Source: Tachypleus tridentatus (taxonomy: Eukaryota > Arthropoda > Merostomata > Xiphosura > Limulidae). From it: DNA of 64,000 nt. The stretch spans positions 36,135,771 to 36,199,770 of the forward strand of contig NW_027467782.1 in assembly GCF_004210375.1 (NCBI RefSeq), written 5' to 3'. The notes under the pieces are model-generated. The model searched no databases and was not told the DNA's origin. It saw nothing but the letters and a program-made list of their open reading frames with translations. Every line of letters starts with the position of its first letter. Within the stretch, counting starts at the first letter, position 1. Shown one piece after another: positions 1 through 64,000 of this stretch. Position numbers and translations under genes: made by a program.

Positions 1-3000
1 AACGAACAAGAAGTCGTGTTAATATAACAGTTGCTACAAAAAACAAGAGACAATCATGTTAAATAACATTTGTTACAAAGAACAAGAGACACTCATGTTT
101 ATGTAACACTTTTACAAAGAACAAGAGACATGTTGATATAACACTTGTTGAACTAGAGACTCATGTTAACTTGTTACAAAGAACAAGACAATCATGTTAA
201 TATAACACTTGTTACAAAGAACAAGACAATCATGTTACTATAGCATTTGTTACAAAAAACAAGAAAACTCATTAAGAGAAAACTTGGAACAATAAGCAGG
301 AGACACTCGTGTTAATGTGACTTGTTACAAAGAACAAGACACCACTCGTTATAATTTAACACTTTTACACAGAAAGAGACACTCATGTTAATGTTACACT
401 TGTTACAAAGAACAAGAGACACTAATATTAGGTTAATACTTATTGCAAAGAACAAGAGAAATCGTTTTAATATAACACTTGTTACAAAGAACAAGAGACA
501 TTCATCTTAATGTAACACTTGTTGCAAAGAACAAAAAAACAGTCATGTTAATCTAACACTTGTTTCAAAGAACAAGAGAAATCTTGTTATTATAACACTT
601 GTTAGAAAGAACAAGAGACATTCATGTTATGTAACACTTGTTAATGTAACAATCAAGTTAATCTTGTTTCAAAGAACAAGAGACACTGATGTCAATACAA
701 CAAGTGTTATATTAACATGATTGTTTCTTGTTCTTTTAACAAGTGTTTCATTAACACGAGTTCTCTTGTTCTTTATAAAAGTGTTTCATTAACACGAGTT
801 CTCTTGTTCTTTGTAACAAGTGTTACATTAACACGAGTGTCTCTTGTTCTTCGTAACAAGTGTTATATTAACATGTCTCTTGTTCTTTGTCACATGTGTT
901 ACATAAACATGGGTGTCTCTTGTTTTTTTGTAACTAGTGTTACATAAACGCGAGTTCTCTTGTTCTTTATAACAAGTGTTATAATAACGTGAGTGTTTCT
1001 TGTTTTTTGTAACAAGTGTTACATTAACATAATTGTATCTTGTTCTTTGTATCAAGTGATATATTAACATGATTGTTTCTTGTTCTTTGTAACAAGTGTT
1101 ACATTAACATGAGTCTCTTTGTTCTTTTGTAACAAGTGTAACATAAAGATGATTGTCTCTTCTTTTTTGTAACAAGTTTTATATTAGCATGAGTTCTCTT
1201 ATTATTCTTGAAACAAGTGTTATATTAACATCATTGTTTCTTGTTTTTTCTAACAAGTGTTACAATAACACGAGTTTCTCTTGTTCTTTGTAACAAGTGT
1301 TAGATTAACACGAGTATCTTTTGTTTTTGTAACAAGTGTTACATTAACAGGAATGTCTTGTTCTTTTATTACAAGTGCTCTATTAACACGACTTCTCTTG
1401 TTCTTTGTAGCAAGTGTTACATTAACATGAGTGTCGTGTTCTTTAAACAAGTGTTGTATTAACATGTTACTTGTTACAAAGTACAAGAGACTCATGTTAA
1501 TGTAACACTTGTTACAAAGAACAAGAGAACTCATGTATTAATATAACACTTGTTACAAAGAACAAGACACTCATGTTAATGTAACACTTGTTACAAAGAA
1601 CAAGAAACATCATATTAATGTAACACTTGTTACAAAGAACAAGAGACACATCAATGTTACAAAGATCATGTTAATAACACTTGTTACAAAGAACAAGAGA
1701 CACTCATGTTAATGTAACACTTGTTACAAAGAACAAGAGACACTCATGTTAATAACAGTTGTAACAAGAAGACTTGTTACAAAGAACAAGAGACACTTGT
1801 TAAAAGAACAAGACAACATGTGTAACACTTGTTACAAGAACAAGAACAATCACTGTTTATGTAACATTTGTTACAAGAACAAGAGACAACTCATAATAAT
1901 GTAACAAGATATTCTTGTTCTTGTTCTTTGTAAAATGTTATAATAACAAGATTTCTATTGTTCTTTGAAGTATTAGATTAACATGAGTTCTTTGCAACAA
2001 GTGTTACATTAACATGAGTTTCTCTTGTTCTTTGTAACAAGTGTTACATTAACATGAGTTTCTTGGTGTCTTTTGTAACAAGTGTTATGATTAACAGGAA
2101 TGTTTTGTTCTTTTATTACAAGTGCTCTATTAACACGACTTCTCTTGTTCTTTGTAACAAGTGTTAAATTAACATGAGTGTCGTGTTCTTTTGAACAAGT
2201 GTTGTTTTAACATGTTACTTGTTACAAAGTACAAGACTCATGTTAATGTAACACTTGTTACAAGAACAAGAGAACTCATATTAATATAACACTTGTTACA
2301 AAGAACAAGAGACACTCATGTTAATGTAACAATTGTTACAGAACAAGAGACATATCAATGTAACACTTGTTAAAAGAACAAGAAACTCATATAAATGTAA
2401 CACTTGTTACAAAGAACAAGAGACACTAATATTAGGTTAATACTCATGTTATTGCAAAAGAACAAGAGAAATCGTTTTAATATAACACTTGTTACAAAGA
2501 ACAAGAGACATTCATCTTAATGTAACACTTGTTGCAAAAAACAAACAGTCATGTTAATCTAACACTTGTTTCAAAGAACAAGAGAAATCTTGTTATTATA
2601 ACACTTGTTAGAAAGAACAAGAGACATTCATGTTAATGTAACACTTGTTACAAAGAACAAGAAACAATCATGTTAATCTAACACATGTTTCAAAGAACAA
2701 GAGACACTGATGTCAATACAACAAGTGTTATATTAACATGATTGTTTCTTGTTCTTTTTAACAAGTGTTAACAAGAGACACTGATGTCAATACAACAAGT
2801 GTTATATTAACATGATTGTTTCTTGTTCTTTTTAACAAGTGTTTCATTAACACGAGTTTTATCGTTCTTTATAAAAAGTGTTTCATTAACATGAGTTCTC
2901 TTGTTCTTTGTAAAAGTGTTACATTAACACGAGTGTCTCTTGTTCTTTGTAAAAGTGTTACATTAACACGAGTGTCTCTTGTTCTTCGTAACAAGTGTTA

Positions 3001-6000
3001 TATTAACATGTCTCTTGTTCTTGTAACATGTGTTACATAAACATGAGTGTCTCTTGTTTTTTGTAACTAGTGTTACATAAACATGAGTTCTCTTGTTTTT
3101 TATAACAAGTGTTATAATAACGTGAGTGTTTCTTGTTTTTTTTGTAACAAGTGTTACATTAACATAATTGTATCTTGTTCTTTGTATCAAGTGATATATT
3201 AACATGATTGTTTCTTGTTCTTTGTAACAAGTGTTAACATTGTAACATTAACATGAGTCTCTTGTTCTTTGTAACAAGTGTAACATAAAGATGATTGTCT
3301 CTTCTTTTGTAACAAGTTTTATATTAACATGAGTTCATTCTTTGAGTGTTATATTAACATCATCAAGTGTTACAATAACACGAAACAAGTGTTATATTAA
3401 CACGAGAATCTTGTTTTTGTTGTTACTTGTTTTTTCTAACAAGTGTTACATAAACGAGTTTCTCTTCTTTTGTAACTTGTTCTTTGTAACAAGTGTTAGA
3501 TTAACATCATTGAGTATCTTTTGTTTTTGTAACAAGTGTTACATTAAACAAGTGTTACAGGGAATGTCTTGTTCTTTATTACAAGTGCTCTATTAACACG
3601 ACTTCTCTTGTTTTTGTAGCAAGTGTTACATTAACATGAGTGTTTTGTAACAAGTGTTGTATTAACAAGTTACTTGTTACAAAGTTAACATGTTAATGTA
3701 ACACTTGTTACAAAGATCTAGAGACACTCATGTTAATGTAACACTTGTTGGAAAGAACAAGAGAAACAATCATATCAATCTAACACTTGTTCAAAGAACA
3801 AGAGACACTCATGTTTATCTAACACTTGTTACAATGAACAAGAGACTCTCATGTTAATGTAACACTTGTTACAAAGAACAAGAGAACTCGTATTGATATA
3901 AAACTTGTTACAAAGAACTAGACACTCATGTTAATGTAACACTTATTACAAAGAACAAGAAACAATCATATCAATGTAACACTTGTTACAAAGAACAAGA
4001 AGTCGTGTTAATATAACAGTTGTTACAAAAAAACAAGAGACAATCATGTTAAATAACATTTGTTACAAAGAACAAGAGACACTCATGTTTATGTAACACT
4101 TTTTACAAAGAACAAGAGACATGTTGATATAACACTTGTTACAAAGAACAAGAGACACTCATGTTAATGTAACACTTGTTACAAAGAACAAGACAATCAT
4201 GTTAATATAACATTTGTTACAAAGAACAAGAGAACTCGTGTTAATGTAATACTTGTTATAAAGAACAAGAAAACTCATTAATAGAAAACTTGGAACAATA
4301 AGTAGGAGACACTCGTGTTAATGTGACTTGTTACAAAGAACAAGACACACTCGTTATAATTTAACACTTTTTTACACAGAAAGAGACACTCATGTTAATG
4401 TTACACTTGTTACAAAGAACAAGAGACACTAATATTAGGTTAATACTTATTGCAAAGAACAAGAGAAATCGTTTTAATATAACACTTGTTACAAAGAACA
4501 AGAGACATTCATCTTAATGTAACACTTGTTGCAAAGAAAAAAAAAACAGTCATGTTAATCTAACACTTGTTTCAAAGAACAAGAGAAATCTTGTTATTAT
4601 AACACTTGTTAGAAAGAACAAGAGACATTCATGTTAATGTAACACTTGTTACAAAGAACAAGAAACAATCATGTTAATCTAACACTTGTTTCAAAGAACA
4701 AGAGACACTGATGTCAATACAACAAGTGTTATATTAACATGAGATTTCTTGTTCTTTATAACAAGTGTTTCATTAACACGAGTTTTGTCAGTTCTTTAAC
4801 AAGTGTTATATTAACATGAGTTCTCTTGTTCTTTTTAACAAGTGTTTCATTAACACGAGTTCTCTTGTTCTTTGTAAAAGTGTTACATTAACACGAGTGT
4901 CTCTTGTTCTTCGTAACAAGTGTTACATTAACACGAGTGTCTCTTGTTCTTCGTAACAAGTGTTACATTAACACGAGTGTCTCTTGTTCTTCGTAACAAG
5001 TGTTATATTAACATGTCTCTTGTTCTTTGTCACATGTGTTACATAAACATGAGTGTCTCTTGTTTTTTGTAACTAGTGTTACATAAACGCGAGTTCTCTT
5101 GTTCTTTATAACAAGTGTTATAATAACGTGAGTGTTTCTTGTTTTTTGTAACAAGTGTTACATTAACATAATTGTATCTTGTTCTTTGTATCAAGTGTTA
5201 TATTAACATGAGTCTTGTTCTTTGTAACAAGTGTTACATTAACATGAGTCTCTTGTTCTTTGTAACAAGTGTAACATAAAGATGATTGTCTCTTCTTTGT
5301 AACAAGTTTTATATTAGCATGAGTTCTCTTATTCTTTGAAACAAGTGTTATATTAACATCATTGTTTCTTGTTTTCTAACAAGTGTTACAATAACACGAG
5401 TTTCTCTTGTTCTTTGTAACAAGTGTTAGATTAACACGAGTATCTTTGTTTTTTGTAACAAGTGTTACATTAACAGGAATGTCTTGTTCTTTATTACAAG
5501 TGCTCTATTAACACGACTTCTCTTGTTCTTTGTAGCAAGTGTTACATTAACATGAGTGTCGTGTTCTTTGTAACAAGTGTTGTATTAACATGTTACTTGT
5601 TACAAAGTACAAGAGACTCATGTTAATGTAACACTTGTTACAAAGAACAAGAGAACTCATGTTAATATAACACTTGTTACAAAGAACAAGACACTCATGT
5701 TAATGTAACACTTGTTACAAAGAACAAGAGAAACAAAGAACAAGAGACACTCATATCAATCTAACACTTGTTACAAAGAACAAGAGACACTCATGTTGAT
5801 ATAACACTTGTTACAAAGAACAAGAGACACTCATGTTAATGTAACACTTGTTACAAAGAACAAGACAATCATGTTAATATAACATTTGTTACAAAGAACA
5901 AGAGAACTCGTGTTAATGTAATACTTGTTACAAAGAACAAGAAAACTCATTAATAGAAAACTTGGAACAATAAGTAGGAGACACTCGTGTTAATGTGACT

Positions 6001-9000
6001 TGTTACAAAGAACAAGACACACTCGTTATAATTTAACACTTTTTACAAAGAACAAGAGACACTCATGTTAATGTTACACTTGTTACAAAGAACAAGAGAC
6101 ACTAATATTAGGTTAATACTTATTGCAAAGAACAAGAGAAATCGTTTTAATATAACACTTGTTACAAAGAACAAGAGACATTCATCTTAATGTAACACTT
6201 GTTGCAAAGAACAAAAAACAGTCATGTTAATCTAACACTTGTTTCAAAGAACAAGAGAAATCTTGTTATTATAACACTTGTTAGAAAGAACAAGAGACAT
6301 TCATGTTAATGTAACACTTGTTACAAAGAACAAGAAACAATCATGTTAATCTAACACATGTTTCAAAGAACAAGAGACACTGATGTCAATACAACAAGTG
6401 TTATATTAACATGATTGTTTCTTGTTCTTTTTAACAAGTGTTAACAAGAGACACTGATGTCAATACAACAAGTGTTATATTAACATGATTGTTTCTTGTT
6501 CTTTTTAACAAGTGTTTCATTAACACGAGTTTTATCGTTCTTTATAAAAGTGTTTCATTAACATGAGTTCTCTTGTTCTTGTAAAAGTGTTACATTAACA
6601 CGAGTGTCTCTTGTTCTTTGTAAAAGTGTTACATTAACACGAGTGTCTCTTGTTCTTCGTAACAAGTGTTATATTAACATGTCTCTTGTTCTTTGTCACA
6701 TGTGTTACATAAACATGGGTGTCTCTTGTTTTTTGTAACTAGTGTTACATAAACGCGAGTTCTCTTGTTTTTATAACAAGTGTTATAATAACGTGAGTGT
6801 TTCTTGTTTTTTGTAACAAGTGTTACATTAACATAATTGTATCTTGTTCTTTGTATCAAGTGATATATTAACATGATTGTTTCTTGTTCTTTGTAACAAG
6901 TGTTACATTAACATGAGTCTCTCTTGTTCTTTGTAACAAGTGTAACATAAAGATGATTGTCTCTTCTTCTTTTTGTAACAAGTTTTATATTAGCATGAGT
7001 TCTCTTATTCTTTGAAACAAGTGTTATATTAACATCATTGTTTCTTGTTTTTCTAACAAGTGTTACAATAACACGAGTTTCTCTTGTTCTTTGTAACAAG
7101 TGTTAGATTAACACGAGTAGTTTTGTAACAAGTGTTACATTAACATGAGTTCTTGTTCTTTGTAACAAGTGTAATATAACAAGTGTTACATTAACAGAAT
7201 GTCTTGTTCTTTATTAAACAAGTGCTATATTAACATGATTCTCTTTTCTTTTTTCTAACAAGTGTTACATTAACATGAGTGTCTGTGTTCTTGTAACAAG
7301 TGTTGTATTAACATGTTACTTGTTACAAAGTACAAACAGACTCTCATGTTAATGTAACACTTGCTCTATTAACACGACTTCTCTTGTTAATGTAACACTT
7401 GTTACAAAGAACATGAGTGTCATGTTCACTTTGTTCAAAGAACAAGAGACACTCATGTTACATGTAACACTTGTTACAAAGAACAAGAGACACTCATGTT
7501 AATGTAACACTTGTTACAAAGAACAAGAGACACTCATATTAATGTAACACTTGTTCAAAGAACAAGAGACACTCATATTTATGTAACACTTGTTACAAAG
7601 AACAAGAGACTCTCATGTTAATGTAACACTTGTTACAAAGAACAAGAAACACTCATATTAATGTAACACTTGTTACAAAGAACAAGACACTCATGTTAAT
7701 GTAACACTTGTTACAAAGAACAAGAACAATCATATTAATGTAACACTTGTTACAAAGAACAAGAGAACTCGTGTTAATATAACACTTGTTACAAAGAACA
7801 AGAGACAATCATGTTAATATAACACTTGTTACAAAGAACAAGAGACACTCATGTTAATGTAACACTTGTTACAAAGAACAAGACAATCATGTTAATATAA
7901 CATTTGTTACAAAGAACAAGAGAACTCGTGTTAATGTAATACTTGTTATAAAGAACAAGAAAACTCATTAATAGAAAACTTGGAACAATAAGCAGGAGAC
8001 ACTCGTGTTAATGTGACTTGTTACAAAGAACAAGACACACTCGTTATAATTTAACACTTGTTACAAAGAACAAGAGACACTAATATTAGGTTAATACTTA
8101 TTGCAAAGAACAAGAGAAATCGTTTTAATATAACACTTGTTACAAAGAACAAGAGACATTCATGTTAATGTAACACTTGTTACAAAGAACAAAAAACAGT
8201 CATGTTAATCTAACACTTGTTTCAAAGAACAAGAGAAATCTTGTTATTATAACACTTGTTAGAAAGAACAAGAGACATTCATGTTAATGTAACTTGTTAC
8301 AAAGAACAAGAAACAATCATGTTAATCTAACACTTGTTTCAAGAACAAGAGACATCATGTTAATATAACACTTGTTACAAAGAACAAGAAACAATCATGT
8401 TAATCTAACACTTGTTTCAAAGAACAAGAGACACTGATGTCAATACAACAAGTGTTATATTAACATGATTGTTTCTTGTTCTTTTAACAAGTGTTTCATT
8501 AACACGAGTTCTATAGTTCTTTATAAAAGTGTTTCATTAACATGAGTTCTCTTGTTCTTTGTAAAAGTGTTACATTAACACGAGTGTCTCTTGTTCTTCG
8601 TAACAAGTGTTATATTAACATGTCTCTTGTTCTTTGTCACATGTGTTACATAAACATGGTGTCTCTTGTTTTTTGTAACTAGTGTTACATAAACGCGAGT
8701 TCTCTTGTTCTTTATAACAAGTGTTATAATAACGTGAGTGTTTCTTGTTTTTGTAACAAGTGTTACATTAACATAATTGTATCAAGTTCTTTGTATCAAG
8801 TGATATATTAACATGATTGTTTCTTGTTCTTTGTAACAAGTGTTACATTAACATGAGTCTTGTTCTTTGTAACAAGTGTAACATAAAGATGATTGTCTCT
8901 TCTTTTTTGTAACAAGTTTTATATTAGCATGAGTTCTCTTATTCTTTGAAACAAGTGTTATATTAACATCATTGTTTCTTGTTTTTCTAACAAGTGTTAC

Positions 9001-12000
9001 AATAACACGAGTTTCTCTTGTTCTTTGTAACAAGTGTTAGATTAACACGAGTATCTTTTGTTTTTTGTAACAAGTGTTACATTAACAGGAATGTCTTGTT
9101 CTTTATTACAAGTGCTCTATTAACACGACTTCTCTTGTTCTTTGTAGCAAGTGTTACATTAACATGAGTTCTTTATAAAAGTGTTTTATTAACATGAGTT
9201 CTTCTTGTTCTTTGTAACAAGTGTTGTATGTAACATGTTACTTGTTACAAAGTACAAGAGACTTTCATGTTAATGTAACACTTGTTACAAAGATCTAGAG
9301 ACACTCATGTTAATGTAACACTTGTTACAAAGAACAAGAAACAATCATATCAATCTAACACTTGTTCAAAGAACAAGAGACACTCATGTTTATCTAACAC
9401 TTGTTACAATGTACAAGAGACTCTCATGTTAATGTAACACTTGTTACAAAGAACAAGAGAACTCGTATTGATATAAAACTTCTTACAAAGAACTAGACAC
9501 TCATGTTAATGTAACACTTGTTACAAAGAACAAGAAACAATCATATCAATGTAACACTTGTTACAAAGAACAAGAAGTCATGTTAATATAACACTTGTTA
9601 CAAAAAACAAGAGACAATCATGTTAATGTAACACTTGTTACAAAGAACAAGAGACAATCATGTTAATGTAACACTTGTTACAAAGAACAAGAGAACTCAT
9701 GTTAATATAACACTTGTTACAAAGAACAAGAGAAACTCATTAATAGTAAAACTTGGAACAATAAACAGGAGACACTCGTGTTAATGTGACTTGTTACAAA
9801 GAACAAGACACACTCGTTATAATTTAACACTTTTACACAGAAAGAGACACTCATGTTAATGTTACACTTGTTACAAAGAACAAGAGACACTAATATTAGG
9901 TTAATACTTATTGCAAAGAACAAGAGAAATCGTTTTAATATAACACTTGTTACAAAGAACAAGAGACATTCATCTTAATGTAACACTTGTTGCAAAGAAC
10001 AAAAAACAGTCATGTTAATCTAACACTTGTTTCAAAGAACAAGAGAAATCTTGTTATTATAACACTTGTTAGAAAGAACAAGAGACATTCATGTTAATGT
10101 AACACTTGTTACAAAGAACAAGAAACAATCATGTTAATCTAACACATGTTTCAAAGAACAAGAGACACTGATGTCAATACAACAAGTGTTATATTAACAT
10201 GATTGTTTCTTGTTCTTTTAACAAGTGTTTCATTAACACGAGTTTTATAGTTCTTTATAAAAGTGTTTCATTAACATGAGTTCTCTTGTTCTTTGTAAAA
10301 GTGTTACATTAACACGAGTGTCTCTTGTTCTTCGTAACAAGTGTTATATTAACATGTCTCTTGTTCTTTGTCACATGTGTTACATAAACATGGGTGTCTC
10401 TTGTTTTTTGTAACTAGTGTTACATAAACGCGAGTTCTCTTGTTCTTTATAACAAGTGTTATAATAACGTGAGTGTTTCTTGTTTTTTGTAACAAGTGTT
10501 ACATTAACATAATTGTATCTTGTTCTTTGTATCAAGTGATATATTAACATGATTGTTTCTTGTTCTTTGTAACAAGTGTTACATTAACATGAGTCTCTTG
10601 TTCTTTTGTAACAAGTGTAACATAAAGATGATTGTCTCTTCTTTTGTAACAAGTTTTATATTAGCATGAGTTCTCTTATTCTTTGTAACAAGTGTTATAT
10701 TAACATCATTGTTTCTTGTTTTTGTAACAAGTGTTACAATAACACGAGTTTCTTTGTTCTTTGTAACAAGTGTTAGATTAACACGAGTATCTTTTTGAAC
10801 AAGTGTTACATTAACAGGAATGTCTTGTTCTTTATTACAAGTGTAACATTAACACGATTCTCTCTTGTAACATTTAACATGAGTAACATCATGTTTTTTG
10901 TAACAAGTGTTGTATTAACATGTTACTTGTTACAAAGTACAAGAGACTCATGTTTGTTACAAAGATGTAACACTTAATGTAACACTTGTTACAAAGAACA
11001 AGAGACACTCATATGTTAATACTAACACTTGTTAACAAAGAACAAGAGACACTCATGTTAATGTAACACTTGTTACAAAGAACAAGAGACATTTATGTTA
11101 ATGAACACTTGTTACAAAGAACAAGAGAACTCATGTTAATGTAACACTTGTTACAAAGAACAAGAGACACTCATATTAACACTTGTAACACTTGTTACAA
11201 AGAACAAGAGACACTCATATTAATGTAACACTTGTTACATTGAACAAGAAACAATCATGTTCTTGTAACAAGTGTTATAAAAACAAGAGTTCTTGTTCTT
11301 GAAACATGTTAAAACATGAACACTTTGTGTTAACAAGTGTTACAAAGAACAAGAGACACTCATGTTAATGTAACACTTGTTACAAACAACAATGTTTTGT
11401 TCTTTATCAAGTGTCTAATAACACATTTGTTACAAAGAACAAGAGTAGCAAGTGTTAATGTAACACTTGTTACAAAGAACAAGAAAACTCATTAATATGT
11501 TACTTGTTATACAAGAAAACTCAAGTAATACAAGGAGACACTCGTGTTAATGTGACTTGTTACAAAGAACAAGACACACTCGTTATAATTTAACACTTTT
11601 TACACAGAAAGAGACACTCATGTTAATGTTACACTTGTTACAAAGAACAAGAGACACTAATATTAGGTTAATACTTATTGCAAAGAACAAGAGAAATCGT
11701 TTTAATATAACACTTGTTACAAAGAACAAGAGACATTCATCTTAATGTAACACTTGTTGCAAAGAACAAAAAACAGTCATGTTAATCTAACACTTGTTTC
11801 AAAGAACAAGAGAAATCTTGTTATTATAACACTTGTTAGAAAGAACAAGAGACATTCATGTTAATGTAACACTTGTTACAAAGAACAAGAAACAATCATG
11901 TTAATCTAACACATGTTTCAAAGAACAAGAGACACTGATGTCAATACAACAAGTGTTATATTAACATGATTGTTTCTTGTTCTTTGTTAACAAGAGACAC

Positions 12001-15000
12001 TGATGTCAATACAACAAGTGTTATATTAACATGATTGTTTCTTGTTCTTTTTAACAAGTGTTTCATTAACACGAGTTTTATTGTTCTTTATAAAAGTGTT
12101 TCATTAACATGAGTTCTCTTGTTCTTTGTAAAAGTGTTACATTAACACGAGTGTCTCTTGTTCTTCGTAACAAGTGTTATATTAACATGTCTCTTGTTCT
12201 TTGTCACATGTGTTACATAAACATGAGTGTCTCTTTTTTTGTAACTAGTGTTACATAAACGCGAGTTCTCTTGTTTTTATAACAAGTGTTATAATAACGT
12301 GAGTGTTTCTTGTTTTTTGTAACAAGTGTTACATTAACATAATTGTATCTTGTTCTTTGTATCAAGTGATATATTAACATGATTGTTTCTTGTTCTTTGT
12401 AACATGTGTAACATAAACATGAGTGTCTCTTGTTCTTTGTAACAAGTGTAACATAAAGATGATTGTCTCTTCTTTTTGTAACAAGTTTTATATTAGCATG
12501 AGTTCTCTTATTCTTTGAAACAAGTGTTATATTAACATCATTGTTTCTTGTTTTTTCTAACAAGTGTTACAATAACACGAGTTTCTCTTGTTCTTTGTAA
12601 CAAGTGTTAGATTAACACGAGTATCTTTGTTTTTTTGTAACAAGTGTTACATTAACAGGAATGTCTTGTTCTTTATTACAAGTGCTATATTAACACGACT
12701 TCTCTTGTTTTTTGTAGCAAGTGTTACATTAACATGAGTGTCGTGTTCTTTGTAACAAGTGTTGTATTAACATGTTACTTGTTACAAAGTACAAGAGACT
12801 CTCATGTTAATGTAACACTTGTTACAAAGATCTAGAGACACTCATGTTAATGTAACACTTGTTGGAAAGAACAAGAAACAATCATATCAATCTAACACTA
12901 GTTCAAAGAACAAGAGACACTCATGTTTATCTAACACTTGTTACAAAGAACAAGAGAACTCGTATTGATATAAAACTTCTTACAAAGAACTAGAGACACT
13001 CATGTTAATGTAACACTTGTTACAAAGAACAAGAAACAATCATATCAATGTAACACTTGTTACAAAGAACAAGAGAACTCGTATTAATATAACACTTGTT
13101 ACAAAGAACTAGACACTCATGTTAATGTAACACTTGTTACAAAGAACAAGAAAATCATATCAATCTAACACTTGTTACAAAGAACAAGAGACACTCATGT
13201 TGATATAACACTTGTTACAAAGAACTAGAGACACTCATGTTAATGTAACACTTGTTACAAAGAACAAGAGACAATCATGAACACTTGTTACAAAGAACAA
13301 GACAATCATGTTAATGTAACACTTGTTACAAAGAACAAGACAATCATGTTAATATAACACTTGTTACAAAGAACAAGAGAACTCATGTTAATATAACATT
13401 TGTTACAAAGAACAAGAAAACTCATTAATAGAAAACTTGGAACAATAAGCAGGAGACACTCGTGTTAATGTGACTTGTTACAAAGAACAAGACACACTCG
13501 TTATAATTTAACACTTTTTTACACAGAAAGAGACACTCATGTTAATGTTACACTTGTTACAAAGAACAAGAGACACTAATATTAGGTTAATACTTATTGC
13601 AAAGAACAAGAGAAATCGTTTTAATATAACACTTGTTACAAAGAACAAGAGACATTCATCTTAATGTAACACTTGTTGCAAAGAACAAAAAACAGTCATG
13701 TTAATCTAACACTTGTTTCAAAGAACAAGAGAAATCTTGTTATTATAACACTTGTTAGAAAGAACAAGAGACATTCATGTTAATGTAACACTTGTTACAA
13801 AGAACAAGAAACAATCATGTTAATCTAACACATGTTTCAAAGAACAAGAGACACTGATGTCAATACAACAAGTGTTATATTAACATGATTGTTTCTTGTT
13901 CTTTTTAACAAGTGTTTCATTAACACGAGTTTTATCGTTCTTTATAAAAGTGTTTCATTAACATGAGTTCTCTTGTTCTTTGTAAAAGTGTTACATTAAC
14001 ACGAGTGTCTCTTGTTCTTCGTAACAAGTGTTATATTAACATGTCTCTTGTTCTTTGTCACATGTGTTACATAAACATGGGTGTCTCTTGTTTTTTGTAA
14101 CTAGTGTTACATAAACGCGAGTTCTCTTGTTCTTTATAACAAGTGTTATAATAACGTGAGTGTTTCTTGTTTTTTGTAACAAGTGTTACATTAACATAAT
14201 TGTATCTTGTTCTTTGTATCAAGTGATATATTAACATGATTGTTTCTTGTTCTTTGTAACAAGTGTTACATTAACATGAGTCTCTTGTTCTTTGTAACAA
14301 GTGTAACATAAAGATGATTGTCTCTTCTTTTTTTGTAACAAGTTTTATATTAGCATGAGTTCTCTTATTCTTTGAAACAAGTGTTATATTAACATCATTG
14401 TTTCTTGTTTTTCTCTAACAAGTGTTACAATAACACGAGTTTCTCTTGTTCTTTGTAACAAGTGTTAGATTAACACGAGTATCTTTGTTTTTTTGTAACA
14501 AGTGTTACATTAACAGGAATGTCTTGTTCTTTATTACAAGTGCTCTATTAACACGACTTCTCTTGTTCTTTGTAGCAAGTGTTACATTAACATGAGTGTC
14601 GTGTTCTTTGTAACAAGTGTTGTATTAACATGTTACTTGTTACAAAGTACAAGAGACTCATGTTAATGTAACACTTGTTACAAAGATCTAGAGACACTCA
14701 TGTTAATGTAACACTTGTTACAAAGAACAAGAAACAATCATATCAATCTAACACTTGTTACAAAGAACAAGAGACACTCATGTTTATCTAACACTTGTTA
14801 CAAAGAACAAGAGACATTCATGTTAATGAACAAGAGAACACTTGTTACAAAGAACAAGAGAACTCATGTTTATGTAACACTTGTTACAAAGAACAAGAGA
14901 CACTGTAAATGTAACACTTGTTACAAAGAACAAGAGACACTCATCATTTAATGTAACACTTGTTACAAAGAACAAGAAACAATCATATCAATGTAACACT

Positions 15001-18000
15001 TGTTACAACGAACAAGACAGTCATGTTAATATAACAAGTTGTTACAAAAAACAAGAGACAATCATGTTAATGTAACAAGTGTTACAAAGAACAAGAGACA
15101 CTCATGTTAATTGTAACACTTGTTACAAAGAACAAGAGACATTTTGTTCTTTATTACACTTGTTACAAAGAACTAGAGACACTCATGTTAATGTAACACT
15201 TGTTACAAAGAACAAGACAATCATGTTAATATAACATTTGTTACAAAGAACAAGAGAACTCGTGTTAATGTAATACTTGTTATAAAGAACAAGAAAACTC
15301 ATTAATAGAAAACTTGGAACAATAAGTAGGAGACACTCGTGTTAATGTGACTTGTTACAAAGAACAAGACACACTCGTTATAATTTAACACTTTTTACAC
15401 AGAAAGAGACACTCATGTTAATGTTACACTTGTTACAAAGAACAAGAGACACTAATATTAGGTTAATACTTATTGCAAAGAACAAGAGAAATCGTTTTAA
15501 TATAACACTTGTTACAAAGAACAAGAGACATTCATCTTAATGTAACACTTGTTGCAAAGAACAAAAAACAGTCATGTTAATCTAACACTTGTTTCAAAGA
15601 ACAAGAGAAATCTTGTTATTATAACACTTGTTAGAAAGAACAAGAGACATTCATGTTAATGTAACACTTGTTACAAAGAACAAGAAACAATCATGTTAAT
15701 CTAACACATGTTTCAAAGAACAAGAGACACTGATGTCAATACAACAAGTGTTATATTAACATGAGTTTCTTGTTGTCAATACAACAAGTGTTATATTAAC
15801 ATGAGTTTTATTGTTCTTTATAAAAGTGTTTCATTAACACGAGTTTTCTAGTTCTTTATAAAAGTGTTACATTAACATGAGTTCTCTTGTTCTTTGTAAA
15901 AGTGTTACATTAACACGAGTGTCTCTTGTTCTTCGTAACTAGTGTTATATTAACATGTCTCTTGTTCTTTGTCACATGTGTTACATAAACATGGGTGTCT
16001 CTTGTTTTTTTGTAACTAGTGTTACATAAACGCGAGTTCTCTTGTTTTTATAACAAGTGTTATAATAACGTGAGTGTTTCTTGTTTTTTTTAACAAGTGT
16101 TACATTAACATAATTGTATCTTGTTCTTTGTATCAAGTGATATATTAACATGATTGTTTCTTGTTCTTTGTAACAAGTGTTACATTAACATGAGTCTCTT
16201 TGTTCTTTGTAACAAGTGTAACATAAAGATGATTGTCTCTTCTTTTTTGTAACAAGTTTTATATTAGCATGAGTTCTCTTATTCTTTGAAACAAGTGTTA
16301 TATTAACATCATTGTTTCTTGTTTTTCTAACAAGTGTTACAATAACACGAGTTTCTCTTGTTCTTTGTAACAAGTGTTAGATTAACACGAGTATCTTTTT
16401 TTTTAACAAGTGTTACATTAACAGGAATGTCTTGTTCTTTATTACAAGTGCTCTATTAACACGACTTCTCTTGTTCTTTTGTAGCAAGTGTTACATTAAC
16501 ATGAGTGTCGTGTTCTTTGTAACAAGTGTTGTATTAACATGTTACTTGTTACAAAGTACAAGAGACTCATGTTAATGTAACACTTGTTACAAAGATCTAG
16601 AGACACTCATGTTAATGTAACACTTGTTGGAAAGAACAAGAAACAATCATATCAATCTAACACTAGTTCAAAGAACAAGAGACACTCATGTTTATCTAAC
16701 ACTTGTTACAATGAACAAGAGACTCTCATGTTAATATAACACTTGTTACAAAGAACAAGAGAACTCATATTGATATAAAACTTGTTACAAAGAACAAGAC
16801 ACTCATGTTAATGTAACACTTGTTACAAAGAACAAGAAACAATCATATCAAATGTAACACTTGTTACAAAGAACAAGACAATCATGTTAATGTAACACTT
16901 GTTACAAAGAACAAGACAATCATGTTAATATAACATTTGTTACAAAGAACAAGAGACACTCATGTTTATGTAACACTTTTACAAAGAACAAGAGACATGT
17001 TGATATAACACTTGTTACAAAGAACAAGAGACACTCATGTTAATGTAACACTTGTTACAAAGAACAAGACAATCATGTTAATATAACATTTGTTACAAAG
17101 AACAAGAGAACTCGTGTTAATGTAATACTTGTTATAAAGAACAAGAAAACTCATTAATAGAAAACTTGGAACAATAACTAGGAGACACTCGTGTTAATGT
17201 GACTTGTTACAAAGAACAAGACACACTCGTTATAATTTAACACTTTTTACACAGAAAGAGACACTCATGTTAATGTTACACTTGTTACAAAGAACAAGAG
17301 ACACTAATATTAGGTTAATACTTATTGCAAAGAACAAGAGAAATCGTTTTAATATAACACTTGTTACAAAGAACAAGAGACATTCATCTTAATGTAACAC
17401 TTGTTGCAAAAAAAAAACAGTCATGTTAATCTAACACTTGTTTCAAAGAACAAGAGAAATCTTGTTAATCTTGTTATTATAACACTTGTTAGAAAGAACA
17501 AGAGACATTCATGTTAATGTAACACTTGTTACAAAGAACAAGAAACAATCATGTTAATCTAACACATGTTTTCAAAGAACAAGAGACACTGATGTCAATA
17601 CAACAAGTGTTATATTAACATGATTGTTTCTTGTTCTTTTTAACAAGTGTTTCATTAACACGAGTTTATAGTTCTTTATAAAAGTGTTTCATTAACATGA
17701 GTTCTCTTGTTCTTTGTAAAAGTGTTACATTAACACGAGTGTCTCTTGTTCTTCGTAACAAGTGTTATATTAACATGTCTCTTGTTCTTTGTCACATGTG
17801 TTACATAAACATGGGTGTCTCTTGTTTTTGTAACTAGTGTTACATAAACGCGAGTTCTCTTGTTCTTTATAACAAGTGTTATAATAACGTGAGTGTTTCT
17901 TGTTTTTTTGTAACAAGTGTTACATTAACATAATTGTATCTTGTTCTTTGTAACAAGTGATATATTAACATGATTGTTTCTTGTTCTTTGTAACAAGTGT

Positions 18001-21000
18001 TACATTAACATGAGTCTCTTGTTCTTTGTAACAAGTGTAACATAAAGATGATTGTCTCTTCTTTTCTTTTGTAACAAGTTTTATATTAGCATGAGTTCTC
18101 TTATTCTTTGAAACAAGTGTTATATTAACATCATTGTTTCTTGTTTTTTCTAACAAGTGTTACAATAACACGAGTTTCTCTTGTTCTTTGTAACAAGTGT
18201 TAGATTAACACGAGTATCTTTGTTTTTTGTAACAAGTGATACATTAATAGGAATGTCTTGTTCTTTATTACAAGTGCTCTATTAACACGACTTCTCTTGT
18301 TCTTTGTAGCAAGTGTTACATTAACATGAGTGTCGTGTTTTTTGTAACAAGTGTTGTATTAACATGTTACTTGTTACAAAGTACAAGAGACTCATGTTAA
18401 TGTAACACTTGTTACAAAGATCTAGAGACACTCATGTTAATGTAACACTTGTTGGAAAGAACAAGAAACAATCATATCAATCTAACACTAGTTCAAAGAA
18501 CAAGAGACTCTCATGTTAATGTAACACTTGTTACAAAGAACAAGAGAACTCGTATTGATATAAAACTTGTTACAAAGAACTAGACACTCATGTTAATGTA
18601 ACACTTGTTACAAAGAACAAGAAACAATCATATCAATGTAACACTTGTTACAAAGAACAAGAAGTCGTGTTAATATAACAGTTGTTACAAAAAACAAGAG
18701 ACAATCATGTTAAATAACATTTGTTACAAAGAACAAGAGACACTCATGTTTATGTAACACTTTTACAAAGAACAAGAGACATGTTAATATAACACTTGTT
18801 ACAAAGAACAAGAGACACTCATGTTAATTTAACACTTGTTACAAAGAACAAGAGAACTCGTGTTTATATAACACTTGTTACAAAGAACAACAAACATTTA
18901 TGTTAATGAAACACTTGTTACAAAGAACAAGAGAACTCATGTTTATGTAACACTTGTTACAAAGAACATGAGACACTCATATTAATGTAACACTTGTTAT
19001 ATTGACATCAGTGTCTCTTGTTCTTTGTAACAAGTGTTATAATAACAAGATTTCTCTTGTTCTTTGTAACAACAAGTATTAGATTAACATGAGTGACTGT
19101 TTTTTTGTTCTTTGCAACAAGTGTTACATTAAGATGAGTTTCTCTTGTTCTTTGTAACAAGTGTTAGATTAACATGAGTATCTTTCTTTTTGTAACAAGT
19201 GTTACATTAACAGGAATGTCTTGTTCTTTATTACAAGTGCTCTATTAACACGACTTCTCTTGTTCTTTGTAACAAGTGTTAAATTAACATGAGTGTCGTG
19301 TTCTTTTGAACAAGTGTTGTTTTAACATGTTACTTGTTACAAAGTACAAGACTCATGTTAATGTAACACTTGTTACAAAGAACAACAAGAGAACTCGTAT
19401 TAATATAACACTTGTTACAAAGAACTAGACACTCATGTTAATGTAACAATTGTTACAAAGAACAAGAAAATCATATCAATCTAACACTTGTTACAAAGAA
19501 CAAGAGACACTCATGTTAATATAACACTTGTTACAAAGAACTTGTTAATGTAACACTTGTTACAAAGAACAAGACATTCATGTTAATATAACATTTCTTA
19601 CAAAGAACAAGAGAACTCGTGTTAATGTAATACTTGTTATAAAGAACAAGAAAACTCATTAATAGAAAACTTGGAACAATAAGTAGGAGACACTCGTGTT
19701 AATGTGACTTGTTACAAAGAACAAGACACACTCGTTATAATTTAACACTTTTTACACAGAAAGAGACACTCATGTTAATGTTACACTTGTTACAAAGAAC
19801 AAGAGACACTAATATTAGGTTAATACTTATTGCAAAGAACAAGAGAAATCGTTTTAATATAACACTTGTTACAAAGAACAAGAGACATTCATCTTAATGT
19901 AACACTTGTTGCAAAGAACAAAAAAACAGTCATGTTAATCTAACACTTGTTTCAAAGAACAAGAGAAATCTTGTTATTATAACACTTGTTAGAAAGAACA
20001 AGAGACATTCATGTTAATGTAACACTTGTTACAAAGAACAAGAAACAATCATGTTAATCTAACACATGTTTCAAAGAACAAGAGACACTGATGTCAATAC
20101 AACAAGTGTTATATTAACATGAGTTTCTTGTTCTTTATAACAAGTGTTTCATTAACACGAGTTTTATAGTTCTTTATAAAAGTGTTTCATTAACATGAGT
20201 TCTCTTGTTCTTTGTAAAAGTGTTACATTAACACGAGTGTCTCTTGTTCTTCGTAACAAGTGTTATATTAACATGTCTCTTGTTCTTTGTCACATGTGTT
20301 ACATAAACATGGGTGTCTCTTGTTTTTTGTAACTAGTGTTACATAAACGCGAGTTCTCTTGTTCTTTATAACAAGTGTTATAATAACGTGAGTGTTTCTT
20401 GTTTTTTGTAACAAGTGTTACATTAACATAATTGTATCTTGTTCTTTGTAACAAGTGATATATTAACATGATTGTTTCTTGTTCTTTGTAACAAGTGTTA
20501 CATTAACATGAGTCTCTTGTTCTTTGTAACAAGTGTTACATTAACATGAGTCTGTAACATAACAAGTGTTGTCTCTTGTTTTTTTTTGTAACAAGTTGTA
20601 TATTAACATGAGTTCTCTTGTTCTTTGTAACAAGTGTTAGATTAACACAATTAACACGAGTATCTTTGTTTTTTGTAACAAGTGTTACATTAACAGGAAT
20701 GTCTTGTTCTTTATTACAAGTGCTCTATTAACACGACTTCTCTTGTTCTTTGTAGCAAGTGTTACATTAACATGAGTGTCGTGTTCTTTGTAACAAGTGT
20801 TGTTTTAACATGTTACTTGTTACAAAGTACAAGACTCATGTTAATGTAACACTTGTTACAAAGAACAAGAGACACTCATGTTAATAACACTTGTTAAAAG
20901 AACACTTGTTACAACACTTGTTACAAAGAACAAGAGACACTCATGTTAATGTAACACTTGTTACAAAGAACAAGAAAATCATGTTAATCAACACTTGTTA

Positions 21001-22430
21001 CAAAGAACAAGAGACTAACACTTGTTACAAAGAACAAGAGACACTCATATTAATATAACACTTGTTACAAAGAACAAGAGACACTCATGTTGATATAACA
21101 CGTGTTACAAAGAACAAGACAATCATGTTAATATAACATTTGTTACAAAGAACAAGAGAACTCGTGTTAATGTAACACTTGTTACAAAGAACAAGAAAAC
21201 TCATTAATAGAAAACTTGTTACAATAAGCAGGAGACACTCGTGTTAATGTAACACTTGTTACAAAGAACAAGACACACTCGTTATAATTTAACACTTTTA
21301 CACAGAAAGAGACACTCATGTTAATGTTACACTTGTTACAAAGAACAAGAGACACTAATATTAGGTTAATACTTATTGCAAAGAACAAGAGAAATCGTTT
21401 TAATATAACACTTGTTACAAAGAACAAGAGACATTCATCTTAATGTAACACTTGTTGCAAAGAACAAAAAACACTCATGTTAATCTAACACTTGTTTCAA
21501 AGAACAAGAGAAATCTTGTTATTATAACACTTGTTAGAAAGAACAAGAATTCATGTTAATGTAACACTTGTTACAAAGAACAAGAAACAATCATGTTAAT
21601 CTAACACATGTTTCAAAGAACAAGAGACACTGATGTCAATACAACAAGTGTTATATTAACATGATTGTTTCTTGTTCTTTTTAACAAGTGTTTCATTAAC
21701 ACGAGTTCTATTGTTCTTTATAAAAGTGTTTCATTAACATGAGTTCTCTTGTTCTTTGTAAAAGTGTTACATTAACACGAGTGTCTCTTGTTCTTCGTAA
21801 CAAGTGTTATATTAACATGTCTCTTGTTCTTTGTCACATGTGTTACATAAACATGGGTGTCTCTTGTTTTTTGTAACTAGTGTTACATAAACGCGAGTTC
21901 TCTTGTTCTTTATAACAAGTGTTATAATAACGTGAGTGTTTCTTGTTTTTCTTGTTCTTTTAACAAGTGTTACATTAACATAATTGTATCTTGTTCTTTG
22001 TATCAAGTGATATATTAACATGATTGTTTCTTGTTCTTTGTAACAAGTGTTACATTAACATGAGTCTCTTGTTCTTTGTAACAAGTGTAACATAAAGATG
22101 ATTGTCTCTTCTTTTAACAAGTTTTATTTTATATTAGCATGAGTTCTCTTATTCTTTGAAACAAGTGTTATATTAACATCATTGTTTCTTGTTTTTTCTA
22201 ACAAGTGTTACAATAACACGAGTTTCTCTTGTTCTTTGTAACAAGTGTTAGATTAACATGAGTATCTTTGTTTTTTGTAACAAGTGTTACATTAACAGGA
22301 ATGTCTTGTTCTTTATTACAAGTGCTCTATTAACACGACTTCTCTTGTTCTTTGTAGCAAGTGTTACATTAACATGAGTGTCGTGTTCTTTGTAACAAGT
22401 GTTGTATTAACATGTTACTTGTTACAAAGT
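1..22430. repeat. Inverted higher-order repeat domain of satellite A
   Basis: A diagnostic variant monomer (GGAGACACTCGTGTTAATG followed by ACTCGTTATAATTTAACAC) starts near 298, 4309, 5976, 7996, 9769, 11533, 13451, 15329, 17180, 19686 and 21230. The intervals are mostly 1.67-2.02 kb, with outliers of 1.54, 2.5 and about 4.0 kb; the last is a double unit from which one marker is lost. Between markers the same ordered series of variant monomers recurs, so this is a true higher-order repeat. Each unit has one direct half and one reverse-complement half. Confidence 0.9.
13451..15328. repeat. Representative higher-order unit (about 1.88 kb)
   Basis: This unit shows the typical build. Direct monomers run from 13451 to about 13865. 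The strand switches at the variant cactgatgtcaatacaaca, near 13852-13870. Reverse-complement monomers run to about 14625. The strand switches back at the palindrome TAACATGTTA (14626-14635). Direct monomers then continue to the next marker at 15329. The same order is seen in the units starting at 9769, 11533, 15329 and 17180. Confidence 0.85.
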
Positions 22431-25400
22431 ACAAGAGACTCTCATGTTAATGTAACACTTGTTACAAAGAACTAGAGACACTCATGTTAATGTAACACTT
22501 GTTACAAAGAACAAGAAGAACAAGAGACACTCATGTTAATCTAACACTTGTTACAAAGAACAAGAGACACTCATGTTAATCTAACACTTGTTACAAAGAA
22601 CAAGAGACTCATGTTAATATAACACTTGTTACAAAGAACAAGAAACACTCATGTTATATAAACACTTGTTACAAAGAACAAGACACTCATGTTAATGTAA
22701 CACTTGTTACAAAGAACAAGAGACACTCATATTAATGTAACACTTGTTACAAAGAACAAGAGAAATCGTTTTAATATAACACTTGTTACAAAGAACAAGA
22801 GACAATCATGTTAATGTAACACTTGTTACAAAGAACAAGAGACACTCATGTTAATCTAACACTTGTTACAAAGAACAAGAGAAATCTTGTTATTATAACA
22901 CTTGTTACAAAGAACAAGAGACACTCATGTTAATGTAACACTTGTTACAAAGAACAAGAAACAATCATGTTAATCTAACACTTGTTACAAAGAACAAGAG
23001 ACACTCGTGTTAAAAAGAACAAGAGTAATTAACATGATTGTTTCTTGTTCTTTTAACAAGTGTTACAAAGAACATGTTTCATTGTTCTTTGTAACAAGTG
23101 TTGTTATTAACATGAGTTCTCTTGTTCTTTGTAACAAGTGTTACATTAACATGTCTCTTGTTCTTTGTTCTTTGTACAAGTGTTACATAAACATGAGTGT
23201 CTCTTGTTCTTTGTAACAAGTGTTACATTAACATGATTTCTCTTGTTCTTTGTAACAAGTGTTACATTAACATGAGTAAAATAACATGAGTGTTTTTGTA
23301 ACAAGTGTTACATTAACAGGAATGTCTTGTTCTTTATTACAAGTGCTCTATTAACACGACTTCTCTTGTTCTTTGTAAAAGTGTTACATTAACATGAGTG
23401 TCGTGTTCTTTTGTAACAAGTGTTGTTTTAACATGTTACTTTTAACAACATGTTACTTGTTACAAAGTACAAGACACTCATGTTAATGTAACACTTGTTA
23501 CAAAGAACAAGAGAACTCGTATTAATATAACACTTGTTACAAAGAAAAGAGACACTCATGTTAATGTAACACTTGTTACAAAGAACAAGAGACACTCATA
23601 TTAATCTAACACTTGTTACAAAGAACAAGAGACACTCATGTTAATATAACACTTGTTACAAAGAACAAGAGACACTCATGTTAATGTAACACTTGTTACA
23701 AAGAACAAGAAAACAATCATGTTAATATAACACTTGTTACAAAGAACAAGAGAACTCGTGTTAATGTAACACTTGTTATAAAGAACAAGAAAACTCATTT
23801 AATAGAAAACTTGTTACAAAGAACAAGAGACACTCATGTTAATGTAACACTTGTTACAAAGAACAAGAGACACTCGTTATAATTTAACACTTTTAATACA
23901 ACAACAGATATTAACACGAGTTTCATGTTCTTTATAAAAGTGTTTCATTAACACTTGTTAATATAACAAGAGTGTTGTTACAAAACAAGAGTTTCATTAA
24001 CATGAGTTGTCTTGTTAACACTTGTTTCAAAGACAAGAGACACTGTTGTTACAAGTGTTACATTAACACATGAGTGTCTCTTGTTCTTTGTAACAAGTGT
24101 TATATTAACATGTCTCTTGTTCTTTGTAACAAGTGTTACATAAACATGATGTCTTTTGTTGTTTTCTGTAACAAGTGTTACATAAACATGAGTTCTCTTG
24201 TTCTTTATAACAAGTGTTATAATAACATGAACAGTGTTCTCTGTTTCTTGTTTTTGTAACAAGTGTTACATTAACACGAGTTCTCTTGTTCTTTGTAAAA
24301 GTGTTATATTAACATGATTGTTTCTTGTTCTTTGTAACAAGTGTTACATTAACACGAGTCTCTTGTTCTTTGTAACAAGTGTAACATAAAGATGATTGTC
24401 TCTTCTTTTGTAACAAGTTTTATATTAGCATGAGTTCTCTTATTCTTTGAAACAAGTGTTATATTAACATCATTGTTTCTTGTTTTTTTTAACAAGTGTT
24501 ACAATAACACGAGTTTCTCTTGTTCTTTGTAACAAGTGTTAGATTAACATGAGTATCTTTGTTTTTTGTAACAAGTGTTACATTAACAGGAATGTCTTGT
24601 TCTTTATTACAAGTGCTCTATTAACACGACTTCTCTTGTTCTTTGTAGCAAGTGTTACATTAACATGTTACTTGTTACAAAGTACAAGAGACTCATGTTA
24701 ATGTAACACTTGTTACAAAGATCTAGAGACACTCATGTTAATGTAACACTTGTTACAAAGAACAAGAAACAATCATATCAATCTAACACTTGTTACAAAG
24801 AACAAGAGACACTCATGTTAATGTAACACTTGTTACAAAGAACAAGAAAACTCGTATTGATATAAAACTTGTTACAAAGAACTAGAGACACTCATGTTAA
24901 TGTAACACTTGTTACAAAGAACAAGAAACAATCATATTAATGTAACACTTGTTACAAAGAACAAGAAGTCGTGTTAATATAACAGTTGCTACAAAAAACA
25001 AGAGACAATCATGTTAATATAACATTTGTTACAAAGAACAAGAGACACTCATGTTTATGTAACACTTTTACAAAGAACAAGAGACATGTTAATATAACAC
25101 TTGTTACAAAGAACAAGAGACACTCATGTTAATGTAACACTTGTTACAAAGAACAAGAGAACTCATGTTTATATACACTTGTTACAAAGAACAAGAGAAA
25201 TCTTGTTAATATGAACACTTGTTACAAAGAACAAGAGAACATTCATGTTTATGTAACACTTGTTACAAAGAACATGAGACACTCATGTTAATGTAACAAC
25301 TTGTTACAAAAAGAACAAGAAACATTCATGTTATGAGACACTCATATTAATGTAACACTTGTTATATTAACATCAGTGTCTCTTGTTCTTTGTAACAAGT

Positions 25401-26420
25401 GTTATAATAACATGATTTCTCTTGTTCTTTGAAACAAGTGTTACATTAACATGAGTTTTTTTTGTTCTTTGTAACAAGTGTTACATTAACATGAGTGTCT
25501 TTTTTTTTATCTTGTAACAAGTGTTACATTAACAGGAATGTCTTGTTCTTTATTACAAGTGTTACATTAACACGACTTCTCTTGTTCTTTGTAACAAGTG
25601 TTACATTAACATGAGTGTCGTGTTCTTTTGAACAAGTGTTGTTTTAACATGTTACTTGTTCTTAACAAAGTAACAAGACTCATGTTAATGTAACACTTGT
25701 AACAAAGAACAAGAGAACTCATTATTAATATAACAAGTGTTACAAAGAACAAGACAATCATATCAATCTAACAAGTGTTACAAAGAACAAGAGACACTCA
25801 TGTTAATTAACACTTGTTACAAAGAACAGAGACACTCATGTTAATATAACACTTGTTACAAAACAAGAACAAGATGTAACACTCATATTAGAACAAGAAC
25901 AGTTGTTACAAAGAACAAGAGAACTCGTGTTAATGTAATACTTGTTATAAAGAACAAGAAAACTCATTAATAGAAAACTTGTTGAACAAAGAACAGGAGA
26001 CACTCATGTTAATGTAACACTTGTTACAAAGAACAAGAGACACTCGTTATAATTTAACACTTGTTACAAAGAACAAGAGACACTCATGTTAATGTAACAC
26101 TTGTTACAAAGAACAAGAGACACTCATATTAATCTAACACTTGTTGCAAAGAACAAGAGACACGTTTTAATATAACAAGTGTTACAAAGAACAAGAGACA
26201 TTCATGTTAATGTAACACTTGTTCTTTGCAAAGAACAAAAAAGTTCTCATGTTAATCTAACACTTGTTACAAAGAACAAGAGAAATCTTTGTTATTATAA
26301 CACTTGTTACAAAGAACAAGAGACATTCATGTTAATGTAACACTTGTTACAAAGAACAAGAGACAATCATGTTAATCTAACACGTGTTACAAAGAACAAG
26401 AGACACTCACGAGACACTGA
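22430..26420. repeat. Irregular, more uniform part of satellite A
   Basis: Monomers here are closer to the plain consensus (for example 22,540-22,990 and 26,000-26,370), and many variant positions that mark the higher-order unit are lost. Strand switches are closer together (23,429, 24,661, 25,645). Marker remnants survive near 23,868 and 26,041. It looks like a region where the higher-order pattern has been overwritten by local conversion or unequal exchange; that is inference. Confidence 0.7.
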
Positions 26421-29400
26421 TTTCAATACAACAAGTGTTATATTAACATGATTGTTTCTTGTTTTTTTAACAAGTGTTACATTAACATGAGTTCTCTTGT
26501 TCTTTGTAACAAGTGTTATTATTAACATGAGTTCTCTTGTTCTTTGTAACAAGTGTTATGTTAATACGACCTCTTATTTTTTGTAACAAGTGTTACATTA
26601 ACACGAGTGTCTCTTGTTCTTTGTAAGAAGTGTTATATTAACACGAGTTCTTTTGTTCTTTTTTAACAAGTGTTACATTAACATCAGTGTCTCTTGTTCT
26701 TTGTAACAAGTGTTATATTAACATGAGTGTTTCTTGTTCTTTGTAACAAGTGTTATATTAACATGATTGTCTCTTGTTCTTTCTAACAAGTGTTATATAA
26801 ACACGAGGTCTCTTTGTTCTTTGTAACAAGTGTTACATTAACATGAGTGTCTCTTTCTTTGTAAAAGTGTTATATTAACACGAGTTCTCTTCTTTGTAAT
26901 AAGTGTTACATTAACATGAGTGTCTTTTTGTTCTTGATAAGAAGTATTACATTAACACGAATTCTCTTGTTCTTTGTAACAAGTGTTATATTAACATCAG
27001 TTTTCTTGTTCTTTGTAACAAGTGTTATATTAACAGAGTGTTTCTTTGTTCTTTGTAACAAGTGTTATATTAACACGACCTCTTATTTTTTTTTGTAACA
27101 AGTGTTACATTAACACGAGTGTCTTTTGTTCTTGGTAACAAGTGTTATATTAACATGAGTTCTTTTGTTCTTTTAACAAGTGTTACATTAACACGAGTGT
27201 CTCTTGTTCTTTGTAATAAGTGTTACTTTAACATTAGTGTCTTTTGTTCTTGATAAGAAGTGTCACATTAACATGAATGTCTTTTGTTCTTGGTAACAAG
27301 TGTTATATTAACATGATTGTTTCTCGTTTTTTTGTAACAAGTGTTATATTAACATGATTGTTTCTCGTTTTTTTGTAACAAGTGTTATATTAACACGATT
27401 GTTTCTCTTGTTTGTGTTATATTAACATGAATGTCTCTTTTCTTTGTAACAAGTGTTATATTAACATGAATGTCTCTTTCTGTGTCACAAGTGTTACATT
27501 AACATCAGTGTCTTGTTCTTTGTAACGTGTTAGAATAATATGATTGTTTCTTGTTTTTTGTAACAAGTGTTACATAAAGACGAGTTCTCTTGTTCTTTGT
27601 AACAAGTGTTACATAAACACGAGTTCTCTTGTTCTTTGTAACAAGTGTTATAATAACGTGACTGTGTTTTCTTGTTCTTTGTAACAAGTGTTATAATAAC
27701 TTTGTAACAAGTGTTATATTAACGATTGTTTCTTGTTCTTTGTAAGAAGTCTTACATTAACATGAGTGTCTCTTGTTCTATGTAACAAGTGTTACATAAA
27801 GATGATTGTCTCTTCTTTTTGTAACAAGTTTTATATTAGCTTGATTTCTGTTATTCTTTGAAACAAGTATTACATTAACATGAGTGTCTCTTGCTCTTTG
27901 TAACAAGTGTTATATTAACACGAGTTCTCTTCTTTGTAATAAGTGTTACGTTAACATGAGTATCTTTTGTTCTTGGTAACAAATGTTATATTGACATGAG
28001 TTCTTTTGTTCTTTTTAACAACTGTTACATTAACATGAATGTCTGTTGTTCTTTGTAATAAGTGTAACATTAACTTGAGTGTCTCTTGTTCTTTGTAATA
28101 CGTTTTACAATGACACGAGTGTCTCTTGTTCTTTGTAACAAGTTTTACAATAACACGAGTGTCTTGTTCTTTGTAACAAGTGTTACATTAACATGAATGT
28201 CTTGTTTTTTATTACAAATGCTCTATTAACACCAATTCTCTTGTTGTTTGTAGCAAGTGTTATATTGACATCAGTGTCTCTTTTCTTTGAAACAAGTGTT
28301 ATATTGAATCAGTGTCTTGTTCTTTGAAACGTGTTAGAATAATATGATTGTTTCTTGTTTTTTTTGTTAGAAGTGTTACATAAACACGAGTTCTTTTGTT
28401 CTTTGTAACAAGTGTTACATAAATACGAGGTCTCTTGTTCTTTCTAACAAGTGTTATAATAACGTTTGTGTTTCTTGTTTTTTTTAAAACAAGTGTTATA
28501 TTAACATGATTGTTTCTTATTCTTTGTAACAAGTGTTAGACTAACATGAGTGTCTTGTTCTTTGTGATAGGTGTTATATCAATAGGATTTCTCTTATTCT
28601 TTGTAACAAGTGTTATATTAACACGAGTTCTTTTGTTCTTTTTAACAGCTGTTACATTAACATCATTGTTTTTCGTTCTTTGTAATAAGTGTATATTAAC
28701 ATGAGTGTCTCTTCTTCTTTGAAACAAGTGTTATATTAACATGATTGTTTCTTGTTGTTTCTAGCAAGTGTAATATAAGCACGAGTTCTCTTGTTCTTTG
28801 GAACAAGTATTATATTAACATGAGGGTCTCTTGCTCTTTGTAAAAAGTGTCATATTAACACGAGTTCTCTTTATTGTAATAAGGGTTACATTAACATGAG
28901 TGTCTTTTGTCCTTGATAAGAAGTATTACATTAACACGAATTCTCTTGTTCTTTGTAACAAGTATTATATTAACACAAGTTTTCTTGTTCTTTGTAAGAA
29001 GTGTTATGTTAATACGACCTCTTATTTTTTTGTAAAAGTGTTACATTAACACGAGTTTTCTTGTACTTTGTAACAAGTGTTATATTGACACGAATTCTCG
29101 TGTTATTTGTAACACGTTACATTAACAAGTTTCTCTTGTTCTTTCTGACAAGTGTCATATAAATACGAGTCCTTTTGTTCTTTTTAACAAATGTTACCTT
29201 TACATGAGTGTTTCTTGTTCTTTGTAACAAGTGTTATAATAACGTGTTTGTTTTTTTATTGAAACAAGTGTTTTTTTAACACGAGTGTCTTTTTTTTTTG
29301 TAAAAGTAGCATGTGTAATATAAACACGAATTCTCATGTTTTTTGTAATAAGTGTTACATTAACACGAGTGTGTCTTGTTCTTTGTAACAAGTGTTACAT

Positions 29401-29910
29401 TAACATGAGTGTCTGTTGTTCTTTGTAACAAGTGTTATATTGACATGAGTTCTCTTGTTCTTTTTAACAAGTGTTACATTAACATGAGTGTCTTGTTCTT
29501 TATTACAAGTCCTATATTAACACAAGTGCTCTTGTTCTTAGTAGTAAGTTTTACGTAAACATGTGTGTCTCTGTTCTTTTAACAAGTGTTACATTAATAT
29601 TAGTGTTTCTTGTTCTTTGTAACGAGTGTTACATTAACATGTGTGTCTCGTTCTTTGTAACAAGTTTTATATAGACGAGTTGTTCTTTTTAACAAGTGTT
29701 ACATTGACACGAGTGTCTTTTGTTCTTTGCAAGAAATGTTATTTAACCATGAGTGACTCTTGTTCTTTTAACAAGTGTCATATTAACATCTTTCTTTCTT
29801 GTTCTTTGTAACAATTGTTATATTAACATGAGTGTTTCTTGTTCTTTGAAACAAGTGTTAGATTAATATGATTTTTTCTTGCTCTTTGTAAAAAGTGTTA
29901 TATTAACATG
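26420..29910 (-). repeat. Single-orientation, diverged edge of satellite A
   Basis: After the last direct-to-reverse switch (near 26,420), essentially all monomers read as reverse complement (cttgttctttgtaacaagtgtta) up to the array end. Divergence between neighbours is visibly higher than at 1-22 kb, with many substitutions and truncated monomers. The higher-order marker is absent. This is the pattern expected of an older array edge that no longer takes part in homogenisation. Confidence 0.8.
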
Positions 29911-31908
29911 AGTGGGGGAAATTTCCCTAAAAACGAGGGTAAGCAGTGTCAGAAATGTCCCTAGCAATGGTGGTAAGCAATGGGGAAAATGTTTTTAGCA
30001 ACGGTGGTAAGGAGTGGGGGAAATTTCCCGATGAACGGCGGTACGCACTGTCCGAAATGTCTCTAGCAACGGAGGTAAGCAGTAGGGGAAATCTTCCTGG
30101 CAAGGGGTAGGAAGTGTGGGAAATGTTCCTAGTAATGGGGTAAGCAGAATCGGAAATGTCCCTAGCAGGGGGTAAGGAGTGTAGGAAATGTCTCTAGTAA
30201 CCGGGGTAAGCAGTGCAAGAAATGCCCCCAGCAACAGGAGTAAGCTATTGGGAAATGTCCCTAGCAACGGGGGTGTATTGAGTCGAGGAATGTGCCTCTC
30301 AGCGGGGGAAAGAGTGAAGGAAATGTCCCTAACAACGGGGTGAAAGTAGCAGGGAAAATGTCCCTAGCAATGGGGTAAGCAGAGGGGAGAAATCCTAAGA
30401 ACTGGTGTAAGCAGTGTCCAAAGTGTCCCTAGCAACAAGGGTAAGCAGTGGAGGAATTGTCCCTAGCAATGGTTGTAAACAGTGTAGGAAATGTCCCTAG
30501 CAACGGGTGGTAAGAAGTGGGGGATATGTCCCTAGTAACGGGTGGTAAGAACTGGGGGAAATGTACCTAGTAACGGGGAAAGAAGTGGGGTAAATGTCCT
30601 TAGCAACTGGGGTAAACAGTGGGGGAAATGTCCCTACAATGGGGTAAGAAATGTCGGATATATCCCTAGCAACGGGGTAAGAAGTGTGGGAAATGTTCCT
30701 AGGAATATGGGGTGCGCAGTGTAGGAAATGCCTCTAGAAACTGAGGTAAGCAGTGGGGGAAATTTCTTTAGCAACGGTGGTAAGAACTAGAGGAAATGTA
30801 CCTAGTAACGTGGAAAGAACTGGGGGAATGTCCCTAGCAACGAGGGTAAGCAGTGTCGGTACCTAGCAACGGGGTAAGCAGTGGGGTTAATTTTCTAGCA
30901 ATGGTGTAAACAGGTTGGGAAATGTCTCTAGAAACAGGGGTGGTAAGAAGTGGGGTAAATGTCCCTAGCAACAGTGGTAACTACTGAGGGAATAGTCCCT
31001 AGCAATGGTGGTAAACAGTATAGGAAATGTCCCTAGCAACGAGGGTAAGCAGTGTCGGACATGTCCCTAGCAATGGGGGTAAACAGTGGAGGAAATATAC
31101 CTAGCAACGCGGAATAATCACAGGGGAAATGTCCTTAGCAACAAGGGTAAGCAGTGGGGGAAATTTCCCTAGCAATGGGGTAAGAAGTGTGGGAAATATT
31201 CCTAGGAAAGTGGGTAATCAGAATCGGAAATGTCCCTAGTAACTGGGGTAAGCACTTGGGAAATGTCCTTAGCAACGGGGGTAAGCAGTGGGGAAAATGT
31301 CCCTAGTAACCGAGTGTATTGAGTCGGGGAATGTGCCTTTCAACGGGTGTAAACAGTGAAGGAAGTGTCCCTAGCAATGGCGGGAAATTAGGATGGTAAA
31401 TGTCCCTATCAATGGGGTAAGTAGTAGGGGAAAAATCCCTATGAACTGGTGTAAGCTGTGTCCAAAATGTCCCTAGCAACGGGGGTAAGCAGTAGGAGAA
31501 ATGTCCCTAAACAGTGTAGGAATTGTCCCTTGCATCGGGTGGTAAGAAGTGAGGGAAATGTCCCTAGCAACAGTGGTAAGAACTGGGGGAAATGTACCTA
31601 GAAACGGGGGAAAGAAGTGAGGGAAATGTTCCTAGCAACGGTGGTAAGAACTGGGGGAAATGTACCTAGAAACGGGGGTAAGGTCCCTATTGGGGTAACC
31701 ATTCCATCGCAACTGTGGTAAACAGTGGAGGAAATGTCCCTGCAACTGGTGGTAAGAAGTGTAGTAAATGTCCCTAGCTACGGTGGTAAGCACTGGGGAA
31801 AATGTCCCTAGCAATGGGGTAAGCACTAGGGGAAATGCCCCTAGCAACCGGGGTAAGCAGTGCCCGAAATGTCCCTAGCAAATGGGGTAAGCAGTGGGGG
31901 AAATGTCC
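29911..31908. repeat. Minisatellite B, 33-35 bp, G-rich
   Basis: About 58 tandem copies of a unit built from AAATGTCCCTAGCAACGGGG and TAAGCAGTGGGG; successive ATGTCCCTAG cores lie 33-35 bp apart (30,491, 30,526, 30,561, 30,594, 30,628). The plus strand carries two G-tracts of 3-5 bases per unit. The array adjoins satellite A at 29,911 with no unique spacer and ends near 31,908. Because the period is often 33 bp, the minus strand keeps an open frame with an 11-residue repeat (LLGTFPTLLTP-like) for up to 90 codons at 29,995-30,267; I do not regard it as a gene. Confidence 0.95.
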
Positions 31909-32967
31909 AATGGTTATCTAAAAAAATACAACAAATTAACATTTTCAAAGGGAGTCACTTTTTTCTGTCCATCCCCTTATATGTAATATTTATGTATGTA
32001 TATGAATACATTGCTTGGAATAACATGGGAAAAGTAGTTTAAAGTCGACATTTGGTGGCCAGAGTAACATTGGCTGCATTTTAGTAGATTAGTATTTGGT
32101 AAAATAGTCACATTAAATTTAGAGAAAAGAGAGGACGCCATTACATTTAAAAACTGTTGAGAAAATCACTAAAATATTTTTAGTGTTTAATTGATTATTC
32201 AATTCACATATAGAAGTAAGTGTATTTTAGGGACTATTTCCAAATATGGAAAGAGGGGAGTGGGGCCACCGTGTTTGATTCACTAGATAGAGTTTTCTCA
32301 GCAAAGAGAAAAGATAAAAGGTCTTTATTTTATATTGTAGCTTTTAATATTGGTAATTTGAATTCTAATTCATACAAGACTACAGACTTTGTATTTTGAT
32401 ATCACAAACATCTAACTTGAACCAGTGCTGTTTTCAACATACCACATAAAACACAAAAATTGAACTTTACTGTTTAATTTAGAAATTAAATAATATTTAA
32501 TATGAAAATCTGAATTATAATGTACAGTTTGATACTAAACTTAAGGAGATAAATTCATAAAATAGTAGTTCAATAAAATTTTGAATGTTGGTCAACAAAA
32601 CAATGACATGGCCTTTGAGCCATGACCCATTTCAAAACAGTTAACATGAAATTCAGTTTGCACACAAGACTAGTTAATGCCTGAATCACTCTGAATTGGT
32701 AGCATTACAGACAAATTTTAGAAAAATATTCTATAACTAAGTTTGGATTTTCTGTGTACACCATATTTGTAATGTTTACTAATAACTTACATAATTTTAT
32801 GAAGATGCCCAAAGTATATTTGCAATTATTACATGCATAAAATTACACATTAATAGTTCAATCTAACTGCCCAACTCCACAAGCACAAGATTAAAAGAAT
32901 TTCTTTTAACAAGGCATTTTCATTTTTTGCAAATCAGGATTTGAAAAAAACAAAAATCATTAACTCG
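31909..32967. other. AT-rich unique DNA, no gene seen
   Basis: Unique AT-rich sequence between minisatellite B and the first exon candidate. No coding frame or recognisable repeat stands out. If the exon ending at 32,968 is terminal, part of this stretch is its 3' UTR; TTTATT near 32,325 would be an AATAAA signal on the minus strand. That is speculative. Confidence 0.5.
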
Positions 32968-33228
32968 TTATACAACATTTATATTTTCTAATTTACTACA
33001 TAACTTACTTCTCAGGAATTCTTTTTCTTCCTGTAAAAGAGGATATTTTACCACTTGAGCAAGATCTTTAAGAAGTATAATTATAACTTCACTCTCTGCA
33101 GGTGGTAAGTCAGGAGAGATATTACTCTCCAACAGATTCACTAGGTAACTGTACAGTCTCCGAAAGTCTGGTTCACTGTCTTTTTTTGGTGTTTCATGAT
33201 GTTCCTCAGTTTTTGCAGCTTTAAGCAC
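32968..33228 (-). CDS. Exon of an unrecognised gene (third of a linked trio)
   Basis: The minus strand shows an acceptor (ttctgtag before 33,228) and an open frame beginning VLKAAKTEEHHETPKKDSEP, then a helix-like stretch FRRLYSYLVNLLESN and SEVIIILLKDLAQVVKYP. Two ends are possible. The exon may splice at a donor matching GTAAGT after 33,009 (220 bp), or run on to a TAA at 32,968, which gives the ending LRSKLCSKLENINVV. The previous exon (34,396-34,453) ends in phase 0, as this one requires. The composition, a charged linker followed by amphipathic helices, looks like real protein. I do not recognise the family. If the donor is used, the next exon must lie in the 1 kb before the satellites or beyond them. 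Confidence 0.72.
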   Translation of the reverse strand: MLKAAKTEEHHETPKKDSEPDFRRLYSYLVNLLESNISPDLPPAESEVIIILLKDLAQVVKYPLLQEEKEFLRSKLCSKLENINVV

Positions 33229-34395
33229 CTACAGAATATAAAAGAAATACACAATATAATCGTAAGCTGTTTATCTTTAAAACACACATGGATTACATGA
33301 ACTTTTAACTGAAACTGTTGTAAAAGTTTTGATAAATTGAAAGAGAAATGTAATGATAATAAGATCAAAGCACCAGCCATTTTGCATTATGGCTGGTGGG
33401 AAAAGTTATATCAAAACTATGAAAGATGAATATAGTTGAATTACACATTAGTTATAAAAATCATTTAAAGATATTCATTTTAATGTAACTGTGGAAAAAT
33501 TAATTTTCGCAAAACTCAAGTTATTACAATGCAATATTTGTTGCTGTTGCTGTAACTTAACTAAAGATGAGTAAGGATTTTCTTTATGAAAACTGATTCA
33601 TAATACATAAATACTTGTGGTGGGACATTACAATTTAACTAACTCTCTTGATATAGGTTTGGTAATTCTGACTAACCATATAACCAATATGAAAGTATCC
33701 ATACTCTAACTTTTAATGTGATATGTGTATCTTTATGAAATTTGGCAAGCTTTTAGAAAGCACTGCATGCTTAGTACACACACACACACATAAACAGAAT
33801 ATTTACTTAAGCTTGTAGTTATGATGACAATTCATTTGTGGGGATGTTCAACAGAAGGGTTTTGAGAGTAGTATCTACTTGAAAGTTGTTTGAATTATAA
33901 AGATGTAAAATTTGAATTAAATAGACCCAACATTTGAAGTTTTTAGATTTAGAATACTCACAATGTTAAAGTAGATGGGAACAAATAAACATAAAAAGAA
34001 ACTGAAAAGTATAAAACCAAAAGCTACAACACAGGAACATAATAAATTAGACTACAAGAAATATATCACCAAATGAAGCTGAAGTACAATTCAGAACAAG
34101 AAAATTTGTAGATTTGAGGAACAAAAATTAGTGCAAATAAAAAGACAGGCTCTAAAGAACACACATTCATGAAATCATTTAATTTAATCAAAGGAGTGAT
34201 TTTGTTAGGAGTAATGTTATGTTAAACCTGTGAAGCCAACAATGGTAGTGACATAAAATAGGTTAGAGGAAGATATATCAATAATGCTGTTGTATATTCT
34301 TGGGGGAACAACTCAGACATATGTTATAAAAGGACATACTTCAATCTTGTTATCTCATTATATATATAATTAAATAATTTCAAAACTGTACACAC
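33229..34395 (-). other. Probable intron
   Basis: AT-rich sequence between two exons with matching phase. It contains a short CA run near 33,779 and nothing else recognised. On the minus strand it starts with the gtgtgt donor at 34,395 and ends with ttctgtag at 33,229. Confidence 0.6.
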
Positions 34396-34453
34396 CTCTT
34401 GATTTGTAAACTGGGTGATTTTTAAAGTGCTACAGAAATAACTGGGGTTGCGT
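34396..34453 (-). CDS. 58-bp exon of the same unrecognised gene
   Basis: On the minus strand a strong acceptor (a long T run then CAG, ending at 34,454) precedes 58 bases that end in GAG before a gtgtgt donor. The first base completes an AGA codon begun in the upstream exon. The remaining 57 bases read RNPSYFCSTLKITQFTNQE without a stop, and the other two frames are not needed. The exon ends in phase 0 and joins VLKAAK of the next exon. Splice sites, phase and an open frame agree on both sides, which is the main evidence for a real gene. Function unknown. Confidence 0.72.
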
Positions 34454-34558
34454 CTGAAAAAAAACATACACTAGAGAAAATAAGAGACTTTCGACTGGAT
34501 GAATGAATATAAATAAAGGTTCTTAATGGATAAAAGAGACTGTACTTAATTATTCTAC

Positions 34559-34612
34559 CTTTCTTGTTCTGTGCTGTATATGTAGTCAAAATTATTCAGA
34601 ATTTCAGAAACC
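34559..34612 (-). CDS. 54-bp exon of the same unrecognised gene
   Basis: The minus strand has acceptor aacttttacag and donor AAG/gtagaa. Leaving one base for the upstream codon, it reads VSEILNNFDYIYSTEQE plus two bases (AG) that pair with the first base of the next exon to give Arg. The joined peptide across this and the next two exons is continuous. No family recognised. The upstream exon must end in phase 2 and was not identified with confidence. A weak candidate lies near 34,730-34,770, where an acceptor-like gatttcag and a gtaagg donor flank a short open stretch. Confidence 0.65.
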
Positions 34613-36055
34613 CTGTAAAAGTTAATAAAGGATACTAGGTAGGAAATACAAAACTCCCAAGAGAGATTCCATCTGAAGAACAATAAAAATACTAAATGAT
34701 GTAAAGAACAAGATGCAGAGTCCATGAGACCTTACACAGATAGCCAAATGTTAAATATGTTATATAACCTGAAATCCAATTAAGGTGGTCAGAAACACCT
34801 TGATAAACAAGACATATGAGGTGCACAAACAAATTCAATGGAATGAATAAAGCAAGACCTGTGGAACATGAGCCATTGCAAAATATAAAAACTAATGTTG
34901 ATCTCCTTGGAAATATTACATTTTTCACACCAGAAACAGACAGCCTTATTGGTGAGTTAAAAAAACTACAAAAGAAAAAAGGCATAAAACAAAAAAAAAA
35001 GAATTGAGGTCAGTCAGGCTAGGTAACATAATATAAGAAAAACAGCTGTGACTATCTCAGCCCAAATCTCTGGTAGAAAGACTATTAAGGTGTCAGTACA
35101 GAACCTTTCTAAAAGAAAAAATAAGAGTATGAAAAAAATTTGAAAAATGTCAAATCATCTTAATCTTGAAGTTAGTAACAAAATACAACATATCTTCAGA
35201 GGAAGAATGGAAACAAGATGCACAAGGTTCAAACAAAGACAGGCAAATTAATACCAGGCTTACATCCGATGATGACATCTTGGTACCAAAGAAAGATGTA
35301 TGAAAAACACAAAACAGCAAGAAAAAACAGTGAACACAAAGACATGAAGACTGCAACTGAAACAAAACAAACCATAATCATGAAAATGGTATATGAAACA
35401 TGAAAAAAATAAAGATGCAGACAAGTTTGAAAAAAATAAGACTTCAAATTCTGTATATAACAGCTAGCCATTACAAAAGATTTATCAAAAGTAATGGAAC
35501 AGGATTTCTTTGGGACAGGCAAGAAGAATGAAAATCATTAAGGAGCAAGTCAGCATGAGGCAATAAGATTTGGACAGTGGAATTAACTGATTTTATCTTA
35601 CCCATTACTTGAGAATGAAGACAAAATAGGCAGGTTCAGAGAAACAAGTTTTTTTCCAAGAAAGACTCCCAGTACCCACTGCTACAGAAGATGGACTTAG
35701 AACTTTAAACCAGTAAAGTATCAAAAATGTGCAATGTTGACCCTAAGGCACGGAACATGGGATGACCTAAATACCTGTTTAGACTAGCATGATGTGATAA
35801 CAGCCAAAACAATAGAAAAACTGCAGCAAATAAAGGCAATGAGATCAAGTTCAACTATACTTTTTGAAATATATCACAACAAAGTTTTTGTGAATACTAT
35901 AACATCTCACTCAGTTCAATTGAAAAAAAAAACATGAAATCCTGATATTCAATTGAAACAGAATAAATCTTTGGAAGAGTGATTTTAAAATGAGATATCA
36001 AAAAAGATTGCTGATCCTAAAGCTAACAGTTTTTTTTACTACAAAGAGCTATTAC
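34613..36055. other. Purine-rich stretch, probable intron
   Basis: Plus strand strongly A/G-rich, so a minus-strand transcript would be pyrimidine-rich. Several short open frames on both strands (for example near 34,692-35,007 and 35,218-35,522) look like composition effects: low-complexity, no motif, no splice support. At least one exon should lie here if the exons at 34.6 and 36.1 kb belong to one gene, because their phases do not match directly. Confidence 0.45.
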
Positions 36056-36207
36056 CTCATGTGTACTATCATGCATGTTCCTGCAAATGCCAGAAGCCTT
36101 GAACAAAGTTCCCATCCCCTTACGTGCATCAACATATACTGCACCAGTCTTTAATGTAATCATCATAAGACCATAGCTCTCCATGCAAGTAATCATGGGA
36201 GGCAGCA
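36056..36207 (-). CDS. Coding-like exon, probably same gene
   Basis: Minus-strand open frame reading YGLMMITLKTGAVYVDARKG then MGTLFKASGICRNMHDSTHE, ending at a GAG/gtaata donor. Two starts are possible. The acceptor ttctcactgag at 36,208 includes LPPMITCMES upstream. An acceptor inside (36,179) starts at AGC in phase 0, matching the phase-0 end of the exon at 36,550. Alternating hydrophobic residues suggest beta-strands. I cannot name the family. The stretch reads like true protein rather than chance, given its balanced composition and lack of low complexity. Confidence 0.6.
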
Positions 36208-36549
36208 CTCAGTGAGAAACCACATCCATTTCAAGCAGAGAATGTTCTTTGTGCAGCTGAAGTTATAGGGGAAAAAATTGTGAATAAGAATCTTTTGGTG
36301 AGTGCTAATATGTCACAAGCTGATCAGATGGCAGATTATTCAAGCATGTATAATCTCACAGGAAGATAGCTGGACATAAGTGTTTAGAGTTGCTAGACCT
36401 ATATGTCAGGTCATTCCATATTAGAGGAATACCTACATGAGATATTACAAAAAATTAAACAAAAAAAAGCATACAGACCCACGTTCTAAAGTAAACCCAT
36501 GACTCATCCATCTTGTTATAATCAACTTACTTCATAAAACAGCAGATAC

Positions 36550-36753
36550 CTGAAGTACAATATCAGGTAACACCCCAATCCTACTTTCCAAGCAAAGGAT
36601 GTGTCCACTTAGTATTGGAATATTGGTATTCCATTTAATGAGGAACTCTATGTCGAGTTCCCCAACTCCACTAGAAGAATTTGAGGGAAATGGAACTTGC
36701 ATGGGGGAAAACACAGGAGGGATACATGAATCATTGTTAACAGGCACATACAT
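36550..36753 (-). CDS. 204-bp coding-like exon, probably same gene
   Basis: Minus strand: the very good acceptor ctaattgcag precedes exactly 68 codons, MYVPVNNDSCIPPVFSPMQV through ELDIEFLIKWNTNIPILSGH to GVLPDIVLQ, followed by CAG/gtatct. The frame is phase 0 at both ends. The first codon is ATG but follows an acceptor, so it need not be the initiator. Same strand as, and about 340 bp upstream of, the next exon candidate. Family not recognised. Exons upstream of it (higher coordinates) were not found; the mariner relic begins 1.2 kb away. Confidence 0.65.
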
Positions 36754-37955
36754 CTGCAATTAGATGTCACACTGAGAGACAGTACCACGGATTACCATGA
36801 CTAAAGACAGCAGACACACACCTAGTGCTGTCCTTCATATTTTTGTCAAATGTTGAATAGCCTGGAATATATATTTATAATATATATGTGCGTGCGTGTG
36901 TGCACCCATAGAAATCAATGAATAATTATGCACAAAGCCTCAACAGAAGAGCTTAATACTTTTAGTACTTCTCTCCACTTTCTGTGAATTTTCAGCAAAT
37001 ATTTCTTTTGAGCAAACACTGGGCACTTAGTGTGTTCTATGATCTTAATAATACATAATGTTTGAATGAGGTCATTATGAAAAAAAAACAATGCAGAAAC
37101 GTAAACAATTCAAATTAGAGCCACGATGATGAGTGAATATAGGCAATTGGAATGAGACAATGAATAAAGGAGAGGATGGAACCAACACAGAAGGGAGGAA
37201 CTGAAAACTAAATATTTCACCCACAGAAGATAAACCAAATGAAGCAAAATCATGATGTGGAGGAAATGTCTGAAAACCAGGACTGGTCATCCATCACAAG
37301 GAAGAGTATCTGTAGAGTGAGAAACTGCCCATCAGAAACAGGAAAAACCAAAGCTGAATCAAATAAGATAGGATGATGTTTGGCCAACAATTTTCCAACT
37401 TTGTGGGAATAATAAAAGGATGAAAGTACAACCTCATGGTGGGGATGAGGAATTGTCTCAAGGACTTTTACACAGGTGAGAGGGAAAGTAAAAGTTTAGC
37501 AAAACCTCTGAGAAAGTCCTGAGGAACTGAACAGGCATAGAAAAGGCGATTCATCAGAAAAAGAGTTGGAGAACAAAGCTCCTACAAAACTGGAGCCAAG
37601 GGGTTGCTTCAGAAACAACTCATCTCAAGGACCTGAAATGGCTAACCCTCAAAGAAGACAAACCATACAGTAACAAAAGAACAAAGAACAGTAGATGAAG
37701 GGACCAACAAGGCCATATGTAATGAAAACCTGTTGTGGTCCTCTGGTCCAAAAGGTAATTTACTAAAGGTAGAACAGATGAAGAGCAGCATCAATACAAA
37801 CTGCATCATTTAAAAATACCCCAAAAAAGCACTAAAAAGGAAAGAAAAGTAATATAATGCTTTACGAGTGTAAAAAAGGCAATAGTACAGCAGAAACTAC
37901 AAGAAACATGCAAGATGCTTATGGTGGAGTCTCAATGAAATAAAATGTTGAAGAT
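36754..37955. other. AT-rich DNA, no gene seen
   Basis: No convincing exon. It includes an alternating TA/TG microsatellite at about 36,862-36,905. From 37,300 the plus strand is purine-rich with no open frame of note. It could be an upstream intron of the minus-strand gene. Confidence 0.4.
36862..36905. repeat. TA/TG dinucleotide run
   Basis: Imperfect alternating purine-pyrimidine tract (tatataa..., then gtgcgtgcgtgtgtg). Confidence 0.8.
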
Positions 37956-37957
37956 GG

Positions 37958-38785
37958 TTTCAAAAGTTCAGTTTGTCCTGTTGAGTTTAATGATAACTCG
38001 CTGCAGGCTGCGCTTGATAAAGACTGTGCTGTAACAGTTGAAGAACTAGCACGGAAGTTTAATTCAACCCATTCAACAGTTTACTATCATCTGCAACAGC
38101 TTGGAAAGATGTCAAAGCTTAAAAAATGGGTCCCCCATGATTTGACAAAAGCCAACCTTAGAACAAGAGTGGACATTTGCACTTATCTGCAATCTCATGA
38201 ATGTAACTCACCTTTTTGGAAAGGTTAGTGCCTGGAGATGAAAAATGATTATTTTATAAGAATGTTAAGCACTGCAGAAAATGGCTCAGTACAGGTAAAT
38301 TGGTTAAAGTGCAGCCCAAAATGGGCCTACACCATAGGAAAGTCTTGTTAAGCATTTGGTGGGATATTGTTGGTGGGATCCATCCACTTTGAGTTGCTGC
38401 CACTCAATGTAATGATTACATCAGACTTCTGTTGTCAACAGTTAGAGCACTTGAATGTTACACTGAATCAGTCATAAAGGTGTTGTGTTATACCAGGATA
38501 ATACATGGCCCCATACAACAAGGATCACATCTGCAAAGATTGAAGAGCTAGACTGAAAAAAAACTTCCACATCCTACTTATTCTCCAGACCTTGTCCCAT
38601 CCGATTATCATGTATTCCAAAGTTTGCAGAACTATCTTGATGGAAAAGAGCTTGAAACACACAATGCTCTGTACAGTAAACAATATAATACATCACTTTT
38701 TTGGCTTTCCATTGATTATAATAATTCGGTATAAAATATCAGCAGGAGAGAGCTACTGGAAATTTGTAAAAGAGAGAATGCAGTA
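37958..38785 (+). pseudogene. Mariner-family transposase relic (Tc1/mariner)
   Basis: A DDE transposase of cut-and-paste mariner elements, broken. In frame near 37,990-38,225 it reads SLQAALDKDCAVTVEELARK, then NSTHSTVYYHLQQLGKM and KKWVPHDLTKANLRTRVD, then a stop at TAG near 38,226. This matches the mariner second helix-turn-helix and the conserved WVPH(D/E)L motif. Later pieces in shifted frames include VQPKMGLHHRKVLLSIWWD (about 38,310-38,370) and the hallmark SPDLVPSDYHVFQSLQNYL (about 38,583-38,640). The N-terminal part is missing or too decayed to see, and several stops and frame changes are present. I did not find its terminal inverted repeats. A second copy lies inverted at 63,334-64,000. 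Confidence 0.9.
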
Positions 38786-40266
38786 GGTGTGCATGGGAAC
38801 TATGTCTGGTTTTGTATCTTGTGGCTCCATATGCAAATAAGATTAAAGGCTATAAAAATAGACTTTACCTTAGTAATATCTGGATTATAATGAGAAATAT
38901 ATGTGCAACTTTGTACTTCTCAAGAGTTGTAGCAAATAATTAAAAAAGAGGGAATACTTGGAGAATAATGTCACAATTTTCATACCAGGGAAAATTAAGG
39001 CTTTTGTAAATATTTTGTTATATAAACAAGAACTTAATATTTACAAGATATTAAAATTTGATTCACTGACTATGTTTTCATGCCAAGATTATTTGTATAT
39101 AATGTTAATAAAGTAGTTTAATTAAATTGTGAATGTAAGTCTAAAAGGTCGTGTACTTTTACCTACCTGAAGGAAGAGGGTTAAAAGAAAAATTTAAGAT
39201 AATTTAAATAAAAGTTCTAACCGATCAATCAAACATTTTTTGTTGTTTCTGAAAATCAAAATATCATGTAAAACACGAATCATAAAAAATGAGTTAGTGT
39301 TCAAGAGTCAGAGCTCATGAGGATTACTGTGCATCTTGCCTTCCTATTAGTGGACGGCTATAGTCTAATGGTAATTAAATCACATACCAGCATAATACTC
39401 ACTGACACACAGTGAAGTGAGAGCTTTATTCTAGACTTATAGCATGTGTAGGAATTTACACAACAGTGTGAAAAAGGGTAAGAGTTCTTTGTTATGCAGA
39501 AAGACAAATTTATGAAGATAACACCAACTCCATAAGTATATAAACACTTTTCTGGACACTGGTATTGTTGAAAAGATTCAGAACCCAAAGGAGATAGAGG
39601 AAAAGAGGTTATCTACAAAGTTATAGAATGTCTATACAAAAGACACAGATTAACAAAAGACTGAAAACATAAAAGATGAAACTTAGAATCATAAACAAAC
39701 TCTTCCAGCTAAGTGTTGGTGAAATTCAGTGTAAACCACGTACTGAGCAAAAACCTGCTAATCAACCACATAATTAAGGCAATCAATGCTATGTGGAAGA
39801 TTAGTTAACAGTTTGTGTGTGTGAAGACAGAGAGGTAAAGACAGACCATAAAGAGAGAGCTAAAAGCTATAAATCATTCCAAAACAACAAAATCAAAGAT
39901 GAATGAATCAAGGACAGGTAAATTTTAAAACTCCCATCATGGAACCAAAACTTTGACAAAGGAACTATCATGAGATTCTTACAAGTTCTATCATTGAAAG
40001 AAAAAATTCAGATAACAAGTGAGATAAGAAAGATATAAAACAGTCTTCAATCTCCAGAAATTTCTCCCGCCAAAGATGTTCAGAAATTTTTTGTCACATT
40101 TGTTAAGAATTTGAATTGAAACTCATAAAGGCTTTCAGGTCTATGTGATTGAACTTACAACTTTTAACTTGCTTCTGGTGAAACATGATTTCTAAAATAT
40201 AATCACTTTAAATGCAAGATTTTCTTTGTAACCATACTGTATTGCTTCAATACTCAAGGAACTTAC

Positions 40267-40449
40267 TTCTGCTATGATCTTGAGTAATCATCGTTACGGA
40301 AGAAAATATGAACATTCTTTTTCACAATATCTCCCCAGGATTCTATTGGAGCTTGTTTTCCTTCAATTTGTGATTGATCATTCATTTTATTTTTTCCCTC
40401 GCAGCTCGCATTTTCTTTTTCTTAACATTGGATCTAATTTCCATCAATT
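40267..40449 (-). other. Exon-like segment with a broken frame (arm 1)
   Basis: The minus strand has an acceptor (aaaactccag) and a donor (GAA/gtaagt). The first part is open as ELMEIRSNVKKKKMRAAREK and then hits TGA. One frame over, NKMNDQSQIEGKQAPIESWG continues into DIVKKNVHIFFRNDDY, until a one-base loss relative to the other copy (TCAAG against TCCAAG) brings in TAG just before the donor. Either a pseudogene exon, a region with assembly indels, or a chance arrangement. Confidence 0.35.
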
Positions 40450-41327
40450 CTGGAGTTTTGTGAAAAATAAAACTGATGAAAAGTTACACTTCCCTAACCT
40501 AATCAAGTTCACACTGTAACAGTTCTTGTAAAGTAGTTTGTTAATAAAAACAGTATTTCAAACACTAGTGTGTTAGCCAGCTTGAAGAATCATATTACTT
40601 GGAAAAGGACCTCACCAGCAATGGTTATAGTAGACGTAGTCTGGTTGAGATATTACTATACGATTTTTTTATTTTACTCAGATGTTTTTCCTTTTGTACA
40701 ATGATGAAGCCACTGACCTTCTAAGTCAAACACTTTTGAAACAGACAGCTATGTTGGTTAAAATGCTGATAATATTACAAGACTGAAAACATAAGACACT
40801 AAGTCAATAAATCTGAGAAAATGATCAAGAAAAATTTACAAAACATAATCATAGCAAGCAAATACAAACTCACTCTTTTTAAACTACTCAAAGCTAACAC
40901 GCCAACTTTGTACAGGCCTCCCAGTTTTGTTATTTACTAGACAGTTAATTTACTATATCAAGGTTCTATTAATTTCAGATATTGTTATGCACTGGTTACA
41001 ATTAATTTACATTTCTAGAATTCAAACTGAAATACAACTACATAAGAAATGAAATATCACAGTTTTAATAAATGATAATGTGATGCAATAATAGACTATA
41101 CACATAACATTTTTAAACATTTGGGAAAAATTTATATAATCAAATAGCAACATTTGTACTTTTATTTAGCAAGTTATTTCCTAGTATAGAATATTCTCTT
41201 GAAAAGAAATTTTTCTTACATGTATGTGCTGGGTTTTAAAATATTCTTACATTTGAAATCAGACATAAAACGATAACTTGAAAATAAACATTTCTATAAA
41301 ATTATTTACAGTACGAGTGAAATTGGC

Positions 41328-41496
41328 ATGTTCCAACACCAAAAATACATTTCTGATAGGTACTTACCTCTACTGAGATAATATCTTTTCCTTCTCTATG
41401 CACTGAGACTAGGCAAGTAGAGGTGCACAGAAAGAAGGGAGGATGGAAGCACAGAGAATATCTATTAGAAATGTATTTTCAGTGTTGGAAAATGTT
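41328..41496. repeat. Fold-back element, about 37-bp arms
   Basis: The left arm 41,328-41,364 (atgttccaacaccaaaaata, then catttctgataggta) pairs with the reverse complement of 41,459-41,496 (tatctattagaaatgtattt, then tcagtgttggaaaat). About 30 of 37 positions match, around a loop of about 95 bases. It could be a MITE-like non-autonomous transposon; target-site duplications were not resolved. Confidence 0.6.
41368..41408 (-). other. Candidate 41-nt microexon inside the fold-back loop
   Basis: On the minus strand a pyrimidine-rich acceptor (ctctacttgcctag) and a textbook donor (GAG/gtaagt) enclose 41 bases. After two leading bases they read SVHREGKDIISVE with no stop. The inverted copy (60,731-60,771) keeps both sites and the frame. 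It sits exactly in the loop between the two arms of the fold-back element, so it could be an exonised transposon, a true microexon, or a coincidence. It does not match the phase of the next downstream candidate at 40,449. Confidence 0.35.
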
Positions 41497-42552
41497 AACT
41501 GGTTATATAATATCTTACCCTTACTCATATAATAACAATGAAAAGGTGGAAGGAGAGGTGTAAAGTTATCTAAACAAGCATCCTCTTTGGAATGTACCCA
41601 AAGGGAACTCATGAACTGTGACACCCTCTACAATGGAAACATGTAGGGGCACACCCATGACAGACTGTATCCCTTATGTACAAGGATATTCTCTACTCAA
41701 AATAAAGATATGCTTCTCTAAGTTCAGGGAAAATTGTGCACAGTCCAAAACCCAAGTAATGGAAATGGACGTGCAAGATGGTGCAGTATGACTGAAGTGA
41801 TAAAAAACCATACATGGTGGGTTATCTACAGTCCAAAACCAGACAGTATCAGGTATTTCTCATCCACTCTGCATTAGACGGATCCACACCAACAGAACAC
41901 CACTGCTCTACTTTCCACTGAGTAAAACTGGTTACACTCAGGAGGAAGTCTCTGATCCATGACCCCAGCAACTAAAAACTAGCAAATGACAAGAACTCCC
42001 ATACCCTACTAAATAAAAGGGGAGTAAAAACGCACTGGGGAGGTTGGAGGAACAAAACACCTTAAGACAATCCAATAATTTAGCATGCAACCTTACTTTT
42101 AAAAGGCTTCCAGTCCTGGTTTATTAAACTAAAACCAGAAAAATGGGCAGTTATTCCAACACTAGTTTGCTCATGACAGTCCATGAGCAGGTATGGTTTG
42201 AATTGGGTTTTGTTTAACAAATAAGATACCATGAGAACAACCTCTAGTGGTCTTTTGGAACATCCCATCTCAACAGTGAGCATTACAGACTTGATTGGCT
42301 GCAGGATGCAAATTTATATTTTGGTATACCTTGTTGGGCATCCACATGCCACTGAGTAGGTTACTGAGGTGTAGAATAGAGCACCTATAAAGGTAAGAGA
42401 AAAAAGATAAATGATTTGAGGGTTGCAAGTCTTTTAGACTTACCCTGTCCTATCAGGATATATCAATTTAAACAGATTTACCACACACTTCACTTTAAAC
42501 TCTGAAATTCAAGGAGTAGATGTATTATTTGAGAGTTGGAAAATACTTACAC

Positions 42553-42657
42553 CTGGCAGGGGGGTAGGTTAAATCATGAAGTTGTGACATGTCAGGTAAA
42601 GCATAACTGCTCCTTGGCATAACTGAGAAGTAAACTTTCCAGCATGAGTTACAAAAT
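42553..42657 (-). other. Coding-like 105-bp segment between splice-like sites
   Basis: Minus strand: acceptor tccattcacag and donor-like CAG/gtgtaag enclose FCNSCWKVYFSVMPRSSYAL then PDMSQLHDLTYPPA. In the second copy (59,481 on) a small insertion (gagctgccag for gagcag) shifts the frame, which argues against a conserved exon. The surrounding 41.4-42.9 kb may be a dispersed repeat; I could not tell. Confidence 0.25.
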
Positions 42658-42743
42658 CTGTGAATGGAGTGAATTAAATATTTGCTCCCAGATCTTTCAG
42701 CCATCAAGTAAAGTACAGCAAAAGCAACCAGGAAAATACCCAA

Positions 42744-44345
42744 AACATTTGTCTGATATATGTTTCCATTTCACTACAAGTAAGATATCTAACAGCCTCA
42801 ACTGAGAATGACTCCTCCCACTCTGATTATTGTACAACACCAGATATGGGATGGGAGAGACCTGATTTGGCTCTATGCCAAATATAATAATCCTAGAATT
42901 CACAAGTTAGCTTGTCAATAGGAAAAAAATTATGAAAATAAACTAGAAAACACATAACATTCAAAGTATCTCTGAATGATCATAATACTAGGAAACCCAA
43001 CAGCAGCTCTTTGTAGAGAAAAGTTATAACATTATCTTAACAAGACAGATACAGTACAAAGACAGAAGACACACTGACAAAGTTGGAAAGTGTCACAAGA
43101 TCGATATTGCTAAGAGCAATTGAGTGGAATACAAAGGACTAGAGCAAGTGATAAAAAATCAGACCAATGTTTAGACAAGCAAAGAAACCCTAGCAGTCAT
43201 GGAATAGTTGCAAGTCACAGAGGAGGTAAGTTTTGTAATATTTTTTGAACATTCTTCCATGTTTCAATAGAAAGATAGTCATTAAAACAGCACATACTAT
43301 TATTTCAATTTAAATGTTTAAAGCATTACACAAGTATAAACACAATGTTATAATATGTATTATTTCATTGACATCAGTACTACTCTCATGAAAAAGGTGT
43401 GTTCATTTGTATAAGGTCTAATTTGAACCATTTGCATTTGGCATGTTTATGAGGATACATGCGTAAATTACAAAGAAACCTACATTTTCATAAAAGCAAT
43501 TTTTTAATATTTTGAGACAAACATTTTAAATACAGCTTTGCTTTACAACATAATGCACACAAACTTACTTAATCTCTGTTTAATTCCCAGTTTTTACAAC
43601 TTTCTCAAACATCACCAAATTTCCAAGACCATACCTTCTTAATCCCTTAAGGAAGACTTTCTTTTCACTATAAGAAAATTAAAATTTCAAAATTATTTTG
43701 AGAAAAATCTAAGTGTCAATTTAGATGAAACCACTAATATCTGTGCTTTTTCTAAAAATATTAAAAACAGAAACTCATTCTTAACATTCTTCTCCAATAA
43801 ACTGAACTAAAAGAATAAACTTGGAAAATATTAAAACATATATTAACAGCAAAAGTATGAAATGTATATATACAAAATGTAAAAACTTCAACATTAAAAG
43901 TAATAAAGTTTTATTTTAAGCTTATTATATGCAAACAGTCCTTGAAAATATTGCTTTACAGATTTTACCTTTTGGAATAATTTGGCTGATACCGTTGCAA
44001 GTACTATTAACTTGTTGCAAAATCTGGTTATATAAATACAAAAGAGAAAAGTGATGCTTTAGATTTTAATTTAATGCTTTATATGCTTGAGTGGACTTTA
44101 TTACCATGTTTGTTTGTCTTCTTATGTTCTTGTAAAATAATATAATGAATACTGCAAATATTTTATATGTAAAATATAAATAATAACTAAGCTCATTACA
44201 AATATACTGAAAATTAAAAGTTTCCTACACTGAAAATGCATTTTAATGGATACTTATCTCTTTCACATAATAGCTTTTCTCAACTTGCATTGAGCTCTAT
44301 GTGCACAGTTTTGTTCTCCACTAGCATTGATGTTTCCACCTATCT
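42744..44345. other. AT-rich DNA, no gene seen
   Basis: No convincing exon, RNA gene or repeat. Short open frames show no motif and no splice support. Confidence 0.45.
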
Positions 44346-45537
44346 TTACATGTGATAGAGCTTTACCGTAACATGCAAAAACCCACCACCAACAGGATTA
44401 TCACAAACCCTCTTTGTACAGATGACTCTATTCTTTAGTCGCTCTGATCTGGCTATCCAAGGAGTGTTAAAGTAAAATTTTAGGCTCATCTCATTTGTCA
44501 GCCGGACACGTATTTTTGGTATTTGATTCACTTGTCATGTGCGTATGAACTACTGGGAAAGACATAGCTCGTTCCCAATGTTGAGTAAAATTTGCAAAAT
44601 GACTGATTTGACAACATTCACAATGACCAAGTTCAGCTTATGGGCAAGTCAATGTACATATAAAGCCTATAGCATGATCTCTTTTATTCTTTACTAAACA
44701 CAACTACACTTGTCACTCATTGCACTGACATCAACATGCACTGAGTTGTCAAATTTCGTATATCAATTACACTTTATACTAGCTCCGCCTGGACATGTGC
44801 ATTTGAACTTTCTGCTGTCATGAAACCAGTAAATCCTTAATGGATTACTCATTCGAAGAAATATCTTATAACAACTAACAATTGCTCCCTTCTAGACAAA
44901 TCTTTGAATTCATCTACCAAAATGGAGAATAGGTTTGCATTTGCTACTTTTCCTTGTTTCATCTAAAATGATATCTGATATAATTTCAAGTAACGCATTT
45001 TGTAATGTGTGATGATTATACTTCGCATTAGCTTGTTCTTCTGCCAGCTTGGATCGCAGCATTTCTGAATATTTTTTTGCAATAGATCCAATACTGTTAT
45101 GAGATTGACTTCATTAACCTCATAATTTGTCTCTCAATGTCTCCTTTGTGCAGTGTTTCGGACCACTGTTAGTTTGACCGTATCCGCTACAGTTTTGATG
45201 TATTAACGATTTGTACTCATCGTTTCTTTATGCTGTTTATGTATTAGATGTGATACTGTATTTTTTCGCCGTTTTACTTTTTGTATGCAGCATATCTGCC
45301 TTTACAGTCAACGTGTCACTCTGATTTATTGTGGTTAAGTTTTAAGTTATTCTTATATGAATCACCTGTACACTTTTTCCAGCTCTTAAAGCTGTCTAAT
45401 ACGAAGGCACTCTCTTCACTTGTTTGTCGAAAATGTGTCGTTATCGGATCTCTAAAACTGAGATGGAAAAACAGCTGACAGTCTAACACTGCATTTTGGT
45501 TGGATGTGTACTTCATCTGATCTAAGTGGCTGTTCAT
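44346..45537 (-). pseudogene. Decayed hAT-type transposase (TTF zinc finger / DUF4371 class)
   Basis: Minus-strand pieces in order along a hAT protein. Near 45,365-45,420, FVLDSFKSWKKC resembles the FxxxGFxxWKxA segment that follows the TTF-type finger. Near 45,000-45,070, SKLAEEQANAKYNHHTLQNA. Near 44,890-44,930, ILVDEFKDLSRREQLLVV corresponds to the FSxLVDETxDxSxxEQL motif. Near 44,720-44,745, HVDVSAMSDKC resembles the QCYDGAxxMSG region. Near 44,590-44,660, YVHxLAHKLNLVIVNVVKS has a TGA where the family has Cys. Near 44,430, NTPWIARSERLK may be the usual DTRWxxRxxAL. Frame changes and stops throughout show it is dead. Termini not found. Confidence 0.75.
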
Positions 45538-45539
45538 AG

Positions 45540-46029
45540 TTCAAATATATTAAAGGAGCATCATTGAAGCATATGAGAAAATTAACTAGATTTTAATGTT
45601 TGCAGACCATTAAATTTTTAATAATATTTATTACGACATACACATCAAGAGAAATATAACTAAAGCAGTTTGACAAAACAGAACACCTGTTTTGCGTGTG
45701 AATAAAGGTCGGTCAGACTCTGCACATACATATTTCCATATACATTAATTTCTCATGTAAAGTCCTGTCAAAATATTTCAATATCAAATCCTTGTCGTCT
45801 CGCACATCAGACAAGTATACTCTACAAATTGAGCTGAAGGTTTAATCAGCTAACATTTACTTATAAGGTTTTTTTTTTATATATCTTGAACTACCTTTTC
45901 TTTTCTACCAAAATCACTGGTCGTCATTAACAGTTGAATCCAACATTAACTTTCTCTAGAACTTTAATAACTTCAGTTTGACCAAGCTGTGTATTGAGAA
46001 TTTCGACTGGTTTGCTGAGATTCATCACT
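45540..46029. other. AT-rich DNA, no gene seen
   Basis: Nothing recognised between the hAT relic and the first SINE. Confidence 0.45.
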
Positions 46030-46138
46030 CGCTGGGACAGCAGTAAGTCTACAGATTTACAACGTTAAAAGAGAAGGGTTCGATTCCCCTCGATGGACAG
46101 AGCAGATAGCTTTGCTATACGAAAACACAAACACACAC
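46030..46138 (+). repeat. SINE-B copy (tRNA-derived)
   Basis: Short retroposon starting near gggacagcagtaagtctac, with a polymerase III B-box match GGTTCGATTCC at 46,078-46,088, a body atggacagagcagatagc and a CA-rich tail. Family name unknown to me; other pieces lie at 49,005 and 49,220. Confidence 0.75.
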
Positions 46139-46369
46139 TGCCAAGATTTTATTACAAGACAAAGAGATCGAACGATTAACGTGAGACATCAGACAAACAT
46201 ATCACTACTAAATTTGGCTTTATAGCTGAGAAAGATTTGTAATAAATTTTCAACATAGCATTCTGGAGACATTTTACTGTATACCATCTCTTGTAAGCCC
46301 AGAATGCCACCAACTTTCACTTATGATTTTTTAATTAAATGATTATTTGAACTGCTGATCAGCAAGATT

Positions 46370-46520
46370 GTTTATTTTTTGAATTTTGCCCAAAGCTACT
46401 TGGACTACTATTTTGCCATAGAATAGTAGGATTAACTGTCATATTATAACGTCCCCACGGCTAAAAAAAAAACGAACATGTTTGGCGTGACGCGGTTTCG
46501 AACCCGCGACCCTCAGATTA
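46370..46520 (-). repeat. SINE-A copy, internally deleted
   Basis: Minus orientation: tRNA-like head (aatctgagggtcgcgggttc) at about 46,500-46,520, then catgttcg, an A/T run, the gccgtggggacgttataata block, and the tail (gcaaaattcaaaa) at 46,370. The segment between the ctattc block and the tail is missing. Confidence 0.8.
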
Positions 46521-46645
46521 ACTTTTAAGAAGGACTGTGAATATTGTTGTAAGCGTTGTGCCGTTGGATTCTTAGAAGAACAAGGACCAGAAAAACGACG
46601 CCAGGTACAACTCTGTAACCTACACCTGGGATCCTCGTCATGTAT

Positions 46646-46757
46646 GGGTGGGTGGTGATGACAAGCTGCTTTTTCTGTAGTCTTACATTGCTAAATTAGG
46701 GACGACTAGTGCAGATAGTTCTAGTGTAGTTTTGCGCGAAATTCAAAACAAAACCTC
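46646..46757 (+). repeat. SINE-A 3' half
   Basis: Starts in the ggtgggtggtgatgac block and runs through tcttacattgctaaattagg to the tail gcgcgaaattcaaaac. The 5' half is absent. It lies directly before a full copy. Confidence 0.8.
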
Positions 46758-46758
46758 T

Positions 46759-47032
46759 AGGCTCGGCATGGCCAGCTGGTTAAGCCAGTCGACTCGTAAT
46801 CTGAGGGTTGTGGGTTCAAATTCCCGTCACACAAAACATGCTCACCTTTTCAGTCATGGGGCGTTCTAAAGTGACGGTCAATCCCACTATTCGTTGGTAA
46901 AATAGTAGCCCAAGCGTTGGCGGTGGATGAGGTTAACTAGCTGCCTTCCCTTTTGTCTTACATTGCTAAATTAGGGACAGCTAGCGCAGATAGCCCTCTT
47001 GTAGCTTTGCGCGAAATTCAAAAAACAAAAAA
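46759..47032 (+). repeat. Full-length SINE-A with target-site duplication
   Basis: Complete from gctcggcatggccagctggt (tRNA-like head, B-box-like GGGTTCAAATTCC) through the ccctattcgttgg-type body to gcgcgaaattcaaa and an A-rich tail. Flanked by AAACCTCT at 46,751-46,758 and 47,033-47,040, the expected mark of LINE-driven insertion. About 274 bp. Confidence 0.88.
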
Positions 47033-47040
47033 AAACCTCT

Positions 47041-48489
47041 TAAAAGTATGCGAGACCAAACGTGGCACACGTGCTCAGGTACATCGCGAGAAACATTGTT
47101 GAATCTCCATACTTTCTTCTGCCCCCCCTTTTTTTTTGACAAATCCAGAGTCTAATACAAATGTTAAAAATTCACAATTTTCTTTAATATGAACGTAATC
47201 TTATCCGACTAGCTGTGTTGTCTGGAAGACGTATAAGCACTTCTATTGCTCACTCTTCTACAGAACGGTACATTCGACACTCCGACTCACCCACGCGACA
47301 ACCGTATAGACCTGATAGCATTGCTACCGCCCGTGGATTGGAGGACTTTCGGAAAGGGCTTCTTGCCCTTCGAACTTTATTGTAAGCATCATGAACGTGG
47401 TAAATGCCAGAATGGCAACATTCTGAATTAATCTGGATAATTCTCGTTTTAAAAATATTTCTTTATTGTTTTATTTTCAGCAATCACAGTTTTTGATCAG
47501 CATATCTTTAACCATGTTGAACAAAGTGACACCATTTAACTTTATCGGGAAACTTTGATTATACAAGCATGTACTCACATTCGTGCGTTCGCCATTGAGA
47601 AAATGAAAACTATAGCCTTGCCAGATATCTCGTGCGTCCAAGCACACGAATTTCTTCGCCTTTTGCTGAAAAATGGTTGAAGAATTTGTAAACGTGGTGA
47701 CAAATTACGTGTTTCAATTGCTAAGATATTGAAAAGCAAATGAGCGAAATTCCTCAAATAATAGCGACTGTCGACAATACCAGAAATATTTTTCGTAGCA
47801 ATTACTCAGTTCTCAGTGTAGATGATAATTTACGTATTGCCGAAACTTAATCGATGATCCACGAAATTTTAAAACTGCAGAATTAGAAAGTTCAAAATGA
47901 ATTCATGAAATGTCCATTAAGATTTAGTAAAAAAAACATAGCTATAAACATTTTTCGAAGTCAAGTTTAGTGGCGGGGTACATGGAAGTAGGCACCTCCG
48001 AGGTTCAATCTTTCCTTGCAAAAATGTATTAAGATTAGGAAGGCAGGAGAATGCATAATATTTAATAAATAACTCCCAGGGCTCTAAGGCGAGCTCTGGA
48101 TCCAAGCAGTAACAGGTGCGCTTCAGGCGCACATTTCGTCGCTTCGTTAGGTTAAATAAATCTTGCCCCTCCCCATTATTAAATTGCCTCTTATTTCACT
48201 GAAGTCTAAAGTTTTAAAACTAGAAACTGGATTGTGCATTATTTATTTGTGATCGATTTCTTCTCCCAAAACGTTTCAAAAAATAAAATAAAAATATGTA
48301 GTACTTCTACATCTAAAGTGCTTTGGAATTTTATTTTTGGTTTGTTTTTATTTTAAATAAACAGACTAACTATCATTTAAACATCAAGGTGATGTAAAAC
48401 AATAAACAGAACTATTTTCAATCCTGTAAAATATCCAAAAGGGTATTCACCAATAAAATTAGTCACTGTAAATATATTATTCTGACTCT
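47041..48489. other. Unique DNA, no gene called
   Basis: Contains an open frame at 47,246-47,431 (+) and coding-like fragments around 47,570-47,760 on both strands, but no motif, splice pair or homology I can name. Less AT-rich than the 32-44 kb interval. Confidence 0.4.
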
Positions 48490-48645
48490 GGCCTAGAGTG
48501 GCCTAATAGTTAGCATATGAGGCTGTAAATACGAAGATTTATGGCTCCCATCGGTTGCGGACAGCGAAGAATATACCAAAAGTGGACGGTTATTGTTGTT
48601 GACTATCAGGTTAAAATTAACCCTTAGTGTAGATTTGCGAAAAAA
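48490..48645 (+). repeat. Degenerate tRNA-derived SINE (possible third family)
   Basis: A head resembling ggcctagtggttagcatatg, then gaggctgtaaatacgaag and tatggctcccatcggttg, and a remnant ending near agtgtagatttgcg. Too decayed to assign firmly. Confidence 0.5.
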
Positions 48646-48711
48646 AACTCTATAAACTATCTCAATTCGTATGTTTGATAAGTTTACAGTTACGAACGTA
48701 CTTGAAAAGGG

Positions 48712-48875
48712 GCCCGGCATGGCCAGGTGGTTATGCACTCAACTTGAAATCTGAGGGTCGCGAGTTTGAAATCCCAACCACACCAAACATTCTCGCCCTT
48801 TCAGCTGTGGGGACGTTATAACGTGATGATCAATCTAGCGTAGATAGCCCTCATTCACAAATTCATAACAAAAGA
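48712..48875 (+). repeat. SINE-A copy, internally deleted
   Basis: Head gcccggcatggccaggtggt, then gagggtcgcgagtttg and the gtggggacgttataacgtga block, jumping directly to tagcgtagatagccctc and a short tail. About 100 bp of the body, including the ttggcggtgggtgg part, is missing. Confidence 0.85.
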
Positions 48876-48941
48876 ACTCTATGAAGGTGTTATTTGAAAA
48901 ATCGTTTTTTTTTACAATAAAACTAGAAATACCCTCCCTCC

Positions 48942-48985
48942 CACACAGATAGCCCTCGTGTAGCTTTGCGCGAAATTCAAAACAA
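48942..48985 (+). repeat. 44-bp SINE-A tail with its own target-site duplication
   Basis: Only the last 44 bases of SINE-A (agatagccctcgtgtagc, then tttgcgcgaaattcaaaac). Flanked by perfect 11-bp direct repeats ACCCTCCCTCC at 48,931-48,941 and 48,986-48,996, so this is an insertion of a 5'-truncated copy and not a decay remnant. Confidence 0.85.
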
Positions 48986-49004
48986 ACCCTCCCTCCTCAT
49001 CCCT

Positions 49005-49130
49005 AGTGGTACAGCAGAAAGCCTGTCGTATTGCGATCCTGAAAGAAATAAGTTTTCCGTACCTATGATAGACGGAGCACAGATAGTCCACTACACAGTT
49101 TTACGCTTGGCAACAAACAAACAGTTTTTT
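49005..49130 (+). repeat. SINE-B copy, diverged
   Basis: Reads as agtggtacagcagaaagcc, later gacggagcacagatagtcca, ending in a caaacaaac tail near 49,130. Confidence 0.65.
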
Positions 49131-49219
49131 GTTTGTTTTTTTGAAGGAGGCGTATTTTTCTCACTAAATTTTAGTGCATATCTTTATGTATTAAAATCTG
49201 AAATATTATTGAAGAAAAT

Positions 49220-49317
49220 ACAATGCTAGAAACTGGGTTTCGATACCAGGGGTGATCAGAGCACAGAAAGCCCTTTGTATAGCTTTGTGTTTATCTTCAA
49301 ACTTCATACAAACAAAT
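49220..49317 (+). repeat. SINE-B 3' part
   Basis: Starts at caatgctagaaactgggttt, with a B-box-like GGTTTCGATACC, then cagagcacagaaagcccttt and a short caaacaaat tail. Confidence 0.7.
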
Positions 49318-49657
49318 AAGTTTGTTACTCAGAAAATGAAAAAAAAATCTTAAACAAAAATAGAGTTAAACGTACTACTCTTATGAGTTTGATACAAAAA
49401 GTTATACGTTGGAGACAAAAGTGTCTAATGGTGTGGTTTTGCTGACAGTTTGTAAAGTCTTTATTTAAAAAAAACATCTTTAACGACAACTAATTATTTC
49501 AGATAGTCACTTTTCTTTTTCAATTTACCTTATTCCCACTCAGATTTGGAAAAGGCTACTCGGGTATTTTGTATTAGACAGGGATTTTTTATACTTGAGT
49601 AGTTCACCCTGATGTGTGGTATAGGACTGCATGGTATCGTTTCGTTCACGCTATAAT

Positions 49658-49890
49658 TATTTGTTTGTTCCTGAATTTCGCGCAAAGCTACACCAGGGCT
49701 ATTTGCGTTAGCCATTCCTAATTTAGCAGTATAAGATTAGAGGGAAGGCAGCTAGTCTTCATCACCTTACGCATACTCTTGGGCTACTCTTTTACCAGTG
49801 GAATTGATCATCACATTATAACGCTCTCATGACTGAAAGGTCGAGCGTGTTTGGTGTGACGGAGATTCGAGCCCATGACCCTGAGAGCAA
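49658..49890 (-). repeat. Near-full SINE-A copy, minus strand
   Basis: Tail at 49,658-49,690 (ttgtttgttcctgaatttcg), body with taatttagcagtataagatt and gggctactcttttaccag, and a head ending at gagcccatgaccctgag. Moderately diverged. Confidence 0.85.
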
Positions 49891-49892
49891 AC

Positions 49893-49968
49893 CTAAAGGG
49901 ACGAACATGTTTGGGGATAGGGATTCTAACCCGTGACCTGTGGATTGCTAGCAGAAGCATAGTCGGAA
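49893..49968 (-). repeat. SINE-A head fragment, minus strand
   Basis: gacgaacatgtttgggga through aacccgtgacctgtggatt: the 5' end of a SINE-A, directly next to the previous copy. Confidence 0.7.
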
Positions 49969-50289
49969 GAGAGGCAGTCCTCTGAAAAGTGTAGGAATAT
50001 TGATCACATATTATTTTTCAGCTTTTATGTATAATAAACTTGTTTTGTATAATTTAATAAAAATAAATTCATTTGATTTATTTTAATGACCATTTTATTA
50101 AACATTTAGATCAGTCTCAACTTTTCAATTTATTGACCTCCTTTACCTTTTCTTATCCCCTTTCAAATGTTAAACATGGCTGCTCTACTGATTGCAAGTA
50201 AAGAGCCCTAACCATTAAACCCCAATTTCAGATGGATACTCTCTTTGTTTCAAAAAACGAGTAGGTTTCTTAAAGTGAAGACAATCTTC

Positions 50290-50517
50290 GTGTCTCTGGA
50301 TCAAAATACGTCACCGAATATGTTCCACCTTTCAGCGGTGAGGGCGATATAATGTTATAGTCAATCCTACTATTCGTTTGTAAAAAGTGGGTCAAGAACT
50401 GGCTGTGTTTGGTGTTTACTGGCCACCTTCCCTTTTGTCCATCACCTCTAAATTAGGAACAGCTAGTCAGAGAGTGTCTTTAGTAGTTTTGGACGAAACT
50501 CAATTAACAAACAAACA
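50290..50517 (+). repeat. Old, diverged SINE-A
   Basis: Recognisable blocks: cacctttcagcggtgagggc, caatcctactattcgtttgt, ccaccttcccttttgtcc, ctctaaattaggaacagcta, tail ggacgaaactcaattaac. The head is decayed. Confidence 0.75.
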
Positions 50518-50519
50518 AA

Positions 50520-51420
50520 ATAAATGAACATCTTTACTTACGGCGCATTAAATGCAACTTGACTACAGAATGAGATCAAACACAAACCAGTAGATAACAA
50601 ATAACCTCGGACGAAATAAAGACTTCTACTTTTAGCTGCTACACTATTTTATCTTATTATGAGAATGCTCTACAGTAGGACTTGTGCTACAATTAATTTA
50701 TTTGGCCGTTTGAACTTGTTTTAAATTATGATCTTCCAATCCTTGTTATTAGTTTGATCATCGAAGTAAACTTCAACTTTAAACGAATTCAAGTTGTAAA
50801 AATATTTTTAAATGTAAAATGATGTAGGGAAAACAGTGCCAAGAAGAATCCAAACAGCAATACAAAGTTGATAGAGCTACACACAGGCATCCCTACATAG
50901 CTTTCAATATTAGTTTAATATTACCCTGTAAAAGTGCACGAGTACAAAATCGCTACTAGGTCGGTCGAATTGATCGGACGTGATCAAGATATTATGATAA
51001 ACAAACTGTATATCAACAATTAGGAATATATAACTGCAGTAATATTAAAGTATGCATTGTATAGTGTCATCTAAGTACAATCTTTATGTGTTTGTTTAAA
51101 GTTAAGCACAAAGATATCTGTACTCTGCTCTCCATAGATATCAAAACCCGGTTTTTCGTGTTGAAAGTCCGCAGACATAGCGTTCTGATACGGCAGAGCA
51201 GAGATAAATTATGTATAGCTGTATCATTTCTACATTATTTTTTGTGTTACTTTTGTTACTGCCATCCCTACGTTATTTTACATTTGTTTTTTATCACTTG
51301 TTTTGAGACATTTTCCCACTGACTGAAAGTCAGTGTAGTCTTTAAAAACGTGGAATAAAATTTAATATCATGCCTACTGATTTTGTTACTCCTTCACTTA
51401 ATACATAGTATAGGGATTAG
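50520..51420. other. AT-rich DNA, no gene seen
   Basis: No motif-bearing frame or repeat recognised. Confidence 0.4.
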
Positions 51421-51434
51421 CTCCCTGAAAACGC

Positions 51435-51689
51435 CATGGCCAAGCGCGTAAGGCGTGCGACTCGTAATTCGCGCCCGCGTCGCGCTAAATATGCTCGCCC
51501 TCTCAGCCGTGGGGGTGTATAATGTGACGGTCAATCCCACTATTCGTTGGTAAAAGAGTAGCCCAAGAGTTGGCGGTGGGTGGTGATGACTAGCTGCCTT
51601 CCCTCTAGTCTTACACTGCTAAATTAGGCACGGCTAGCACAGATAGCCCTCGAGTAGCTTTGTGCGAAATTCCAAAACAAACAAACAAA
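51435..51689 (+). repeat. Full-length SINE-A with target-site duplication
   Basis: Complete body from catggccaagcgcgtaagg to the (caaa)n tail. The tRNA-like head has lost its B-box (cgcgcccgcgtcgcgc). Flanks CCCTGAAAACGC (51,423-51,434) and CCCTAAAAACGC (51,690-51,701) match at 11 of 12 bases. Confidence 0.88.
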
Positions 51690-51871
51690 CCCTAAAAACG
51701 CAACAATTGCATAGTGTTCGAAGCATTGAGCATGTTGCAGTCATCTGATGTTCATTTGTTATTGACTGGTAATTCCTGTTTCACCCTGCACTTAAGTTTT
51801 TGAAGTAACACCAGATTTCCGTAAGAAAACTAATTTCAAGGCGTAATGAAAATATTTTTACACTAGAATTA

Positions 51872-52050
51872 GCCCGGGATGGCCAAGCGTGTTTAGGCCT
51901 TCGACTCGTAATCCGAGGGTCGCGGGTTCGGATCCCGGTCGCACCAAACATGCTCGCCCTTTCAGCCGTGGGGACGATATAATGTCTCGGTCAATCCCAC
52001 TATTCTTTGGTAAAGGAGTAGCCGCTGGGTGGTGATGACTAGCCGCCTTC
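51872..52050 (+). repeat. SINE-A copy cut off at a minisatellite C fragment
   Basis: Begins gcccgggatggccaagcgtg with a good B-box (GGTTCGGATCC) and well-conserved body. It stops at agccgccttc (52,050), where the sequence switches without a spacer to minisatellite C. A small internal deletion also lies near 52,018. Confidence 0.88.
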
Positions 52051-52090
52051 TACGTGTGTGTAGAGAGAGGGGGGAGATAATCTTGATTTG
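52051..52090 (+). repeat. Orphan piece of minisatellite C
   Basis: acgtgtgtgtagagagaggg and gggagataatcttgattt match one unit of the array at 53.8-54.2 kb, 1.7 kb away, in the same orientation. Confidence 0.8.
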
Positions 52091-53548
52091 GTGCCGACTG
52101 ACTCACCCACCATGGAGTCTTACAAGCTGACATGCTACACTGTCGTATTTAAAAAATGCAGCAACATTGGGATATAATGATCTCTATACGCAAACACAAA
52201 TTCTAGACATAACGTCCTCAACATCCATTAAAGACATTTGACATTGACACTCAGTAGACCAACCAACTGATTTGTAGGAAGTCACTTCATAACTTTCCGA
52301 CTGAACGAATTAAAAGTTTTAAGTAGTGTCTTGCAGTGACCCAGTTATCATTCTACTGTCAGGACCCTTTTAAGCTATATGTAACTAATAATTAACTCTA
52401 AATAATTTGCTTACTACGCTATTTGAGCTGTACAGGTAATAATTATGTGAAGAGTGAATAAAATTAAAATATTAGATATTTTTTCTAATGACACTGATAT
52501 AAGTGTGGGTGTTACCTCTAGAACAGTACAATACGTATGGCCTCAGTCGATGTTTTGTTGTCCCAAACCCACTACTTAGATGGAATCACCAAACAAAAAC
52601 GCTAGAAGGCTTGAGGAGATTGTCCTTACGAATGCACCCAAATTCAAATCATTTAATAAAAGTTTGTGACAGCTTCTTTAGTCGTGAATAGGGAAGTGGT
52701 ATCAATATATAGCATGTTCAGTGAAGTAAGTACTACACATTTCAGCCAGTGATGTTACATAGTATCCTGACAAGTACAACATAATCTTGTTTATCGTGTC
52801 AGCTTTCAAAGACAAGACCTGTTGGACAGAGTTTCATAATCCAGACAAACTGAGATCCCAGACATGCAGAAAATGTGAGGGAATAAGAAATAGGAGGAAA
52901 ATCACTCTCAATCATGTCTCGACCAGCTAGATGTCCAGACACAAACATTTTAAGAGGCTGTATATACCAATATGAAACTGGAAAGTTCAAGCAGCAACCT
53001 GGGAATTTAGCTGATTTATGTGGTATAACAGTTTGAAGTAACAGTTAACAAAGATACATTAATGGACTTATGTTATCGTAAGAACAAAATGTACTGATAG
53101 GTTTAAAACAAATATAAAATTAGTACATTATAGAACGTATCTACTTTTTATTTGTATTTATTGTAAGAGTGACAAGCTGGACATTTAAATGCAACTATTC
53201 ATTCTTTTTACTCATCAGTGTGAATCACCTGCACATTTCCAAATTATTTCCACTGTTGTATGTCCCACAAGCAGTATAACAGTACGCATAGTTATAAAAT
53301 TTATTATTATCACTTCATGGATAGGTTTTTAGCACATTTTTTCTCAACATCATTAATATGGAATCTGCAATTCAAATGCAAAAAAGGAAAAAAAACGTTC
53401 TCACTACACAAAACTACTTTAAAACATGAATTGCAATATATTTCTTAATATCTCTCTTTTTTTCTTTGTTACAATCCAGAGCCAAGAATTGACAAATCGT
53501 AAGATATATTTCAAATATGTATGATGTCTTTTTGGCTTCTGCTGGCTT
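52091..53548. other. No gene called
   Basis: Frames at 52,503-52,691 (+) and 52,799-52,990 (-) are open but carry no recognised motif. The minus one follows an acceptor-like ttgaactttccag. This interval is downstream of the hydrolase exon's stop codon, so part may be its 3' UTR. Confidence 0.4.
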
Positions 53549-53760
53549 TCATTGAGTCTCAGTTGCCAGCTTGTTAGCATAACGAAGGAAATTGTAAAGA
53601 AGTTTATGCCAAAGTCCAGGGCTAGTTAGATAAGCCGGATGGTTTCCTCTGGGGATCTCAACTCCTTGACTTATGGCTAACAAGCATAACAGAGCGGAAT
53701 TTTTCCCACGATCATACTCTCCAAACACCACCAACGTAGGAGTGTAAAATATGATAAAAA
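53549..53760 (-). CDS. Terminal exon of an ABHD14-like alpha/beta hydrolase
   Basis: The minus-strand frame reads TPTLVVFGEYDRGK, a region of 20-odd residues, then IPRGNHPAYLTSPGLWHKLL and NFLRYANKLATET to a TGA at 53,551-53,549. This matches the C-terminus of ABHD14A/B (CCG1-interacting factor B), where the strand before the catalytic acid (VYGDQD-type) is followed by GAGHPCYL, an F/W-H segment and a final helix. By this alignment the Asp of GEYD and the His of GNHPAYL are the acid and base of the triad. The nucleophile Ser would be in an upstream exon, which I did not find. The exon start is placed at the acceptor taccaatag (53,761), leaving two leading bases. The gene symbol is left blank because paralogues cannot be separated from one exon. 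Confidence 0.7.
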
Positions 53761-53770
53761 CTATTGGTAA

Positions 53771-54195
53771 TTTTCTAGAAGACTAACATTGAACACCAGA
53801 CGTGTTTGTAGAGGTCGGGGGAGATAATCTTGATTTCCAGAAGACAAACAATAAACACTAGACGTGTGTGTAAAGAGAGGGGGAGATAATCTTGATTTCC
53901 AGAAGACTAACAATCAACACTAGACGTGTGTGTAGAGAGAGGGAGATGATCTTGATTTCCAGAAGACTAACAATAAACACTAGACGTGTGTGTGATTTCC
54001 AAAGAGAGGGGAGATAATCTTGATTTCCAGAAGACTAACAATAAACACTAGACGTGTGTGCAAAGAGAGGGGGAGATAATCTTGATTTCCAGAAGACTAA
54101 CAATAAACACTAGACGTGTGTGTAAAGAGAGGGGGAGATAATCTTTATTTCCAGAAGACTAACAATAAAAACTAGACGTGTGTGTAGAGAGGAAC
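53771..54195. repeat. Minisatellite C, about 62-bp unit, about 7 copies
   Basis: Unit: gagataatcttgatttccag, then aagactaacaataaacac, then tagacgtgtgtgtaaagaga. It begins 10 bp upstream of the hydrolase exon's acceptor, so on the minus strand it lies in the preceding intron. One copy (about 53,990) has a small internal duplication of gatttcc. Confidence 0.93.
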
Positions 54196-54943
54196 TTGTA
54201 GGACCTTGAAGGGAAGAAGAGGATTCTATTGGTTGAGAGGCGTCGGAGGCACTGAAACACACCACTTTGGTTGTAAAGTCCTGTAGCTGGGTGAACTTGT
54301 GATGCTTTCCCCTAAAGTCAGTCATGTGATCCTGTTGGGCAGAGGTAAACTGAGTACTGCTGTTGAACGTTCTCAACGGGTATTATGGGCAGTAAGTCTG
54401 ATGCTAATGTTTGGGTATAACACTCACAAAACTATGGCATAGCGACACTGTCCTAGTTGGGTAGTGTCCATGGAGGGTGGGGTCAATGGGTAATGAATCA
54501 TTCTGTATTCCTTATGGATAATTAAAATAATGAACATCAAAATAAAATAAAATTCATGAGTAAACGATCAATTATAAGGACAAATGGCTCCCCTTTTCAT
54601 TCAGAAGTAACCAAAGAGGCTGATTAGCTCTTCTGAGTTTGTCAAAAAGCTACAATATGAGGAGACCTCAGCTGAAATATCTTAAACACAAGATAGCACA
54701 GTCCTCATGAAATCAAAGTCCATTGGTGAGCGCTCTAATCACCAGGTCGTGATAAGTCTTAGTTGTAGATGAGTCTTAATCCAGTGACTAATATATCATT
54801 GGAAGTTGCAAGTGGATAATAATCCAGTAACTCATGAAATATAGACTATAGCTTATGAATTATTACTTTATAACAAGAATCAACAATATATTCAAATGAA
54901 TAACATCCCAGTAACAGGTTACTAATAAGCCAGTAATAGATGA
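54196..54943. other. No gene called
   Basis: The minus strand is open from 54,376 downward (RTFNSSTQFTSAQQDHMTDF and onward, Ser/Thr-rich), but the frame runs into minisatellite C and matches nothing in ABHD14. An unrecognised exon is possible; chance is as likely. Confidence 0.35.
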
Positions 54944-55199
54944 TTGGTTTGAATTTTGCTCAAAGCTACACAACGGCTATCTACGTTTCCATACCTAACT
55001 TAGCAGTGTGAGACTAGAGAGAAGGCAGCTTGTCATCACCACCCACCGCCAATTCTTGGGTTACTCTTTTACGTGGAATTTTAAGTGGGATTGACCGTAA
55101 CATTATAACGCCCCTACGGCTGAAAATGCGAACACGTTTGGTGCGACGGCGATTCAAACCCGCGACCTTTAGAGTACCTTAACCACCTAACCATGCCGG
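54944..55199 (-). repeat. Full-length SINE-A, minus strand
   Basis: Tail at 54,944 (ttggtttgaattttgctc), body with caccacccaccgccaattct and gggattgaccgtaacattat, head ending ccatgccgg at 55,199. Its head end touches minisatellite D. Confidence 0.9.
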
Positions 55200-55625
55200 T
55201 AACAGCTTAAACATGTATAGAGTAACTGATGAATCATCACTCAGGGACAACTGAAACATATAGGGTAACGGATGAATCATCACTTAGTGACAGCTGAAAT
55301 ATACAGTGTAACTGATAAATCATCAATCATTATCATTTGAAACATACAGAGTAACGGATGAATCATCACTTAGTAACAGCTGAAATATATAGAATAATGG
55401 ATGAATCATCATTCAGTGACAACTGAAACATACAGGGTAACGGATAAATCATCTCTTAGTAACAGCTGAAATATACAGAGTAACGGATGAATCACCACTC
55501 AATGACAACTGAAACATACAGGGTAACGAATGAATCATCACTTTGTAACAGCTGAAACATACAGAGTACCAGATGAATCATCAGTCAGTAACGGTTGAAA
55601 CATATAGAGTATCAGATGAATGATA
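55200..55625. repeat. Minisatellite D, about 43-bp unit, about 10 copies
   Basis: Unit: taacagctgaaatatacaga, then gtaacggatgaatcatcact, then tag. Successive CTGAAA cores lie 43-44 bp apart. Copies are diverged and alternate loosely between acagctgaaat and acaactgaaac types, hinting at an 86-bp dimer. Confidence 0.92.
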
Positions 55626-58600
55626 AAATAATAAATCACAAATCGTTTTGAAAATAAGGAGCCAATATTTGTCTCGAGAATACTAAAATTTTATAAAATG
55701 CAAGCTTATTTGCATTATAGATAACGAATAATTGTTTTGTTTATATTTAATACAAGTTTATTTCTATCGTTTCAAAAATATACTGTTTATCTTTAGTTTG
55801 ACTGATCAAGAAATGACGAGAAACAACACATACCTAGAGGAATGCGAATATAGGTTAACAGTAATGTGAAATAAAGTAAGTCTGAAGTGATGTGTGGCTA
55901 TTGATGTGGGGGCTTGATTGTGATACTTTATGGAGATAAATGTTTGGAATGGCTTGTCTCATAAATAGGTAGTGCAATCACATCTCTAGGCTGGACTTCA
56001 GCCTTTGATTCTATGAGATGCAACTCTGAGGTAATGATACGGTCATAACAATTTGTATCAATTATTCAACTTAGTAGAAAAAGGAGCTATCCATCAGAGT
56101 TGATAGAGGATAATTTAAATGGGTAGTGTGTACCATTTGTACACTAAAATATACCATCACATGGCTCTGGCAGATCTTCTTTGACAAGTTCATTTAAGGA
56201 CTATCTGGAGAACCAATGAAGGATTACTTGAGTGTGAGAGATTTACTTACTCTAATAAAGTTAGTTTCTGCTTTGATAAGGTTTAAAGTAACAACTATGA
56301 ACAGAAATCAAGAGATCAAACTTACAACAGCAGCTAGTGTGGTGGTACCTTTGACAAAATGTCCTACTGATTGAGTGTGAGCTAGGCCAAAGGTTAACTA
56401 ACTACCCAAACGCCTGGTGTTGCAACACAACTCCATCAGTTTCCAGTGAGTAGGTGTAACTTTCATCGTTCTACTATGTTATGGTCTGTGTGGAATGAAT
56501 GCTGGGTCACTTTAAAGTGAACTGTATGTGCCTTATCTTACAGAAAGGTAGACGAGACTATCAGTTTTGATCAACAACACAGCAAATACATTAGAATCAA
56601 CATGAAGCAGTAGTTACTACTTTTTCAAATTCAGAAAGCTAGTTAAATCTAAGACCACTACATACTTGGGCGAAATTCATAAGACGGCTTGCACCTAAAG
56701 TCATATCTTGTTAAAAGTTATTAGCAGGGTTGCCTGTTGGGAAATATGAATTGAAAAATACCATAGTATTTTCTTGTTATTAATAAAAAGGAGGGTTAAT
56801 ACTCTCTGAACAACTCTAATGACAGTGGGTTCTTGAATGTTAGGTGCATTTCTATATGGTCCAGAATGCTAGAATCTGGACAATTTTTATAAAAAACCCT
56901 TACCATTGTCACTATGTAATTGTTTTTGAAAGTTTACTAGTAATGAAGGATTTTTTTTGTTTTTTTTAAATCAAACAGGTTTATTTATGCTCATCTGATG
57001 GGTTGTATAGAACGATACTGTATTTTCAACCTTACATTGCATTAAATAATTTTAATTGGTGTTAGTGAAAATATGAAAATTCATAGTCTACATTTTATGA
57101 ATGGAACAGCTTAAAAGAGAAAGTTACCTCTATGAATTGTTTGTACAAAACTGTAGATAACTATAGGAGAGAATACCTAGATTTAGACTATAGCTTCATT
57201 GGACTGTTTACAGTAGTAGTGTATTATTTTTAATTCATTATGTTCCTTTGCTTCAAATGAATGAAAATTTTTCCTATTGATGTTGGTTACACTTCAAATT
57301 GTACTTAAAAGTAATAACAACAAAGTGGGATGTGATTGTGAAACTAGTACATTTCAGATTTTTCAAGTTTGGGATACAGTGTTGTAGAACTTGTATTTTT
57401 TGATACAGTAGTAAGAGTACTAGTCTTACTGCTGCTAATAAATGTTTAGAAGTTTGTTAAATGATCTTTGTTCTTTACTTATAGAAGAATACCACTTTTG
57501 TGAAAACTTTCCTAGAAAAATTTGACTCCCAAAATTTGTGATTATGCTTCTCCAAAATCTTACATTTTATAAGCTGTACTCATATATGTAGAATATTGTA
57601 TTAGTGTAGTGGTGTTTATCCTTATGGAAGTTCAATCTAATACAGTTTTAACTGACATACCAAACTTGTACGTTTCTGAAAATATTTTGCAGGATTATTT
57701 AAAATCACAATTAAATGATTATGTAACAATAACATTTGTAATTTATTTGTGTATTCCACTTACTCTCTGGCTTTGCATGTAAAGTTAAGTCCTACATCCT
57801 GAGAAAGTAAGTTGTAAACTGACATTTGTTGAAAAAGTGGTTAGTAAACCAACTACTACTGTTATTAATACTATACAAAAGAAAGTTCAGAGGTATTCAA
57901 AGTAATTATAGAAACATTTTAGGTAGAAAATAAGATTTAAATGTGTTAATTAAAATTTACTCTTACCTGTGGTTAAGAAGCTTGTAAAACACACTTTAGT
58001 GACTTATCATTAAAAGTATTTATAACTGACAAAAGAATAACAGAAAGTGACTGGTATCTGCAGTTAACTCAAGCATTAGTTACATCATATAATACAGATT
58101 TTCTACCTAGAGTAATTTGCCAAAGCAGTCAGTGCTATTTTTAACTCTTAGTGTATTATTTCACACGTAAAATGTCAAATTTTAAAACTACCTGCAAGTG
58201 TTAGTGTGTGAAAACAAACATCTAAATACAACTATGGGTGATGTTATATGACTAGCTTCAGTAAGAAAATTACAATGCAAATTCATCTGTTCAACATGTT
58301 AGATGCTCACACACATTTGCAACACAAACTTGTATGTATTTTATTAGATATTGTTCCAGTCATTCCTAATAGTTTATTTCAGTGTTCTTGACTAGTCTGA
58401 AAGTGAATAGTTACTTTAATCAAGTTAAAATGGCTTTTTGGAATCACTATCAAAGTGGAATAAAACAGTTTACCAACAGGACAACCTGCATTTGTTTTCT
58501 ATCTCTATGTTTGAAACAATGCCCCAGTGAAGTATAAAGTGCTGTTTATTATTTCAAAAAAAAGAATAAATTTTTTCATACTCCAAGACAGATTCAAGTT

Positions 58601-58979
58601 ACATTACTTGTCTAGCAGATAACTTCAATGATTTGTAGAATAAATAGTTAACAAAATTTAGTTAAAAACTTATAAATGGATGAAATTTAAGATTGAGCAA
58701 TGTATCTAAAGTTAAGGCAAAACAAAATTAAAATCAGCATTGCATCATTATTTCAATGAGTTACAAGAATATGAGATTAAAAGTTAACATTTCTTTTTAG
58801 CCAGTCACTGGCATAATTCATAAACAGCAAAAGTATACACCAACTAATCTAAAACTAATATTTCTTAATATTGAAAAAAAAGGTAAACATGTAGAGTAAA
58901 TAGTAAACAAATAATGCTACCTGTAAAAAACAAACTTAAAAAATGTCACAAGCTACTCAAAAATAAGTAAATTATTAAA
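55626..58979. other. AT-rich unique DNA, no gene seen
   Basis: No open frame with recognisable motif, no splice-linked exons and no repeat identified. The upstream exons of the hydrolase gene would be expected on the minus strand in this direction but were not recognised. Confidence 0.4.
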
Positions 58980-59479
58980 NNNNNNNNNNNNNNNNNNNNN
59001 NNNNNNNNNNNNNNNNNNNNNNNNNNNNNNNNNNNNNNNNNNNNNNNNNNNNNNNNNNNNNNNNNNNNNNNNNNNNNNNNNNNNNNNNNNNNNNNNNNNN
59101 NNNNNNNNNNNNNNNNNNNNNNNNNNNNNNNNNNNNNNNNNNNNNNNNNNNNNNNNNNNNNNNNNNNNNNNNNNNNNNNNNNNNNNNNNNNNNNNNNNNN
59201 NNNNNNNNNNNNNNNNNNNNNNNNNNNNNNNNNNNNNNNNNNNNNNNNNNNNNNNNNNNNNNNNNNNNNNNNNNNNNNNNNNNNNNNNNNNNNNNNNNNN
59301 NNNNNNNNNNNNNNNNNNNNNNNNNNNNNNNNNNNNNNNNNNNNNNNNNNNNNNNNNNNNNNNNNNNNNNNNNNNNNNNNNNNNNNNNNNNNNNNNNNNN
59401 NNNNNNNNNNNNNNNNNNNNNNNNNNNNNNNNNNNNNNNNNNNNNNNNNNNNNNNNNNNNNNNNNNNNNNNNNNNNNNN
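58980..59479. other. Assembly gap, 500 N
   Basis: Exactly 500 Ns, a round number typical of a scaffold join of unknown size. An open frame spanning it is meaningless. Confidence 0.99.
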
Positions 59480-60647
59480 GATTTTGTAACTCATGCTGGA
59501 AAGTTTACTTCTCAGTTATGCCAAGGAGCTGCCAGTTATGCTTCACCATTACGTCACAACTTCATGATTTAACCTACCCCCTGCCAGGTGTAAAGGGTAT
59601 TTTCCAACTCAAATAATACATCTACCCTTGAATTTCAGAGTTTAAAGTGGGAGTGTGTGATAAATCTGTTTAAATTGATATATCCTGATGGGACAGGGCA
59701 AGTAACCCTCAAATCATTTATCTTTTTTCTCTTACCTTTTATAGGTGCTCTATTCTACACCTCAGTAACCTACTCAGTGGCATGTGGATGCCCAACAAGG
59801 TATACTAAAATATAAATTTGCATCCTGCAGCCAATCAAGTCTGTAATGCTCACTGTTGAGATGGGATGTTCCAAAAGACCACTAGAGGTTGTTCTCATGG
59901 TATCTTATTTGTTAAACAAAACCCAATTCAAACCATACCTGCTCATGGACTGTCATGAGCAAACTAGTGTTGGAATAACTGCCCATTTTTCTGGTTTTAG
60001 TTTAATAAACCAGGACTGGAAGCCTTTAAAAGTAAGGTTGCATGCTAAATTATTGCATTGTCTTAAGGTGTTTTGTTCCTCCAACCTCCCCAGTGCGTTT
60101 TACTCCTCTTTATTAGTAGGGTATGGGAGTTCTTGTCATTTGCTAGTTTTTAGTTGCTGGGGTCATGGATCAGAGACTTCCTCCTGAGTGTAACCAGTTT
60201 TACTCAGTGGAAAGTAGAGCAGTGGTGTTCTGTTGGTGTGAATGGTGTAGATCCGTCTAATGCAGAGTGGATGAGAAATACCTGATACTGTCTGGTTTTG
60301 GACTGTAGATAACCCACCATGTATGGTTTTTATCACTTCAGTCATACTGCACCATCTTGCACGTCCATTTCCATTACTTGGGTTTTGGACTGTGCATAAT
60401 TTTCTCCTGAACTTAGAGAAGCATATCTTTATTTTGAGTAGAGAATATCCTTGTACATAAGGGATACAGTCTGTCATGGGTGTGCCCCTACATGTTTCCA
60501 TTGTAGAGGGTGTCACAGTTCACGAGTTCCCTTTGGGTACATTCCAAAGAGGATGCTTGTTTAGATAACTTTTACACCTCTCCTTCCACCTTTTCATTGT
60601 TTATTGTTATTATATGAGTAAGGATAAGATATTATATAATCAGTTAA

Positions 60648-60813
60648 CATTTTCCAACACTGAAAATATATTTCTAATAGATATTCTCTGTGCTTCCATC
60701 CCTTCTTTCTGTGCACCTCTAATTGCCTAGTCTCAGTGCATAGAGAAGGAAAAGATATTATCTCAGTAGAGGTAAGTACCTATCAGAAATGTATTTTTGG
60801 TGTTGGAACATGC
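60648..60813. repeat. Fold-back element, second copy
   Basis: Arms 60,648-60,683 and 60,777-60,813 correspond to those in arm 1. Confidence 0.6.
60731..60771 (+). other. Candidate 41-nt microexon, second copy
   Basis: Same acceptor (tgcctag), donor (GAG/gtaagt) and open frame as the arm 1 copy, here on the plus strand. Confidence 0.35.
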
Positions 60814-61691
60814 CAATTTCACTCGTACTGTAAATAATTTTATAGAAATGTTTATTTTCAAGTTATCATTTTATGTCTGATTTCAAATGTAAGAATATTT
60901 TAAAACCCAGCACATACATGTAAGAAAAATTTCTTTTCAAGAGAATATTCTATACTAGGAAATAACTTGCTAAATAAAAGTACAAATGTTGCTATTTGAT
61001 TATATAAATTTTTCCCAAATGTTTAAAAAATGTTATGTGTATAGTCTATTATTGCATCACATTATCATTTATTAAAACTGTGATATTTCATTTCTTATGT
61101 AGTTGTATTTCAGTTTGAATTCTAGAAATGTAAATTAATTGTAACCAGTGCATAACAATATCTGAAATTAATAGAACCTTGATATAGTAAATTAACTGTC
61201 TAGTAAATAACAAAACTGGGAGGCCTGTACAAAGTTGGCGTGTTAGCTTTGAGTAGTTTAAAAAGAGTCAGTTTGTATTTGCTTGCTATGATTATGTTTT
61301 GTAAATTTTTCTTGATCATTTTCTCAGATTTATTGACTTAGTGTCTTATGTTTTCAGTCTTGTAATATTATCAGCATTTTAACCAACATAGCTGTCTGTT
61401 TCAAAAGTGTTTGACTTAGAGGGTCAGTGGCTTCATCATTGTACAAAAGGAAAAACATCTGAGTAAAATAAAAAAAATCGTATAGTAATATCTCGACCAG
61501 ACTACGTCTACTATAACCATTGCTGGTGAGGTCCTTTTCCAAGTAATATGATTCTTCAAGCTGGCTAACACACTAGTGTTTTAAATACTGTTTTTATTAA
61601 CAAACTACTTTACAAGAACTGTTACAGTGTGAACTTTATTAGGTTAGGGAAGTGTAACTTTTCATCAGTTTTATTTTTCACAAAACTCCAG

Positions 61692-61875
61692 AATTGATGG
61701 AAATTAGATCCTATGTTCAGAAATGGAAAATGCGAGCTGTGAGGGAAAAAATAAAATGAATGATCAATCACAAATTGAAGGAAAACAAGCTCCAATAGAA
61801 TCCTGGGGAGATATTGTGAAAAAGAATGTTCATATTTTCTTCCGTAACGATGATTACTCCAAGATCATAGCAGAA
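61692..61875 (+). other. Exon-like segment with a broken frame (arm 2)
   Basis: One base longer than its arm 1 counterpart. The first frame reads ELMEIRSYVQKWKMRAVREK and then stops. The second frame (from ENASCEGKNKMNDQ) stays open through IESWGDIVKKNVHIFFRNDD and YSKIIAE to a GAA/gtaagt donor. Both copies share the same frame conflict near the A-run at about 61,747-61,760, so it predates the duplication or reflects a chance frame. Confidence 0.35.
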
Positions 61876-63333
61876 GTAAGTTCCTTGAGTATTGAAGCAA
61901 TACAGTATGGTTACAAAGAAAATCTTGCATTTAAAGTGATTATATTTTAGAAATCATGTTTCACCAGAAGCAAGTTAAAAGTTGTAAGTTCAATCGCATA
62001 GACCTGAAAGCCTTTATGAGTTTCAATTCAAATTCTTAACAAATGTGACAAAAAATTTCTGAACATCTTTGGCGGGAGAAATTTCTGGAGATTGAAGACT
62101 GTTTTATATCTTTCTTATCTCACTTGTTATCTGAATTTTTTCTTTCAATGATAGAACTTGTAAGAATCTCATGATAGTTCCTTTGTCAAAGTTTTGGTTC
62201 CATGATGGGAGTTTTAAAATTTACCTGTCCTTGATTCATTCATCTTTCATTTTGTTGTTTTGGAATGATTTATAGCTTTTAGCTCTCTCTTTATGGTCTG
62301 TCTTTACCTCTCTGTCTTCACACACACAAACTGTTAACTAATCTTCCACATAGCATTGATTGCCTTAATTAGCAGGTTTTTGCTCAGTATGTGGTTTACA
62401 CTGAATTTCACCAACACTTAGCTGGAAGAGTTTGTTTATGATTCTAAGTTTCATCTTTTATGTTTTCAGTCTTTTGTTAATCTGTGTCTTTTGTATAGAC
62501 ATTCTATAACTTTGTAGATAACCTCTTTTCCTCTATCTCCTTTGGGTTCTGAATCTTTTCAACAATACCAGTGTCCAGAAAAGTGTTTATATACTTATGG
62601 AGTTGGCGTTATCTTCATAAATTTGTCTTTCTGCATAACAAAGAACTCTTACCCTTTTTCACACTGTTGTGTAAATTCCTACACATGCTATAAGTCTAGA
62701 ATAAAGCTCTCACTTTATTGTCAGTGAGTAGTATGCTGGTATGTGATTTAATTACCATTAGACTATAGCCGTCCACTAATAGGAAGGCAAGATGCACAGT
62801 AATCCTCATGAGCTCCGACTCTTGAACACTAACTCGTTTTTTATGATTCGTGTTTTACATGATATTTTTGATTTTCAGAAACAACAAAAAATGTTTAATT
62901 GATCGGTTAGAACTTTTATTTAAATTATCTTAAATTTTTCTTTTAACCCTCTTCCTTCAGGTAGGTAAAAGTACACGACCTTTTAGACTTACATTCACAA
63001 TTTAACTTTATTAACATTATATACAAATAATCTTGGCATGAAAACATAGTCAGTGAATCAAATTTTAATATCTTGTAAATATTAAGTTCTTGTTTATATA
63101 ACAAAATATTTACAAAAGCCTTAATTTTCCCTGGTATGAAAATTGTGACATTATTCTCCAAGTATTCCCTCTTTTTTAATTATTTGCTACAACTCTTGAG
63201 AAGTACAAAGTTGCACATATATTTCTCATTATAATCCAGATATTACTAAGGTAAAGTCTATTTTTTATAGCCTTTAATCTTATTTGCATATGGAGCCACA
63301 AGATACAAAACCAGACATAGTTCCCATGCACAC

Positions 63334-64000
63334 CTACTGCATTCTCTCTTTTACAAATTTCCAGTAGCTCTCTCCTGCTGATATTTTATACCGAATTATT
63401 ATAATCAATGGAAAGCCAAAAAAGTGATGTATTATATTGTTTACTGTACAGAGCATTGTGTGTTTCAAGCTCTTTTCCATCAAGATAGTTCTGCAAACTT
63501 TGGAATACATGATAATCGGATGGGACAAGGTCTGGAGAATAAGTAGGATGTGGAAGTTTTATTTCAGTCTAGCTCTTCAATCTTTGCAGATGTGATCCTT
63601 GTTGTATGGGGCCATGTATTATCCTGGTATAACACAACACCTTTATGACTGATTCAGTGTAACATTCAAGTGCTCTAACTGTTGACAACAGAAGTCTGAT
63701 GTAATCATTACATTGAGTGGCAGCAACTCAAAGTGGATGGATCCCACCAACAATATCCCACCAAATGCTTAACAAGACTTTCCTATGGTGTAGGCCCATT
63801 TTCTTCAGTGCTTAACATTCTTATAAAATAATCATTTTTCATCTCCAGGCACTAACCTTTCCAAAAGGTGAGTTACATTCATGAGATTGCAGATAAGTGC
63901 AAATGTCCACTCTTGTTCTAAGGTTGGCTTTTGTCAAATCATGGGGGACCCATTTTTTAAGCTTTGACATCTTTCCAAGCTGTTGCAGATGATAGTAAAC
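63334..64000 (-). pseudogene. Mariner transposase relic, second copy
   Basis: Inverted copy of the relic at 37,958-38,785, cut by the window end within the helix-turn-helix region. It lacks about 40 bases present in the first copy: gaagaaaatgggcct replaces a longer stretch bounded by two AAAATGG repeats. Confidence 0.88.

Follow-up and report, generated by a model that had tools for sequence, protein, structure and literature searches.

The window, a 64,000-nucleotide stretch of contig C19 from the horseshoe crab Tachypleus tridentatus, opens within an array of a 40-bp satellite whose monomers alternate between strands. Coagulin matches in the assembly likewise identify the genome as that of a horseshoe crab. 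The features discussed below are listed by window position.

1–26,429, no single strand: section of the 40-bp satellite array in which the strand alternates, with 684 monomers in 45 strand runs, extending left beyond the window to a 500-N gap.
12,013–13,866, no single strand: canonical inverted unit, F block 12,013–12,776 and R block 12,777–13,866.
12,764–12,796, + strand: junction J1, GTATTAACATGTTACTTGTTACAAAGTACAAGA, where F passes into R; the window has 15 switches of this type, this one included.
13,850–13,887, + strand: junction J2, GACACTGATGTCAATACAACAAGTGTTATATTAACATG, where R passes into F; the window has 15 switches of this type, this one included.
13,867–15,742, no single strand: next canonical unit, F block 13,867–14,634 and R block 14,635–15,742.
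15,743–17,601, no single strand: next canonical unit, F block 15,743–16,543 and R block 16,544–17,601.
18,978–19,022, + strand: junction J3, an R-to-F switch at 19,000 that carries the other version of the core copy; a second J3 lies at 25,365.
26,430–29,914, + strand: right edge of the array, about 90 monomers on a single strand; 27,562 to about 28,330 is collinear with the F block.
29,911–31,908, + strand: GC-rich 34-bp tandem repeat, unlike the 40-bp satellite and directly adjoining it, with the same boundary at the copy on contig C4.

Two-strand monomer decomposition of positions 1–26,430 assigned 307 of the 684 monomers to the + strand and 377 to the − strand, with a median length of 39 bp. 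At least five monomers were present in 36 of the 45 strand runs, and blocks of this size were 0.27–1.12 kb long. When the strand order was shuffled 1000 times, the mean number of runs was 339 and the minimum 296. Decomposition with a 40-bp monomer model, which the original prediction had proposed as a check, therefore confirmed its claim that the monomers flip strand every 0.4–1 kb or so. The monomer carries a near-palindrome, TGTAACAAGTGTTACA, with 14 of 16 positions self-complementary; 12 of 14 palindrome matches were reached by 151 of 2000 shuffled monomers, and the palindrome is only moderately unusual.

The predicted array, 1–26,430, matched the alternating part within the window, but the family runs on to 29,914 on one strand and for approximately 11.3 kb to the left of the window, as far as a 500-N gap at C19:36,123,935–36,124,434. 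A control flank of 28 kb beyond this gap contained 7 isolated monomer-like matches. To the right, the one-strand terminal stretch measured 3.5 kb and was followed by the 34-bp satellite. Each of the five gaps seen was a 500-N scaffold gap, and four of these lay where an array ended. Doubled TTAGG or TTAGGG motifs were absent from the opening 10 kb of C1, C2 and C19 and from the final 10 kb of C19, and the window had no Rfam match at gathering scores.

Classed by monomer phase, 191 of 255 switches across six regions fell into three junction types and 64 into none of them. In the window, 32 of 57 switches belonged to these types (J1 15, J2 15, J3 2); the other 25 were of rarer kinds, some of which are very short and possibly noise. 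J1-type switches were located at 1469, 2217, 3672, 5595, 7318, 9240, 10925, 12777, 14635, 16544, 18369, 19332, 20815, 22417 and 24670, and J2-type switches at 699, 2720, 2794, 4721, 6393, 6467, 8447, 10181, 11948, 12013, 13867, 15743, 17602, 20101 and 21643. J1 connects two different monomer phases, and the common R-to-F switches sit at the monomer near-palindrome. J2 and J3, with a common variant on one side, may represent a single event. Across the assembly, with at most 2 mismatches, a 30-base part of J1 gave 582 matches and a 31-base part of J2 gave 509, against 0 for each control. The listing of J1 and J2 matches covered the first ones, up to C19:1.28 Mb; these fell on contigs C4, C14 and C19, within arrays some tens of kb long. 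Among sites found with at most 6 errors in arrays A–D, 48 of 53 J1+ sites and 63 of 64 J2+ sites were identical to the letter.

Every canonical unit holds an F block and an R block, that is, two long oppositely oriented subunits. With about 20 F and 27 R monomers (arms of about 0.77 and 1.05 kb, respectively), the unit spans approximately 1.85 kb, or about 1.8 kb in round terms. The succession J2-J1-J2 in arrays A, B and C places the units in direct tandem order, and array D has a four-block variant of the unit. The inverted higher-order unit recurs in arrays on C19, C14 and C4. Within the window, we compared the 25 blocks longer than 500 bp that were delimited by J1, J2 or J3 junctions. By a single gap-excluding measure, the 12 F blocks were 98.3% identical, the 13 R blocks 95.2%, and F blocks against reverse-complemented R blocks 87.1%. 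These values uphold the claim of a tandemly repeated direct-plus-inverted block with the same ordered variants, and the 15 J1-type and 15 J2-type switches bear out its repetition at least ten times.

We further compared 32 canonical units (A 20, B 7, C 4, D 1), which were picked by exact junction strings, with gaps excluded. Mean identity was 99.2% for A-A, 95.7% for A-B, 97.9% for A-C, 94.1% for B-B and 96.9% for C-C. Units within arrays thus averaged 94–99% (gaps excluded), compared with approximately 79% for monomers (gaps counted). F-block columns 150–650 were 99.3–99.8% identical across the 32 units, the junction columns being not assessable because the units were chosen by junction strings. 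In B and C, within-array identity was below identity to array A (94.1 vs 95.7% and 96.9 vs 97.9%), and the F blocks of B, C and C4 were likewise less alike within their array than to A. Homogenisation of each array on its own was therefore true for A and failed for B and C. The star-like pattern around an A-like unit is perhaps in part read error; the small indels in the C4 array suggest noisy long reads. Homogenisation between chromosomes after an old flank duplication was rejected, as the unique flank is 98.6% identical, above most inter-array means; an earlier figure of 88.4% had included the 34-bp array. The original prediction also suggested a special mechanism of maintenance beyond unequal exchange. 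Such a mechanism is not needed: since the F+R unit in its entirety is repeated directly in tandem, ordinary processes acting on whole units (unequal exchange, conversion or amplification) could account for the 99.2% identity within array A.

The one-strand edge at 26,430–29,914 is probably a remnant of the original one-strand array. We aligned it locally, at the monomer level, with the blocks of two units and compared the scores with those of 60 shuffles. The F block was collinear with the edge: none of the 60 shuffles reached its score in either unit, and the score of the reversed-order control was reached by all 60. The score of the R block as a whole was reached by 25 of 60 and 13 of 60 shuffles; it was not significantly collinear, and the un-inverted ancestor is thus only half recovered. 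The same one-strand order was present at C4:21,070,569–21,071,856 (0 of 60 shuffles), with the same 34-bp-repeat boundary. Because the C4 flanks are 98.6% identical to those of the window, and the C4 copy may, from its sequence, be an allele of the window locus, it provides weak independent support. For the end of the R block, the edge sequence starting at 26,677 (+ strand) was the best match at the places listed for arrays A–D, scoring on average 92.7 in A compared with 99.0 for the best other R pieces. Since this end does not lie directly behind the F tail in the edge and does not score above other pieces, a simple in-place inversion is not established. A layout in which the edge keeps the F tail immediately followed by the R end, with one monomer of support, was discarded in favor of the placement at 26,677. 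Aligning the edge with the F and R blocks in a fixed monomer register was uninformative, the reversed-order controls being equally high. Among the monomer triples listed, one (F[0] of unit B05, at the junction) was above the 99% level of the shuffled null.

We consider the locus a complex inverted higher-order repeat, in which a one-strand array was inverted and a unit of about 1.8 kb across both breakpoints was amplified head to tail, with a probability of roughly two in three. The units, the recurrent junctions, the high inter-unit identity and the collinearity of the one-strand edge with the F block are directly seen. The starting point would be a divergent ~40-bp satellite array on one strand, of which one segment would have been inverted, once or a few times. 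A piece of ~1.8 kb across both breakpoints, with about 20 F and 27 R monomers, would then have become the tandem amplification unit. The unit would next have multiplied head to tail, through unequal exchange, conversion or amplification of the rolling-circle type, leaving the breakpoints nearly unchanged and yielding the array pieces on C19, C14 and C4. The four-block unit of array D exemplifies variants that may have arisen later by rearrangement between the arms. We infer this order of events, as well as a recombination or template switch at the palindrome, the mode of amplification and the spread between loci. A function of the sequence is not needed to explain the array.

Selection for the inverted form, with junction hairpins or cruciforms helping to mark (peri)centromeric chromatin, is an unlikely alternative, drawn by analogy from a proposal for Tribolium (PMC13081366), which also offers a precedent. 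The recurrent junctions are predicted to fold strongly as single strands, with z of −10.7 at one J1 site and −8.7 at one J2 site, compared with −1.7 in the R-block interior and −1.3 in the F-block interior (one piece each). However, F-block columns 150–650 are already nearly invariant, extra junction conservation is not established in units chosen by their junctions, and the array pieces are tens of kb long, with junctions on three contigs among the matches listed. Hairpin potential at the switch points is real in silico, but the predicted "very large hairpins" need toning down, as the arms are only approximately 76–80% alike across 200–600 bp and have variants without mirrored order.

Slightly less likely again is a fold-back inverted duplication, in which the first arm served as template for the second and a true palindrome later decayed. 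In its favor, a 25-bp perfect stem at J2 joins the flanking monomers. In unit A06, monomer identity was 78.5% for FxF, 80.0% for RxR and 79.3% for FxR, two other tested units were similar, and the best mirrored register gave 0.818 compared with 0.814 for the direct-order control. In the two units tested, 32 and 43 of 100 shuffles scored at least as high in mirrored local alignment as the real variant order, which was no better than chance although the units are alike; the blocks are also unequal in length (about 20 vs 27 monomers). Arms that are not mirror copies, together with unit identities of 94–99%, argue for an inversion captured early and later amplified head to tail.

An assembly or read artefact, in which missed hairpin adapters, chimeric reads or reversed joins created the switches, is very improbable. 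Window positions 59,480–63,802 are an inverted copy of 42,658–38,318 at 99.2% identity, starting at the window's gap, and C4:21,076,520–21,086,000 is a copy of window positions 31,910–41,364 at 98.6% identity. Both duplications show signs, at the scaffold level and judged from sequence, of unpurged haplotypes or reversed contigs; with such haplotig-like duplications near gaps, copy numbers and chromosome assignment are uncertain. These copies, the 500-N gaps at array ends and the C4 indels favor an artefact, but the switches lie within gap-free stretches and the same junctions occur in separately assembled arrays. Adapter palindromes would also yield near-identical arms, and arms only ~79% alike across strands in any order, within units 94–99% alike, speak against palindromic reads. 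The concern that assembly made the switches is thus countered by the contig interiors and applies to the scaffold around the arrays, with its gaps and suspicious copies. A foldback-type or other mobile element with terminal inverted repeats built of tandem repeats is the least credible explanation: its inverted blocks of short tandem repeats resemble Drosophila FB elements, but the units seen here follow one another in tandem, and where an array end was seen, it was a gap or another satellite.

The preferred reading, an inverted unit amplified head to tail, can be set beside known satellites. Alpha satellite higher-order repeats have multi-monomer units of uniform internal orientation. As in those repeats, the multi-monomer units here are highly identical and the monomers much less so; unlike in them, orientation switches inside each canonical unit. 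Another related system is the 1061-bp satellite of Tribolium brevicornis with inverted segments of ~470 bp, as cited in PMC13081366; the original work is also referenced by PMC8122249 and PMC12692304. On that description, both repeat units contain two long segments in opposite orientation, but each arm here comprises ~20 or ~27 short monomers in array, and neither arm mirrors the other.

The closest precedent is the macro-dyad satellites TmSat1 and TmSat2 of Tribolium madens, which have few types of inversion site, 98.2–98.9% conserved, strong predicted hairpins at these sites, and one progenitor monomer with variants (PMC13081366). Their units, based on ~110 bp, make up 38% of the genome, form predominantly two subarrays per array in multi-megabase putative (peri)centromeric regions of all chromosomes, and were checked in raw HiFi reads (PMC13081366). 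The present arrays share the strand switches within arrays, the few conserved inversion sites, the strong predicted junction hairpins and the monomer variants. They differ in their 40-bp monomer, in the inverted pair itself being the tandem unit of ~1.8 kb, and in array pieces of tens of kb, with junctions listed on C4, C14 and C19 of the assembly. Near-symmetric direct and inverted arms belong to the macro-dyad type; the canonical arms here measure about 0.77 and 1.05 kb and show no mirrored variant order. An independent origin in horseshoe crabs and Tribolium, with short palindromes at the switch points giving the inverted unit an advantage in either amplification or chromatin, seems rather doubtful. 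If true, any benefit to amplification would come through hairpin-driven restart of replication or recombination, and the propagated entity would be the inversion junction, not the monomer. Present twice in the assembly, in copies that are possibly alleles, the one-strand edge with its F-block collinearity gives a partial before-and-after view. The strand-alternating architecture, already known from Tribolium, is here found in a second, distant arthropod lineage, and the much shorter monomer and the inverted pair as amplification unit make possible a comparative test of whether conserved inversion sites aid amplification or chromatin, or merely hitch-hike.

The window spans C19:36,135,771-36,199,770 in a 2.17-Gb assembly of 205 contigs. 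A Pfam search for Coagulin, a horseshoe crab protein, gave 19 matches above the cut-off in this assembly (best E 1.5e-25) and 0 in 14 control genomes. TRF revealed a unit of approximately 40 bp, present in both orientations, between bases 17 and 29,914 of the window. Two-strand decomposition split the sequence up to 26,430 into 684 monomers. These formed 45 strand runs, 36 with at least 5 monomers, whereas each of 1000 strand shuffles produced 296 runs or more, confirming that 40-bp monomers switch strand. The original prediction placed the satellite at 1 to 26,430; the alternation indeed reached 26,430, but the family itself ran on to 29,914 as about 90 same-strand monomers, meeting a GC-rich 34-bp repeat at 29,911, and leftward for approximately 11.3 kb beyond the window to a 500-N gap. 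As a control, 28 kb of flank past this gap gave 7 isolated matches by the same procedure. The window features were as follows:

26430-29914: one-strand edge of the 40-bp satellite, about 90 monomers on one strand
29911-31908: GC-rich 34-bp tandem repeat of the gggaaatgtccctagcaacggggtaagcagtg type, adjoining the satellite
37944-38228: open frame with helix-turn-helix PF12840 (E 3.9e-07)
46825-47045, 51478-51698, 49657-49886, 54941-55148: dispersed repeat, one family
53772-54191 and 55199-55621: two short tandem arrays, periods 62 bp and 43/86 bp

Further gggaaatgtccctagcaacggggtaagcagtg-type copies were found on contig C4 and, past a gap, on C14. The open frame is probably a decayed transposase, presumably mariner-type. 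Elements resembling tRNA-derived SINEs occur in horseshoe crabs, and the dispersed repeat with four window copies is probably a tRNA-derived SINE; ARAGORN detected no tRNA gene within the 64-kb window.

The satellite was compared among six regions:

Array A, C19:459-501 kb: regular alternating blocks of ~20 and ~27 monomers
Array B, the window's array: same pattern as A, less regular
Array C, C14:8.95 Mb: same pattern as A, less regular
C4 array, C4:20.975 Mb: same pattern as A, less regular
Array E, C19:1.225 Mb: same pattern as A, less regular
Array D, C19:37.24 Mb: four-block version

Blocks on opposite strands (F and R) form the canonical unit; most of those in array A measured 1.8-1.9 kb, and 41.6 kb of this array contained 23 J2 sites. 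With types defined through monomer phase, the two-strand Viterbi path made 255 switches in the six regions: 94 J1 (F to R) and, in the R-to-F direction, 78 J2 and 19 J3. The remaining 64 fitted none of these types, and array B accounted for 31 of them. Of the 57 switches in the window, 15 were J1, 15 J2 and 2 J3, in agreement with the prediction of a direct-plus-inverted block repeated at least ten times. In a search of arrays A-D allowing up to 6 errors, 48 of 53 J1+ sites and 63 of 64 J2+ sites were letter-exact. Assembly-wide, with at most 2 mismatches, the J1 pattern occurred 582 times and the J2 pattern 509 times, and the reversed control patterns 0 times; the matches listed (up to C19:1.28 Mb) fell on contigs C4, C14 and C19. 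Arrays A and D each adjoin, at one end, a 38-bp GATCAAACTATGTGATCAAATTGATGGAATGAGTGTCT-type repeat (C19:455001-459290 and C19:37240001-37242404).

We compared 32 canonical units (exact J2-J1-J2, 1.5-2.1 kb, all others omitted), whose junction columns are conserved by choice because units were picked through exact junctions. Excluding gaps, identity was 99.2%, 94.1% and 96.9% within arrays A, B and C, and 95.7% (A-B) and 97.9% (A-C) between arrays. Units of B, C and the C4 array were nearer to A than to one another, a star-like arrangement, and read error may account for some of the scatter among units. Conservation along the alignment was highest in F-block columns and lowest mid R block. In the window, mean identity was 98.3% for 12 F blocks, 95.2% for 13 R blocks, 87.1% for F against reverse-complemented R (156 pairs), and 87.3% for neighbouring pairs of this kind (n=18).

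In three units, monomer identity with gaps counted was 78.5-78.8% among F monomers, 80.0-81.9% among R monomers and 79.3-80.1% between the two strands. The best mirrored register lay less than 0.01 above the direct-order control. In local alignments of two units, the mirrored-order score was equalled by 32/100 and 43/100 shuffles, and the same-strand score by 0/100 in one unit and 13/100 in the other. With mirrored order thus at chance and mirrored register close to its control, the F and R arms are, judged by sequence, not mirror copies. This weakens a fold-back duplication, in which one arm would have been duplicated from the other, and argues strongly against a missed-adapter artefact as the source of the strand switches. 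The alternating pattern is well supported as real inside contigs.

In its monomer order, the one-strand edge is still related to the F block. Window 27,562 to ~28,330 was collinear with F monomers 6-19 (score 15.2; 0/60 shuffles in both units tested, 60/60 in the reversed-order control), and the R block showed no significant collinearity in the same test (equalled by 25/60 and 13/60 shuffles). At the places listed for four arrays, eight of them in array B, the best edge match of the R end began at 26,677 on the + strand; its scores exceeded the mean of other R pieces and not their best. A second assembled copy on C4 ends in 41 one-strand monomers collinear with the window edge (0/60 shuffles) and then passes into the 34-bp repeat at the same boundary. 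The edge also had an internal period of ~51 monomers (lag score 0.71; maximum of 200 shuffles, 0.57), which is an older higher-order repeat.

The assembly had 5 gaps in the sequence seen, each of 500 N, 4 of them adjoining arrays. Starting exactly at the gap at 58,980-59,479, 59480-64000 is an inverted copy of 42658-38079 (4.4 kb at 99.2% without gaps, matching 42,658-38,318, plus 0.2 kb) and resembles a haplotig left in the assembly or a contig placed in reverse. The unique flank beside the satellites (window 31,910-41,364) is repeated at C4:21,076,520-21,086,000 (98.6% without gaps, 96.9% with gaps). Both copies may be haplotigs or recent duplications, so copy numbers and the assignment of arrays to chromosomes should be taken as provisional. 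The arrays on C4 and in the window may be alleles. Order within gap-free stretches is unaffected by the suspected haplotigs.

The monomer's best near-palindrome was TGTAACAAGTGTTACA (14/16 positions); 151 of 2000 shuffled monomers contained a 14-mer as good as this core. In our reading, J2 and J3 both make the R-to-F change at this core, one copy of which is shared, and they may represent a single event. In J1, TTAACATG of one strand abuts the opposite strand's core half, ACTTGTTAC. We infer that the palindrome was the site of recombination or of template switching. In DNA folding of ~120 bases, one J1 site gave -36.3 kcal/mol (z -10.7) and one J2 site -33.1 (z -8.7), against -12.1 and -12.2 (z -1.7 and -1.3) for two pieces inside blocks. 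Hairpin potential at these junction sites is strong in silico. The very large hairpins once proposed need toning down, the arms being 76-80% alike across 200-600 bases; large imperfect hairpins would be possible on paper.

Most likely, an early inversion occurred within the satellite array and the inverted pair was then multiplied through ordinary amplification. The inverted unit stands, and the suggested upkeep beyond simple unequal exchange is not needed to explain it.

Among the papers listed in literature searches, none dealt with this satellite, and we do not claim its absence from print. The title of Castellano et al. 2025, on Limulus, speaks of transposable element-based centromeres. 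Term counts gave no occurrence of the word 'satellite' in the main text of either of two genome papers on horseshoe crabs (PMC7815833, PMC7210998). Strand-switching satellites are an already known type, which the horseshoe crab case extends to a distant lineage while offering a partial view of the array before and after inversion. PMC13081366 cites a 1061-bp satellite of T. brevicornis with inverted segments of ~470 bp and describes the closest precedent, TmSat1 and TmSat2 of Tribolium madens, whose strand changes inside arrays fall at conserved inversion sites.
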